A stretch of DNA of 64,000 nt from NCBI GenBank assembly GCA_027576995.1, contig JANBQC010000010.1:1-64000 (forward strand). The letters run 5' to 3'. Made by a program: the position numbers and the translations under genes. The notes below the pieces were generated by a model. That model saw only the letters and a program-made list of their open reading frames with translations, was not told the origin of the DNA and made no database searches. Of this stretch, positions 1-64,000 are shown piece after piece (the stretch's first letter is position 1; every line of letters begins with the position of its first letter). Source of the stretch: Dimargaris cristalligena. Its lineage: Eukaryota; Kickxellomycota; Dimargaritomycetes; Dimargaritales; Dimargaritaceae.

Positions 1-224
1 CCGTCTCTTCAGGTTTGTGGAGAACGACTTTGGGCTGCAAGTATGGGTATAGAGTGGTATGTTCCCCCAGAAGGATAATTTTATTGTAAGTTGACAATAG
101 CCGATGGTTTCTTGTCGAAATCATAACGTACCGAAGAACCGCTTATTTATCTAGCTGTTAACTGTAGCATGTCAGATTCTGTCGACTAGGGGCAGACTAT
201 GGCATTCATTCCACGGCATCCAGT

Positions 225-869
225 TCACGGCAGAGTTGCGGACCGGGGCTTGTACCGGGCGTTCATTTGGTAAGGTGATTGGCAAAATGGGTACCCGACG
301 GGTACTAGGCGGCCTCGATGGGAGCGATTTGTCGGGGAATCTATAAGAAAAGAGCCCCCACACGTATTGCATTCCAGACATGGATTGCCGCTATGGGTTT
401 CGGTTTGGTGTTGGTTTAAAGATTCGGGGCGGTGGAACCAACGGTGACACACTGGGCATACAAATCGTGATAAAAGTTTAGGTACCCTCCACATTGCAGT
501 CGGAGAAGGTACCTCACAGTTGCGGTAGTTGGCTTCGGGTGCTCCTACCACCGAGATTTGGGTATCCCTTTGATTAGTGACCGGCCATTTGGACAAATCT
601 TCCCAATCGGAAGTGGAGCCGGGCCCGCGTGGCCGATATTGGGGTTCATTGGTGGGGCGGTGAGACTGAGTCCAGCGGGGCTCAGGCGACCATTCTTTTA
701 TCGCGGCGTCTCGTAGGAATGGTGCGGTGTTGTGTAGGTCATTACTAGAAGAACTACCCTCATTTTCCGATTCATTGGCTTCGGTGCTATTATTGATGAT
801 AAATGTCACTGAATGTTTGCCGTATGGGGTGGCTTGGGTTCTATGTTGGTGGTGAATCAGTTCTTTTAG
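225..869 (-). CDS. C2H2 zinc-finger protein (start and 3' end uncertain)
   Basis: The open frame contains one classical C2H2 finger, C-P-V-C followed by 12 residues, then H-x4-H. A linker reading HSGNP leads to the first half of a second finger (CNTCGGSF). That finger has only one possible zinc His in this frame, so it is either degenerate or completed in another exon. The N-terminal 100 residues are acidic, Ser- and Pro-rich and look coding. The frame is open from 869 but has no ATG before 494; the first usable codon upstream is GTG at 809. A TATAAATA sits on the minus strand at 871-878, right at the upstream edge of the frame. Either there is an upstream exon (a TAG acceptor precedes 869) or translation starts at 494 and yields about 89 residues. 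A DNA-binding role is known for the family and inferred here. There are no recognisable partners nearby. Confidence 0.5.
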   Translation of the reverse strand, partial: LKELIHHQHRTQATPYGKHSVTFIINNSTEANESENEGSSSSNDLHNTAPFLRDAAIKEWSPEPRWTQSHRPTNEPQYRPRGPGSTSDWEDLSKWPVTNQRDTQISVVGAPEANYRNCEVPSPTAMWRVPKLLSRFVCPVCHRWFHRPESLNQHQTETHSGNPCLECNTCGGSFLIDSPTNRSHRGRLVPVGYPFCQSPYQMNARYKPRSATLP

Positions 870-870
870 C

Positions 871-878
871 TATTTATA
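871..878 (-). promoter_or_regulatory. TATA-like box upstream of the C2H2 frame
   Basis: The minus strand reads TATAAATA immediately upstream of the open frame. It could be the promoter of the zinc-finger gene. If so, the first in-frame ATG lies about 380 bases downstream. The TAG at its end could instead be a splice acceptor. Confidence 0.3.
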
Positions 879-2443
879 CCATCGATGGTTAGTCCAGCAA
901 CGGCTTGATATATTAGCCCGGCAACCACCCATAATAGCGCATAATACGTCCAGGGTGTCATTTTTTCTCCGTGAATTAATTTTTGGTGTCGCACGGGTTA
1001 GCCACTTTGAATGTCTTACCGCTGCCAATGAGCCTATCCGAGCTTTTGTACTGGGCTCGACTCCAGCTCAGCAATATGGGATATATGGCCATTCGAAGGA
1101 GCAGGCCAATGGACTCGATGGTACCATGATAGCTCCTGTAATGAGCTCTAAAGAGATATGGACGAACCTTTAAACCTGCCTCGTTCCTTTCGAATGACTG
1201 TGCGGCTGCCCCTAAACCACGCTGTAGGCAACTGAATTTCTATCGGAGGAGTTATCCAAGTGTAGTTCCCTACTGTTGCCCAGGGCCATGTAGCCCATAT
1301 GACCACGGAGCTTGTTTGACTGCCAGGGCAACAACATGAGACTCCTATCTGTTAGCCCCTTTTCTCGCATGATAAAAGCAGTCAGTTACGCCAGCGAGAA
1401 CCCTACTGATGTTGGGTTTTTCCATCGGGTGATCTGTGCCAACACTTTTATCAGGTTGGGGTTGGTGCGATGTGACAATTGTCGGTTAATCCAGGGTCTC
1501 AATAGTACTCTGGGGCTACGCAGAATATAGTCGTTTCCTGAAGTACTATCTATCATTCGCGCGTGGGCCCAATCAGCTTAATTTGAATTGGTGTAGTTGT
1601 ATCAGCCACTCCATACCTTCGATAGTACATCCACATGCCGAGCACAGCTCTACCGTACGAGATGCATCGTGGTCAGAATCGGTGGTTATCGCCAGGTCAA
1701 CTTTCCACCGGGACGAGAGGGTGTGTGGTTTTTGCCATTTAATAAGCACCGTAAAGGAAACCACGTGGGAGGATCGAGTGGTACATGGCGGAGAATGGCC
1801 TATGATGCCGCAACCTTATTGACTATTTGTTCCAGAGCGAAATCGTGGCTGAAAAACAAGGCGTATGCTAGACAGTGTGCAGGGAGTCGATTCGTTTAAG
1901 CTTTTTGAGCGTTGGGGGCGTAGCTGTGCATCGCCTACCGGTATGTTGTTTCGCTAGTTAAAAACCCCCCAGTCAGCTGAAGTTTGAAAGGCACATGGTT
2001 CGGCCCAGGGGAATATAACCACCCCTGTGCTCTGGGCACTGCGAGCACACTCGGGATGGCTTCTTGCTGCATAAATGCAACAGGACATGCTGCTTACCCA
2101 ATGTTCAAGCCGTTTGGCATATAAAAGCAAGCCCAATTTTCGACCCGTATTCTTGCTAAGTATTCCGCTTATTCAACCCACCCGCACATCCCAATCTTTT
2201 CCACCACTGGAGATCGTATGACGTAGATCTTACTCGGGAACTTGCCATACTAATTTAGATCCCCGCGCTATTAACCATTGGGTACACGGCGTCTACCGCG
2301 TTTTCCTGTCCTACTGACTATCCTGGTTCGTTTTTTACTTCCCGGTTTCAAGCACCTTCCCAGTTTCCTATTAGTCACCCTGGTCCATTTTGCTCTAGTC
2401 TCTAGTTAAAGTATATCATTATACTCTCTCCCCTCTTGTACCC
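879..2443. other. Intergenic, no gene recognised
   Basis: Several frames of 60-100 codons occur on both strands (for example 955-1173 and 1597-1899), but none has a recognisable domain, a good start context or convincing composition. The last 150 bases are pyrimidine-rich and probably form the promoter and leader of the phosphatase gene at 2444. Confidence 0.5.
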
Positions 2444-4048
2444 ATGGCTATCGACTCGGAATTCCGCCGGTCCCTAATTCTAGGGGGACTGGCTTTCGGC
2501 AGTCTGTCCCTATTCTACTTCACTACCCTGGTGCTTAACCAGGGTGGCGCCCCGGTCATTTCCCCGGAGCGGCCCATTAACCCCACCGAGCCCCGCCGGT
2601 TACCTTTCGGGACCAAGAGTCCCTATGCCCATGCCCGGGCCCAACAGGCCTTAACCGCCAACCCCGTTGGAGAGCACTGCCAACTCCGCCAGATTCAAAT
2701 GCTCTTTCGGCACGGTACCCGCAATCCTAACCAGCACGGGGCCGAGTCCGGCGACGAGCTGCTGGCCAAACTACAGGCCCATTGGAAAACCCAACCCGAG
2801 CCCCAGGGGCCCCAAGGGGACTGGGCCTGGTTGAATACGTACCAGCCCTCCTACCCCACTGGGGTATCGGCACTAACGACCCAAGGTCGCCGGGACTTGG
2901 ACCTTTTGGCCAGGCGGGTGTTCCACCGCTACGCTAATTTATGGCCCCAGATGTATGCCTCCACTGAGGATACCCCGTGGGTGTGGCGGGCCACATCATC
3001 CGACTATAACCGGACTGTTGAGTCGGCCACCATCTTCCAACACCGTCTATTTGACCTGATTCGCGGGGCTACCAAGGTGGACCCTCTCTTCCGGGACGAT
3101 TACGTATTCGACATGTTGCGTCACAAGTCCGACAGTTTGCTAGACATGGACGGCAAGTGCCCACGCTATGATACCGCCCTCGCTAGTGGTCCCATCGCCA
3201 GTTATCTGGCCGAACAGCGTCAGTTATTGGAGGAGCACTCCATGGTCGATATGAAAAAACGCCTGGGCGACATTCTGGCCTACCCCGATATCACCGCCGA
3301 CGAAGTCCACCGAATTTATCGAATGTGCTCGTACGAAAATGCCTCCCCCCGGCCGGGACACACCCTGTGCTCTCTCTTCGAAGGACACGAGGCGGATTTG
3401 GATATCTTAGACTACTGGAGTGATCTGGAGGATGTTCTGGCGTACGGCTATGGCTCAGTGGGTCCCAACGGCGTGGCCCCGTATGCGGGGTGCGCACTGT
3501 TCACCCAACTGATGGATGACATGCGCCTCTGCCAGGACCACGAAGCCGATCACACCATGGGCCGCCGCCATCCCCATAACGAAGAAGGGTCGCCCACGCC
3601 GAACTCGTTGGACCAGGTCTGCCCCCGCGTGCGATTTTGGTTTGGCCATTCAGCCGGCATTATGCTGCTTAACCGTATCCTTCGGCTGAACCAGGGAGAC
3701 CCCGATCTGACCGGCGACAAGCCTCTGTCATTCATTCAAAGCCGGCTCTTCAAATCATCGGAAATGGCTCCCTTTGCCTCCAACTTTGCCTTCGAGCTGT
3801 ACGAGTGCGAAGGGACGGATCAGAGCCCGGCCGTCAGCCACGACCATGTCCATAGAGACCGCGTCCGGCGCCATGGTGAATCCAGCGGGTCCGGCGACTA
3901 TTATTTCCGGGTACTTCATAACGAAGAGATAGTGGTGCCCCAAATTGAAGGGTGTGACTCCAACAGCGGACTGTGCCACTATGCCCGATTCATCAACGCC
4001 ATCGGGGACATTTACCAGTGCGATGCGAAGAAACACTGCAAGGATTAA
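2444..4048 (+). CDS. Histidine phosphatase, MINPP1-like (multiple inositol polyphosphate phosphatase)
   Basis: A single-exon gene of 534 residues. Residues 10-32 form a hydrophobic stretch after a short charged start, so the protein is probably secreted or anchored in the endomembrane system. The histidine phosphatase signature RHGTRNP is at 89-95; His90 would be the phospho-accepting nucleophile. The stretch around 400-450 (WFGHSAG, then about 40 residues, then PFASNFAFELYECEG) aligns with the MINPP region in which animal enzymes have FGHAET and later PYASN, and this points to MINPP rather than to phytase or acid phosphatase. The family removes phosphates from inositol polyphosphates and phytate. 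Oddity: HSA at 402-404 replaces the HAE proton-donor motif, so activity may be altered. The ATG sits in a good context (CCCATGGCT) just after a pyrimidine-rich leader. The gene is convergent with Mia40. Confidence 0.82.
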   Translation: MAIDSEFRRSLILGGLAFGSLSLFYFTTLVLNQGGAPVISPERPINPTEPRRLPFGTKSPYAHARAQQALTANPVGEHCQLRQIQMLFRHGTRNPNQHGAESGDELLAKLQAHWKTQPEPQGPQGDWAWLNTYQPSYPTGVSALTTQGRRDLDLLARRVFHRYANLWPQMYASTEDTPWVWRATSSDYNRTVESATIFQHRLFDLIRGATKVDPLFRDDYVFDMLRHKSDSLLDMDGKCPRYDTALASGPIASYLAEQRQLLEEHSMVDMKKRLGDILAYPDITADEVHRIYRMCSYENASPRPGHTLCSLFEGHEADLDILDYWSDLEDVLAYGYGSVGPNGVAPYAGCALFTQLMDDMRLCQDHEADHTMGRRHPHNEEGSPTPNSLDQVCPRVRFWFGHSAGIMLLNRILRLNQGDPDLTGDKPLSFIQSRLFKSSEMAPFASNFAFELYECEGTDQSPAVSHDHVHRDRVRRHGESSGSGDYYFRVLHNEEIVVPQIEGCDSNSGLCHYARFINAIGDIYQCDAKKHCKD

Positions 4049-4316
4049 TGTGAACCCGTCGCCTCTTTTACGTTTTCCAAGCGAAGGTTGACTTGATTTG
4101 TACTAATTAGTAATCACTCTGCAATTAAAATATAATATATTTACAATCTCGATTCAAGTAAACCATAATAATTGAAAGGCGAAAGTTATGAGTGTATGGC
4201 CCGGTATATTGGGTGTATCATTATTTCAGCTTGTACACACAGCGGATTATACAACTGAATAGTTTTTGTCGTATCATAAACCAAATAATAAAACTATCGC
4301 TGAATTTAGTATATCT

Positions 4317-4802
4317 TTATTTTGTGGAGGATGCCTCCCCAGGCTGCTGCGGTGATGTCGGTTCGCTGGATGGAAACGCCTGATGGGCATCCTGATCCTG
4401 CCCCTCGTTCTCACTCTCGTTTTCGTCCTCATCTTCATCAATTTCGGCGTCGGCTTCGCTCAGGTCAGCGTAATATTCGGGATGGGCAGCGAAACAGTCC
4501 TGCATGGAGGTGAATTTATCGACACAGTCTATACCCTGGGGGTCGGTTTTGGAGTAAACAAAGCAGGAAAAGGACTCGCGGAAGGCCTCGGCACAGGGGC
4601 CGTCGGTGGCCATGCCACCTAGGCAAGGACAGTCCCAGTTGATCTCACCGGTCGCGGGATCGTAGGCCTGGGGAGGCGAGGCGGGGGCGGACGACGAGGG
4701 AGCGGGGGATACATCCGGTTCCCGATCCACTAAAGGAACGGCCTCCAATTCGGCCTGGGTCATGAAAATGACGGAATCTTTACTGTCAGACGGTTCAGCC
4801 AT
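4317..4802 (-). CDS. MIA40: Mia40/CHCHD4, mitochondrial intermembrane-space import oxidoreductase
   Basis: A protein of 161 residues with the redox-active CPC motif at Cys58-Pro-Cys60, followed by the twin CX9C structural pair (Cys70-Cys80 and Cys93-Cys103). The core reading [11 protein letters not shown] is diagnostic. Mia40 oxidises incoming cysteine-rich proteins (small TIMs, CX9C proteins) in the intermembrane space and is re-oxidised by Erv1. The N-terminal 57 residues are acidic and Ser/Pro-rich, with no presequence and no transmembrane helix; yeast Mia40 has such an anchor, whereas the animal and plant forms do not. The C-terminal 50 residues are a very acidic Asp/Glu tail. One exon is enough for a complete protein. 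The stop lies 268 bases from the stop of the convergent phosphatase gene. Confidence 0.93.
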
Positions 4803-5810
4803 GGGTAAAAGTTTATACTGTGGGGGGAGTCGTCAGGTGGTGGTATCGTACAAAGAATGCGGTTTAATATTATATAGGGGTAACCCAACATAGGACTAAC
4901 AGGGAATCAGGAGGCTAGCTGATCCGCCTAGTCCAGATTACGATAAACGCTGTAGGCACCGAAACAACCAAATAGGACAGACGCTTCCCTGTCTATTAGT
5001 GGTGTACGCATACAATTGCAAGTGTCAGAAGTTTGCGAAGAATTTGGAACAAGCATGTAGGAGAGATACCGCTATACCCAAGAAGCATATACACGGGGGA
5101 AAAAAACTGCATACACTGTTGGATGTGGGACTTATCACACCACCTCCAACGGGAGGTTATTCCTGGTGGACTATTTGTGCGACCTTTTGGGCATGGCACA
5201 TTCGGTTTAACCTCTTCTCTTCCCTTTTCTTTCATTCTCTTTTTAACATCTCTTATGCATTCCATTGGTCTCAGTGCCTAGCCTGCAACTCACTCTCCCT
5301 CTTTTCCTCGCCGACTTTCTACTGCCCGCCCCTGTTTCAGTTCCCAACCCGAACCAGCCTCGGGGTTCCTGTTCTTGCTTCAACCCACTTGCCAAGCCTA
5401 CCTATCCAGCCACTGAAGCTCACCTTCCATTAGACCCAATACTCCGCGCTTCACGATTCCGAACCAGTATACTACAACACCCTTATGATTTCCTCGGGAC
5501 CTCGCAAAAACTAGTCTTGGAGCCATCAACTGCCGTCAAAGACCTGCAGCGGACGTTTTCTCTTTTTATTTTTTATTTTTATTCGCCCGCTACTAACTCG
5601 TTCAATCCATACTTCCGTCTCTAATATTGTGTGAGGTTCATTCAACTTGCGGTTCGAAACACCCCACCTTTTTTCTCGGTATCCTTTAGCTCCGGGGTCC
5701 GTTGACGTCTTCATTTTCCCCATCATACATATATATATATATATATATTTGCACATTTGTTCAGCAAGCTTTTCTGGGTATAGTTTCACCCGCATATCAC
5801 CTATCGCCGT
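4803..5810. other. Divergent intergenic region between Mia40 and the acidic gene
   Basis: About 1 kb separates two divergent genes. The right half (5200-5720) is rich in pyrimidine tracts, typical of leaders and transcription start areas in this window, and contains an (AT)n run at about 5729-5748. Open frames inside it (for example 4999-5433) have low-complexity translations and no known domain. I see no RNA gene. Confidence 0.5.
5729..5748. repeat. (AT)n microsatellite
   Basis: About ten AT dinucleotides in a row in the leader region of the gene starting at 5876. Confidence 0.85.
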
Positions 5811-5873
5811 GTAAGTATTCTGGTTTGCTCTGCTATATATTTCCATCTATATATCCTGTATCCCCTCTTTTAG
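5811..5873 (+). other. Probable 5'-leader intron
   Basis: GTAAGT at 5811 and a pyrimidine tract ending in TTTTAG at 5873 delimit a 63-base candidate intron. It ends two bases before the ATG at 5876, so it would lie in the untranslated leader. An upstream coding exon cannot be excluded. Confidence 0.5.
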
Positions 5874-5875
5874 GT

Positions 5876-8321
5876 ATGTCCGACGCAGCCGCCATGGATT
5901 CCGTCGATATGATGGGAATCCACCCCACATCCGCTCTTCCGCATGAACAGCCTGCCCTCGAAGAGAATGTCACGGTTGACTTCGCCCCAGTGGTCGAAAC
6001 TGCCGACCCTGCACCCCTATATGAACTAGAAGACGGAGGTAAGTACCAATGTTGGCCACGTACCCTTTTTACACCCTAGTACTCACTATGGTTTAGACGG
6101 ACATTCGGACTTCTCACCTTTTAGATAATTCCTTCCCGAATAATCATCGCTAACTCCATGTCACCATTGTTACTCTTTTTACCTACTCCTTTTAGAAACC
6201 GTTGGCCAGGAGTACACTGCCGACCTCCCCACCTCCACTGATGAAAGTGGCTTACACAGTGCTGAATATGTCACACCCTCGCCCGAGATGGTCATTCCCG
6301 ACAACACTAAAGTTGAGTTCCACTTCCGGTACTCCGATAACTACCGCACCCTTAGCAACTTGATGGGCTATGACCAATCGTTAACCCTGGCTGACCTGCA
6401 CCAGGTGGATTGGTGGGTTTCCTCTCTCGACTGCCTTATCCGTTACCTCAAATTAGACCTTTACTTGGGTCCCAACGATCTGACCCTGGAGTTTCCGATG
6501 ATTGATTTTACCATCCGGGAGGACTCCAAACACGTAATATCCGTCTCCCTGCAGCAGCTATGGGAGATGCACTACCTGACCTACGTCCACCAGGCCGGAA
6601 ACGTGGCCCAATCGGCTGACTGGTTGGATACGTTCACTGTGAACGTGGAGGACAGTCCTTCGGTGGAGCGCCGAATCCTAGACATCCAGGCCATGGTCCC
6701 GGGGCAAGTGGTGGTGATTCCCGAGGCCGTATCCATCGACGATGGCTCGATAGAAGAGCAGTATATGGACGATGAATTACTCTACGAATTGTCCCATGAA
6801 GGTAGTGGGGAGCTATCGGAAGAGTCGACTGAAGGCAATTCAGTTCACGAATCCCTGGGTGAAGAACATACCGAACCTCCTGCAATAGTTCATCCTGGGA
6901 AGGAACTGGAGGTGGCCAACCCCTGGGCCGGCGAATACAGTGCAACGGGTAGGTATCTCTTTATTTTTATTCTCCCCATATACGTACTCCCTATTGATTA
7001 ATAATCAGGCTTCACCACATCCGAGGCTCTTTACCTCCCCCCCTCGGTTACCTAACCACCTTAACTTACATACATTTGGGCCTGTGGAACTGTCGTGCAT
7101 TCCTAGATGCCAATATGGAGGATCCGGAATCGGCGCACGACCTCATCGAATCTGATTTGCGCTCATCCGTCACGTCGCACTCTTATACTACAGCCAACGG
7201 CCTCGTGGATTCGGCGGCCGAGGCCGTTTCTAGGGAATCAGTTCAGCCCGTTTCTACGGGGGAACATCCCTCGGTAGCGATTGAAGATGGTGAAATTGAT
7301 TCGTTCATTGATGGAATCGACCCCGATTTGACTGTGGACGTATCCCTTCTCGATGAGCCCGTGATTGACGCGGTTGCCCATTCAGCCGAACCGATTGAAA
7401 ACGACAATGAGGCTGCCTTACCAGGTTTTGACCATGTCAGTGCTGAGGCTACTTTACCACCGGCTGATCACGACATTGGCGAGGCTACCTTATCGATTGC
7501 TGATCACGACGATGATGAGGTCGGGTATTCGGACGACGAGGATGAGACAGAACTCCATGTCGAGCAAGTTACTGAGGCCCCGGTAGAAATTGGTGCCTTG
7601 GCCGTTGCTGATGTCCCAGTGAATGAAGTGACTGTCGAGGCAATAGTGCCAAAATACGAGTCAGGGAAAGTCCCCGTCCCTGAACTTACCGTTTCCTCGG
7701 TTGAAATAGCGGAGCCGCATTCACCGGCGTTTACACAGGAGACAGCCCAGTCTAAGAATTCCACTTTCGCTAAACTTCTTAAGTCTCCTTCCACGGACTT
7801 CGATATACACGCTTGGATGGGAGCTCCCCTAGAAGATGATCAAGCAAGCCTTATCAGTTTTGGCGACGACGAGGACTTGGAAGTAGGGAAGCCGGCAGGT
7901 AGCTTGACGCCGGGACTCAATATCGTGCCAATGTACTTCCCAGTCATCGATATTGGTGAAATGGTTGGGATTGGTATTGCAGAGGCTTCGACCAAGGAGT
8001 TTCGGGTGGTGGAAGACGAAGGTGATCTCTCAACCAAGCGATCGTTTGAAGAGACCGAGTTGGTACATGCTATCGGATCAGGTAAGTGCCTTTAACTTAT
8101 TTCTCTAGATTATTTTATCTGTAGCTTGAAATCCACTATAGTGTGTGTATGGATTGTCTAGAAACCACCATGTCCGAAGGAACATGTGGTACATGCAGAC
8201 CACAACGTTAAACTGTTTCGGTTACTAATGTTTAATTGATGTCCTTAACCACTGTTTATATATATGTATCATCATTACATCGGCCTCGTTAGATTCTCCC
8301 AAACGCCCCAAGAGTGGATAG
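5876..8321 (+). CDS. Acidic protein of unknown function, four coding exons
   Basis: Exons are 5876-6038, 6196-6948, 7107-8081 and 8293-8321. They join in frame to 639 residues. All three introns (157, 158 and 211 bases) have GTAAGT- or GTAGGT-type donors and TAG acceptors and sit in phase 1. Residues about 85-210 look folded: hydrophobic and aromatic, starting near FHFRYSDNYRTLSNLMGYD and including VDWWVSSLDCL. The rest is a low-complexity acidic region with repeated Glu/Asp-Val-Pro segments, including three near-repeats around residues 385-420. The protein ends in SPKRPKSG, a possible nuclear localisation signal. I recognise no family. A nuclear scaffold or regulator would fit the composition, but that is a guess. 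The start has GTATGTCC context with a second ATG five residues on. Confidence 0.75.
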
Positions 8322-9550
8322 ATCTCCCAGAGTTTATCATTCGCTCGCCTCTCCCCGGTTTTTACAGGATGTCTACTGCCGTAGACTTGTTCGGAAGCGG
8401 TTAAGGTTTAACCAAGGCTATCTATGTCTGCATTCGCCTGCCACGAATTCAGCTCGTTGATATCGAAGTAACGTCCCCTCGGCTATGCGCGGGGCTAAGG
8501 GCACCACCAGTGAATAGTTGCACTTTATCTGTCTATTCCCCACCACGCCAATTCCGCTGCTAATCGGGTGGGATGCTTCCTTCTAGAGGGGAATGGACCT
8601 ATTGTCCCTTTTAGCCCCCCTGCCTTCGGCTGTCTCGGGCCCAGGTAACTAGCCGTCTAATCCCAACGAACTGTTTCTGCTAAGCTCCGTCTGGAGTGGA
8701 AGGTTGCATTATTCCAGGGACGATCCCTCCGCACAATCCTCTGCTTCTTTGTCTTTGCTTAATCAACCTATACCCATGCCCCACCCATTAATTCCACCTG
8801 AATGTTCTGCATTTTCAACCCCCAGCCTGTGATGAGAAACGACCGCCATTGACTTGCTACATTTATATCGTTTACTGTCTAACTCATTTTCCTCCCCTCC
8901 TTTTTAGTGCCATTATGGATTTTCTATCAATCGATTCTGGCATCCGCATATCCTCATTTTATATTCTACCATTCTTGCTGCTGTTTTTCCCTACCTTTTT
9001 ATGTTGTATGGTCTTTTTCCCATTTATTCTATTTTGCCTTTCTCATTTTCCGTTCTTTCCTGTTTACTTTAGTTCTTTTTTCTGACCTATTTTCGTATGT
9101 ATAGTTGTTTGTAGTTGCAAAATAAAAATTATAAAACCGAATACTAGTGATATATCGTCCATATAGTATAGAGTATAGCACGAGATTTAGACCTTCCATA
9201 CACCTTTTTTTTAGGGTACTGTTGCTGAAATCACCACCGGTCTCTTACACTGCAATATAAAATCGGTTTACTAGGATTGACTGTAAACCCAGCGTGATTA
9301 GAAGGGCTGGGGCCTAATAGAGTGGCCGAGGAGAATCCCTCAGTCTTCCACTTGCCTTACGCTTCTTTTGTGAAATATTTCCAAGCCGTTTATACATTTT
9401 TTATCTTTCCGTCGAGTATCTCATCTGTTTGGTTTCTGTTTAAACATTACTCATCTGATTTGACATTGCTAGTCCCTACAGCCCGCAATTGCCGCGTTTC
9501 TACCGAGTGGAAGACTTCCCTATTCCATTTATATTTTGTGATCCGCTCCC
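8322..9550. other. Intergenic, no gene recognised
   Basis: The stretch holds Phe/Leu-rich pseudo-frames from T-rich DNA (8849-9104), an AT-rich stretch with possible poly(A) signals (AATAAA-like near 9120), and a pyrimidine-rich leader before 9551. No domain, repeat or RNA gene was seen. Confidence 0.5.
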
Positions 9551-11032
9551 ATGAAATTCGACACGTTCATTCACAAATTGAGCAAACACCTCATCAATGA
9601 GGCCGGCGACAAATTGAGCGGCTATTTGGACCTGAGCCAACCGCGGGTGATCAGCAGCTACGAAGACTGCCAACAGAACCGCATCGACTATGCCTCGGCC
9701 ATCCGCCAGGAGATTGCCATGGCGCCGTGGAATGACTTGACCGTTCTGCAGTTTGACACTTTGGCGGCCATCGCCCGAGGCGACTTCGTGGAAGCGTACG
9801 ACAAACGCGCGCAGTTTGAGATTATCCTGAACCGGCTGTTACCTTCGCTGACCCGCGCGTTTCTCCCAGTGGTATTTGTGGTGAACCGGGAACTTTCCCA
9901 ATTGGCGATTAAAGTAGGTGGGAGCGACGTGGCTAATTTTTTTTAGGTGATGTCGTTCGGTGTAGCAGGCTCCTCTTCATTTTGTTTCATTCATGGCCCA
10001 GATTCCTGGCTGTGGTTTTCCGTGGCCGTGCCCAGAACGACCCCCCTTCTCATATTGTATTTTAGTATGGGGTTGGTTTGGCCTGTTATTCCCCCCGATT
10101 TCTTACTCATACTGTCCCCCCCTCTCTTTCTCTCTCTCTCTCTAATTATATATATATATATATATTCGATCATCTAGGCCGACGCCCAGCTTGCCGAACG
10201 GGGCGACAAAACCGGTAAACTCGAGGATGCCGCACGCCTGGTCAACCGGGCATTTAGCATTTGTGCCAACGACCGGGAGATGGTCCGTAGCCAATCCCGC
10301 AAGTGGGGGGTTTATTTCCTAGCGGGCTTACTCTTCCAACTCTACTTCCGGTTGAAGACCCGCAATCTCTGCTCCAGTGTGACTAATACCCTTCAAACGA
10401 CTGATTTGCCCCCCTTGGAGAAATTCCCCTTGGCCCACCAGATTAAGTACCGCTACTACCAGGGGTTGCTGGACTTTTACCGGGGCGACCTCTTGGTCGC
10501 GGAAGCGCACCTCTTGTTCGCCTTTACGAGCTGCCCGGCCAAGGCCCGGTCCAACAAGGAACGGATTCTGTGGCATCTGATCCCGGCCGCGATGCACCGG
10601 GCGGCTTTACCGTCTACCGCCCTGCTGGACCGGTTCCCCCGCGTGCGGGCCCTGTTCCAACCGTTTTGCACGGCCCTGCGGACGGGCAATGTCCACCTGT
10701 TCGACCAGGGACTAGTGAACCACGAAAGACTATTGCTCAAGCAGGGCACCTACCTGGCCCTGGAAGAGACCCGGATCATCGCCCTTCGCACCCTGCTTAA
10801 AAAGACCTATTTGGTATGTGGTAAGTCTAGTCGCCTGCCGTTCCAAAACTTTTTGAAGGCACTCGAGCTAGCCGGACTCGATGTGGAAATGTGCGAAGCC
10901 GAGTGTCTAATGGCTAGCATGATTTCCAAAGGGCTGGTCAAGGGGTACTTGTCGCACGAAAGAAGCATATTCGTACTTAGTAATATGAATCCGTTTCCGG
11001 AGTTGAAGAAGGTGGACCTTTCGAACGCCTGA
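9551..11032 (+). CDS. PCI-domain protein of the PCID2 / Thp1 / CSN12 family
   Basis: Two exons, 9551-9913 and 10178-11032, join in phase 0 to a 405-residue protein. The order of conserved blocks matches human PCID2 over its whole length: SRKWGVYFLAGLLFQLYFRL, then YRYYQGLLDFYRGD with the EAHLLFAF block, the LLKKTYLV block, and the C-terminal winged-helix part ending GLVKGYLSHERSIFVLSNMNPFP. In yeast and animals this family (Thp1, PCID2) works in the TREX-2 complex for mRNA export; the paralogous name CSN12 comes from a COP9 signalosome-like complex. Sequence alone does not separate the two roles. The 264-base intron (9914-10177) has a long CT-rich tract followed by an (AT)n run near its 3' end. 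The stop TGA is at 11030. Confidence 0.9.
10147..10165. repeat. (TA)n microsatellite inside the PCI gene intron
   Basis: The run lies just after a CT-rich tract and 12 bases before the CTAG acceptor, so length changes here would alter the branch-to-acceptor spacing. Confidence 0.8.
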
Positions 11033-11923
11033 TTAGGAAAGGCTGAACCTCCCCCGAATCCATTCCCGACTTCGGTGAGCATACTGGAGGTGGGTAATTT
11101 TGGCCGACCACTTGGTAAACGCTCCGTCAAATAGCCAGGCTATAGAAGGACATTAGACCTCAGATCTTGTAATTATAATAAATCACACTGAGAAGTCCGT
11201 GAATCTAAATTCCAAAGCAGATAATCTATTGGGATGTGATAGATGGTCATTAAAGGTGGGAGGGGGCTACTTCGCCCAACTGCCAAGACCGGCGTATTGC
11301 TTTCTTTATTGTTAATGGATGTGTAAAGTTTGGATAATTATCCTATTGGTATATTAACCAGCCATTTGATTTCCCTGGCACAGAGCATAACGAAGGAGAT
11401 ATTGCCATCAAAATGGAACAATCATTCTAGTCACAGGCTGAGTATCAGGTCTTTCCCCTAGGGCATTTTTCTCTATTTACCCTTGGATATATGTGGCCCT
11501 CCCCCTCGGTCATACTCTGATTAATCGCCACGCAATTTAACAGCCAAATTATCATTGTGCTATTAGAGGAATAATGTACGATACTCCGAAGGTTGTGTAG
11601 TTTCCTGTTGGAACGAGGACAGAGAAGGTTCGGTCTGGTTTGCTTTCCGTTTAGTGCCACTGCTGTTTCTATTAGCCATACCAACCCGTACTACTTTTCC
11701 ATTAGTGGCCGGTCCTTCTATACATGTTACACCCCTCGTTCCTTGCCGGTCTGCCTTTTCTGTGGCACAGTGGGGTTGGTAACTAACTAGCTACCCCTAC
11801 CCAATTCACCCCCTTTTTTGTTACTATCCATCGACCAGTCAACCATCACCCTCGTTGTTAAACAAAAAGGCTCCCCTTACACCCTACCGTAGTTGCATTT
11901 ATACATTTTCCCGCAACACCGCC
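11033..11923. other. Intergenic between the PCI gene and Wapl
   Basis: Mostly AT-rich. Small frames (11445-11684, 11593-11790) have no recognisable content. The last 150 bases are pyrimidine-rich leader. The frame of Wapl is open back to 11855 but without an ATG. Confidence 0.5.
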
Positions 11924-14900
11924 ATGTCCGGTCAATTTGGTCGTAGTAAGGTCATTACGACCTACGCCCGTCGTAACCGACGCATGGGCCCAGGGCCCCA
12001 GCCTCCCGCTTCGCCTCTAGCCCCCGACCGACATGCCCAAGTGGCCGATTCCACCGTCCCGACGCAGTCCACCGAATCCCCACCTAAACGAATCCGACCG
12101 GCGGCGGCCCCACCAGCCACCCGTTCCGGGTCTGGTTCGGAATCCGATTCCGATTCGGGTTCCTTACCCTCGGTCCGGGTGGAGATTACCCCGCCCCCGT
12201 CGCGTTGGTTGGGGCGACGCGAACCCCAGGGGTTGCAAGGGTGGCGCCGGCGTAGCATTCGCGAGTCCATTGCCCATTTAACCCAGCTCTATGACCATGG
12301 TCAGGCCGACCATACGGGCATTGCGTCGGAAGCACCCAAGCCAGTGGAAGCCAAACGGAAAGCCAAGCCGTCCGCAACTGCGCATTCCACCGCATTGGGG
12401 AATTCTGGGGGTAGTCAGAGTAACGCACCTGCTAACCGCCCCTCACTTGCCAATCGGCTGAGTCGCTTCTCGTTGCTCAGCTCTCAATCGGCCCAACCGA
12501 AATCCCCGACCGACGTGTTTGCATTCCAATCCGATGAATCCGAAGACGCTCGATCATCCACCGAGTGCCAAGACGAAGACTCAGCCGGCGTGGCAGATTC
12601 TAGGCTTACTCGTCGACCTATTATTACGTCCGCTGAACCTCTACGACCGGCACGGCCAAACTCGAAAACCTACTCAGCTGCGGCACGGCGGTCTAGCCCT
12701 ACCAAATCGCGACGACCGACGCGTGCCCTTGCCGAAACGCCGGCCCCTAGTGTAGAATCGACTGGGGCGCCACCACCTACAGTTCCACGACTAACCCGTT
12801 CGGCCTCCCAGCACCGCGTCGAACCCTCTTTAGACATTCGCGCCGCATCGCCTTCCACCGGAGCCTCCCCTCAAGCCGATTCACCGTCACAGCCCGTTGC
12901 CCCTAATAAGCCCACCCGGGCCCTTAAACGGGCCCATAGTGAGGTGGTCCATAAGCCCGGACAGCCCCCGGATACTATTCAGTACCACCGTACCATAGCT
13001 CAATCGCACCGGTCGAGTGTGAAAATAACCTACGGCAAAGGGCGGAGTTTCCAAGGTCGGGAAGCCACCCATGGTGAATTGGATGCAGACCTTTGGGGAG
13101 CGACCACATCAACTAGACAGCCTTCTTCCGGGGTGCCTGAAGAGTCGCCTCCCCCACCCGCCGGTGGTCGCCCAGCCCGAACGACCGGCTTCCACTCCAC
13201 GCCTCCTTTTACTCCCTCGCAACCGATTGCTTCCAAGAGTGGTCAAAACTCGCCCTTTTCCGAATCTAGCCATACAGACGAACCTGCCCCTATGGACCGG
13301 GACGCTTGTATTGAGGCTTTGGAGGAACTTCTAGACGGGCTCCAGCGGCACCAATCTCTTTCCAAGCGCCTAGCTACCGGTACTAAGTTGGTTCGTTTGC
13401 TGGCTACCCAACCCGGCTTTGTGGACTACTTGGCCCGGAACCGCAAAGCCCCCCAGTTGTACACCACGCTGGACCAGCAAAACCACCCCATGCTAACCAC
13501 CGCTTGGTTACTTTTAGTTTTCCATCTGTTCCACTACGCCGAGGTGGCCAAGACCTTGGTTCAGGACCGCCAGGCCTTGGATAGTCTGGCCGACTGGCTA
13601 CGTCCCCGGAAGGACGATTTTCTACGGGCCTACCAGTCCCGGCCCGTTCAGGGTTCGAGAATAGTCGTGGATTCGACTGAACGATTGGCCGATGAGATGT
13701 ATCGCTTAATTGACCACTCTATGCGGACCCCGGACCGTGGCAGGTCAAAGTCAAATCGACCCACCCATTTATCGTGGCCCTACATGGTCACCTGCGCCCT
13801 CTTCGGGCTTTGCTTCGGCCCCGACCACCGGCTGGCGTTTACCGAGGGGAATTGCGTACGAGACCCCCAGACCCACCGTTGGTCCGCCCAGGACCCTTAC
13901 CCCATAGGCGTTGATCCGGATATTCAGTCGGAGCTCCAAGTGTCCGGCTGTCTGGCGTTTATCGCCCAAAACATCAAGGAGGCCGTACCGGGCCTCTTGG
14001 CGGCCGCTTTGGACTCCTCCACTTCGCCCGCCCTGCTAGACCAGCTGTCACCCGTCGTGTCGAATCTGGCGATTGCCGAATATGCCTCGGTGTCCCGGGT
14101 GGCTAATGTCGAAGAGCTGGTAGCCTCGCCCCGGCTGTTGTCCTATATCATCGCGCTCCTGCAGCTCTACCACACCGCCCTGCTGGAGCACTGGCATCTT
14201 CTGATTCCCACGGGGCGTTCGGCCGACTACACGGGCCTAGAACCGCGGGCCGTAGTACGGGCTTTCAATGAAGTGCTGATTCTTATCCGGCTCCTGGTCA
14301 ACCTGACTAACCAACAGGCGACCAGTTGTCGGGCCCTGGGGGTAGCGGATTACTTGCTTCAGGTGGCGCAGCTCCTCAAACTGGCCCAGTGGCTCTGGCC
14401 TGACCTGCTCCCGCAGACCAACAGCCTGCCGTTGAGTCCTAAGATAAAGGAGGTCCCGGCGCGGCGGTCCACTCGGCACTCGGCCTCATCCCCGACCCCA
14501 TCGTCCCCCGCTGCAGTAACGTCCCTCGCAGGCTGGCCCTCCGTTGAACCCTTCCGGGACTTGATTTACGACGCCATTATGCTCACCGTCGGTCTACTCA
14601 TCAACTTAGTCGAGGACTGCGCCCCCAATCGGGTCACCCTGGCCTCGCTGGATCTGGTCACCGGGGAAGTGACGCCAATCCCTACATCCTCCACAACTCC
14701 CCCCCGGCCCCTTGATCCCAGCAATGTAGTCGCCTATTTGGCCCGTCTGTTTGTGCTTATTCGACAGGCCCCCGCTACCCCCAGTGTGGAAGATAAGGTT
14801 CTGGCGGTGTATTTGGCCGTGCTGCTAGGCTGTCTTATGAAGGAAAACCCGGCTAACCAGGCTGCTATCCGACTGTGGCTCCCCAATGGAGGGTCCCTCC

Positions 14901-15244
14901 ATTCTATCATTGAACTGTTGGAGGAGTTCCACTCGGCCGGAGAGGGCGCCATAGCCGAACACCACGGGTCGTTGGCTGCCGGAGGCGATGGTCGCGCGGC
15001 TTCGCTGCAGCCAGCCTCCCCGGAACAGCGGGTTTCGAAGCCACAGTCGTTCGCGAGTGCCCTCGAAGATCCGAACATATCCACCGAAGCTCTGCTGAAA
15101 CTGCATACCCAAGGGTCGGCGGACTCCGAACTCCTCCCGATACCAACCCCGGAGGCTACAGGGAACGACAGCCAGGGCCTGTCAGTTCTCCAATCGTTCC
15201 AAACCATTATTGATTTACTGTATGATTTAGAAAAGGGCATTTGA
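11924..15244 (+). CDS. WAPL: Wapl, cohesin release factor
   Basis: One exon, 1106 residues from the ATG in GCCATGTCC context. The protein has three parts. The N-terminus (FGRSKVITTYARRNRR) carries a TYxRR element like the YSR motif that Wapl uses to bind Pds5. About 420 residues of Ser/Pro/Arg-rich disordered sequence follow. The C-terminal helical-repeat Wapl domain runs from about residue 460 (ACIEALEELLDGLQRHQSLS) to the end, with the hallmark late helices VGLLINLVEDCAPNR and YLAVLLGCLMKENPAN. Wapl opens the Smc3-Scc1 gate together with Pds5 and removes cohesin from chromosomes. A long Ser/Pro/Ala-rich insert (14455-14530) interrupts the helical domain. No intron is needed, in contrast to the flanking genes. 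Confidence 0.9.
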   Translation: MSGQFGRSKVITTYARRNRRMGPGPQPPASPLAPDRHAQVADSTVPTQSTESPPKRIRPAAAPPATRSGSGSESDSDSGSLPSVRVEITPPPSRWLGRREPQGLQGWRRRSIRESIAHLTQLYDHGQADHTGIASEAPKPVEAKRKAKPSATAHSTALGNSGGSQSNAPANRPSLANRLSRFSLLSSQSAQPKSPTDVFAFQSDESEDARSSTECQDEDSAGVADSRLTRRPIITSAEPLRPARPNSKTYSAAARRSSPTKSRRPTRALAETPAPSVESTGAPPPTVPRLTRSASQHRVEPSLDIRAASPSTGASPQADSPSQPVAPNKPTRALKRAHSEVVHKPGQPPDTIQYHRTIAQSHRSSVKITYGKGRSFQGREATHGELDADLWGATTSTRQPSSGVPEESPPPPAGGRPARTTGFHSTPPFTPSQPIASKSGQNSPFSESSHTDEPAPMDRDACIEALEELLDGLQRHQSLSKRLATGTKLVRLLATQPGFVDYLARNRKAPQLYTTLDQQNHPMLTTAWLLLVFHLFHYAEVAKTLVQDRQALDSLADWLRPRKDDFLRAYQSRPVQGSRIVVDSTERLADEMYRLIDHSMRTPDRGRSKSNRPTHLSWPYMVTCALFGLCFGPDHRLAFTEGNCVRDPQTHRWSAQDPYPIGVDPDIQSELQVSGCLAFIAQNIKEAVPGLLAAALDSSTSPALLDQLSPVVSNLAIAEYASVSRVANVEELVASPRLLSYIIALLQLYHTALLEHWHLLIPTGRSADYTGLEPRAVVRAFNEVLILIRLLVNLTNQQATSCRALGVADYLLQVAQLLKLAQWLWPDLLPQTNSLPLSPKIKEVPARRSTRHSASSPTPSSPAAVTSLAGWPSVEPFRDLIYDAIMLTVGLLINLVEDCAPNRVTLASLDLVTGEVTPIPTSSTTPPRPLDPSNVVAYLARLFVLIRQAPATPSVEDKVLAVYLAVLLGCLMKENPANQAAIRLWLPNGGSLHSIIELLEEFHSAGEGAIAEHHGSLAAGGDGRAASLQPASPEQRVSKPQSFASALEDPNISTEALLKLHTQGSADSELLPIPTPEATGNDSQGLSVLQSFQTIIDLLYDLEKGI

Positions 15245-16085
15245 TTGAATATTTGCCTCACCAAACGTAGTAGTACGTGAGGCCGCCTTGGTCATCAATA
15301 TGGGGCTTTTTTGTGTGCACTAGTCGGCAAGATAGTTTACCGGTGGCCTCTCTATCTCTATTCACATACTCAGCAGTGTTCCATCTGTGACGTAGAAACC
15401 ATTGACAGCTCCCAGATGATATGAGATCATGGTATTTTACGGTTATTGGCGAAGTAATGGGTGGTGGATAGAGGATTACCAAATGACGATTAAAGGCTTC
15501 AGTGGTTTTTGCGGCGAAAGTTCATGGGTGGCTGTTGCCTTATCAGTAGAATAATCTGATCTTCAAGACGCTTACAAAGCCCTACCCTAATGGTTTTTAT
15601 GCCTTCATGAATAAAATACGGACATTCAAACACGATAGTTTTTCGTAAGCCGTACTATATTAATGATGTCTTCCTTTTGGACGGACTTCTCTTGTTATTA
15701 ACCAGTCGTATGTGCATTACATTAGGATCCAGGACCGCTCCATCATCCACGTCACACCACCCCCTGGCTCTGATTTTGATGATAGTCGCACGTTGGTGAG
15801 GACTAATTTGGTGTCTAAATATATACCGTTCTGCAACAAAGGGACTCGTCCCAACTTGCGAAATTTACTTTTCAGTTACATGGTTTCATAGTTGGCGATT
15901 CTTACCAGTGGTTTCCCTTTTACTCCTCATTTCCATTTGGCTTAACCGCTTATTCAATCTCCGGTCCCCTAGGGTTCATATCATACCATTCCCTTGTCAC
16001 AACTCAATTCCATTTCCATTTCACCAGGCGTCACGAAATAACCCAATTGAGCCCAGGCACGTACACCTTCGTATAGTTTCCTCCC
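15245..16085. other. Intergenic, no gene recognised
   Basis: Unstructured sequence with no frame I can support. A pyrimidine-rich leader precedes the ATG at 16086. Confidence 0.5.
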
Positions 16086-17749
16086 ATGAGTACCGCCGAA
16101 CCCCCTTGCGACAAGCTCAGTCGGTCACCAGTCCTTGAACCAGCCCCTCGACCCATCGTCGTTGCGGCCCCTTCCAGACATGCGAATGAGGCCCAGGCCC
16201 CGGACCCACGGTCCAGTTCGCCAATGGCCAGCCGTCGCCACCGCCGTCAGTCACCGGCTGCGGGTAAACACGATATCCAACTCAGTCCCATCCAGCATGC
16301 CTTGAGTGGCGGTGTAGCGGGCGTTGTCTCCCGATTTATCATTGCGCCACTGGATGTCATCAAAATCCATTTACAGCTCCAAACGGGTGCCCAAACCTAC
16401 CCCATGTTGTCCCGGTTGTTTCACCGCCGGCCACTGCCAACTCCCCGAAGTACCGGGTCGGCTACGGCGGGGTATGAGGGTGTCGCGTCCTTTGTGACGC
16501 GGACACTCCGGCAGGAGGGCGTGCGGGGCCTATGGCGCGGCAATCTTTCTGCCGAATATCTTTATCTGTCGTACGGTGCGATTCAATTCTTGGCCTACAG
16601 CCAGTATGAGCGGCTGTTGACCAAGGTTACCCGGGACCGAGTCAAGATACCCGCACAAGCTTCCCCATTTATCGCTGGGTTTTTGACAGGCGTTACAGCC
16701 ACGGCTGTCACCTACCCGTTTGATTTGTTACGCACCCGGTTCGCGGCGCAGGATGCTAATAAGGTAACCCTTCATATCACTAACTCATTATAACGGGTAT
16801 ATTGTCATCAGCCTATCCGGTCCTCGTACTATTAGGCTGTCAATTTTAATGGTTGGAATACCCTCCTTCGTTCCCCAGCCAGCATCCACCAATCGCACTA
16901 TTCCTGTACATTAACCGATGTCTCTTACGTATCGCGCTATTTTTACCACCCGTATCATCCGTTGACCACTACTACGGTTTCTAGGTTTACACCGGCCTCA
17001 CCAGCGCCATTATTCAAATTTACCGTACAGAAGGTATTGTTGGCTTTTACCGCGGGGTGTGGCCTTCGTTAATCCAAATCATGCCCTACGTTAGCCTTGT
17101 CTTTGGGACATATGACCTACTCAGCCGCAGCTTTGAGGCGTTGCAGCACCAGTCCCCGGCGTTCGCCCGATTCGCCCCTCTCCAGAATATTGTATGCGGC
17201 GGTTTGGCAGGTGCGATAAGTAAAACCATTGTGTTTCCGCTGGACGTGGTACGCAAACGATTACAGGTACGTCACAATAGCAAGTTGGCATCATCCAACG
17301 AATGGTTTTAATTTATACGTAGCTGCTTATAATACGCAAGTCGCACAATTCTATGCTACTGCCTGGCGTGTCCAATTGGTCTTGTTTTTCGATGCCTTGG
17401 TTGAACGTCTCCATGTACGTACAACTAACTGGGTTTACAAACCCCCTCCCCATTGTTTTCCCCCATCCCCTCATCGGGTATACTGTAATGTTTGGTTTCC
17501 GAACAATTGCAGGTCCAAGGACCCTCTAGAGCGTACTTTGGTCGCGACCCCGTTCCGGTTTATGAGTCGTCCGTCTGGCGCACCCTAAAGCAAATCGCCC
17601 GGCAGGAGGGGGTGGGTGGTTTATACCGGGGTATCGTTCCCGGCCTACTCAAATCCGCCCCCGCTTCAGCGGCCACATTCTTTATTTATACTGAAATGAC
17701 CAAACAATGTGAATTATTTAATCTTCGGACGTCACGGCCCAGCTATTGA
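16086..17749 (+). CDS. Mitochondrial carrier, thiamine pyrophosphate carrier type (SLC25A19/TPC1)
   Basis: Three exons (16086-16763, 16985-17266, 17513-17749), both introns in phase 0, give 398 residues. All three carrier signatures are present: PLDVIK in repeat 1, PFDLLR in repeat 2 and PLDVVR in repeat 3. Each is followed by an EG-x-x-G-(L/F)-(W/Y)-RG type second half. Repeat 1 has IAPLDVIKIHLQLQ and FQ-like spacing as in the TPC1 group, which imports thiamine pyrophosphate into the matrix. The substrate assignment rests on overall resemblance and is less certain than the carrier fold. About 65 residues of Pro/Ser-rich extension precede the first helix, longer than usual. The second intron boundary (CAG/GTACGT) splits the repeat 3 signature from its loop. 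Confidence 0.85.
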
Positions 17750-17755
17750 TTGTTA

Positions 17756-17774
17756 TTTTTTTTAAAAAAAAAAA
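17756..17774. repeat. T8-A11 tract after the carrier gene
   Basis: Eight T followed by eleven A form a short self-complementary tract seven bases after the carrier stop. It probably belongs to the 3' untranslated or poly(A)-site region. Confidence 0.6.
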
Positions 17775-17979
17775 TCATATCCAGTCTGAAGAAGTTCGGT
17801 ATAGTCTTTTTAGGGATTTATGTATTTTATTATCGCCTCGCTGTATATGTTGCAGGAATAAGATAGGGGCAGGTCGTTGCGGATGTCATGGTGGTCTTCA
17901 ATGAGGGGGTTAGACCAGGGTCTCCTTTAAATAAATATAGTAGGTTTAGTAAAGGCGGGTAATACCAATGGAAACCAAC

Positions 17980-18180
17980 CTAGCCGGCGGTTAGAGAATA
18001 CCACAAGTATTCGAGCGGGTTAGTGATGGTTGAGCTGTGAGGGGTATTTCGAGACGACATTGCGGGGGGCATCAGATCCATAAAGAAGTCAGTAATATAG
18101 TAGTGGAAATATGATGGGTCCTTGATAGTGGGTGGAAATGAAAGTACTGTTGACTCAAGCAGGCATCGCGTTTTATTCCT
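17980..18180 (-). pseudogene. Possible fragment of a fungal transcription-factor middle domain
   Basis: The minus-strand frame ending at 17980 contains DPSYFHYYITDFF followed about 20 residues later by NPLEYLWYSLTAG. This spacing and composition resemble the first helices of the regulatory domain of fungal zinc-cluster factors (a segment ending in a 'NP...W.pLA' motif). The frame stops directly after it, no start ATG or zinc cluster is visible upstream, and I could not join further exons with confidence. A second frame at 18674-18877 (KCLLACGCAMHSGVLL) might belong to the same remnant. It may be a decayed gene or chance. Confidence 0.25.
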
Positions 18181-18918
18181 GCGACAGTAATTAATACGTT
18201 TCCGTGGAGAGGCATAACGGCCCGCTTTGTCCACTCATACTGGTATAATAGGGGGGTATTCTAGAATATAATTAACAAGATGGTTATGGATGGGATAAGT
18301 TTAGCCCTTATGTGCTGCCAGGATAAGACAATTCCGGCGAGTCCCCGCCCCCTGATGACCCCCCCCCCTATACGCAGTCATGGTGGGGTAGGGTCAGCAC
18401 CCATTCTACGATTTCTAAAATGGTTATTTATATTGTGAAATGCAACCAGGGGTCGTGGGGGGGAGTGCCCGGGCGAGCAGTGGGTGCCCTTACTGGTAAT
18501 GTATTAATATATCCCTAATTAAGAAACCATTTGAAAATGGGTAGTAATTGATTACACCACCTAGTCTGATTTAAGTACGCTTCTACCTAGGTTATTTTCG
18601 CTGGAGCAGTTTGAGGGGTAGTAATTGGCCAGGAATGGAACATTAGTGGCACGGTGGACAGTGGAGGGTGGTATTAGTAATCGAGGGGCGTCTTAATTCC
18701 TCTCCGTTGCCGATTGTTGGATGGTGGAGATCTCGGCGTGGTAGAGTCGGGATTTAATAATACGCCTGAATGCATGGCGCACCCGCATGCCAAAAGACAC
18801 TTGTTCAGGTGGTCTACGCGCATCGTTTGGGAAAGACACCATTGTTGTTTGGGCAATAATGGCCTTACCTTCACCACGATGAGCTATTTTTAGTTGAATT
18901 ACGTTGTATATGGGAGTA

Positions 18919-19056
18919 ATTCAACAGGGATGTATAACGAAAAATCCATTTGATGAGGCAAGTAAAGTACTACTGGTTGAAAATAAACATCCCACCGATT
19001 TTCCCATACACATATCGTTTAAAACCTTATACAACCAAGCTGAACTTCACCCATAT
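18919..19056 (+). repeat. Dispersed copy of the array boundary element
   Basis: About 140 bases starting TTCAACAGGGATGTATAACG match, by eye at roughly 70-75 percent, the start of each unit of the array at 50978, 52946 and 54966. Shared landmarks are the ATAACGAAAAATCC block, the GATGAGG-like block, the CCATACACATA block and the ACTTCAC/ATTTCAC end. Homology stops on both sides, so this is a solitary copy. Confidence 0.7.
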
Positions 19057-20643
19057 GGTACCATCGTATTTGGTTAGAGGACTTGATTTGGCTGACAATC
19101 ACTTTAAGGGTAGCTGCCTAACCACCTTTGTTAAATCAATGTTGTGGCGGATGTATTGCCAAATACCAGGTAGCTGAAGTAAACCGGTACATTCTATTTA
19201 TACCATACATTGCATTTATTGTGTGGTTAGAAACCGGTGTCCCAGCGAATAGGAGGGGGAGCACCGGGGAAAGGACAAGTCCGATAGTCAACAGTTCATC
19301 AGTACGGGGTACAATATCATTAGTTTCAAGTAGGATAAATGTAATTACAAGGGGGGAGACCCTTGGAGTAGAGTGGCACAGGGTCAGTCCGTTGGCTATT
19401 CTCCACAACTTTGCAGTAACAGTCATTTGAATGATTGTATTCATTCACACCTGGATAAATTTAGCCCTCCTAAGATGATGTCTAAGCAAACCGGTTTTTT
19501 AATATCCCATCTTCTACGGATGATGGAAATCGCAGATATCCGCGTCATTTACAGGTCCATTACTAGATTATAGGGTACGTGCATTCTACTCCCTTCGTAT
19601 TGGAACGGGTATTGTACATCCTTCAAACAACTGGCCTGTCGTCACGGGCGGCCTTAACTTCCGCCCTCAAAGCTATCTCGGACATACACTTCCGCGCCGC
19701 TCCATGGAACTTTATTATATTAACGAGGGTGAAGGACTGTAGAGCGGTGTATTCGTATCCCAATGAGACTATGCGGTCGAAGAATGGTTTCGAGCCGTAT
19801 AGATGAGGCGACGAGAAGCTCGAGCCGACGGAAGTATATGGGTTCTACTGCTGCAGAATGGCCTTTGCCCATATCTCTAGACGATATTATAAGCTATTGC
19901 AGGATATGGGAAGACCGTCCATTTACCCTACGCCTGAGTCGATTAATTCACCCCCCGGGTTCCCAATCTGTTAGGGATGCAAGTCTAAGTCAGCTACTTC
20001 GGCGTTTGGGGGTGACGCTCGTATCTTCCAGGGGCCATGGGTCAGGGGAATATCCTATACAAGAAGATTGGCTCGATTCTCTCAAATCACTCGGTTGCCC
20101 CGGATTTGGTGCAGGAAGATGCAGCAGGGTGCACAGATTGCCCGTTTGGGGGGCGTGAGGGATATCGAATACCTCAATCTCCCACCGGGAGGTTGCGCAC
20201 TTTATTCTATTCTAGTATTGTTAGATGTAAAAGGGCCGAATAATGCTCACGGCGAGGCGCTAGACTAAGCAAAGGTAAACAATGGCCGGTTAGCGGAAAC
20301 ACCAGTAGGGAAGAAATGAGCAGAGCACGCATTTCCGGCCAATCAAAGCCAAGGTCGGTGGCAGTAACGGTCACGGAAGGTACCGCCCAGGGTACATTGG
20401 GAAGGCCGAATCAAACGGCGTAGCTAAACGGGTTGACTCTATGTGGGAGTATTCAATAGCAATGAAGGGGGATGGCATAGGCACGTTATGGTGCCTCTAG
20501 GATTCCTGAGGGAAATGCAGCCGGTCAGGAGGACCGCTAGTTGGGTACTGACGACATGCACATAACCACCCCCCGTCTATTCATCCTTGCTGGGGAGATT
20601 ATACACTGCTGTCGCCGCAATCCTCGCAGGCGTGGCGCTCATG

Positions 20644-20653
20644 TATATAAAAG
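20644..20653 (+). promoter_or_regulatory. TATA box of the NRPS gene
   Basis: TATATAAAAG, a canonical TATA element, lies 345 bases upstream of the NRPS ATG. It is followed by about 300 bases of pyrimidine-rich sequence typical of a fungal leader. No zinc-cluster binding site was identified by eye. Confidence 0.6.
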
Positions 20654-20998
20654 GGCGAAGGGGGAAGGGCACGATCAACTTTCCCCTTGCTAAACCCCGT
20701 CTCCCTGATTGCCGTCGAGTTTACTTATTCCTGCAACTACCCTTCCCTCCTTCATTTCCTCGTTTGCCCGCCATTACACTCTATACCTCCCTGGTTACTT
20801 GAAATATAACCAAATCCTCCGCTTCGGAGACCCGCACCGCCTTTTCTACTCGTTATTCACTACTCCTGCGATAATTTTGTCCAATTCTCTGGTACTCGGC
20901 GGCCGTTTCTACCCGCTACCCTCTATATCATCGGATATTCACAATTTTGCCTTGACCTTCCCTCTCCCTACTTGTACAGCTCCCAATTCCCCTTCGAT

Positions 20999-21880
20999 AT
21001 GACCCCCTCCACTGAACTATCCCCGACCACGGTCCTCGGCTACCACCGCCTGATCGCTGAGGGTTACCAAGACTACGAGGCCCTCCCGCTTTTCAAACCG
21101 GATAACCCCCAATCCGGTATTTTCGGCGTATCCCATCCACTGTCGACCATGCTCGACACTTCTGCCGCCCAACTGGACCCGTCCCTGTCGCTGGACGTGA
21201 TCCTACACGCCGCTTGGGTGGTTCTGCTGGCCCGCTATAGTGAGACCCCGGCTGTAGTAGTGGGTACAATCCGAGCCGATCCAGCCGATGGCCCCCTCGA
21301 AAAGGCCGCCGGCCGAGTGGCCGCTCTGGTCCATCGCTACGAGCCCGACATGCCCGTATCGGCCTGGCTGGCCACTATTCGGGCCGCCCTGGATTCGGAT
21401 GAATCCCAGGTAGATTCGGCCCAGCCGGATCCCAGCATTGATAGGCCAGCCCAACACGCTCTGTTCGAGTCAGCCATCGTTACCCAACCTTTGGGCCCGG
21501 CTATGTGTAAATCGCAGTCACTTCTTGTGGAGGATGATGCCGACGCTCCTTCCATATATGGTCCGGTCGATCTCGTCCAAGAGTATTCCTGGGGCCAGGT
21601 GGCTGAAGCGCTGGCTCATCATCATCAAGTGACACTGTTGGTTTCCCTGAGAAAGGGTGACCCTGAGGGGACTTCCCCATACCTCCGATTACACTTTGAC
21701 GGCCGCACGGTGGCCACCCAGGCCGCCCAGCAATTGGCCATTCAGCTGGGTACTCTGATGGAGCACCTGATTCGGGTGTCGGCTGACCCGGCCGAAGAAG
21801 CTGTAACTCTGGCGGAGCTGCAGTGGCTCGCCCCTAACCAACGCGAGGCGATTATCCATAAATTAAGCCAATCGCCCGAC
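20999..21880 (+). other. NRPS N-terminal half condensation domain
   Basis: Residues 1-294 match only the C-terminal lobe of a C domain. LDVILHAAWVVLLARYS corresponds to the usual 'LLxAAWALLLxRYT' helix, VVVGTIRADP to the 'VxFGxxVSGR' strand, and ALFESAIVT to 'LFxTxxVFENYP'. The N-terminal lobe with HHxxxDG is absent and the strand motifs are eroded. It cannot catalyse condensation by itself. It may be a structural remnant preceding a starter A domain. Confidence 0.7.
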
Positions 21881-24800
21881 CCCACCGTTGCGCCATTTGT
21901 GCCAGTGGCCCACAAAGTAGCGGAGTTCGCCCGCTCCCACCCCACTCAGGCCGCCCAACTGTACCAGGGCAACGCCCAGTCCTTCGCCGAGCTCAACCAC
22001 TGGGCCAACGTGGTGGCCCATTGCCTCCGCACCCAACACAGCATTGGCCCGGAAGACCGGGTGGCCCTCTTCGTCGAAAAGTCCACAATAGTGGTGGTGG
22101 GCATGCTGGGTATCCTAAAGGCCGGGGCCGCTTTCATTCCTATCGATACCCAATTCCCAGCGGACCGGGTGGAGTATATTCTCCAAGACAGTGCGGCGCA
22201 GGTAGTGCTCACTACCCGCTTATCCGCACCGGCCTTGGATTCCCTCCATGCGGAGGGGTCTACTTTGGTGTTCATTGACGAGCTGCCCGATATTTCGCTA
22301 AGCTCAGAAACCGGCGAGCTCTACCCGGATCCTTCTGAAGAACCAGCCCCCGACCATTTGGCTTACATGATCTACACATCCGGCACCACGGGCCGCCCCA
22401 AGGGGGTTCTGGTTGAACACGCCGGGTTGGCTAGCGTGGTAACCGTGCCCGAGCGGCGCGACCACATCGAGCCGGGGGTCTGTGTTTTCCAGTCCTTCTC
22501 GATTGCGTTTGACGCATTCCTGTACGAGGCATTCGTCACCCTATGTAACGGAGGCACCCTGGTCCTCCCTGGCGAGGACCCGCTGGCCGACTTGGCTCAG
22601 GCCCATATTTTGACCGCTACCCCGTCTTTTTTGGCCATGGTGGACCCGGACCAATTCCCGCATCTTCGCCAGATTATCAGCGTGGGGGAAGCCTGTCCGC
22701 CTGGCCTCCGGGCCCGTTGGGTCGGTCGCTGCTTCATGGGCAACGGTTACGGGCCAACCGAAGCCACCGTCTTTACCCACTTCGATATTCTGGAGGAATC
22801 CAACCCCATCACCATTGGACGACCGGTTCGAGGCGTCACCTCTTACCTAGTAGACCACCAGCGCCAACTGGTTCCCCTGGGCGTGGTGGGGGAGCTGTTA
22901 ATCGGCGGGGTAGGTGTGGCACGGGGTTACAATAACCTGCCCGAACAAAGTGAGAGCAAATTTATCACCAACCCGTTTGGCCCCGGGCGGGTTTACTGCA
23001 CGGGCGATTTGGCACGCTGGCTACCCAACGGCCGCCTGGAATTCATTGGGCGAGTAGACCACCAGGTGAAACTTAACGGCTTCCGTATCGAGTTGGGCGA
23101 AATCGAAGCCCAGCTGGGTGGCTATCCGGGGGTTCAGCAGGCCGCGGTCATTGTGCAATCCGATCGCCTGGTCGGGTACTATAGCCCGGCCTCTATCGAG
23201 GTGGAGTCTATTAGAACCCACTTGAAAAAGACCCTACCCCGCTACATGGTGCCCACCTATCTGGTGCCCGTGGTGGTCTTTGCCCTAACCAGCAGTGCTA
23301 AGATTGATCGCCGCCGGTTACCGCCCGTACCCGAGCTCCAGGCTGCTGTCCCCGAAGAGGGCCCGGAGCCAGGTGCTAAGAGTAAATATAACCCCAAAAC
23401 ACCCGAGGAAGCCACCCTGCGCCAGGTGTGGGCCCAGGTCCTGCGCCGACCCATTCACCACATTAGCCCCACGGACCACTTCTTCCAGATTGGGGGTGAT
23501 TCTATTGTGGCTATTCTCGCCGTCGCGCAGTGTCGCCAGCATGGCTATAAACTCACTGTACCCCTTATCTTCGATCACCCAACTCTGGTGCGCATGGCCC
23601 GCCAGCTGGTGCCCCTGGCCTCGCTGGCTGAAATGGCTGTCGTAGCGTACCCCCAAGGGCCAGTGGAGGGGCCCATTGCCCTTACTCCTATCCAGCGCTG
23701 GTTCTTTAACTGGCCCGTTCAGCATCGGGACCATTTCAACCAGTCCTTTAACCTGTCCGTTCACCATGAGTTGGATCCCCAGCTCCTTTCCCATGCCCTG
23801 ACGCGGTTAGCCGAGCACCACGATATTCTCCGTTGTCGTTACCGTCAGGGGTCCGAGGGGTGGGAACAGTCGATTCCGCCATTGGCCGACGATCCGGACC
23901 AGTGGGTGCACTTCATCTCTGAGGACAATATCAATTCCGCCGGGGTAGTGACCTGCCTGCAGTCTCTCGCGACCGGCATCACCATCGATAACGGTCCCCT
24001 CTGGGCATTTGCCCTCCTGGCGCCATCCGAGCCGACGGACCATACCTGGGCGCATGTTACTGTGCACCACTTAGTGATTGACCTGGTGTCGTGGCGTATC
24101 CTAATTGAGGACCTTAATACGCTATTATCGGGCGGTAGTTTGCCGGAGAAGACCCTCTCTTTCCAACAATGGGCCTCCGCCCTTGGGGATCACGCTGGCC
24201 AGCTACGGGCCGATGAATGGCCTGAACAGCACTTCTCCCCCACCGACTACGTCCCATCCCCCCTTACGGGTGAACTTCATACCTCCGCCTACGAGCGCCG
24301 ATCCATTGCCTGCACCCTATCGACCCATGTCACTGGGCCTCTCACCGGTGCACTGACCCGTCAGTGGCGGGTTACCACGCGGGACATGGTGCTAGCTGCC
24401 TTTGCCCTGGCCTACTGCCAAGTCTTTCATGTTACCTCGCTCGCTCTCCATATGGAAGGCCATGGCCGTGAACCATGGTCCCCCGAGCTTGACATTACCC
24501 GGACGGTCGGTTGGTTCACCGCCGTCTACCCCTTGGTGATTGGGGCCGGCCCGGCTCCCAACTTGCCCGAGGTACTCGCAGCCACCAAGCGCGCTCTTCA
24601 GCGTATTCCCCAAAAGGGGTTTCCCTATAGCGTCCTGCAACACATGCCCCAGGTCGACCCTGAGGAAAAGAGGAATCTGGTGGCCAAAACCCCTGCCCAC
24701 GTCGATGTACTATTCAATTATTTCGGACGGTTCGATGGTCAGCAGAGTGACTCCACCTGGATCGATATTGACTGGGACGCCCAGCACGGTGAGCACGATT

Positions 24801-27800
24801 ACAAACCGGGCGAATTTATGACCCACAACTTAAACGCTATGTCGGTCGTCAGGAACGGTCAACTCCAGCTCATGGTTGACTACAACGGCCACTATTTCCC
24901 AGAGTCGGCTCTGGATGGTTTACTGACTGCATGGGAAAATCACTTGGAAACCCTGGTAGCCCTGTCCCACGATCCCACTCACGTCACTCCCACTTTGACT
25001 GGCCCCGATTTCCCCCTGTGGAACCCCGACGACGAGGAGTTGGCCTATACCCTAGAGGCCCTGGGCGAGCGGGGCCATTTGCCGTACGAGGTGACTGATA
25101 TATATCCAGCCACACCCGCCCAGGCTGAGATTCTAGTCGTTTCGCTTAAGGACCCCTCCACCTATCTGGTGCAGATTGGCTGCACGCTGGAAGGCTCCTT
25201 TGACGAAGCACTGTTCCGCGCTGCCTGGTCGGACATCAGCCAGCGCTACACTATCCTGCAGACAGTTTTCGTGGACTCGGCCAGTGCTCTGGGCCACGGC
25301 TTTGTACAGGTCCAGCTGAACAGGTCAACCACCGAATGGCTGCCTGCTATGGAGTGGTCTGCCGATGACTGGGCCCCAATGGAGGCCGACTACATTGTCA
25401 CGGATCGTGCCCGAGGTATGCGTGTGTTGACGGATCCACTGATTCGGATCCAGGTGGCTCAATTGGGGGCCGAGTCGCAGAGTACCCGGGTTATTTTTTC
25501 TATCCACCATTCCCTCTTTGATGGCTGGTCAATGTCCTTGGTTCTCCAAGAGTTGTTGGCTGTCTACCAACACGGTGTTGGGACTCGTACCAACCGGTCG
25601 GATTTCCAGGCCTACGTACAGTGCCTGGCCGGATTGGATACCAAGGCCATGGCCTCCTTCTGGCGTGCGTACATGGCGGACCTTCCCCCCTTGCGGCTGC
25701 CCACTCTCTTGGCACCCCAGCCCCCGGTGGACCAATTCCGCAAGTACGAGGCCCCGCTAAAGGTAGCTCACGCAGCCCTTGGCCAATTCGCCTCCCGCCA
25801 CGGTCTGACACCGGGTGCCCTATTGCGCGGGGCCTATGCCCTTGTGCTCTCCCAGCTTACCGGTGAACGTGACTTGATATTCGGGGCCACCATTGCCGGT
25901 CGTAACGTGGACTTGGACGGTATCACCACTTTGGTGGGACCGTGCCTCAATACCATTCCCGTTCGTATTCGCATTGACTCCGTGCCTTTGCTGGACTGGT
26001 TGCATAATATCCACGACGACCAACGGCGCACTCTGCCCCACGAGTTGGCCAATCTGATTGATATTGCCAAATGGGCCGGGATAACCGACGGCTCTCCTCT
26101 TTTCCGCACTATGTTGGTATTCGAAAACTACCCCCAGCCCAATGCGGACCCGGCCAGTCCGCTGCGAATCGTGGATAAAGTGGCCTATGAGGTGACTGAG
26201 TTCCCCATTTCCGCCATGGTCAGTGATGATGGGGATCAGTTCCGCTGCACGGTCTACTTCCACGGCACTCACTACAGCCTGGATGATGCGGCCTGGTTGG
26301 CGGACCTATTAAGCGGTGTGTTAAATCAATTTGTTCAGTCGACTTCCACGACCGTGGTGTCCGACGTGTCCCTTCTATTCCCTTTTGAAGCCACTGCCAA
26401 GTCTCCTTTGGAATCTGGTTCCAGTACGGAAGGCGATCTCACCCCACCCGTGCCCAGTTCTGCCAAGTCGGTCGAACTACCAGTAGGCTGGTGGATCAGT
26501 AGCCCTCTCAATGACCCTACTGAGGTTAATGAAACCAATCAGCGTTGGGCCATCCACCACCAGACCTGGATTCACTTGGCACAGATTGATCAAGTGGCTC
26601 TATCCGGAGGAGCGTCGGCGGCCACCACCGTCAATACTAAGAAATCGGGAGAACTGGTAACTTTTGTGCGCACCTCGGACCTGGAAAAGTGCCGCGGTGA
26701 ATTACTGAGCCAACTCACCCAGGCTTACCGTCCCGAACACGTTATTCTCTTGGACGATTTTGAGTCCTGGGCTCCTTGGGTGGTTGCTTCAACTACCGAA
26801 CGGGTCGGTAGTGATGTTCTGGGGGTGGTGGCCGAGGCTTACGTCCAGCTTCAATCCAAGGCCGACATCTTCCAGTCCGAAACGGAGCGCTGGCTAGCCT
26901 TGTGTTGGATGGTCAGTGGAGGAATGTCCACAGCCACGCGGAGCCCACCGCATCGTTCCAGCGACTACTTTACCCAGGGTGGCCAGGCCTTTAATCTTCT
27001 GGGGATTCGGTACGCCCTGGCTCGCCAGTTCGGCGTTTACCCCCCTTTGGTAGCTCTCTACCAGCACCGTATATTGGCCGACCTCGCCAACTACGTGGAT
27101 GACCTAGTCCCTACCAATGAAGCTGAGGTTCCGCTGCCGCTATCTGATGATTTTTCGGGTCCAGAGGGACCTCTATCGGTGGCTCAGCGCCACATCTGGC
27201 TCCAGAATGAACTGAGCCAACCCGTAGCCCAGTCGGTACAAGAATACCAAATTCCCTTGGACCAAATACCGGCCCTTGCGGACGTTGAAGCGATTGTAAG
27301 CAACTGGGTGGCCTGTCACCCTGCTCTGCGCACCACGTTCCACTGGTCCGGATCGGGGGTACTTCAGCGAGTGCACTCAAGTGGACCGGCCCACATAGAG
27401 CCCACGGCTGCTGTGTCACCCGACTCGGAAGACATTGGGGAATTGCCCAATACGCCGGCCCCTCTCAATCCCAGGCAGCTACCCCTATTCTCGGTCCAGC
27501 TTCAGCAGAAATCGGATACCGCCGGCTGCGTACTAATTCGAATCCACGAATTGGTTGGGGATAACCGTGAGCGCCACCAGCTTATTACCCATCTGCGCCA
27601 GATGTTGGTTACCAAAACTGAACCGGAGCAACTCGATGGGCCAGATACTCTTTTCGGTGAAAAGACGTACTTGGAACGGTCCCATGCCGAATACCAGTTC
27701 CTGAACTCGGTGGAGGGAACCGCCATGGTCGATGAATGGCGCATTTATCTGGCCGAGGCCCCTCGCCAGCTTGATCTCCCGGCAGACCACCCTCGAACTA

Positions 27801-30800
27801 CTCTGGCACCATTCCCTGCCGGGCGATTAGTTCAGGACTTGTCCAAGGAATACTCGGATGCCCTACAGACCTGGCGGAAACGGAAAGATGATGTCCCCCT
27901 TATAGACCTAGCCCTGGCCAGTGTGGCGGGCTACTTGGCCCGTTTGACCGGTAAATCCGACTTGCTGGTGGGACTCGCCCCTAGCCCGGACACCAAGTAC
28001 CAACTGTTACCACTCCGGATCACAAGTGACCATTCCAAAGACTTCGGTCATTGGGTCGGCCAGGCACACAGCCAGCGTGAATGGGCTACATCGCATGGTC
28101 AGATTCCGTTTGACTGCCTGTTTGAGCGCCTAGGTGAACATCCTGATCTGTATACTCCCCCACTGGTTCAAGTAACGGTTGGCTGTACCACCGATTCCAA
28201 CCCCACGACATGGTCCACTGACAGGCCCTTATCGATGATAACCCGGGATCTGGCCCGGCCTCACGCGAGGGCCACAACCCGGGTTGACCTGGCTTTCGGA
28301 TTCCACGAGAAGGCGGATGGTACGCTAGCGGTCTCCCTCGGTTACAACGGTGCCCTTTTTGAGACCACAACTGTTGATCGACTAATCAAGAATCTCGTCC
28401 ATTTTAGTTTGGCCGCGCTGGCTCCCCCCCCTGTTCCGCTATCCCAGCTTCCTCTCCTAGAGTCTGGTGAACGAGACCTCGTTCTCAGCAACTTTAGTGT
28501 GAATCCATCGGCCGAGGTTATTCCGCATGACGCCCAGCGGGGTCTGGTACACCTGATCATGTCGCATATTGATGACTACCCTGCCAATGTGGCGCTGGAG
28601 ACTAAGGGCGAGTTGGTGTACTACAGCGAGCTGGCAGGCTTAACAGAGCAATTGGCCCGGGGACTGTACGCGAGTGGGGTGCGGGCCGGCGATCGAGTAG
28701 GCGTATTTGTTACGCGGCACCACCGCATCGTGCTTCTTACTCTGGCTATCTGGTCCCTGGGGGCGGTTTACGTACCCATCGATGCCCAGCTACCCCGGCA
28801 ACGGCAGGAGTACATGTTTTCCACCACTACCTGCCGGTTGGTGGTAAATGCGACTGATTCAACTGAATTCCCAACCGCAGTCTCCTACAGAGACCTTTAC
28901 CACTCTGGCGAAGAGGATATTCCCCCTAGCCCCTATCCCGTGGCTGACGATGCCCCCGCCTACATTATCTTTACATCTGGCACCACCGGGTTGCCAAAGG
29001 GTGTGGAAGTACCGCACGGTGGGCTGTGTAATCTGATGATGCTGGTGGATGGTAACCTCTGCGATCGCCCCGATACCCGGGTCCTGCAAACCATGGCGCC
29101 GGGCTTCGACGGATTCCTCCATGTAACCTTTATGACCCTGTGCCATGGGGGTACTCTGGTGGTGGCCGGCGCTGACCTTTTGACCGATTTGGAGGGAGTG
29201 GATGCGGCTGTTCTCACTCCTTCGATCCTGTCCACCCTGGAGCCCGATCTCTATCCCAGACTGCGGGCCCTGGCTACTGCTGGTGAGCCACTGAGCCGTC
29301 ACTTGGCGGACATATGGGCACCCCGCCTGCCGTTATACAACTACTATGGCCCCACCGAGGCCACCATCTGCAGCCATCTCACGTGTGTCCCCGTCACTGG
29401 CCCTATTACCATTGGCCGGCCGATTGCCAATACTTCGTGCTATATTCTAGACGACCACCTGCAGCTAGTCCCTATTGGAGCCACGGGTGAGATTTTCCTC
29501 GGAGGTCCCAACCTCGCACTCGGCTATTTGGGACGACCGGATCTGACGGAGGCCCGCTTTATCCCCAATCCGTTTGGGCTTGGCCGCCTGTACCGATCGG
29601 GTGACTTGGGGCGCTGGACCTCCTCTGGGGAAGTGGAGTGCCTCGGACGTCGCGACGAACAGGTAAAATTGAGAGGCTACCGCATTGAATTGGCCGAGAT
29701 TCAGGCCGCCTTACTCCGGGACCCCCGATTGACCGATGCCGTTGTCCTAGTCCACCGCCAACAGATTGTGGTCTTTGTGCTGGCCAATGAGACCCCTCAT
29801 CCGTCTACCGAAACCATCCAGGCCGATTTGGTTGAATTCCTGCCTCACTATATGGTGCCCTCTGCTATACTCTGGGTGGATGAAATCCCCCGGACCATTA
29901 ACGGAAAAACCGACGACCGTCAACTTCGCGACCAGTTTGATGTCTCGCACCACCTTCATAAGACTCCACTCGCCCTTTCAAATAATCAACTTTCGGCCCG
30001 ATCCCCCCAGGAGGAGGCGCTGGTATCCGCGATTGCGCAGGTTTTGGCTCTCGAGAGATCCGCCGTTATTCCTGCCGCCACCTTTTTCAGACTGGGTGGT
30101 GACTCGATTTCGGCCATCAAGCTGTCGTCTAAATGTCGACAAGGCGGCTGGCAACTTGCTGTGCCCGCAATTCTAAGTGGGCAGTCCCTTGATCGACTGG
30201 CGGCCCAGATGACCCCCATTACCTACCCCAAGGAAGATGCCGCGGCAGCCATTGGAAAGGTCCCCGCCGGTACCTGCTTCCCACTGACCCCCATCCAGAC
30301 TTGGTTTTTCAACCGGAACTTCCGAAACGTCAACCATTTTAACCAGACATTTGTGTTTGAACTACTGAAGGACTTGAGTGGTCCCAAACTTGCATCCGCT
30401 TTGCATCGGGTAATCAACCAACACGAGATGCTCCGGGCCCAATTTATCAATGAAGGCGACCTGGGTTGGAGTCAACAGTACCTTGCCCCCGAGCAGGTGC
30501 CAGCCTTGGTTGTTTCAGAGGGACAGGGCCCCCTCAGCGATCTAGCCTCATTTGTGGTGATGGTTCAGCAGTCGATTGACATTTACACCGGCGCTCTGGT
30601 CGGTGCCGGACTCTACAGCATCTTGAGCGACTCGGACCAGCCACCGACCGTTTTACTGATACTCACCATCCACCATTTGGTCATCGACTTGGTATCCTGG
30701 TCCGTTGTTATGGATGACCTTGTCCAGGGTTTGGGCGACAGCCCTATTGACTCCCCCACCTGCTCCTTCCCCGACTGGGCCCTGGCCTGGCAGCAGTGGA

Positions 30801-33800
30801 GCACCGAGCAGTCGGATGTTGACCACAGTTGGCCCGATAGCACCCTTTCCGAGTGCCCGTTTATCCAACTGGATCAGCTAGAGCAGAATACCGAGGGTCA
30901 GAGTGAGATGCACCAGTTCACCGTACCTACCGAGTTGAGCCGGATCCTGCTTCAGCCGGCAGCCGATACCCCCACCGATTTGCGCACGCTCGACTTTATC
31001 GTGGCTGCCTTGAGCCAGGCTCTCCAACGCTGGGCCGGCCCCAATACCTTCATCATCGATATGGAGTCCCACGGTCGCCGGCCGTGGCGGACCGATTTGG
31101 ATCTGGCCCGGACGGTGGGATGGTTCACTACCGTTCTTCCCTTGGTATGCGAGAAAATCCCCGACCAGTTCCCGGGGCATTATCTGCGCCAGGCTAAGAA
31201 TGGTCTGCGTAAGGTGTCGGACCACGAGCTGGAAACTGCCTGGCAGTACCATCGTCACCGCGCCATCTCCCAGGGCCAGTACACGCCCGGATTGATCGCC
31301 CTCAACTTTTTGGGCCAAACGATTGACCAGGGAACGCTGACCGCCCAAGGTCAAGCCCCCTGGCGACCTCGGCATGACTTTCTGTCCCACGTGGCTGAAC
31401 TCGGGGCCGACGAACGACGGGCCCATATCATCGACGTGGCGGTATTAGTGGACGAAGGGCGCCTCAAAGTGGACTTGCAGTACTGTCCCCCGGTCCTGCT
31501 CACCGAGTCCGCGCGTACCCTAGCTACGGCGTTTGAGCAGTCCCTGTCCGATTTAGCCCATTTCCATCTGGACCACCCCAGTGTACCGTACTGGACTCCC
31601 GCCCAATTCCCCTTGGTGAAGGCCCCGCTAATTGATTGGCCGGTACTGGAGGCCAAATTGGAAGAGCGATGGGGAGCGATTGTCGGTGACGTGGCTGATA
31701 TTTACCCATGCACCCCCCTTCAGGCCGGGCTACTCGCGGTTACGGCCCGCCTCCCATCGGAGTACACTATTCAGCTTGGGTGTACCATCGAGGGGGTTCC
31801 GAGTGCAGAAGCGATTCAGAAGGCCTTTGAGCTGGTGGCAGCTCGCCACCCTATACTGCGGACCCGATTCCTGCTTGACGGGTTTGGCAATTACACCGAA
31901 CCCATCCAGGTTGTGGCCCACCACCCCCACTTTCCCTATAAGTTAGCCGATTCCTGGTTGGACCTCAACGTTCAGGACGAGGCTGATTTTGTGGCCCAGG
32001 ACCGGGCCCAGGGATTCAACCTGGACCAGCCCCTGCTTCGACTGTGCGTGGTCCGCTTGCACTCCCGGGCCTTCCGGTGTGTTGTGTCGAGTCACCACGC
32101 CATCTTGGACGGTTGGTCGAACGGCATGCTCCTAGCCGAGCTTAAGCTGGGACTGGCCGGAACGGCGGTCCCACTGGAGCCCACCGTGTCCTACCGGTCG
32201 TTTGTGCAGTATATTAGCGAACAGGACCCCGACCATAACGCTCGCTTCTGGCGGTCGTACTTGGGCATGGATCCCGTTTCCACCACACTACGTTTGCCCA
32301 GGCACCAGCCACCCACGCCCACGAACAATGCCGAGCACATTATCACGCTTACCGATCAGCTCCCCAAGCTAAACCAGCAGGCTAAACAATTCGGGGTGAC
32401 GGTGTCCTCTGTGCTACGGGCGGCCTGGGCCCTACTACTGCATCAATACACTGGCCAGAATGACGTTATTTTTGGAACAACCGTGTCGGGTCGGTCGATC
32501 CCGGTTGACCACATTGAAAATATGATGGGCTTCTGCATCAATACCATCCCGTTCCGCTGCTCCCTCTCGCAGACGGCATCATTGCCACAGTTGCTACGTT
32601 CCGTCGGCGATCTCTCGGCCCAGTTGAGCGAGCAAGAGCACTGTAGTCTGACTGATATCCAAAAGTGGGTGAGTAGCGCGGGTACCAAAGTAGACCTCTT
32701 TAATACCATCATCGTTTACGAAAACTACCCCCACTCCGACCTCAACCAACCGGACGACCTTATCCAGATTCGGGACCAGGTCGCGTATGAGTACACCGAA
32801 TACCCGCTGTCGGCCTGTTTCTTTAACGAAGACACGGAACTCCAAGTTCGCTTGACCTGGAAGACTGACGACGTTGATGAAGACTACGTGCGTTTACTCG
32901 GGGCCAACCTCGTCCGGGTCTTCAAATACCTTTATGAGGCATTGGGTGACTCGCCCCCGAGTCTGGCCCTTGGTCACATTGACTTACTAGACCCTTCCCA
33001 AGCCGACCAGCTCGACCGCTTCGGCTACCCCATCGCTGACCATGTCCGTCCTGTACCGGTTACGAATCTTATCCAGGGCTGGGTCAATGAAACCCCGGAC
33101 ACTATGGCGCTAGAGTGCATCGGCCACCCTCCCATCACCTATGCTCAACTTGGGGTCCAGGTCAGTAATCTGATTACCCGTCTGGTTGAAACTGAGCCGA
33201 GCAGACAAGCCGTTGTGGCAATTCTGGTCGAACGAGTCCCTGCCGCCATACTGGCCATGTTAGCAGTGCTAGGCGCGGGGTTCTCATACGTATGCATTGA
33301 CCCCTCCAACCCTCTCGAGCGTCTCCAGTACGTGCTACAGGACTGCGCCTGCCAGATTGTCCTGGCTCTCGGCCCTACTACTTCCGATTTACAAGTAGCC
33401 ATAACTGAAGGGGGCCGGGCGTTGATTGATGTGACCCAAGTCCTGCTCACGGATACAGTCGATTCGGAAGCTACTCGGACACCATGGACCACACCCGCCC
33501 TGAGCGATTTGGCCTATGTGGTGTATACCTCCGGCAGTACGGGTCAGCCCAAGGGCGTTCAAATTGAGCACCGTGGCTTGACCAACCTGGTACAGTGCGC
33601 GCCCCATAACCTGGGCGTCAAGTCGGGTGAACGGGTCCTCCAGACCCTCTCTCTGGCCTTTGACGGTTGCGTCAATGATATCTACTCTTGTCTGTGCAAC
33701 GGCGGTACCCTGGTGCTCAATCCCCATGTATTAGCGCCTTTTGATAACATCGATGTAGGGGCGGTGACCCCCTCGATCCTGGCTGCTTGGGATCCTGCTA

Positions 33801-36800
33801 CGGTGGGGACCATTCGTCGCATCGTGGCTGCGGCCGAACCCTTGAAGCCCAGTCTGGTCCAGCAGTGGGCATCCAAGTGCACCCTGTTCAACGCATACGG
33901 CCCTTCCGAATGCACGGTGGCCACTCACATTGGCCCCGTCCACACTGACCGCCCAATCACGATTGGGACCCCGATTGCCAACTCAAAGTGCTACGTTTTG
34001 GACCCCCAAAGCCGCCGGGTTCCCATTGGCGCAACTGGTGAGCTGCATGTAGGCGGAGTGGGGGTTGCCCGTGGGTACCTCAACCGCCCCGATTTGACCG
34101 AGGCCGCTTTTCTGGCCAACCCCTTTGTTCCCGACGACCGGATGTATCGGACCGGGGATTTGGTGCGTTGGCTGGCCGACGGGACTCTGGAATACGTGGC
34201 GCGAACCGGCGACTTCCTGAAGATCCGCGGTTTCCGAATCGAACTAGCTGAAATTGAGCTAGCCCTGCTGGCCCATCCCGAAGTTGTGGCGGGGTCCGTA
34301 ATCGTCTCCGGTGACCGCATCTACGGGTTTGTCGCCCCGCAAACCGTGGATGTGGATGTCGTGCGGGCCACCGCCAGTCGCCGCCTGCCCCACTACATGT
34401 ACCCTTCCCGGATTTTCGCGTTGAACAGTCTGCCCATGACCACCAATAATAAGGTCGACAAACAGGCCCTAAAGTCCCACCTGGCTATTGCTTTGAGCGA
34501 GTCGACGGAGCGGGAGGTGACTGCCCCCCAGTCCGAGCTACAGGGTAAGATCCGGGATGCTTTGGCCCAGACTCTGTTCCAGGAGCCCACTGCCATTGGA
34601 ATCCATGACTCGTTCTTCCAATTGGGCGGTGATTCAATTTCGGCCATTCGATACTCGGCCCTTCTGCGTGACGCGGGGATCGTAGCGACCGTGGCCCAGA
34701 TCTTCGACCACCCCACCGTTTACAGTATATCCGACGTGGTCCAGGTCCAGGACACCGAGCGACCTGCTATTACGCAAGAGCCAGTGTCGGGCTCGTTCCC
34801 TCTCGCGCCCGTCCAGAGCTGGTACTTTGATCTGAACTTACAAGCGGTTCAGCGGTTCAACCAGTCCTTTATGCTGGCTATCCGGGACCCCATCCCGAGC
34901 GATACTATTAAGGAGGCCGTGGCTACCCTGATTACCCATCACGATGTGCTCCGGGCCCGCTACCGCTGCAATGAAACGCGCTGGGAGCAGGCCATTGACC
35001 CCTACTCAGACTCGCCTGACACTCCCTACTTCCACTTTGACGTAGTCGAAGACGAATTGACTGAAGCGGAGGTTCGCGATCGCTGCTGTGCCCTGACCGC
35101 TCAATTCGACCTTCAGGGCGGGCCCCTGGCGGCGGCGGGAGTGTACCGAACAACTGACCACCCCCAGCTCCTCTTCCTGAGTGCCCACCATTTGACTGTC
35201 GACCTGGTGTCCTGGCGTATCCTTTTCGAGGACTTGGCGGCTCTGCTCCAGCCCTCTCCAAAGCCTCTACCGCCCAAGACGGTATCCTACGCTGACTGGA
35301 CGCGTCACTTAGTCGAACACGCGCACCTTGTCCCCCCTTCACCAGGGATCAGTAGTGACCCCTTGTACTGTGACGTTCCCAGTCCCTTGACCACCAATAC
35401 TATCGACAGTCGACATACCACTACCCATTTCCTAAGCGGCCCGGCTACGCAGTCCCTATTCCAGACTGGCCGGGATCAGAATGTTCTGCGGGCCCAACCC
35501 CAGGAAATTCTACTGGCGGCTTTCGCGGCGGCCTACTTTACGGTGGCTCCACCCGACAGTCTAACGGTGGATCTGGAAAACCATGGACGACACCCGTTTG
35601 ATTCCCTTGATATTTCACGAACCGTAGGTTGGTTTACAGCCATTTACCCAGTACCCTTCCGCCGCGCTAATGGTCCAGATTCCGATAACCACACGGCCCT
35701 GCTCGGCACGGCTTTGCGGGCCAGTAAGAACGGCATCCGTACCACCGGGCACCACGGCCTCGCGCCAGGCTTGCGTAAATATTTAGTTGATCCCGGTACC
35801 GACTCGACTCCTGGACGGGTGTCCTTTAACTACTTGGGGCGTTTTGATCAGTTGGATAGCGGGAAAGGACCCTTCATTTCCCGTCCCGAGTTGGTACCAC
35901 CGGAGTGTGATTTGAACGGCCAAGAAATCTGGCCCTACCTCATGGAGGCCTCCTGTCGGCATGTGGACGACCAGCTTGAATTGGCCCTCGTAACCAGTCC
36001 CCACTTCCATTCCCCCGAATTCGTGCAGCGTCTACTGGAGTCTTGGTCGAGTCACCTGGTCACTTATACGTCGGCCGAGGCTGCGACCCTGCTCCACCAT
36101 GCCCTGACTCCCACCGACTTCCCCTTACTGGGATGTACCCCTGAATCCTTGGCCGGACTGCTGAGCGAAATTGAAGCGGCCCGGGATATCAGTCCAGCCG
36201 AGATTGCTGATCTGATGCCAACTTCCCACCTCCAGGAGGGCCTAACCATTAGTACTCTACGGGACCCATCCGCGTACGTCATCCAAATTCGGTTCGACAT
36301 TGAGGGCTCCCCGGATGTGACCCGCTACCAAGCGGCATGGGCCAGTTTGGGCCAGCGGTACCAAGTCCTTCGGACCCGGCTACATACTTCCGACCATCTA
36401 CCCGGAAAATCGGTGGTCCAGGTGATTACCCGACAGTTCACCGCCCCGTGGACCATTGAGGAGTGGTCCACTATCGACCCCAACAGTGAAGAGGCTCAGG
36501 TGCAGGAGTCCGCCTACTTATCTGCTGATCGCCAGCGGGGATTCACCTTGGACGGGCCCTTGATCCGGTTTGCCCTGTTCCATATGGGCTCCGAGCGGGC
36601 CCGTTGTATTATGACGGTCCACCACTCGCTGCTCGACGGCTGGTCCAACAGTATCATCCTCAGTGAATCGCTGGCCCTGTACCACGGCGTTGACCTTCCC
36701 CCGCCCGTTCAGTATAGTGCGTTTATCCAGTACCTGGAGGGACAAGACGTGGAGGCCTGCCAACGCTTCTGGCAGGAGTATCTGGACCAGGTCAAACCCA

Positions 36801-39800
36801 CCCCGGCGATATCGCTACCCGCCCCTGCCGGCACCCTGTCTGCCCCTCAAGGGCAAAAGACCCTGCCCAGGGTTCACTCAGTTACCTTCACCTGCCCTTC
36901 GACCACTATCCAGGCCTTCGCCCAGGCCCACAGCATTACCACAGCCTCCTTGCTACGTGCCCTGTGGGCCCTGTTGCTCAGTCAGTACCTGAATGAACGT
37001 TCCGACGTGGTCTTTGGCGTGGTGGTATCCGGCCGCAACACCCCCATCGCGGGTATTGAGCGCATGGTGGGAATGTGTATCAACACGGTTCCTTTCCGAG
37101 CCCAACTGAACCCTGAAGCTGCCGTACTTGACTGGCTGCATCAGCTACACTCCATCTCCGGCCGGATGATCCCCTTTGAGCACTGTCGCCTGACAGATAT
37201 TAAGCAGTGGGCCCTTTCCAATGGCCCAGCGAGCAGCGGGGATATGTTCCAGTCCATTATTGTATATGAAAACTACCCAACGTCCAACATCGAATTGCCT
37301 GAGCCGGAAATCAGCTACCAACGCGGCCAAGGCCTCGAATTCACCGAGTATCCCCTATCGGGCTGCTTCATTGAAATTGGCGGCCATCTCCAGCTCAAGA
37401 TCGTCTACAGCTCTCACCTGTATGACCCTATTTACGTGACCCATATGGGAGACTACTTGAACCACTGCCTTTCCCGTATCATCCAAAGTGCCGCTGAACT
37501 TCGAATGGAGGACCTGTTCGCCCTCTCTCCCGCCGAGACCGAACTAGTCCTCCGCACCTGGGCAGTGGGCCCGGTCGATGAGTCGCCCCACCTCGACCGG
37601 AATCTCCACCAACTATATCTAGACCGGATGGACCAGGACCCGACCGCCATCGCCCTGGAATGGGAGGACCAACAGTGGTCCTACGCCGAGGTTTACGAAA
37701 AGGCGACCGGGGTGGCCCAGTGGCTCCTGGCCCGCGGTCAACAACCGAGCACCCCGGTGGCCCTTATCATCGACCGGTCCCCTGCCATGATTTTTGGGTT
37801 GCTTGGTACTCTATTGGCGGGTGGAACGTACGTACCTATGGAAGCCACCAACGTCCCCGATCGCCTTCGCCACATGCTTCACGAATTAGACGACCCTGCC
37901 ATTCTAACCACCCGCTCCCGAGCCCCACTGGTGTTTGACGAGCTCGGGGTGGACAAAGAACGGGTGGGATTCATTGACGAACTGGTGGAAAACCCCGTAG
38001 AGGGGTTGGCCGCAGGGAAGGATCGGCTGTGCGTCACGGTGACCCAGGATGACCTGGCCTACATTATCTTCACCTCCGGTACGACAGGCAAGCCTAAGGG
38101 AGTGCCCATCTCGCACCGGGGAATCGTTAATTTTGTGAGCCACAGCCCACACAACTTTGGCCTTAAACCGGGTCACCGGGTGATGCAGTTCCTTAATATT
38201 GCCTTTGACGGCTGCTTGTCTGAGGTCCTCAATACCCTTATTGGAGGGGCCACTTTGGTTCTCCGAGACGACGACTACACGGAGACGGCCAAGCGGGTCA
38301 ACACCCTACTCTGCACCCCGTCAGCCCTCAGTATCCTCGACCCGATGGACTATCCCAATCTCCGATTGATCAGCACGGCAGGCGAGGCACTCCCTTATTC
38401 TCTGGCCCAGCGCTGGGCAGCCCACTGTTCCCTGTACAATACCTACGGTCCCTCGGAGGCTAGTATCGGCACGCATATTGCCCATGTCAAGCCTGGCCAA
38501 CCCATTAGTATCGGTGTCCCCATTGCCAATAGTCAGTGCTACGTACTGGATGATAACCTGCGACTTGTACCAGCGGGGGTGGTTGGTGAAATGTGCATCG
38601 CCGGTCGGGGAGTTAGTCCCGGCTACTACAAACGACCCGACCTTAGTGCAAAGGCATTTGTCGATAACCCGTACGGCCCCGGTCGCCTGTACCTTACCGG
38701 TGACCTGGTGCGCTGGCTTCCCAGTGGAGAAGTACAGTACCTCTCCCGTAAGGACTCACAAATTAAGCTCCGAGGGTTCCGCATCGAACTCGGTGAATTG
38801 GAAAGCACTGCCGAACTGCTCCCCGAAGTGCAGCACAGCACGGCAGTGGTTAAAGACGGCCAGATCGTACTGTACGTGACCCCGACCCAGGTTGATGCCG
38901 ACGCAATCCGGGAACTTATTCGGACTAAACTACCGGCGTACATGGTCCCCGCCTATTTGATTACCCTGGACGAGATGCCCCTCACCAAAAATGGTAAGAT
39001 TGACCGGGCCCAATTGACCGCCCGAGTTCTCCCCACCTCGGGATCGGGGGGTAGTGCCCTGTATCAGTCCGACCCCGCGATTCTGGAGCTCCTGGTGGCC
39101 GCCCTGGGTCAGACCCTCAACCAGGACCCGACCGCCATCAACGTCAACTCCTCCTTTTTTGAACTGGGCGGCGACTCCATTTCGGCTATCCAGTTTGTGG
39201 CCAAGGGGAAGCGAGCGGGCCTGGATTTAAGTGTGGCACAGATCTTCAAGACACCTATTGTGGCCCAGCTGGCCAGTCTGGTGCAGCTAAGTGATCCCCG
39301 CAAGACCCGACCCTTCCTAGGCCTGCTCGCATCCGAGGAAATGGCCCACGCCCAGGGGGAGGTGCCCTTGACCCCCATCCAAACCTGGTTCCTGCAACAG
39401 CCGTTCCACCACTGGGACCAGTTCAACATGACCTTCCTGATTGAATGTCGCGAGGCTCTCACCCTGTCGGATGTTTACCGAACAGTCCAATCCCTGGTGG
39501 TCCACCACGACATGCTGCGGGTTCGTTTGGAACGGGGCTCTACCCCCCGTGAGGCCCGCCAGATTGTTCCCGCGTTCGACCCGGACCGGCCCTTGGACTC
39601 CTACGTGTACTTGGAGGAGGTTCATCTGGCCGATGCTAGCGAACTCTCCTTCTGGTTGGAAAAGATCCAGACCCGACTGTCTCTGTCTGACGGCCCTACC
39701 CTGGCCTGTGCCTTAATTCACCTGGATGGCCGCCCGCTATTGTTCACCACCATTCACCACTTCGCCCTGGACCTGGTGTCGTGGCGCATTTTATTGGAGG

Positions 39801-42800
39801 ACATGGAAACCCTCCTGACTGGCGGGCAATTGCCTGAGCCCACCATGCCCTTCCGCCAGTGGGCCCACCTTCTGAAAGCCTACGCCCAGACGCTATCTGA
39901 CGATGCTTGGCCCCAATACGGTCCCGTCGATCCCCTCCCGCTAGACTACCCCGAGTCGACCGAGGGCCACCACCAGCTGGCTTCGTGCCTGTCCCTGGAG
40001 CGCGCTCTCGGGACTGACCTGACCGATAAACTATTCTGCCAGCTCAGTGCCACCGCCGGGGCCACTCCCCAGGAGTTCATGCTGGCCTCCCTGATTGGTG
40101 CCCTACAGGCCGAACTGGCTATGCGTTCCGTCGAGATTGAGCTCGAGAGCCACGGTCGCCACCCCTGGGATAATGATATTGACATTTCCCGCACCGTGGG
40201 CTGGTTTACCGTCACCTACCCGTTGAGCTTCCATCCCTCTGCACCTGCCGGTGGACTCTCGGAACGCTTGGCCCGGCTTCGCCATGTTAAACATCGCCTG
40301 CGCCGAGTGCCCAGCAGTGGGTTCCCCTACAGCCTACTCAAGTACCTTAAGGACCATGATCCGGATACCGTTAATCCGGCCCTTCTCAAGCCCTTCCGCA
40401 AACCGGACGTCCTCTTTAACTACCTCGGGCGGTTCGAACACTTGGAAGCTGAAAATTCCTTCTGGCGCTCGTTTGACCACATACTGGGCGAGGACAGCTT
40501 CAACGTCAGTAAAACGGAGGATTGGAATCGGGTCCTGGATGCCGTCTGTCGGGTGGACACCGACCGTGGCCTAGTGCTGTGTCTCACTTACAACACTGAA
40601 ATGCACCGCCCGGACACGGCCGAACGTATCGTCGATCGCTGGCAGGCCGAATTGGGCTGTCTGATCAACGAAGCCCTCGCTAGTGCCACCCCAACCTACG
40701 CCCCCACCGATTACCCCCTTCTAAAGGGCCTTACCGAGACCGACCTGGACACCCTGGTGACGCTGGACCTTCCCTCCGCCAAATTTGACATTCGGCAAGT
40801 CGAAAACATCTACCCGTGTGCCCCCCTCCAGGAAGGCCTTTTATTCGCCATGCTCAAGGACCCTAGCGCCTACGTGATTCAGACCGCCTATACCATCCGC
40901 GGCCACTTGGACTCAGAGCGATTCAAGCGGGCCTGGGACCATGTGGGCCAAATCAACAGCATTCTCCGGACCCGGTTCTGCCTGGGTAGCCGGGCAGCAG
41001 GCGGTAAGAACCTCCAGGTGGTACTGAAGGAGTTCCACGCCGATTGGCGCGAATTCGACCTCTGTGGCCGGGACCCCGCCTCCTTCGAGGCCGAACTAGT
41101 CGAACAGGATCGCCGATTTGGGTTCTCTCCCGAGCTGCCCCTAGTCCGCTTCGCCCTCATCCGGCTCGAGGAGAGTGGGTGCCACCACCGGTTCATTCTG
41201 ACCATCCACCATGCCTTGGCGGACGGTTGGTCCAATGCCATTATGATCAACCAGCTCCTGCAGGCCTATATGGACCAGTGCCCCGTGGCCCGGATCAACT
41301 ACGACGAATTTATGGAGGTGCTTCTATCGCAGGACCCCCAGGAAGCCCGGGATCATTGGCGCGGCGAGCTCCATGGCCTATCGTCCCCTACCATTCTGAC
41401 GGGCCCCAAACCATGGGCCCCATCGGGGACCCGGAAGCTGGACCCTGTCGGAGGGGAGGGCGGCCAGGCCGGCCACCCCCGTCCCAAAACCAGTCGGTTT
41501 GTCCATGCCACCATTCAGGGCCTAGCCCGCATGAACAAACTGGCTCAGACCCAAGGCATCACCTTTGCCACCTTACTGCGAGCCGCCTGGGGTCTGACTC
41601 TCCACCACTACACCGGTCTGGACGATGTGGTGTTTGGTGTGATTGTATCGGGACGTAATGTCCCTATTGACAACATTGATCACTTGGTGGGTCTGTGTAT
41701 TAACAACATTCCCTTCCGGGTCCAAATCGACCAGAAGCAGCCCGTGGCCCAGTGGCTGGGAGACCTCCACCAGCGAGTGGCCGCAAGTGTGCGTTATGAA
41801 CACTGCCGCCTCACCGACATTACCAAATGGAGCGATCTGGCTCTCGACTCGGTGCTGTTTAACACGGCCCTCGTCTACGAAAACTACCCCATGGCTGAAT
41901 CCTCGGTCGACACCCCAATTTCCATCGACGGTGAATACGGGGTGGAGCACACGGAATACGACCTGTCCTTGTGCGTATTCAGCCATGATGACGCCCTCGA
42001 GATCAAATTGGAATACCAGCCCACCCTGTTCGATCCGACCTTTGCCCAGCAGCTTGCCCATCACTTCGCGGCGTTAATCACCCGGATTCATCAGGTGTCC
42101 CCCGCCTGTCCCTTGGGTGAAATTCCCCTATTATCCGAAGTCGAAAGCAGTCGGCTGCTGGCCCCCGCGCCTTTCACCATTAACCGGCTGTTCCCTTCGA
42201 ATGACTCCGACGAAGTAGCTGAGTGCTTTACCGCCCACGTCCTCTTCCGGAGCCAGGTTGAGCGCACTCCCGACGCCCCGGCGCTAGAGGGCCCCATGGC
42301 CTACGGTTCGCTGACCTACCGCCAACTGGACTGGCTGTCTAACGCACTGGCCAACCAAATCGGGACCCTCTTATCTATCGAAGACACGGTCCCGGCCGAG
42401 CCGGTGATCGCCATTTTATCGGACTGTCACCACGAAATCATCGTCAGCCAACTGGCCATTTGGAAGGCCGGCGGAGCCTTCGTGGTACTAGACCCCACCT
42501 ACCCACTCGAACGCAAGCGGTTCATCCTGGAGGATACCCAATGCACTTTGGTGCTGGGTGGATCCTTTGACCAGGTCCTAGCTATTGATCCGGTCCTAGA
42601 ACACATCGCTCTGGACGAGTTCCTTAACGTGAATGCTGTTCCCACAGCTGATTGTGACCTTACCTTCTCTATGGAATCGAACACCGACGAGAATGAACGT
42701 CGTTACCGTCTGGCGTGGGTGGTCTACACTTCGGGTTCCACAGGCCAGCCCAAGGGTGTCCTCGTGGAGCACGGTGGTGCGGTCAACTGCTTCCTGGCTA

Positions 42801-45340
42801 TCAACCAGGTTATTAAGCAGGACTCCACATCGGTGGTGTGTCCCCTCCTCAAGACCACGTTTGACGCCTCCATTGCCGAAATGTGGGTTCCTCTAACCAC
42901 TGGTGGAAAGGTGATTACGGCCCCACTCGATATGCTAGACGCGGTCGCCCAAATGACAGTACTGACCTGTACTCCATCGATGTTGGCCACCCTAGACCCC
43001 GACCAGTGCCCACAGGTCCAAACTGTGGTGGTGGGTGGTGAGAATATCAGTCCCCAATTGGTTAACCGTTGGGCCATCCGGGCCCGACTCATCAACTGCT
43101 ACGGCCCTTCCGAGGTATCCGTAAACGCGTTTGCCACTGTACTGCACGCCAACACCGAAATCACCCTGGGCCATCCCATCGCCGGAGTCACCGGGTATGT
43201 CCTGGACCACTACCAGAGACCCGCGCCCCCCGGGGTAGTGGGTGAGCTCTACCTGGGTGGCGCCGGAGTAGCCCGCGGCTACTTAAACCGACCCGATCTT
43301 TCGGCCACCCAATTTATCGACAATCCATTTGGCCCCGGTCGTTTGTATCGAAGCGGGGACGCGGTACGCCGCTTGCCCTCTGGCCAAGTTCAATTTATTG
43401 GTCGCCTGGATAACCAAGTCAAAGTCCACGGCTTCCGTGTCGAGCTGGGTGAAATTGAGAATACACTAGTTAAATTCCCCGGAGTGGAACGTTCCTGCGT
43501 GGTGGTTCAGGATGGCCGACTGGTAGCCTACGTGATTCCTGAGGGCATTGACACCACAGCCCTGTTTCGTTTCGCCCAGGGCCAACTGCCCAGTCACATG
43601 GTTCCAGCCCGGGCGGTGCCGCTCACCCACTTCCCGACTAACCGGGTAGGAAAAATCGATACAGGTGCGCTGCCCCGGGTGACATTTATGGACCTTAACC
43701 TGGATGGCACTACCGCGGCCGATGGCCAGACGGACCGGCCCCACGTTGGAGACCTTCCCCAAGAGGTGGCGCAACTGGTGACCCTGGTGGCCGAGGTACT
43801 CGAATTAACCCCCGACCGGGTGTCGCCCCATGCCACATTCTTCCAACTAGGTGGTGATTCGCTCACAGCTATCCAACTGGCCAGCAAGTGCAAGCAACTG
43901 GGACTGGAACTAAAACTCGTAGACATTGATCGCTTTACCGACTTGTACAGTCTGGCCCAGGCCGCCCAGCCTCTTCATGAGCCACTGCCCGCCGAACAGG
44001 GCCAAGTGATGGGAGCGGTTCCTCTAACCCCGATCCAACTCAATTTCTTCGATATGAATCTAACCAACCCCCACAAGTTCCGCCTCTCGTTCCTCCTGCA
44101 GAGCGCCGTAGTCCACCCCTATACTCGCTGGCAACAGGTATTGCTTAGCCTGCTCTGCCACCATGATCTGCTGCGCTGTCAGTACACGACGGCCGGGGGC
44201 CATATTGGCCCAGGGGCAGAGGAACTGTCCCTAGCCGAAAAGCTGTTCTACCACCGGGTGGCGGACGAGCGGGCCATGAAGGCCATCCTTCCGACCCTGT
44301 TGGACGGAATGCACTACGAACAGGGACCCCTGTTCCAGGCCGCGGTGTTTGACACGACTGACCAACAGTACTTCTTCTTTACCGCCCACCACCTAGTTGT
44401 TGACCTGGTGTCCCTCCGCATCCTCATTGAGGATATTGAATCCCTAATGCGCGGGTTTGCTCTGCCACCCAAGACCCTTTCGTTCCAGCAGTGGGCCGGG
44501 CTCTTGCCCCAGATTGCCGCGGACCTTGACCCCACCCACTGGCCGGCCACTCCCTTCCCCGACCCCATTACCCCCGACTTCCCTGATTCCGTCGCCTCCC
44601 GGACGGTGGTGTCGCAAACCGGTGTAGGGGCGCGCTTATCCAGCGCCGATACCCGGGCCCTATTCGGCCACAGCAGTTCGGCCCTGGACGCCCCACCCAT
44701 GCATTTTATGCTTTCGGCGCTGGTTCGGGCCTTCACCACTTGTTACGACCGCACCGGCCTGGCCCTTCACTTCCAGTCCCACGGCCGCCGGGCCCACGTG
44801 CCGGGCTACGACGTGGCCCGCACCGTCGGTTGGTTTACCACGATTTACCCCGTGATTTTGACCCGTGGATCCGACGGCGTGGAATCGGAGAATGACGCGC
44901 GCGGTACCCTTCGCCACGTCCAGAACACTATGGACCAAATCCCGCACGACGGGTTTATCTACCCCCTACTCCGTCATCTCCGCTCGGCGGACAGTAGTGG
45001 GGATGGTGACACCACAGATCCGACCGTTTGGGATCGTTTCAAGTCGACCCCTCAGTACGCCTTCAATTATCTCGGTCAAGTAGACGCGTCGGGGGTGAAA
45101 TCGACCAGTAAGCTGTTCTCCAGTCGAGCTGACATTACTAGCCAGATCAGTCAGCTCGGTTTAGAAAACAGTTGGTCCTACTTAATTGACTTTATCTGCT
45201 TCCACGACCAGGACCAACTGGTGCTGAATGTCGGTTATAGTAGTGAAGTGTTCAGTGGTAGCAACATGACTACTCTGGCGGAGTCCTGGAAACAGCACTT
45301 GGAGGAGCTGATCCATCTTGCCGATGAAGTAGTGTCTTGA
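20999..45340 (+). CDS. Giant intronless non-ribosomal peptide synthetase with an epimerase in every loading module
   Basis: One uninterrupted frame of 8,113 residues. The ATG at 20999 is the first in frame; only a TTG lies farther upstream, at 20972. The motif-based architecture is half-C, A1-T1-E1, C2-(A remnant)-T*, C3*-A2-T2-E2, C4-A3-T3-E3, C5-A4-T4-E4, C6-A5-T5-E5. All five A domains keep YTSG(S/T)TG or FTSGTTG and GYGPTE/AYGPSE type cores plus the late Lys. Five T domains keep GGDS (Ser835, 3036, 4546, 6060, 7621). E domains show HHxxxDLVSxxxL, (E)xHGR, RTVGWFT and NYLGRF/NYFGRF/NFLGQ motifs. C2, C4, C5 and C6 keep HHxxxDG. There is no TE, reductase or cyclizing C after the last E. Neighbours are housekeeping genes, so no obvious cluster exists. 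The product is inferred to be a pentapeptide, mostly D-configured. The lack of introns contrasts with most neighbours. Confidence 0.95.
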   Translation: MTPSTELSPTTVLGYHRLIAEGYQDYEALPLFKPDNPQSGIFGVSHPLSTMLDTSAAQLDPSLSLDVILHAAWVVLLARYSETPAVVVGTIRADPADGPLEKAAGRVAALVHRYEPDMPVSAWLATIRAALDSDESQVDSAQPDPSIDRPAQHALFESAIVTQPLGPAMCKSQSLLVEDDADAPSIYGPVDLVQEYSWGQVAEALAHHHQVTLLVSLRKGDPEGTSPYLRLHFDGRTVATQAAQQLAIQLGTLMEHLIRVSADPAEEAVTLAELQWLAPNQREAIIHKLSQSPDPTVAPFVPVAHKVAEFARSHPTQAAQLYQGNAQSFAELNHWANVVAHCLRTQHSIGPEDRVALFVEKSTIVVVGMLGILKAGAAFIPIDTQFPADRVEYILQDSAAQVVLTTRLSAPALDSLHAEGSTLVFIDELPDISLSSETGELYPDPSEEPAPDHLAYMIYTSGTTGRPKGVLVEHAGLASVVTVPERRDHIEPGVCVFQSFSIAFDAFLYEAFVTLCNGGTLVLPGEDPLADLAQAHILTATPSFLAMVDPDQFPHLRQIISVGEACPPGLRARWVGRCFMGNGYGPTEATVFTHFDILEESNPITIGRPVRGVTSYLVDHQRQLVPLGVVGELLIGGVGVARGYNNLPEQSESKFITNPFGPGRVYCTGDLARWLPNGRLEFIGRVDHQVKLNGFRIELGEIEAQLGGYPGVQQAAVIVQSDRLVGYYSPASIEVESIRTHLKKTLPRYMVPTYLVPVVVFALTSSAKIDRRRLPPVPELQAAVPEEGPEPGAKSKYNPKTPEEATLRQVWAQVLRRPIHHISPTDHFFQIGGDSIVAILAVAQCRQHGYKLTVPLIFDHPTLVRMARQLVPLASLAEMAVVAYPQGPVEGPIALTPIQRWFFNWPVQHRDHFNQSFNLSVHHELDPQLLSHALTRLAEHHDILRCRYRQGSEGWEQSIPPLADDPDQWVHFISEDNINSAGVVTCLQSLATGITIDNGPLWAFALLAPSEPTDHTWAHVTVHHLVIDLVSWRILIEDLNTLLSGGSLPEKTLSFQQWASALGDHAGQLRADEWPEQHFSPTDYVPSPLTGELHTSAYERRSIACTLSTHVTGPLTGALTRQWRVTTRDMVLAAFALAYCQVFHVTSLALHMEGHGREPWSPELDITRTVGWFTAVYPLVIGAGPAPNLPEVLAATKRALQRIPQKGFPYSVLQHMPQVDPEEKRNLVAKTPAHVDVLFNYFGRFDGQQSDSTWIDIDWDAQHGEHDYKPGEFMTHNLNAMSVVRNGQLQLMVDYNGHYFPESALDGLLTAWENHLETLVALSHDPTHVTPTLTGPDFPLWNPDDEELAYTLEALGERGHLPYEVTDIYPATPAQAEILVVSLKDPSTYLVQIGCTLEGSFDEALFRAAWSDISQRYTILQTVFVDSASALGHGFVQVQLNRSTTEWLPAMEWSADDWAPMEADYIVTDRARGMRVLTDPLIRIQVAQLGAESQSTRVIFSIHHSLFDGWSMSLVLQELLAVYQHGVGTRTNRSDFQAYVQCLAGLDTKAMASFWRAYMADLPPLRLPTLLAPQPPVDQFRKYEAPLKVAHAALGQFASRHGLTPGALLRGAYALVLSQLTGERDLIFGATIAGRNVDLDGITTLVGPCLNTIPVRIRIDSVPLLDWLHNIHDDQRRTLPHELANLIDIAKWAGITDGSPLFRTMLVFENYPQPNADPASPLRIVDKVAYEVTEFPISAMVSDDGDQFRCTVYFHGTHYSLDDAAWLADLLSGVLNQFVQSTSTTVVSDVSLLFPFEATAKSPLESGSSTEGDLTPPVPSSAKSVELPVGWWISSPLNDPTEVNETNQRWAIHHQTWIHLAQIDQVALSGGASAATTVNTKKSGELVTFVRTSDLEKCRGELLSQLTQAYRPEHVILLDDFESWAPWVVASTTERVGSDVLGVVAEAYVQLQSKADIFQSETERWLALCWMVSGGMSTATRSPPHRSSDYFTQGGQAFNLLGIRYALARQFGVYPPLVALYQHRILADLANYVDDLVPTNEAEVPLPLSDDFSGPEGPLSVAQRHIWLQNELSQPVAQSVQEYQIPLDQIPALADVEAIVSNWVACHPALRTTFHWSGSGVLQRVHSSGPAHIEPTAAVSPDSEDIGELPNTPAPLNPRQLPLFSVQLQQKSDTAGCVLIRIHELVGDNRERHQLITHLRQMLVTKTEPEQLDGPDTLFGEKTYLERSHAEYQFLNSVEGTAMVDEWRIYLAEAPRQLDLPADHPRTTLAPFPAGRLVQDLSKEYSDALQTWRKRKDDVPLIDLALASVAGYLARLTGKSDLLVGLAPSPDTKYQLLPLRITSDHSKDFGHWVGQAHSQREWATSHGQIPFDCLFERLGEHPDLYTPPLVQVTVGCTTDSNPTTWSTDRPLSMITRDLARPHARATTRVDLAFGFHEKADGTLAVSLGYNGALFETTTVDRLIKNLVHFSLAALAPPPVPLSQLPLLESGERDLVLSNFSVNPSAEVIPHDAQRGLVHLIMSHIDDYPANVALETKGELVYYSELAGLTEQLARGLYASGVRAGDRVGVFVTRHHRIVLLTLAIWSLGAVYVPIDAQLPRQRQEYMFSTTTCRLVVNATDSTEFPTAVSYRDLYHSGEEDIPPSPYPVADDAPAYIIFTSGTTGLPKGVEVPHGGLCNLMMLVDGNLCDRPDTRVLQTMAPGFDGFLHVTFMTLCHGGTLVVAGADLLTDLEGVDAAVLTPSILSTLEPDLYPRLRALATAGEPLSRHLADIWAPRLPLYNYYGPTEATICSHLTCVPVTGPITIGRPIANTSCYILDDHLQLVPIGATGEIFLGGPNLALGYLGRPDLTEARFIPNPFGLGRLYRSGDLGRWTSSGEVECLGRRDEQVKLRGYRIELAEIQAALLRDPRLTDAVVLVHRQQIVVFVLANETPHPSTETIQADLVEFLPHYMVPSAILWVDEIPRTINGKTDDRQLRDQFDVSHHLHKTPLALSNNQLSARSPQEEALVSAIAQVLALERSAVIPAATFFRLGGDSISAIKLSSKCRQGGWQLAVPAILSGQSLDRLAAQMTPITYPKEDAAAAIGKVPAGTCFPLTPIQTWFFNRNFRNVNHFNQTFVFELLKDLSGPKLASALHRVINQHEMLRAQFINEGDLGWSQQYLAPEQVPALVVSEGQGPLSDLASFVVMVQQSIDIYTGALVGAGLYSILSDSDQPPTVLLILTIHHLVIDLVSWSVVMDDLVQGLGDSPIDSPTCSFPDWALAWQQWSTEQSDVDHSWPDSTLSECPFIQLDQLEQNTEGQSEMHQFTVPTELSRILLQPAADTPTDLRTLDFIVAALSQALQRWAGPNTFIIDMESHGRRPWRTDLDLARTVGWFTTVLPLVCEKIPDQFPGHYLRQAKNGLRKVSDHELETAWQYHRHRAISQGQYTPGLIALNFLGQTIDQGTLTAQGQAPWRPRHDFLSHVAELGADERRAHIIDVAVLVDEGRLKVDLQYCPPVLLTESARTLATAFEQSLSDLAHFHLDHPSVPYWTPAQFPLVKAPLIDWPVLEAKLEERWGAIVGDVADIYPCTPLQAGLLAVTARLPSEYTIQLGCTIEGVPSAEAIQKAFELVAARHPILRTRFLLDGFGNYTEPIQVVAHHPHFPYKLADSWLDLNVQDEADFVAQDRAQGFNLDQPLLRLCVVRLHSRAFRCVVSSHHAILDGWSNGMLLAELKLGLAGTAVPLEPTVSYRSFVQYISEQDPDHNARFWRSYLGMDPVSTTLRLPRHQPPTPTNNAEHIITLTDQLPKLNQQAKQFGVTVSSVLRAAWALLLHQYTGQNDVIFGTTVSGRSIPVDHIENMMGFCINTIPFRCSLSQTASLPQLLRSVGDLSAQLSEQEHCSLTDIQKWVSSAGTKVDLFNTIIVYENYPHSDLNQPDDLIQIRDQVAYEYTEYPLSACFFNEDTELQVRLTWKTDDVDEDYVRLLGANLVRVFKYLYEALGDSPPSLALGHIDLLDPSQADQLDRFGYPIADHVRPVPVTNLIQGWVNETPDTMALECIGHPPITYAQLGVQVSNLITRLVETEPSRQAVVAILVERVPAAILAMLAVLGAGFSYVCIDPSNPLERLQYVLQDCACQIVLALGPTTSDLQVAITEGGRALIDVTQVLLTDTVDSEATRTPWTTPALSDLAYVVYTSGSTGQPKGVQIEHRGLTNLVQCAPHNLGVKSGERVLQTLSLAFDGCVNDIYSCLCNGGTLVLNPHVLAPFDNIDVGAVTPSILAAWDPATVGTIRRIVAAAEPLKPSLVQQWASKCTLFNAYGPSECTVATHIGPVHTDRPITIGTPIANSKCYVLDPQSRRVPIGATGELHVGGVGVARGYLNRPDLTEAAFLANPFVPDDRMYRTGDLVRWLADGTLEYVARTGDFLKIRGFRIELAEIELALLAHPEVVAGSVIVSGDRIYGFVAPQTVDVDVVRATASRRLPHYMYPSRIFALNSLPMTTNNKVDKQALKSHLAIALSESTEREVTAPQSELQGKIRDALAQTLFQEPTAIGIHDSFFQLGGDSISAIRYSALLRDAGIVATVAQIFDHPTVYSISDVVQVQDTERPAITQEPVSGSFPLAPVQSWYFDLNLQAVQRFNQSFMLAIRDPIPSDTIKEAVATLITHHDVLRARYRCNETRWEQAIDPYSDSPDTPYFHFDVVEDELTEAEVRDRCCALTAQFDLQGGPLAAAGVYRTTDHPQLLFLSAHHLTVDLVSWRILFEDLAALLQPSPKPLPPKTVSYADWTRHLVEHAHLVPPSPGISSDPLYCDVPSPLTTNTIDSRHTTTHFLSGPATQSLFQTGRDQNVLRAQPQEILLAAFAAAYFTVAPPDSLTVDLENHGRHPFDSLDISRTVGWFTAIYPVPFRRANGPDSDNHTALLGTALRASKNGIRTTGHHGLAPGLRKYLVDPGTDSTPGRVSFNYLGRFDQLDSGKGPFISRPELVPPECDLNGQEIWPYLMEASCRHVDDQLELALVTSPHFHSPEFVQRLLESWSSHLVTYTSAEAATLLHHALTPTDFPLLGCTPESLAGLLSEIEAARDISPAEIADLMPTSHLQEGLTISTLRDPSAYVIQIRFDIEGSPDVTRYQAAWASLGQRYQVLRTRLHTSDHLPGKSVVQVITRQFTAPWTIEEWSTIDPNSEEAQVQESAYLSADRQRGFTLDGPLIRFALFHMGSERARCIMTVHHSLLDGWSNSIILSESLALYHGVDLPPPVQYSAFIQYLEGQDVEACQRFWQEYLDQVKPTPAISLPAPAGTLSAPQGQKTLPRVHSVTFTCPSTTIQAFAQAHSITTASLLRALWALLLSQYLNERSDVVFGVVVSGRNTPIAGIERMVGMCINTVPFRAQLNPEAAVLDWLHQLHSISGRMIPFEHCRLTDIKQWALSNGPASSGDMFQSIIVYENYPTSNIELPEPEISYQRGQGLEFTEYPLSGCFIEIGGHLQLKIVYSSHLYDPIYVTHMGDYLNHCLSRIIQSAAELRMEDLFALSPAETELVLRTWAVGPVDESPHLDRNLHQLYLDRMDQDPTAIALEWEDQQWSYAEVYEKATGVAQWLLARGQQPSTPVALIIDRSPAMIFGLLGTLLAGGTYVPMEATNVPDRLRHMLHELDDPAILTTRSRAPLVFDELGVDKERVGFIDELVENPVEGLAAGKDRLCVTVTQDDLAYIIFTSGTTGKPKGVPISHRGIVNFVSHSPHNFGLKPGHRVMQFLNIAFDGCLSEVLNTLIGGATLVLRDDDYTETAKRVNTLLCTPSALSILDPMDYPNLRLISTAGEALPYSLAQRWAAHCSLYNTYGPSEASIGTHIAHVKPGQPISIGVPIANSQCYVLDDNLRLVPAGVVGEMCIAGRGVSPGYYKRPDLSAKAFVDNPYGPGRLYLTGDLVRWLPSGEVQYLSRKDSQIKLRGFRIELGELESTAELLPEVQHSTAVVKDGQIVLYVTPTQVDADAIRELIRTKLPAYMVPAYLITLDEMPLTKNGKIDRAQLTARVLPTSGSGGSALYQSDPAILELLVAALGQTLNQDPTAINVNSSFFELGGDSISAIQFVAKGKRAGLDLSVAQIFKTPIVAQLASLVQLSDPRKTRPFLGLLASEEMAHAQGEVPLTPIQTWFLQQPFHHWDQFNMTFLIECREALTLSDVYRTVQSLVVHHDMLRVRLERGSTPREARQIVPAFDPDRPLDSYVYLEEVHLADASELSFWLEKIQTRLSLSDGPTLACALIHLDGRPLLFTTIHHFALDLVSWRILLEDMETLLTGGQLPEPTMPFRQWAHLLKAYAQTLSDDAWPQYGPVDPLPLDYPESTEGHHQLASCLSLERALGTDLTDKLFCQLSATAGATPQEFMLASLIGALQAELAMRSVEIELESHGRHPWDNDIDISRTVGWFTVTYPLSFHPSAPAGGLSERLARLRHVKHRLRRVPSSGFPYSLLKYLKDHDPDTVNPALLKPFRKPDVLFNYLGRFEHLEAENSFWRSFDHILGEDSFNVSKTEDWNRVLDAVCRVDTDRGLVLCLTYNTEMHRPDTAERIVDRWQAELGCLINEALASATPTYAPTDYPLLKGLTETDLDTLVTLDLPSAKFDIRQVENIYPCAPLQEGLLFAMLKDPSAYVIQTAYTIRGHLDSERFKRAWDHVGQINSILRTRFCLGSRAAGGKNLQVVLKEFHADWREFDLCGRDPASFEAELVEQDRRFGFSPELPLVRFALIRLEESGCHHRFILTIHHALADGWSNAIMINQLLQAYMDQCPVARINYDEFMEVLLSQDPQEARDHWRGELHGLSSPTILTGPKPWAPSGTRKLDPVGGEGGQAGHPRPKTSRFVHATIQGLARMNKLAQTQGITFATLLRAAWGLTLHHYTGLDDVVFGVIVSGRNVPIDNIDHLVGLCINNIPFRVQIDQKQPVAQWLGDLHQRVAASVRYEHCRLTDITKWSDLALDSVLFNTALVYENYPMAESSVDTPISIDGEYGVEHTEYDLSLCVFSHDDALEIKLEYQPTLFDPTFAQQLAHHFAALITRIHQVSPACPLGEIPLLSEVESSRLLAPAPFTINRLFPSNDSDEVAECFTAHVLFRSQVERTPDAPALEGPMAYGSLTYRQLDWLSNALANQIGTLLSIEDTVPAEPVIAILSDCHHEIIVSQLAIWKAGGAFVVLDPTYPLERKRFILEDTQCTLVLGGSFDQVLAIDPVLEHIALDEFLNVNAVPTADCDLTFSMESNTDENERRYRLAWVVYTSGSTGQPKGVLVEHGGAVNCFLAINQVIKQDSTSVVCPLLKTTFDASIAEMWVPLTTGGKVITAPLDMLDAVAQMTVLTCTPSMLATLDPDQCPQVQTVVVGGENISPQLVNRWAIRARLINCYGPSEVSVNAFATVLHANTEITLGHPIAGVTGYVLDHYQRPAPPGVVGELYLGGAGVARGYLNRPDLSATQFIDNPFGPGRLYRSGDAVRRLPSGQVQFIGRLDNQVKVHGFRVELGEIENTLVKFPGVERSCVVVQDGRLVAYVIPEGIDTTALFRFAQGQLPSHMVPARAVPLTHFPTNRVGKIDTGALPRVTFMDLNLDGTTAADGQTDRPHVGDLPQEVAQLVTLVAEVLELTPDRVSPHATFFQLGGDSLTAIQLASKCKQLGLELKLVDIDRFTDLYSLAQAAQPLHEPLPAEQGQVMGAVPLTPIQLNFFDMNLTNPHKFRLSFLLQSAVVHPYTRWQQVLLSLLCHHDLLRCQYTTAGGHIGPGAEELSLAEKLFYHRVADERAMKAILPTLLDGMHYEQGPLFQAAVFDTTDQQYFFFTAHHLVVDLVSLRILIEDIESLMRGFALPPKTLSFQQWAGLLPQIAADLDPTHWPATPFPDPITPDFPDSVASRTVVSQTGVGARLSSADTRALFGHSSSALDAPPMHFMLSALVRAFTTCYDRTGLALHFQSHGRRAHVPGYDVARTVGWFTTIYPVILTRGSDGVESENDARGTLRHVQNTMDQIPHDGFIYPLLRHLRSADSSGDGDTTDPTVWDRFKSTPQYAFNYLGQVDASGVKSTSKLFSSRADITSQISQLGLENSWSYLIDFICFHDQDQLVLNVGYSSEVFSGSNMTTLAESWKQHLEELIHLADEVVS
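21890..24970 (+). other. NRPS module 1: A1-T1-E1 (starter)
   Basis: Residues about 298-1324. A1 has MIYTSGTTGRPKG and GNGYGPTEATVF. The hand-aligned ten-residue specificity code, by analogy with the GrsA Phe pocket, is D-A-Y-T-I-V-G-V-F-K, a hydrophobic pocket of unknown substrate. T1 carries IGGDSI with Ser835. E1 has HHLVIDLVSWRIL, EGHGRE with catalytic Glu1153, RTVGWFT and FNYFGRFD, so it should be active and give a D residue at position 1. Confidence 0.8.
25085..27110 (+). other. NRPS dead module: C2, A remnant, T with Ser replaced by Ala
   Basis: C2 (residues about 1363-1796) is intact, with IYPATPAQ and HHSLFDGWS. The following A domain is almost gone: the 200 residues between C2 and T* lack every A core motif, and only the late part (GELVTFVRTSDLEKCRGELL, then VILLDDFESW) recalls the C-terminal A subdomain. 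T* reads FTQGGQAFNLLGIRY, where GGDS is expected. Ala1997 replaces the serine that takes phosphopantetheine, so this carrier cannot be loaded. The reading frame is nevertheless intact. Confidence 0.8.
27160..31600 (+). other. NRPS module 2: degenerate C3, then A2-T2-E2
   Basis: Residues about 2054-3534. C3 starts with PLSVAQRHIWLQNEL, the style of an LCL domain, unlike the other C domains, and its active site reads HELVGDN at 2183-2189 in place of HHxxxDG. A2 has FTSGTTGLPKG and NYYGPTEATIC; the code by hand is D-G-H-V-A-A-Y-I-C-K. Its A10 reads NGKTDD. T2 is normal (Ser3036). E2 keeps HHLVIDLVSW, ESHGR and RTVGWFT, with NFLGQ in place of NYLGR. Confidence 0.75.
31660..36130 (+). other. NRPS module 3: C4-A3-T3-E3
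   Basis: Residues about 3554-5044. C4 has IYPCTPLQ and HHAILDGWSN. A3 has VYTSGSTGQPKG and NAYGPSECTVA; the code by hand is D-G-N-A-V-A-A-V-A-K, with NNKVDK as the late Lys motif. T3 has LGGDSI (Ser4546). E3 has HHLTVDLVSWRIL, ENHGRHP, RTVGWFT and FNYLGRFD, all intact. Confidence 0.8.
36180..40720 (+). other. NRPS module 4: C5-A4-T4-E4
   Basis: Residues about 5061-6574. C5 has LMPTSHLQEG (a variant of IYPxTPxQ) and HHSLLDGWSN. A4 has FTSGTTGKPKG and NTYGPSEASIG; the code by hand is D-G-S-L-S-A-T-I-G-K. T4 has LGGDSI (Ser6060). E4 has HHFALDLVSWRIL, ESHGRHPW, RTVGWFT and FNYLGRFE. Confidence 0.8.
40775..45337 (+). other. NRPS module 5: C6-A5-T5-E5, terminal, E5 probably inactive
   Basis: Residues about 6593-8113. 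C6 has IYPCAPLQ and HHALADGWSN. A5 has VYTSGSTGQPKG and NCYGPSEVSVN; the code by hand is D-A-A-T-V-G-C-V-N-K. T5 has LGGDSL (Ser7621). E5 has HHLVVDLVSLRIL (Leu for the usual Trp), FQSHGRR with Gln7926 in the place of the catalytic Glu, and an intact RTVGWFT. The protein ends about 20 residues after the E fold, with no release domain. Confidence 0.8.
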
Positions 45341-46110
45341 TTTCGTTAATGTAACTGGAGTCCCCCATAGCACCAGCCATTCCCGAAACCTTTCTTTTAA
45401 TATTGTCTTTGGTAGGTTTTTACTTACAATCCCCATCTATCTCTATATCTAAGTATCTACATATATCTCTGTATTCACAATTTTATATCGACATTAGTTC
45501 AAATTTATTCCCCTTTGGCCTTTCTATACTTTACTATTCCTAGCACACGATGCATCATTTCGCGCTAAATTATCTATCAATAAAACCCGTTATTTCGCGA
45601 ATCATTTTGTAGGATATGGTAGAGGTCGAGGTCCAGGTATAGCCGAAGCAGAGTCGTGGTTGCCCCATTGCGACCACAACTGTCACTATTCGTATTCAGG
45701 TTAATATTATACGTCCAAAGTGCTAGTGGCCTTATTCAGGGCTATTCTGGTACAAATAGCTAAACCTTGTCATTTTTAATGTTCTCCTTTTGCAGTTTTT
45801 TTGCCCCGCCCCTCTATCATTGAGTAATATCAGTCAATGAAAAATAGACTATCACGATATCGCCCATATTGCTCTTCGTATATAATTGGTTGATTTTTTT
45901 TCTTGAAGGGCAGAATATTCTGGGCTGAGCAAAGTCGGATACCCTGAAATGACGCATTTATGTTGCCCACCTCAAGCCAATTCAAGAAGTTGTCTATTTA
46001 AGCGCAACTAACTCGTCACCATTTAATATTTTTTAGACTACCTGTGCCGCCCCCTTCCCATTTGTACTATAGACTCTGTAGATCTTTATCATTCGCATTG
46101 CCCAACCACC
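45341..46110. other. 3' region of the NRPS gene and promoter of the ZZ gene
   Basis: AT-rich, with an AATAAA at 45579-45584, 240 bases after the NRPS stop, as a plausible poly(A) signal. No thioesterase, transporter or other small gene is hidden here in any frame I could see. Confidence 0.5.
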
Positions 46111-47458
46111 ATGACCCGCGATGACCTAACTCCGCCGATTGACATTGACGATTCGCCGGTCCCTTCCACCGTTTCCCTTCTGACGTCGGCCTTAGCGGTG
46201 CTTGAAAACCAGCTGCAGCGAGCGCAGTTTGACCTGGCCCAATTGCGGCAGGCCAAAGAGGACGCCCTCCTGAACCCTTTGGAATTTGTGGAGCAGCTTA
46301 AATCGAAGCGACTGGCCCCTTTGCCTGGCCTTCAGCGGATAATTCGGGCGCCCGACATTGACTGGGCCTACCTTGCCCAGCCGTCCGCGGACCTGCGGGG
46401 CAGCCCTCCCCTGGTGTACCGTAGTAGTCGGGGGAACCGGGGGGTATTTCAAAATCCGCGGTTCCCGGACGCCGGGACCCTACTACCACCCCCGGACGAC
46501 CCAGAAACGCCGCTGCCATCCCCCCGCCCGATGCTTCCACAACCGCCCTTCCCCAGTGTAGCCCTCGCGCGCTCGCAATCCTACCCCACCCCCACCGTCG
46601 AACGAACGCCCTCCCTACCTCTCCCACCCGTCCGGACCACCAGCTCCCAGCGTAAACCACCCGCTGCGGTGAAAGCGGACAACCGCGTCACCAAAAAACG
46701 GAAACGAGCGCCGCCTAAATATCTGGTGGATGACGATTTGGACTTTGATAACGAAGACTTCTACCCCAGCCGATCCCGTACCAGCACGCCGTCTCGGAGC
46801 CGCAACTCCCGACCGAGTAAGGCCAAATCGCAGACCGAATCGGGTCGGTCGGTCGGCCCGTCGGGGTCGGTGCGTACATCGGGCTACCTTTATAACGTAC
46901 CGCTGGCGTCCACCCAGGCGCTGGTTATGTCGGATGATGACAATACTATTCCGGGTATTGAACCCCCTCCTCCTCTTTCGGCATCCACGGCGAATGGGGA
47001 ATCAAAGTGGCGGTGTGCCCAATGCCGGAGGACTGCAGATGAAAACCAACGTTGGCTCTGCTTGGACTGTCCAGCCGACGATAATATTCAAGTATGCGAT
47101 GCCTGTCGGGTAGGATCCGCGCGCCCCTCCAACATTTGCGGTAAGTCTCTTTGGGATTGACTATATTACCTTAATTAAGGCGGTGTAGGATTAAAGTCTG
47201 AATATGCGATATTCTATTCAATCCTCCTTATTACAAGTTTTAATGCATCCCTGATTAACACGAGTCGCCCTGCTCATTTGATATACCACTTAACTAACCA
47301 CGTTTTCCATATTGTCTGTTATTACCTGCCACCATTAACCAGGCCGCCATCTTGTCTCCCATCGCCTACGTCCCTTGGGCCGTAGCTCGGCCAGCCAGCC
47401 AGCTTACTACCATGATCAGGACTATGCCCAAAGTACTGATCGCGATTTCGGCTATTAA
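46111..47458 (+). CDS. ZZ-type zinc-finger protein
   Basis: Two exons, 46111-47140 and 47343-47458, with a phase 1 intron of 202 bases, give 381 residues. Residues about 20-75 form a likely coiled coil or helical segment (LENQLQRAQFDLAQLRQAKE) followed by a conserved-looking APDIDWAYL. The middle 180 residues are Pro/Ser-rich, with a basic KKRKRAPPK patch, a likely nuclear signal. A ZZ finger starts at WRCAQCRRTADENQRWLCLDC and continues DACRVG. It is completed only after splicing, by CGRHLVSHRL, which supplies the His pair; this supports the exon join. ZZ fingers bind protein tails such as histone H3 or N-degrons. The specific partner is unknown. Confidence 0.85.
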
Positions 47459-47906
47459 GGATTGATATGGCTTGACCTTTTTGTCGCCTTATACGTCTGA
47501 CCTACCGGTAGTTTGTATTTGCCAAGTGTTTGATTTTTAACCGAGGGTCGCTGTAATGACTATGCAAGAGCGAGTTTACCTTAGTTTGGCCTCGTTTAAT
47601 TGTAATTACCTATCCTATATTGATAAACCACCGATCTTCCATTTAATTATATTGGCTGAAGCATAGGATTACGTAACATCTAGCCAAAATGGAGTTGCCA
47701 AATTGGATATTTAGTCTAAACCACAACTATGTCCTTTATTTTAGGGATGCCAGTGGGACTGGGCAGTCATATCATACCATCTAACCATATACAGCCGCGT
47801 TGGGTTTCACTTTTATTATTAATCCAGAACATGGGAATTAACCGGGGGATTTATTGAGCGCTATAGAGCTAGTAATACCCCTCCCCCTCCGCAAAACCCC
47901 CCATCT
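47459..47906. other. Convergent 3' intergenic region
   Basis: Lies between the stops of the ZZ gene and the Lines-like gene. AT-rich with no frame or repeat of note. Confidence 0.5.
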
Positions 47907-50699
47907 CTAGATAGCAGGAGGAGTTATGGTGCGGAGCCGGCGGATTAGGGCATCTGGGCGGTAGGGAAGCATTTCTTCGCAACCAGCCAAGATCTCCAAC
48001 CGGTCCGCCAATTCGTGGAGGACATGGGCGATTCGATGAGGTAGAAGCCCGGCCATGGGGTCAGTTGTTATAATACGATCAATGCCATTACGCCAGGTTG
48101 TATGGCAATAGACTCGCGTGTATCTCAGCAGAAAAATGAGAAACATTTCATTGGTTTCGGGGGCAATGAGGTAGTCCACCAGTACCGTACAGTCCTCGCC
48201 GATGGCGTCTAGAAACAACCCAAAGGCCCGGTGGGTTTCCGCTTCCCAGAGTTGCTGATCCAATAAATGTGGCCCATTAGTATATTGGCCAGGATCCTGG
48301 GTCGCCAAGTCCACTAGTTGGCCCAGGTATATAACGATATCCGTATCATCATCATTCCAAAGTTGCCATAGGGACACAAATAAGTCACCCCTGTGGATGA
48401 AATCTACAGTTTCGATCAACACGTTCCCCAATATGGAGTATACGCGACGACCGATAAATTACAGTATATACGAACTATGGATAGTTAATAGCAGACATCC
48501 ATCAGGGGCAGGAGTAGGGCAGAGATTAACGTGATTGGCTTCTTAGCCCCAAGATTTTCCAGTTTGGGCTTAGGCCTATCTAGACTAAGCATGAATGGTT
48601 GACTAACCTTGGTACTTGGATAGCAACAGGTTTATGCGATTAAGCCATAGAGACGCGTCGGGATATTCCACCGGACTTTGGCCACGGCTGTTGCTGTGAC
48701 CAAGGCCGGTAGTGTATTGGGATTTGATGACGACGAATGCGACTGCCGAAATCCCCTTCCATACTTGTCGACAGTTAAGTGGGGGCGACCGAAATAAACC
48801 CTTATTAGGTGGCACTGCGCTGACAAAGTCCATGTTGGCTAGGTTGCTACAACAATCATCCGACCAATCGATTAATGATTCTTCGGCCCGATTAAAGCAT
48901 TCAATCAGCCAATCTATGGTGTAGTTCATCTGTGGGACATTTGGGTAATTTATGCCACCAGAAACATATGTGCATAAGTATAATCCCCAGTAGTATGTAA
49001 GATAAACTAGAAAACGGGCTAATTGGGAACAAGGCCAGATCAGGACTACCCTAGGGTGTTCGGAAATCGTTGAATGGCGTCATTTAAATTAGAGGCGGCA
49101 ACTTACAATTGGATAGGTGGGTTGATATTGAAGTGCGGATTCGAGAAGTTTAGTCCACTTGACCAAACCCATGGCACTGGTGTGGGTTATAATATAGACG
49201 TGCGGTACCTGGGGCAGTATAGAATCAAGTTAAGAAATATAGCGTTAAACAGAAATCTAAATGTAATAAGTCCAAATGTGCATTGGTACAGCCCAATGTG
49301 ATAATAACCAACCGGTACGGCAGCATAAATACTATCCCGGTTAATAAAACTACGCTAGTTACAAAAAATACTACTTACGGAAACAAGGATGGTCATAATA
49401 TAATCTAACGTTTGGTCCCCAACCACTCGCTGATCCCCCTCGTATAGCTGGTCCCGGCGTAGCTTAAAAATACTTCTCCATAGGCGAATTATGGCCGAGA
49501 AAACGAGTTCGTTAAATTCCTGGTCGGTAATAATTAGGGTACAGTGACGTATTCAAATATAAATGGCATTAATACGCGATTGAAATTGGCATTGCAACAG
49601 ATAAACCCTTAATGTCCTTTGGAGATATCATACACGAGGTATAGTATTGACCTACCCCTTCTTTAAAAAGACATTTCCATTGATTTAGACGGGCGCTTAG
49701 AATTGACTGGAAGACTCCAAGAAATATAGACGACCCCAACCGTTGAGAGGGGTCGGGGAAGTGGGCCTGGCGCCCTTTCTTAATTACAGAATGAACCACA
49801 GCGAGACTCGAGTCCAATAACAAGGGATTAGTTGGAAACGAGTGAAGCTGTTCGCTCCACAGGGATAGAATATGGTTCCAGAGATACCGAGCCTCAGTGG
49901 GGACGGGTGCTTGGGGCAGCTGAGACGGCCGGCTAAAAAACACCTGTAATAATAATAATGCACGTTAGTATAATAAAAGTGGGGCGGTAAAGGCAGGGAA
50001 ATACATACGTTTTAGTAAGTACTAACCATGTCTTTAAACAGAAAACCATAAACGTATTAGGCGAGCGAGCGCCAGATACGTTGGTGCAATACAACTAAAA
50101 GCGACCACTAGGTGGTAAAATGGCCATGAAATTACACCACTTACCTGATCCAGCAATAGTATGTAAATCTTGCGTACAAGGAATCGTACATGGTGGCTTG
50201 GCCAACCTAGTAACGGCGCCTGAAGGAATGTTCGGGTTCAAGAAGTCATACATTACTTTTTGTTGAGAATATTCACACGTAAAAGAAGAAGCATTGATTA
50301 TGTGAGTGGCTAAAGCGGGCCTAGCGCCATGTATGAATGAATGGAAAACAAGTCTTACCAATTGTTTATAACTGAATAACGCCCGGGGACACCATACATC
50401 TATTTCTGCGTAAGGTAGCGAGAATAGCTCGCATATTTGAGAGTAATAGCTGGATAATAACGACACGAGCTCAATGGACTCGGCCTCTGTCTAAGTTTTA
50501 AGTAGTGGTATTTTCATAAGGGCTGCCCAAACCATTAGTGACTAACCAAAACTTCATGCAGACTCGGAAAACGAATTTTGCACGGTTTCGCGGGCTGTGG
50601 TTGGGCAAGTGAATGGGAAATTAGGACTTTGGGTGGGATTCGGTTCCGTACCTTTGGGAGCTCAATGAGCCCATCGACGACTGAACCCCAGTCAGACAT
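47907..50699 (-). CDS. Lines (LINS1)-like protein, eight exons
   Basis: Exons in transcript order: 50652-50699 (ATG at 50699), 50145-50490, a short one near 50050-50107 with uncertain edges, 49656-49943, 49379-49519, 49107-49208, 48608-48929 and 47907-48403. All joins except those of the third exon are phase-consistent with GTAAGT- or GTAGGT-like donors, and the total is about 600 residues. The protein is all-helical. The last exon carries DCTVLVDYLIAPETNEMF followed by LIFLLRYTRVYCHTTW. This resembles the C-terminal Lines domain of animal Lines/LINS1, in which a 'LL..LISPET..L.YLLRYL' helix pair is typical. Lines acts in Drosophila patterning and in human cognition; the fungal role is unknown. 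Exon structure is well supported; the family name rests mainly on the last exon. Confidence 0.65.
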
Positions 50700-50977
50700 G
50701 GGTTACGAATAGCAAATGGACCACTAGTCAAAAAGTCAATATAGTAAAAAACGGCGAACGGGACTGCAAGCCCATGTAAATTCCTGACATGTACTCAGTG
50801 TAGGCGGTCAGAGGAATCTGCTTTCCGAATGGACTGGGTAGTGGCAGTCGACTTAAACCGGGGGATCCACCTTCAGCCGCAATCAGATTAAATAAACCAA
50901 CTTCATGAAGGACGTAAACGCCACCCCCACCATTTTGGCTCGGTATTCTTTAGAAATATATAATGGGGGGGGGGGGG
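50700..50977. other. Promoter side of the Lines-like gene
   Basis: No frame was seen. It ends in a run of 13 G (50965-50977) that touches the first unit of the tandem array. Confidence 0.5.
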
Positions 50978-51108
50978 TTCAACAGGGTTGTATAACGAAA
51001 AATCCTCTGAATGAGGAAAACACTACTGATAAAAAATGAATATACCACCTAATACCCCATACACATACCATTTAAACCTTAAACAGCTGGGCTAAATTTC
51101 ACATGTAT

Positions 51109-51250
51109 TTATTTAATAAACAACTGTTTCGAGGAGACTATAAAATCGGGAGGTAATTCAAAAACAATGATGAAAATGCATCCATCTGTTTCGAAGAGTG
51201 ATTCCTGAACAAGTGACGCAAAGTAATCGTAATACGTATTCCAAACATAC
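51109..51250 (-). pseudogene. Exon-like coding block in array unit A
   Basis: An open minus-strand stretch reading VWNTYYDYFASLVQESLFE and then TDGCIFIIVFELPPDF. Its counterpart in unit B (53060-53225) has VWNTY/LWNTY and DGC in the same order, but with a stop codon directly after DGC. Being conserved between units, it was once coding. No family is recognised. Confidence 0.45.
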
Positions 51251-51301
51251 GCCATGACCATCGTTATACATGCCTTCATAAAAAATTGGTAAACCATTTA
51301 T

Positions 51302-52135
51302 TCAGGGCAGATACTTCCCGACGGCACGGAAAATTCCACCGTATTCGTCAAGGCTTTCCTGCGACCAGCCGTTATCATCCGACATAATCACTAATTATAT
51401 GTTGAAGCATGGTATCCAACAGTTGGGCAGGTAGCCGAACAAGAAAATTGGACTATGGACCGCCCGATAGTAGTGCGTATAGGTGAAATTCCGACCAGCT
51501 GTATAGGGATAGAAATACTAAATGTACGAGAAAATAAATGGGAGATTCGGTTTCAACCAGCAGTATTAGCCTTGTCAAGTGGGTTTTGTCTTTACATGGC
51601 CTGGTTTAACCTTTCTCACCGCCCGATAAAAGATATCCGGGAATTTTCCGGTATCCTCATCTTCAAAATAGATATCCTGGGCTCTTTCAGTAATCACATC
51701 TCCATTATTAAAGGTCAGAGTAAGCGTATCAGCGGTTCTGTTTATACCGGTGACTTGGGCTCTGAATGACTCGAAGAGGCTTTCCGGATATACATATCCA
51801 ATCCTTTCTAGACTCCGCGATAAAATCAAGGTGCAGAACAACGTATGATTAGTGACTTCCATGGACATACGTTGCAATGGTCCAAATAGTATTAACAGCC
51901 CCATGTATCTCCCAATGGATTACCTAACCCAGTCAAATATAGCTCATAATTAATGAAGACCATGAAACCATCCGGGGAGGACTGAAAAAGGGTAAAGGGA
52001 CAATGGCTTTTGCTTTTAGTGACACAATCGGCAAGTCGCAATATAATATGAGCTTATTGCCTTACGGTTGAGTTTTATGCGCTTCCACTTGCCGGTAACG
52101 TGCTGAACTTCAATATAATTCCGGTCTTTGCTCAT
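51302..52135 (-). CDS. Hypothetical small gene in array unit A (partial model)
   Basis: A minus-strand TATAAAAC (52301-52308) precedes an ATG at 52135 that opens MSKDRNYIEVQHVTGKWK and ends at a GTAAGG donor near 52066. A second coding block at 51575-51900 reads LERIGYVYPESLFESFRAQV and then TGINRTADTLTLTFNNGD. A last block near 51302-51390 reads MSDDNGWSQESLDEYGG and stops with a TGA that runs into an AATAAA. I could not make all splice phases agree, so the exact exons are open and the gene may already be broken. Unit B has a diverged counterpart of each block. No known family is recognised; the composition is acidic and cytosolic. Confidence 0.4.
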
Positions 52136-52300
52136 GAGTATAGCTGGCGGGCGGTAGACTGTGCGTAGGTGGGTGAAGATGAACTATTGAACGAAAATGT
52201 AGAATTAAGTGGAAGCGAGTCAATAAGAATTGTAAGACAAAGTAGCGAATGGTAAGGGTGAGGTTAATGCTGTGCTTGTTTCTGTGGGGCGGTGGTGCAA

Positions 52301-52308
52301 GTTTTATA
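52301..52308 (-). promoter_or_regulatory. TATA-like box of the array unit A gene
   Basis: TATAAAAC on the minus strand, about 165 bases upstream of the candidate ATG. Unit B has a TATATATA-type sequence at the equivalent place. Confidence 0.35.
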
Positions 52309-53059
52309 CGATAAACCGAGACTTAATAGCCAAGGCTAAACCAGCCGCACAACTTTACAGATAACGTAAGGCATCTAATTTTAATGCACAAAAATAATAT
52401 ATCGCATTTAATAATCTACGGCATTAAAGCCATCCTCGTATTTGGGAACTTGGTGTTATCATCATCTGGTTCCATCAATTGGATACAAAGATACAATCAA
52501 CAATTACCTTCCGTCAGCCAGCCCCACCTCTTCATTCACATGTTCGATACATCCTATTCTTTTTCCCATTTTTAATATCATCTAACATTGTTGCCTACAT
52601 GATAGTTTGTTAAATTGGTGTTAATTCATACTGGAGGGGAACTAGTGGACTGACCACAATGATATTGGTAAAAGAAGAAATGGCACAAGAGACCCCGTGC
52701 TCAACAAAAGGGTAATACATATGCAAGGTAAGAGGATAGGGTACGAGAATCCCATTGAAAAACGGGAAAGGATAGGAAGTAAATACATTGTCATCAGGAT
52801 CTAGTCATACAACACAAGGCTTGACAGTATTTGTCAGATGGGAATAAATAGGGTCGGAGTTAGATATACTGGTGTTGGAAACTGCTGAAATATCTAACAA
52901 ACAAGGAGAATCATGTGCCATTTTAATAATTATACTATGGGGGAGGTTCAACAGGTCGGTATAGCGACCAATTCGTTGGACGAGGCAGACACTATTAGTT
53001 AAAAATTAATAGGCTACCCGTTTCTCCGTACATATATCATGCAAAACTGTATACAGCTG

Positions 53060-54160
53060 GGCCAAATTTCATGTGTATTTATTTAATAGACTAATATTTC
53101 GAGATACTAGAAAGTAGTGAAGGAATTCAAAAACAATGATTTAAACGCATCCATCTGCTTCAAAGCGTGATCCCTGAACAAGTGCTGTAAAGCAATCGTT
53201 ATACGTATTCCAAAGTTCGTTACGTGTTTCAAATAAACGCCACAACCATAATTATGCTGGGTTAACCGCAGACTCTCCCGAAGAGTTTTATACCGAGATG
53301 GTTAAATAACACCCACTAGCTTCTTGAGATAAAAGGAAGAAAGAACCGCAAGGAGATAATGAAGCTCACCGCGGTGGTATTTATTAGATATGATTTCGAC
53401 TAATAGGATTGCTCCAGATATCCGATGCGGTAAATGGCACTCGGGGGAAGATGTAGTTCAACACAATATACATGGCATCATGAAAAATTGACAATTCCTT
53501 AGTCGAGGCAAATGACTCCCGAAGGAGTGGACTATTACACCAGATCCGCCAAGGCCTACCCAGAATCAGTCGTTATCATCCGAAATAATACGTAATTGGC
53601 AATGTAATCATACTAGTAACCGGCCGAGCTGGTAGCTGAGTATTACCGCTTGATCATGGACTGCCTGGCGACACTATACTTCGCAAAGAATGATATCGTC
53701 GGCTCTTTCCATAACGCTTTCTCCTTCATCGTCCATCAATTCCATAATACGGCGAGCCGTGTTTACTCCGGTGACATAGACTTCGAACCACTCGTCGAGG
53801 TTTTTACGATAGGCAAATGTAATACAGTCTAGACGTCCGGAATAAAATCAAGGTGAAAAACAACGTATAATTAGTGTATTATATACATATATATAACGAT
53901 GGTCCAGATAATATTAGCATACCCGTTCATCTTCCAAAGTTTTACCCAACCCAGTCGGGTAAAGTATATTAATCAGGAAGGCCGTGAAGCTACCCGGGGA
54001 GGATTAAAATGGGGTAAATGGACAATGTCTTCAGAGTTTAATGACATGGTTTATAGTACTCGCAATATAATAATGGTTTATTATGGCTTACCACCAAGAG
54101 AGACTATCCGCGAATCGCCGTTAGCGAGTTCAACGAGCATGTTTCTTTGATATACGGCTG
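53060..54160 (-). pseudogene. Decayed gene copy in array unit B
   Basis: It corresponds to the unit A gene blocks. The block at about 53650-53840 translates to FAYRKNLDEWFEVYVTGVN and then ARRIMELMDDEGESVMERAD, clearly related to the unit A block (shared VTG-N, ER-DI positions). The block near 53160 carries a TAA after GATGGATGC, and the SDDN block near 53560 is followed by TGA. Several stops and lost splice sites (for example TAA in place of the CAG acceptor near 54000) indicate a pseudogene. Confidence 0.5.
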
Positions 54161-54469
54161 GTGGGTGAGGAGTGGTTGGATAATAGGGTGAGCTATTGAA
54201 CTAAACCGGCAAATTCAGCTGAAGTGAGTCAATAAAAATTGTTAGACAAAATAGTGGATGGCACGGGTGGGGTTGATAATGGAGGTGTTTCTGCAGGGTG
54301 TTAACGTGAGTTATATATAATAAACCGAAACTTAGTATACAGGGTTAGACTAGCTGTACAGTTTAACTGACAAGGTAAATCCTCTAAATTTGTGGAACAA
54401 AAAGCATCCATGATGTGTAGTAATCAATTGGAATAAAGCCATCCTCATCTTTGGAGACGGTGTTATCAT

Positions 54470-54640
54470 CGTCTGGTTCCATCGATTGGGCACACAGATT
54501 TTATTCACCAAAGGATTACCTTCCGCCAGCCATTCCAGCTAAACCATTCAAATATTCGATACATTCCGTTCTTTATCCCACCTTCACTATAATCTAACAT
54601 TGTTGCCTACACGAGAGTTTGTTAAAATTGCTTAGATACA
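54470..54640 (-). pseudogene. Small coding-like block at the upstream end of array unit B
   Basis: The minus strand reads GIKNGMYRIFEWFSWNGWRK, then a GTAATC donor-like site, then a stretch opening MEPDDDNTVSKDEDGFIPID. In unit A the same region (52470-52580) has MEPDDDNT but a shifted frame immediately afterwards. Probably the first exons of another copy of the same family. Confidence 0.35.
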
Positions 54641-54965
54641 TACAGGGGGAGAACTAGTGGCCTGACAAAAATATTATTGATAAAAGGGAAATGGAAAATG
54701 GGAACATGGGAAAATAGACTCCGTGCACAGCAAAGGGAAGGTGTAGCTGTGGAATAACAAGAGGGGGTGGGAGATCCCAGATGAAAAATATATAAAGGAC
54801 AGTAAGTAAATACATTGTCATCAGGATCCAGCTGCAAACCACAGGGCTTGGGAATGTTGGGCATCTAGGAAGAAATAGGGTCGGAGTTGGACGTGGTAAT
54901 GTCTGGAACGGTCGAAAAAATGCAACGAAGAGAAACATGTGACGTTTCGACATAATACGGAAGAG

Positions 54966-55100
54966 GTTCAACCAGGCCGTAAAGCGGAAAATCCGTTGGC
55001 GGAGGCTAATAATACCAGTTATAAATTATTGCTATACCTCTTAAATTTTGCACAGATCATCTAAACCCCTATACAGCTGGGTCAAATTGCACTCAGTACT
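54966..55100. repeat. Array unit C, boundary element only
   Basis: A third copy of the boundary element (TTCAACCAGGCCGTAAAGCG start, ATACAGCTGGGTCAAATT end). Homology with A and B fades after about 135 bases, so the array is truncated here. Confidence 0.65.
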
Positions 55101-55349
55101 ACCGAATATGCTATTTAGCCCTGCATCACCACCCCCCTGTAAGCTGGATTTCCTTCAAAATGGCACATAATGCGGTTTATTATTTACAGGTCGAAATCCT
55201 CCATGGTTCTGGTAATATTGTTATAAATGTGCTGCCCCGGTGATTACAAAACCGCCGAGGCCCTACCCAGCAATACACTTATAGATCACTATGCTATAAC
55301 ACCACTCGATCAAAAAATCCCAAAGAAGAGTGATTACAACACATAATGA

Positions 55350-56114
55350 TTATTTCTTGTTCTTCTTCTTTTTCCGTTCGGACATGAATTGATCTAGGAA
55401 ATCGCCCTTGATTCGAGTTGATTTGGGGCCAGTTGAGGGAGTAGTTGAGGAGGGATCGTGTTTAGGTGGCTGTCGGAAAGACCTTGTTCGGCTGTCTTCG
55501 TCATCACTCTCTGGCTGGGCCGCCAAGGTAGTGGAATTGCCCGTCGCCGCTTGGTATGATCTGGTCTCCGAATTGATGCGACTGGGATGGCCCACAAGTT
55601 TCCGCTTTAACCGGTTGTCAACCATGGAGCCAGATTCAAGGGAGGGATTTTTTTGGCCCGGCTGGCCTGTTGGGGGTGGAGCTGCCCCTATACCGAGTCT
55701 ATGTAATGGAGTGAATTCCGTTATCCGGTGGATTCAGTCATTAGCAATACATTGGAGGCGTGGTGAGTTTTCTTGGAAGAAATCCATAAGCCAGTCTAGT
55801 AGATGCGGGTATAAGAAAAAATCCGCAACGGTACCCATTGTTTGTAGAGGTAAGGCAAATACCCAGAATGGTCTACTAGGAGGAACTTACCTATTGGGGC
55901 GACCTTTAAAGACCTCCCGGGCTTTGCCATGCGAGCTGTTGTCTAATTCCGCCTCGGTGAAATCGCGCTTGAGGAAAGCGGCCCGATCTTTGGTGGCTTT
56001 CTTGTCGGTGCCTTGTAGCCAGGACGCAACCAGGGATCGAGTCTCGTAAATTGACACATCGAGCTGGGCCTGAAGGTCCTGGAGGTTGTTGAGTTTCTCC
56101 TTGTCGGGCTTCAT
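55350..56114 (-). CDS. Small basic protein, possibly DUF3245 family
   Basis: Two exons, 55891-56114 (ATG at 56114) and 55350-55698, separated by a 192-base intron in phase 2, give 190 residues. The first half is charged and helical, with YETRSLVASWLQGTD. The exon junction creates RPNRLGIGAAPPP, which looks like the 'RP-RLGLGA' motif of the fungal DUF3245 proteins. This is followed by RLKRKLVG, an SDDEDSR patch and a Lys-rich C-terminus (ERKKKKNKK) likely to direct it to the nucleus or nucleolus. The frame continues upstream of the ATG but without a better start. Divergent from the Ind1 gene across 422 bases. Confidence 0.7.
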
Positions 56115-56536
56115 GAAGGAATGCAGGTGGAGGGGGCTGGTTTCAATACAATGTGACCAAACCAAACCAAAACAAACCAAAAAAAAAACAACAAGCAACT
56201 GGGGGTTAACTAAATATAAGTACAAAGTAAATTCGCCTGGCAGACTATCAACTATAGTAGAATGAGCCACTAGTAAGAGCAAAGTGAATCTGTTGCAGAA
56301 AAGCGAATCCAATTCACGCCTAATAGGCCGTGGGGAGTTGTCCAACTTTTGTACAAATTACTTTGACCCCTATAGCTGCCAGTTTATTGGCCCTATCAAC
56401 CAATATGGTGCTTGAGTGCTGCACTTCCAACCAAGTAAGGCTCTCCCTCATTTCACCCTTGCATTCGCTCTAGTCCATTGGCCCATTACCACGACCCAGG
56501 CCCATTGCGTGGATCCCGTCCGTAGTTTTGAACGTC
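56115..56536. promoter_or_regulatory. Shared divergent promoter region
   Basis: 422 bases separate the ATGs of the DUF3245-like gene (minus) and the Ind1 gene (plus). It contains A-rich tracts (56160-56190) and a pyrimidine-rich half near Ind1. It probably serves both genes. Confidence 0.45.
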
Positions 56537-57571
56537 ATGTCAGTCGCCAACCGCATTCGCTATACCACCTCCGTCGCATGGCCCCGCTCAGCCCTTTACG
56601 CAACACCGAGTCTGCCTGCGCGGACGATCCAGCAGCGGAAATGGCCAACTGCCCTTCGATTCCTGAGTAGTTCCCCCCACCTGTTCAGCCATGACAACCC
56701 CCTCGGTATCCCTCGCCGGACCCCCGCCACCGCGACCCGCAGCTCGGCTACAGTAGACCCGAAAGGACCTCAGCTACCCCGAATGCAGCGCGGCCTCCCC
56801 ACCAAACGGGCTATTCCCCAGGTCGCCAAGGTCCTACTTGTGTCATCGGGCAAGGGCGGGGTGGGTAAGTCCACCACTGCAGTCAACCTCGCCATCGCAT
56901 TGGCCCAGGCCAAGCAGCGGGTGGGGATCCTTGATGCGGATATCTTTGGCCCATCCCTGCCCAAACTCATGAATCTCTACGAAGAACCCAACGTGGCCGA
57001 GGAGGGTGGGCGTATTACCCCGCTGACCAACTACGGGATCCAATGCATGTCCATGGGTTTTCTGGTCGGGGAGCAAGCGCCGATCGCCTGGCGTGGGCTT
57101 ATGGTCATGAAGGCCGTCCAACAACTCCTGTACGAAGTGGCGTGGGACCCCCTGGATATTCTGGTCGTCGACATGCCCCCCGGTACCGGGGATGTCCAGC
57201 TGAGCATCGGCCAACTGGTTCCCGTCAACGGCGCCATTATTATCACGACGCCGCAGGAACTGTCGCTGCTGGATGCCACCCGGGGGGTCAATATGTTTCG
57301 TAAGGTCCAGATACCCATTCTGGGGTTAGTGCAGAATATGAGCTACTATGTTTGCCCGCACTGCCAAACCGAATCGCAGGTGTTCGGTCCGGACAGCGCC
57401 GCCCGGGCTGCCCAGGATATGGACATTCCCCTGCTAGGCCGCATTCCCCTGGAAGCCGATATCAGCGCGGGAGCTGACTGTGGTGTGCCCATTACGGTAG
57501 CCCAACCCAATAGCCCACATACCCAAGTCTACCGAGATTTAGCCCAACGCGTTATTGCTGATCTCAAATAA
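56537..57571 (+). CDS. IND1: Ind1/NUBPL, mitochondrial iron-sulfur P-loop protein for complex I assembly
   Basis: 344 residues, single exon, from the ATG at 56537. The first 50 residues are rich in Arg, Ser and Ala with few acids, a mitochondrial presequence. The deviant Walker A GKGGVGKS is at 105-112; ILDADIFGPS, VDMPPGTGD and the cluster-binding CPHC (Cys273 and Cys276) follow in the standard Mrp/NBP35 order. The presequence and the absence of an N-terminal four-Cys cluster identify Ind1/NUBPL rather than the cytosolic Nbp35/Cfd1. Ind1 delivers [4Fe-4S] clusters to respiratory complex I, so this fungus should have complex I. Confidence 0.93.
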   Translation: MSVANRIRYTTSVAWPRSALYATPSLPARTIQQRKWPTALRFLSSSPHLFSHDNPLGIPRRTPATATRSSATVDPKGPQLPRMQRGLPTKRAIPQVAKVLLVSSGKGGVGKSTTAVNLAIALAQAKQRVGILDADIFGPSLPKLMNLYEEPNVAEEGGRITPLTNYGIQCMSMGFLVGEQAPIAWRGLMVMKAVQQLLYEVAWDPLDILVVDMPPGTGDVQLSIGQLVPVNGAIIITTPQELSLLDATRGVNMFRKVQIPILGLVQNMSYYVCPHCQTESQVFGPDSAARAAQDMDIPLLGRIPLEADISAGADCGVPITVAQPNSPHTQVYRDLAQRVIADLK

Positions 57572-58304
57572 TATCAGGCCATTATGGAAATACTGGATAA
57601 AGTGAATGAATGTATTCCGGGTGAATGCATAATCTATTTTTTTTGAAACTGTGGTAATGTTGGGATAGGGGAGGAGCTCGGCATTTCAAAAAGCCAGTCT
57701 TTTGAAGCATGGCTTGCCTTTGTGAAATATAATCTAACCTGCGAGGAATTGTATACCTGGCACAGTAATCTGCATGGTATATTGCCATAGGTCCTAACAA
57801 AAGGGGGGCATTTTGGGCGTGCTAAATCGAAAAGCTCCAAAGTGCCACGGACTCTAAATAGACTGAACCTGGCTTACCAATAGCTCGACTGGAATGATTT
57901 AAATGCCGCACTTTACTGGTATTATCCAGGGGGTGGAGGGTGATTAGCAAGTGTATCTAAACAACAATAGGAGCAGTTATGTTTGAACCACCACACACTA
58001 CTATTGATACGGATATCTTCTTCAAAGGAACGAAGCCCCGAATGATGTGTCGGTTAAACCTCACTTGGAAACTACCGTTCAGAGCCGTGGGAGATAGAAT
58101 TGCTGGGGTTGGACCAACTGCCCTGGTTTCCCACCCCGCCAGACCTTCAACTTAGCCTCAGTGGCTTGACCTATGGTGAATTGAAGCCCAGAAAGCGCCT
58201 TCCATTCCAAATTCCTTAACCTTTTACTTGATACCCGCATTCCCCCTATATCTCTCGTTCTCTCGTATTCTTCGTTAACCTTTCATAGCCCTTCCTTATT
58301 CACA
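57572..58304. other. Intergenic between Ind1 and CSN2
   Basis: No supported frame. A pyrimidine-rich leader (58200-58300) precedes the CSN2 ATG. Confidence 0.5.
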
Positions 58305-60619
58305 ATGTCCGACGACGATTTCATGCTCGAAGACGACGATGGGTTTGACTATGACTACGATGACAACGACTACGGCAATGGGGCCGACGAAGACGACGAC
58401 CCCCTGGTGGTCCTGGAAAACAAATACTACCGGGCCAAGGCGCTAAAGGAGGAGGACCCCGTGTCCGCTATCCCTTCCTTTGAGGACATTCTCGACACGG
58501 AGACCGATTCCACCGAATGGGGCTTCAAAGCGCTCAAGCAGCTCATTAAGCTCCACTGCCAAGCGGGGGCTTACGACCAGGCGGTACAGTGCTACGAGCG
58601 GCTCTTTGGCTATACGGCATCGGTTGTCACACGTAATCACAGCGAGAAGAGCATAAACAACATATTGGACCGGATAGGGTCCCTGGACAATATACCCTTG
58701 TTGGAACGCTTTTACACCATTACTCTGAAGGCTCTGGAGGAGACGAAGAATGAACGGTTTTGGATCAAAACGAACCTGAAGCTGGCTAAACTGTATCTCC
58801 AGAAACAGGAATTCACCAAGCTCCGCAAAGTAGGTTGGTCTATTATTAGCAGTAGCGAGACCCGTGGTGTCGCTTAAATACGTCCTTATGGTTGGAATGA
58901 CCGTTCTTCTCTAGGTCGGCTATCCATTTCCCTTGATTTTAACGTGGTACTATATTACTTGCACCGCCTCTTTTGCGACATCTCTTCCCTCGCCCGCTTG
59001 ATTAGATTATCCAAAAGCTACATACCGTCTGCCAAATCGCGTCGGCCGGCGATGACCAACTTAAGGGCACCCACCTACTTGAAACGTACGCCCTGGAAAT
59101 CCAACTTTACACCGCCACCAAGAACAACAAGAAACTCAAGGAGGTCTACCACCAATGCGTCAAGGTCCGGTCAGCCATTCCCCATCCCCGTATTATGGGG
59201 GTCATTTACGAGTGCGGGGGTAAAATGTACATGGACGAACAGAACTGGCCCCAGGCCCAGTCGGATTTTTTCGAGTCCTTCAAAAACTATGATGAGGCGG
59301 GGAGCCCCCAGCGCATCCAGGTACTCAAGTACCTGGTTCTGGCCAGTATGCTGTCCGAGTCGTCCATCGACCCTTTTGAATCACCCGAGACCAAACCGTG
59401 AGTGCTCACTACTGCTATTGCCGAAAACATTTGGGGGGAGGGAAAGGGAAAGGTGGAATCGGGGGATTTCTATCGATTTGGTTAGACTACGAACCCACAT
59501 TTGCCCAAGGATATTCCCGCTATAATTAGAGGGGGAAAAGAACAGCGATTAACTTAATGAGTGCAATCATATCCGACTACTATTGCTTACATCCTAACCC
59601 GTTGCCATATAGATACAAGAATGACCCGGAGATTATGACTATGACCAATTTAATCATGGCCTACCAGAAGCAGGAAATTGCCGAATTCGAACGCATCTTT
59701 CAAGGTAAAGGATATATTATGCGGAACGAACGAGGACTTTGCCACACTATAGCTTTAACTCGGGTTTCTCCACGGAATGGACTTTAGGATCAGTACATAT
59801 CATCACCATGATCCTCGCCTATTCTGTGGTATACTAATCATGTCACCGTTACTGGCCATGTATCACTACTTCGGGGGGGTTTACCATCTAAAGAGCACGA
59901 AAAAACCATCATGAGCGATCCATTTGTATTCAAATACATGGAGGGGGTGATGCGAACCATCCGATCCCAGGTTCTGATTAACACCATCCGGCCCTACACC
60001 CAAGTAGACCTGCAACACCTTGCCAAGGTAGGTTCAAATCAAGGTTAACGACACCCATGCCATTCGATTTCCCTAAATTAGACTATGCCTCATCCGCCTA
60101 TCATTTTCGCGTGAGGGTCGGATGAAGGGAATTACCTAACTTAGCCCTACATCTGGAACATTCGATAATTGTCGTAAATAGGAATTGAATATTACAGTGG
60201 ATAAGACAGAGGAGCTTCTGATTATCCTCATCTTGGACGGGAAAGTCACGGGGTCAATTGACCAAGTTAACCGGCAGTACATTGCCATCCGGAAGTAAGT
60301 CCAGCCCGGTTGTTTTATTAAAAAAAAATGGCTCCGCTGACGCAGTTACCCGAGATTAATTGCATCGGTGGGGCCGTATTATTAGCCCTAAGCGAGGGGC
60401 ATTCTTTCGGCTTTGGTGCACACTCCTGATGTCCAATGGTCCTTGAAGCTATTGGGTTGGGCGTAATTTGCATTTACCACATTGTCGATTAATCTGTATA
60501 TGGATCTTGCTATTTCGATCGACCGTCCTTCCACCAGACCCACAACGGCGGCCCTCGACGACGCCATGGCCCATTGGGTCGATACCTTAGCCCTTAGTTT
60601 GAAGCAAATCAGAGGCTAA
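58305..60619 (+). CDS. CSN2: COP9 signalosome subunit 2
   Basis: Six exons, 58305-58829, 59006-59397, 59613-59704, 59894-60027, 60182-60294 and 60538-60619, join with consistent phases to 445 residues, almost the length of human CSN2. Landmarks in order: acidic N-terminus with [127 protein letters not shown], then the PCI winged helix with [10 protein letters not shown] and a C-terminal helix [22 protein letters not shown]2 binds cullin and helps the signalosome remove Nedd8. The introns are 155-243 bases. Confidence 0.95.
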
Positions 60620-63022
60620 GATAGGCTGGTCTATCCTGAGGAAATGGGTATCGCAACTGGTTTGCCAATATGTAGGGGCGTTCTATCAAATCAGATGGAT
60701 ACATTTCCAGGACACCAGCCAACCGATGTTTTCTGATCTTCGTTGACCCTCCCCGCTCTATCGCGAAATAATACCCGGACTAAATCAAAAAAGGGAGAGT
60801 TATCATCGACGAAGGGCCTACAATAAATCCATTTGAAAGAACCCCCCCCCCTACTGTTGAAGGTGGCTCGAGTTTCATTGTTAACCCTACTTCGATGGAG
60901 ATTGAATCTGGAATGCAATAAAGTAGTCCTTGGGTAAAAATTTGGCGGTGTGACTATCGTTGCTCCCTTGCCGCGACCAATCTCTCTGCTTCCCCTCGGA
61001 CCCCACTCCATAGGGTTGGTGGTATTGATCAACTCCCCTCCTGTGCCAAGGCGCGGGCCAAATTCAGGCGACTAGTGGAATGAAGAGGGCACTCACACTG
61101 CCACGGCGACTCTCTCGTTGGAGAAAAAGAGAATACTTTCTCACTCGCACAACCTTGGATATACTTATAAAGGGGAAAATGCCAAGCTATGATCGGCCAC
61201 TTGTTTCCACTGCTGGATGGACTGGTATAATGAGGGTGTGCAGGTATTCCCTCGGTAGACCAATCAACGAGCAGGCCCATCCCCAAGATCGGAGGCTTGG
61301 CTCGAAAATGGTGTACATTGTGCGACTCTTTATCTTGCTCTTGTTTGGTGCTAATAGCTGCATCTCTACACGTCGAATTAACGCCCCGTAATGAAGTGCG
61401 AGTGTATAAGTGCGAAGGGTGTGTGGATGATGGGTAGTATAGGCCGATAGGATTTGGAAAGGGCTGTTTAGCGACTATCTTTGAGACTGAGTGACCGCCA
61501 AGACATGGATTATGCAACCGATGGATGCTATCTAGTGTAGGTGAAATCGAGTAAGGATGGGAGGGGCCAGGTGCTTTCGTAGCCCACCGCCTACATCACT
61601 TATTCGGTTGCCAAGAATTGCTATTGATCCACCTACGGCTCCTTCCTCCCATACGTAAGGCAGCCCTCGTCGAACAGAAAGGAAAAGTATTCTGCCTACG
61701 CCGGCTAATAGGGCGGCTGCCGAGAGAGGAAAAGGATTCCCCGGACAAAGCGCAGCCCCGTTTTATATACTGTTCTGCTCCACCTTGCTAAAGTGATACA
61801 GGGTGCCCTAATGAAAAGTTTGTTCACCTACCTAGTCGCCGGGACATCGGCTGGTTTGAGTCGGAGAAAAACCAATAATATCATAGAACCAAAGGCATTT
61901 TATACGCTGTCGTCCTTTGATTTATTTGGATATCGGCGGCCTAGAGCTCGTCCATGACAAGAAAGGGAACCTATATATATGTATTGCGCGGAGGTCACTC
62001 GTGGGTGATGTGATAGGTCGGGTCAGAAGCTCCCGCAGGAGGCCACCACCACGATCCAGTGACAGCGTGCCTAGTTACTGGCTCGTCTGTCTGTCTATTC
62101 GATATATATATATATATATATATCCCGGCTAAATATTTAAACGCCCCGCTACCCTACTGGTCTAAGCCCCCTCCTCTACAGCTGGAGAGGTGCGACGAAT
62201 AGAGTGAGGGACGTGGCAGTGTGTGGTGGTATCATCCCTCTATCTATATTCTATCTATTACCATTGTTATTTTACGTACTAGTGAAATCCACCCAAATGG
62301 CGGGGGAGTATCATCATCATCAGTAGGGGGTTTTAGTTAATCGCGTCACACACCACCCCCTCCCTTTTTTCTCCTACCCCACACATATACGCCACCCACA
62401 ATATCGTCTATTTAATTCGCCGGTGCCGCCCTCCCGCCGGGATTATCGTTTATCCTTCCCCTTTTCACCCACACAACCTAAACTACTATAACCTCTATTC
62501 CTAGTATATATGCCAATGCAAAGGGGAGAAAGAACTAGGTGCTTTTAAGTTACATTCCTTGTCGTACTTTCACTTGTGCGTTTACTTTGTCACACCAACT
62601 ACCTCCTAATATTTTTTGGTAAAAGACCACTTACGATACTAGTCCGCCACATTCCTCGGCTATTTTGGGCTACCCGTTCTGTTTGGCCCCATTCCTTGAC
62701 GCGCGGCGTTAACCCCCGAGCCAGTGTGCTTCTGCCCTAGGCCTATTTTAAAATAGAGCCTAGTCTAAGGAGGGGCTCCCTACCGCTTCACGACCTACTC
62801 TGCTGGCCCCCATTGTGTGTCATCGCGACCCTCTTTCCCTGTTTCTACTCCATTCCACCCGCGCTCCTCAATAATAGGGCTTGAGCCACCTGTTTACGTC
62901 AGCAGCTACCATATCTCCCCTCCTTCCTGCATATGAATCGCCCGAGGCCTTTTTATAGCTCCCACTCCTTTTAATACCCGTTCTTGTCAGTCCGTAACCC
63001 CGCCTCTACTTATACCCGCGGT
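60620..63022. other. Long intergenic region upstream of the zinc-cluster gene
   Basis: About 2.4 kb without a supported gene. Short frames (60691-61032, 61029-61517 and 61080-61391) overlap on opposite strands and have no recognisable content. It includes an (AT)n run at 62102-62123 and long pyrimidine-rich tracts from 62160 onward, typical of a long regulatory region for a transcription-factor gene. Confidence 0.5.
62102..62123. repeat. (AT)n microsatellite
   Basis: About eleven AT dinucleotides in the upstream region of the zinc-cluster gene. Confidence 0.85.
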
Positions 63023-63030
63023 TATAAATA
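63023..63030 (+). promoter_or_regulatory. TATA box of the zinc-cluster gene
   Basis: TATAAATA, 144 bases before the ATG at 63167, followed by a pyrimidine-rich leader. Confidence 0.6.
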
Positions 63031-63166
63031 GTGCCGTAAAGTTCCCTCCCTCTATTCGCCCAGTTTTTATTTGGCCCGAATTCCTTCGTCGCTTGGGTGC
63101 CTCCCCTATACAGTTCTCTATCTCTCACACTCTCTCCCCTCCCACCCCCACCCATCCGACCCACAA

Positions 63167-64000
63167 ATGGAGATGGACGAGTCAAATCTAAAGCGGCAGC
63201 GGGTAAGTCGGGCCTGTGACGCCTGCCGCAAGAAAAAAGTCAAATGTGACGGGGTGTCGCCCATTTGTACCAATTGCCAACTGCTGGAAAACGTCTGCAC
63301 CTACAAGGATACCGCCAAAAAACGGGGCCCCCCCAAGGGCTATATTGATGCCATCGAGTCCAAACTTACCCGCATGGAAAATTTATTAGCCGAGCTTGTT
63401 GACGGGGAGGGCCAGGTTCAGCCCCAAGTCCTAACTGAGCTTCGGACCCTGAGGCTTGACAATCCAGTAAGTAGTAGTGCTCTCTCCTATACCATTTACT
63501 CCCCAGCCTAATCATCTACTGGGCCTCACCTTATTGGCCCATCACACTTCATTCGTTCCCCTCCTATTATATCTATCTATCCATCCCTTATATATTCCCC
63601 CGGGCCTGGTGCTATGCATATATAAATAACCCTTTCCCCTTCCACACACACACATTAGTGCTTCCCTTACCCGAAATGAATCATTTGAATACGAGCTAAC
63701 CTAAACCAGTAATTTCCAACCCGGGGCAAATAACCCCGGCCTGACTGCCTTGTTATTTATCTACCCTACCTCCAGATAATCAAAAACAAAAAGACCGGGC
63801 ACCCCCACACGGCCGCCGAGGGCCGGGCCCAACGGCTCGAGCCGAGGAAGCATCCAATAACCGACTCGGGATCCCCTGAGTTCGAGTCGAGGGGCACCGC
63901 TTCCCCGCACGGCCCGTACGAGCGCGAGACGGTGCTCCGCTCCAACGTGGCCATGAACCACCTGGCAGTGGACGAATTCGGCAACCAGCGGTACTGCGGG
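63167..64000 (+). CDS. Zn2Cys6 transcription factor (3' end outside the window)
   Basis: Exon 1 (63167-63466, 100 codons) has a textbook zinc cluster: Cys17-x2-Cys20-x6-Cys27-x6-Cys34-x2-Cys37-x6-Cys44, with CDACRKKKVKCDG. It is followed by the linker KKRGPPKGY and a short coiled-coil dimerisation helix (IDAIESKLTRMENLLAEL). The intron 63467-63775 is phase 0. Exon 2 (63776 to the window end) is open and reads LAVDEFGNQRYCG at its end, the motif that in XlnR/Xyr1-like and related regulators opens the conserved part before the fungal_trans domain. It probably binds CGG-type repeats as a dimer. The target genes are unknown. It lies about 18 kb from the NRPS gene with housekeeping genes between, so a role in NRPS control is not implied. 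Confidence 0.88.

Follow-up and report, generated by a model that had tools for sequence, protein, structure and literature searches.

The window (the 64,000-nucleotide stretch of Dimargaris cristalligena DNA analysed here) contains a gene for an 8,113-residue nonribosomal peptide synthetase (NRPS) that is best explained, with a probability that we put at roughly 60%, as a one-gene, five-step enzyme of fungal lineage. As such it would make a pentapeptide with a D-D-D-D-L pattern, and its terminal domain (E5*), related to epimerization (E) domains, would be non-epimerizing and have another role. The layout is rare but shared; the original prediction of a working epimerase in each of the five loading modules holds for E1-E4 and probably fails for E5.

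Frame and domain organization

The gene was predicted to be a single frame free of introns, and it is open, without an internal stop across 8,113 codons, from an ATG at 20999 to the stop codon at 45338-45340 (the reading frame being already open from ~20810). Pfam searches on the two halves of the protein gave 2 + 3 AMP-binding, 2 + 3 PP-binding and 5 + 6 Condensation stretches, and the domain order is half-C, A1-T1-E1, C2, decayed module, A2-T2-E2, C4, A3-T3-E3, C5, A4-T4-E4, C6, A5-T5-E5*. The features are listed below, with core-code positions of the A domains placed by what we take to be the PheA numbering.

20999..45340, + strand: whole single-frame NRPS, 8,113 aa
20999..21787, + strand: N-terminal half-C, C-terminal lobe only, without HHxxxD (hhalign; no Pfam match)
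21860..23356, + strand: A1, core code DAYTIVGVFK
23414..23605, + strand: T1 (PF00550)
23666..24970, + strand: E1, catalytic His and Glu present
25094..26386, + strand: C2, DCL-like, HHSLFDGWS
26336..27259, + strand: decayed module remnant, A domain gone, carrier-like stretch without Ser (no Pfam match)
27260..28468, + strand: decayed C domain, IHELVGD, second His of HHxxxD replaced (PF00668, 81.4 bits)
28490..29953, + strand: A2, core code DGHVAAYICK
30017..30205, + strand: T2 (PF00550)
30278..31564, + strand: E2, catalytic His and Glu present
31694..32893, + strand: C4, DCL-like, HHAILDGWS
33032..34501, + strand: A3, core code DGNAVAAVAK
34547..34738, + strand: T3 (PF00550)
34790..36082, + strand: E3, catalytic His and Glu present
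36209..37543, + strand: C5, DCL-like, HHSLLDGWS
37556..39040, + strand: A4, core code DGSLSATIGK
39089..39280, + strand: T4 (PF00550)
39353..40675, + strand: E4, catalytic His and Glu present
40802..42157, + strand: C6, DCL-like, HHALADGWS
42197..43705, + strand: A5, core code DAATVGCVNK
43772..43963, + strand: T5 (PF00550)
44012..45325, + strand: E5*, terminal E-derived domain, HHLVVDLVS, HHxxxD kept

The half-C and the dead module between C2 and A2, both named in the original prediction, proved to be real. An hhalign comparison of nine family members with the C-domain profile gave 97.5% for the half-C, over columns 201-427 of 428 (the second half of the profile), versus 39.0% with the E profile. 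In the dead module, Ser is present at the carrier column in none of 10 family members (the alignment being uncertain in that stretch), and the decayed C domain has its second His of HHxxxD replaced in all 10, with the first His kept in 10/10 and the Asp in 6/10. At the other end of the protein, the frame stops a few residues past E5*, so no thioesterase or reductase domain lies behind it.

Identity of the E and C domains

TIGR01720, a marker for the C-terminal part of E domains, matched E1-E5 at 67.1, 27.6, 37.2, 66.9 and 63.6 bits, all below its curated cut-off of 74.2 bits (the E-values for E1-E4 range from 2.3e-6 to 1.6e-18), and matched none of the five C domains, the decayed one included. 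A tree was built from 241 domains, 101 of them fungal and 140 sampled from 794 bacterial ones (FastTree with midpoint rooting, as for the other trees). All five E domains share one clade there, at a support of 1.0, with every one of the 40 bacterial E domains sampled; the same clade holds 46 Dimargaritales E domains, one protein being counted twice (as C8 and P0007). By the tree, and in keeping with the family-model matches below cut-off, all five are E-type domains, and their identification as ordinary C domains is rejected. The claim that each of the five A-T pairs is followed by an E domain thus stands as a matter of domain type, HMMs having classed none of them as an ordinary C domain.

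E1-E4 all possess HHxxxD together with the catalytic Glu ahead of the HGR motif. Features of E2 speak against the proposed model: a low marker score, Phe for Tyr in the NY motif, and the loosest dN/dS of the slots. By sequence, the nearest solved structures include the E domains of TycA, TycB and GrsA (2xhg, 6ta8 and 5isw), from which E5 differs in lacking the catalytic Glu.

A clade with a support of 0.926 unites the intact C domains with all 40 of the bacterial after-E C domains sampled, and also contains seven other bacterial C domains and five of Mortierella. In a second tree, the sister group of the fungal after-E C domains (support 0.998) is a clade with a support of 0.884 that comprises 49 of 49 sampled bacterial after-E and three start C domains. 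C2, C4, C5 and C6 thus resemble DCL domains both in their position after an E domain and in their grouping with after-E C domains. One after-E C copy of paralog C15 and two of paralog C205 sit in the Dimargaritales clade.

A recent transfer from bacteria is rejected for the E domains: 55 fungal ones (45 from Dimargaritales, six from two chytrids and four from the protein P0123) separate, at a support of 0.998, from a sample of 90 out of 558 bacterial E domains. E domains of this family cluster with the ones in P0132 (Geranomyces), P0184 (Irineochytrium) and P0123, apart from bacterial E domains, with the grouping among the non-Dimargaritales fungi itself unsupported (0.049). The after-E C domains show the same split between fungi and bacteria. 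The two chytrid proteins (from Geranomyces variabilis and Irineochytrium annulatum) are also giant NRPSs, with three E domains each, on the fungal side of the tree.

Related proteins and the NRPS expansion

The architecture was not recognized from a characterized fungal pathway, but a reading of it as unparalleled is not supported. IWQ60_004348 of Tieghemiomyces parasiticus (P0002, 7,870 aa) has the same order, with five A-T-E units, the dead module and a Gln in the terminal E domain, and P0123 (7,762 aa), which groups with fungal E domains, likewise carries five A-T-E units in one protein. P0123 differs from the window enzyme in that its first E is incomplete (four of the five E domains passed the length filter), a C domain follows each E and is also the last domain, and its E domains form their own subclade. 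An E domain follows every A-T in six of 235 proteins, and of these six P0002 and P0123 have five modules; the 235 were gathered by similarity to the window enzyme and are no census. The layout is therefore rare and not unique. P0049, an NRPS of Mortierella alpina, is also giant and also from an early-diverging fungus, but had no detectable E domain, and its C domains lie in other clades.

The Tieghemiomyces protein is 52% identical to the window enzyme across residues 300-1900; for the terminal domain the figure is 57%. Identity of the A domains is 42-61%, with 38 of 50 code letters in common; agreement at the variable code positions is 29/40 (7, 7, 5, 5 and 5 of 8 for modules 1-5), leaving 11/40 that differ, and P0002 is likewise uncharacterized. 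In every position clade the window domain pairs with that of P0002, apart from the Dimargaris, Dispira and Tieghemiomyces paralogs, so that a window type and a paralog type of NRPS appear to predate these genera.

Nor is the gene a lone oddity of its genome. The assembly (27.1 Mb, 779 contigs) holds at least 79 C-domain family matches on 23 contigs, and the window gene lies on one of 15 of these with NRPS open frames of at least 3,900 aa. The expansion was in fact already known, from the parts of Ahrendt et al. 2018 (PMC6784888) that report 27 NRPS genes in D. cristalligena, several with modular synteny, and those of Tabima et al. 2020 (PMC7466969) that report 21 NRPS and seven NRPS-like genes. 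No description of the E-rich layout or of the terminal domain was found in main-text parts of these two papers.

Six whole paralogs are single frames of 7,462-7,960 aa, and two more (C90 and C205) stay open in one frame as far as the stretch examined reaches. The terminal E* is present in all eight, and the half-C and dead module in the six whole ones. Unlike the window enzyme, all eight lack an E domain in module 3, and where the window enzyme has Gln in place of the terminal Glu they carry Leu, Ile, Val or Asn. E3 is also absent from P0003 and P0046. Despite its absence, the C5 domain of these proteins lies in the same clade as that of the window enzyme, which suggests that E3 was lost in the paralogs, P0003 and P0046 and that the all-E layout of the window gene is the more ancestral, the place of E3 in the E tree being poorly supported. 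The C5 domain that follows the missing E3 in the eight paralogs reads HHALLDAWS instead of HHxxxDG and is still in the DCL-like clade. Paralogs C8 and C15 also lack E1, their first A-T passing directly to a C domain.

Among five paralogs (10 pairs), mean code identity in modules 1-4 is 44-58% at 65-74% identity, and in module 5 it is 83% at 81% identity. These patterns would fit a product that has been conserved in the case of the window gene and products that have diversified within the expansion. The A5 code is near-constant in the D. cristalligena paralogs (DVSC[IT]TWCGK in 6/8 copies), while modules 1-4 vary.

Paralog C8 matches the GenBank protein P0007 of D. cristalligena, with 7,317 identical residues among the 7,319 aligned, which places the source in that species or in a strain nearly identical to it. 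Two stretches of the open genomic frame are missing from the P0007 model, C8 residues 2846-2930, with carrier T2, and 5248-5309, within A4; both were probably falsely called as introns. On the 13 kb contig C684, carrier matches lie in long frames on opposite strands (1,569 and 2,399 aa).

The terminal domain has lost its glutamate and kept its histidine

E5* has the descent and fold of an E domain: it lies in the E clade, and the best 13 Foldseek and best 11 VIA entries are E-domain proteins. The AlphaFold models of E5* and of the C333 domain, whose mean pLDDT values are 84.3 and 88.7 respectively, both show the E fold. The absence of the fungal TqaA CT structure from the 50 structure matches listed for the terminal models carries no weight. 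The catalytic residues, however, do not bear out the prediction of an active epimerase in module 5, since the catalytic Glu is replaced by Gln at residue 7926 (codon CAG at 44774-44776) and the Trp of HHxxxDxxSW by Leu 7806. In canonical E domains the His/Glu pair is the acid-base catalyst, according to passages of PMC8807600. On these grounds E5 is probably not an epimerase.

The loss is shared by most terminal E domains of the family. The E domains surveyed were preselected either by HGR and NY strings or with a custom E profile and a length filter, so that those without these features were possibly missed. The Glu is kept in 34/34 internal Dimargaritales E domains versus 1/11 distinct terminal ones (1/12 if P0007, the duplicate of the C8 copy, is included), and the Trp in 34/34 versus 0/11. 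Gln occupies the Glu position in the Tieghemiomyces counterpart as in E5*. The sole terminal domain that keeps the Glu is P0151 of D. verticillata; the loss is thus not universal, and at least two independent losses are likely. In other proteins the Glu is present in 464/465 internal, 3/3 last and 93/94 terminal E domains, as collected with a custom E profile and a length filter by which divergent domains were possibly missed, so that terminal position alone does not explain its loss. P0003 of Dispira simplex, which speaks against a retained role, ends at T5 with no E-type domain behind it, unless its gene model is truncated.

HHxxxD, in contrast to the Glu, is kept in 11/11 distinct terminal domains. 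More broadly, 20 of the 32 columns that are at least 90% identical in both the 34 internal Dimargaritales and the 558 bacterial E domains, HHxxxD and HGR among them, are kept in all 11. Since the second His of the decayed C domain is replaced in all 10 family members aligned, an unused catalytic His would seem not to survive in these proteins; the retention of the first His and, in part, of the Asp in that same domain means that motif survival is no clean measure of use.

Nor is the terminal domain decaying. Its dN/dS of 0.135 is close to that of the intact E4 (0.138) and equal to that of A5 (0.135); E2 is the loosest slot at 0.23, and the slots other than the terminal, E4 and E2 span 0.088-0.165, with T4 the tightest (0.088). 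These are Nei-Gojobori medians over 21 pairs of seven D. cristalligena paralogs (the window gene excluded), with dS under 1.5 in 18/21 pairs for the terminal domain. Taken together, the terminal domain has probably lost epimerization and kept a selected, His-dependent role.

Surroundings of the gene

The window shows part of the surroundings of the gene, a view that short contigs mostly prevented according to parts of the first description of the expansion. Of 48 flanking frames (at least 110 aa) listed in the window, 20 were scanned with Pfam. Matches above cut-off correspond to a histidine phosphatase, a PCI-domain protein, a WAPL-like protein, a mitochondrial carrier, a NUBPL-type ATPase and a Zn2Cys6 regulator; those below it to LINES-like, TPR and C2H2 zinc-finger pieces, and 11 of the 20 gave no match. 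Flanking features with coordinates are:

2444-4048: neighbour, long single frame
11855-15244: neighbour, long single frame
46027-47160, + strand: open frame of 377 codons shortly downstream of the NRPS gene (no Pfam match)
63032-63508: Zn2Cys6 regulator (Pfam)

None of the 20 scanned frames is a drug or peptide transporter, tailoring enzyme or thioesterase, and so no gene cluster is evident, with introns and the remaining 28 frames leaving room for one. A genome-wide thioesterase search gave two short PF00975 matches, on contigs C50 and C30.

Proposed product and the role of the terminal domain

In the proposed mechanism, A1 would load a first residue that is not N-acylated, the C domain at the N terminus being only a half domain. 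Residues 1-4 would each be epimerized on their own carriers by E1-E4, and the DCL-like C domain that follows would accept each D donor, with C2 serving T2 and the decayed carrier skipped. The original prediction of D residues at positions 1-4 is upheld to this extent, that the catalytic His and Glu of E1-E4 are intact. The fifth residue would remain L, giving a pentapeptide with the D-D-D-D-L pattern. At the last carrier E5* would not epimerize, and would have a His-dependent or scaffolding role, most simply chain release, given that no thioesterase or reductase domain follows it.

We know of no E-derived domain that cyclizes or hydrolyzes a chain. Searches of the open-access literature at title and abstract level returned nothing on E-derived release, terminal E domains or E-rich NRPSs of early-diverging fungi, and nothing on point for E-domain catalytic residues. 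A precedent among C domains is described in parts of PMC11546977, in which the terminal C-type domains of fungal NRPSs cyclize the final chain (CT) or hydrolyze it (IvoA). E5* resembles a CT domain in being the last domain, of the C superfamily and with HxxxDxxS (HHLVVDLVS). In passages of PMC10212144 and PMC11546977, a C-superfamily end domain replaces the thioesterase, including cases that combine E with CT-DCL domains such as HC-toxin synthetase; the after-E C domains described here may belong to that CT-DCL class, and the last domain of the window enzyme differs from CT domains in descending from E. We advance only tentatively the more specific proposal that a terminal epimerase turned into a chain-release domain, which kept HHxxxD, dropped the Glu in at least two lineages and would hydrolyze or macrocyclize the D-D-D-D-L pentapeptide.

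It is also possible, and we hold this with similar reserve, that the terminal E* has no catalytic function and acts as a cap or docking platform, the peptide being released in trans by a separate enzyme. The X domains of glycopeptide synthetases would be the analogy, being inactive C relatives that recruit P450s (in parts of PMC8949500 and PMC11546977), and the loss of both Glu and Trp fits such a role, as do the two thioesterase matches on other contigs, which could act in trans. A platform, however, would have no need of the second His of HHxxxD, and the motif is invariant in 11/11 terminal domains, while the decayed C domain has lost that residue in 10/10 family members, which disfavours this explanation. 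We consider it improbable that E5 still epimerizes by way of another acid/base residue, to yield an all-D pentapeptide. Its E fold and tree position, and the Glu retained by P0151 in the same slot, would agree with this, but the near-universal presence of the Glu in E domains of other proteins argues against it, as does the solved TycA construct 9bfg, which has Ala at the Glu column; the Trp is lost too, and other E columns are also lost in most terminal domains.

The two remaining explanations concern the gene as a whole, and we regard both as very unlikely. Synthetases for epipolythiodioxopiperazines (ETPs) are two- to three-module enzymes. The window enzyme has an E domain after every one of its five loading modules, and no ETP accessory gene occurs among the 20 flanking frames scanned; these features stand against an ETP-type synthetase, which is suggested by the A-domain tree of Ahrendt et al. 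for D. cristalligena, where the expansion's A domains are closest to ETP synthetases (in the part of PMC6784888 concerned). That the gene is silent or a relic would accord with condensation stretches with internal stops elsewhere in the genome (C39 and C731), possibly broken copies, but is at odds with the 8,113 stop-free codons, with the protein of the same domain order and similar codes in another genus, and with purifying selection among the paralogs, a set that does not include the window gene. Our preferred reading remains a D-D-D-D-L synthetase with a non-epimerizing terminal domain.

Implications

In the Dimargaritales literature that we found, many NRPS genes are named and no peptide product. 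The gene described here would tie D-rich peptides of these mycoparasitic fungi to a genomic locus. If the chain-release proposal is true, E5* would represent a release domain that arose from an E domain, convergently with the CT domains of Dikarya, which derive from C. Whether an epimerase fold has been put to use in another step can be tested directly on this enzyme, for which E1-E4 in the same protein serve as built-in controls.
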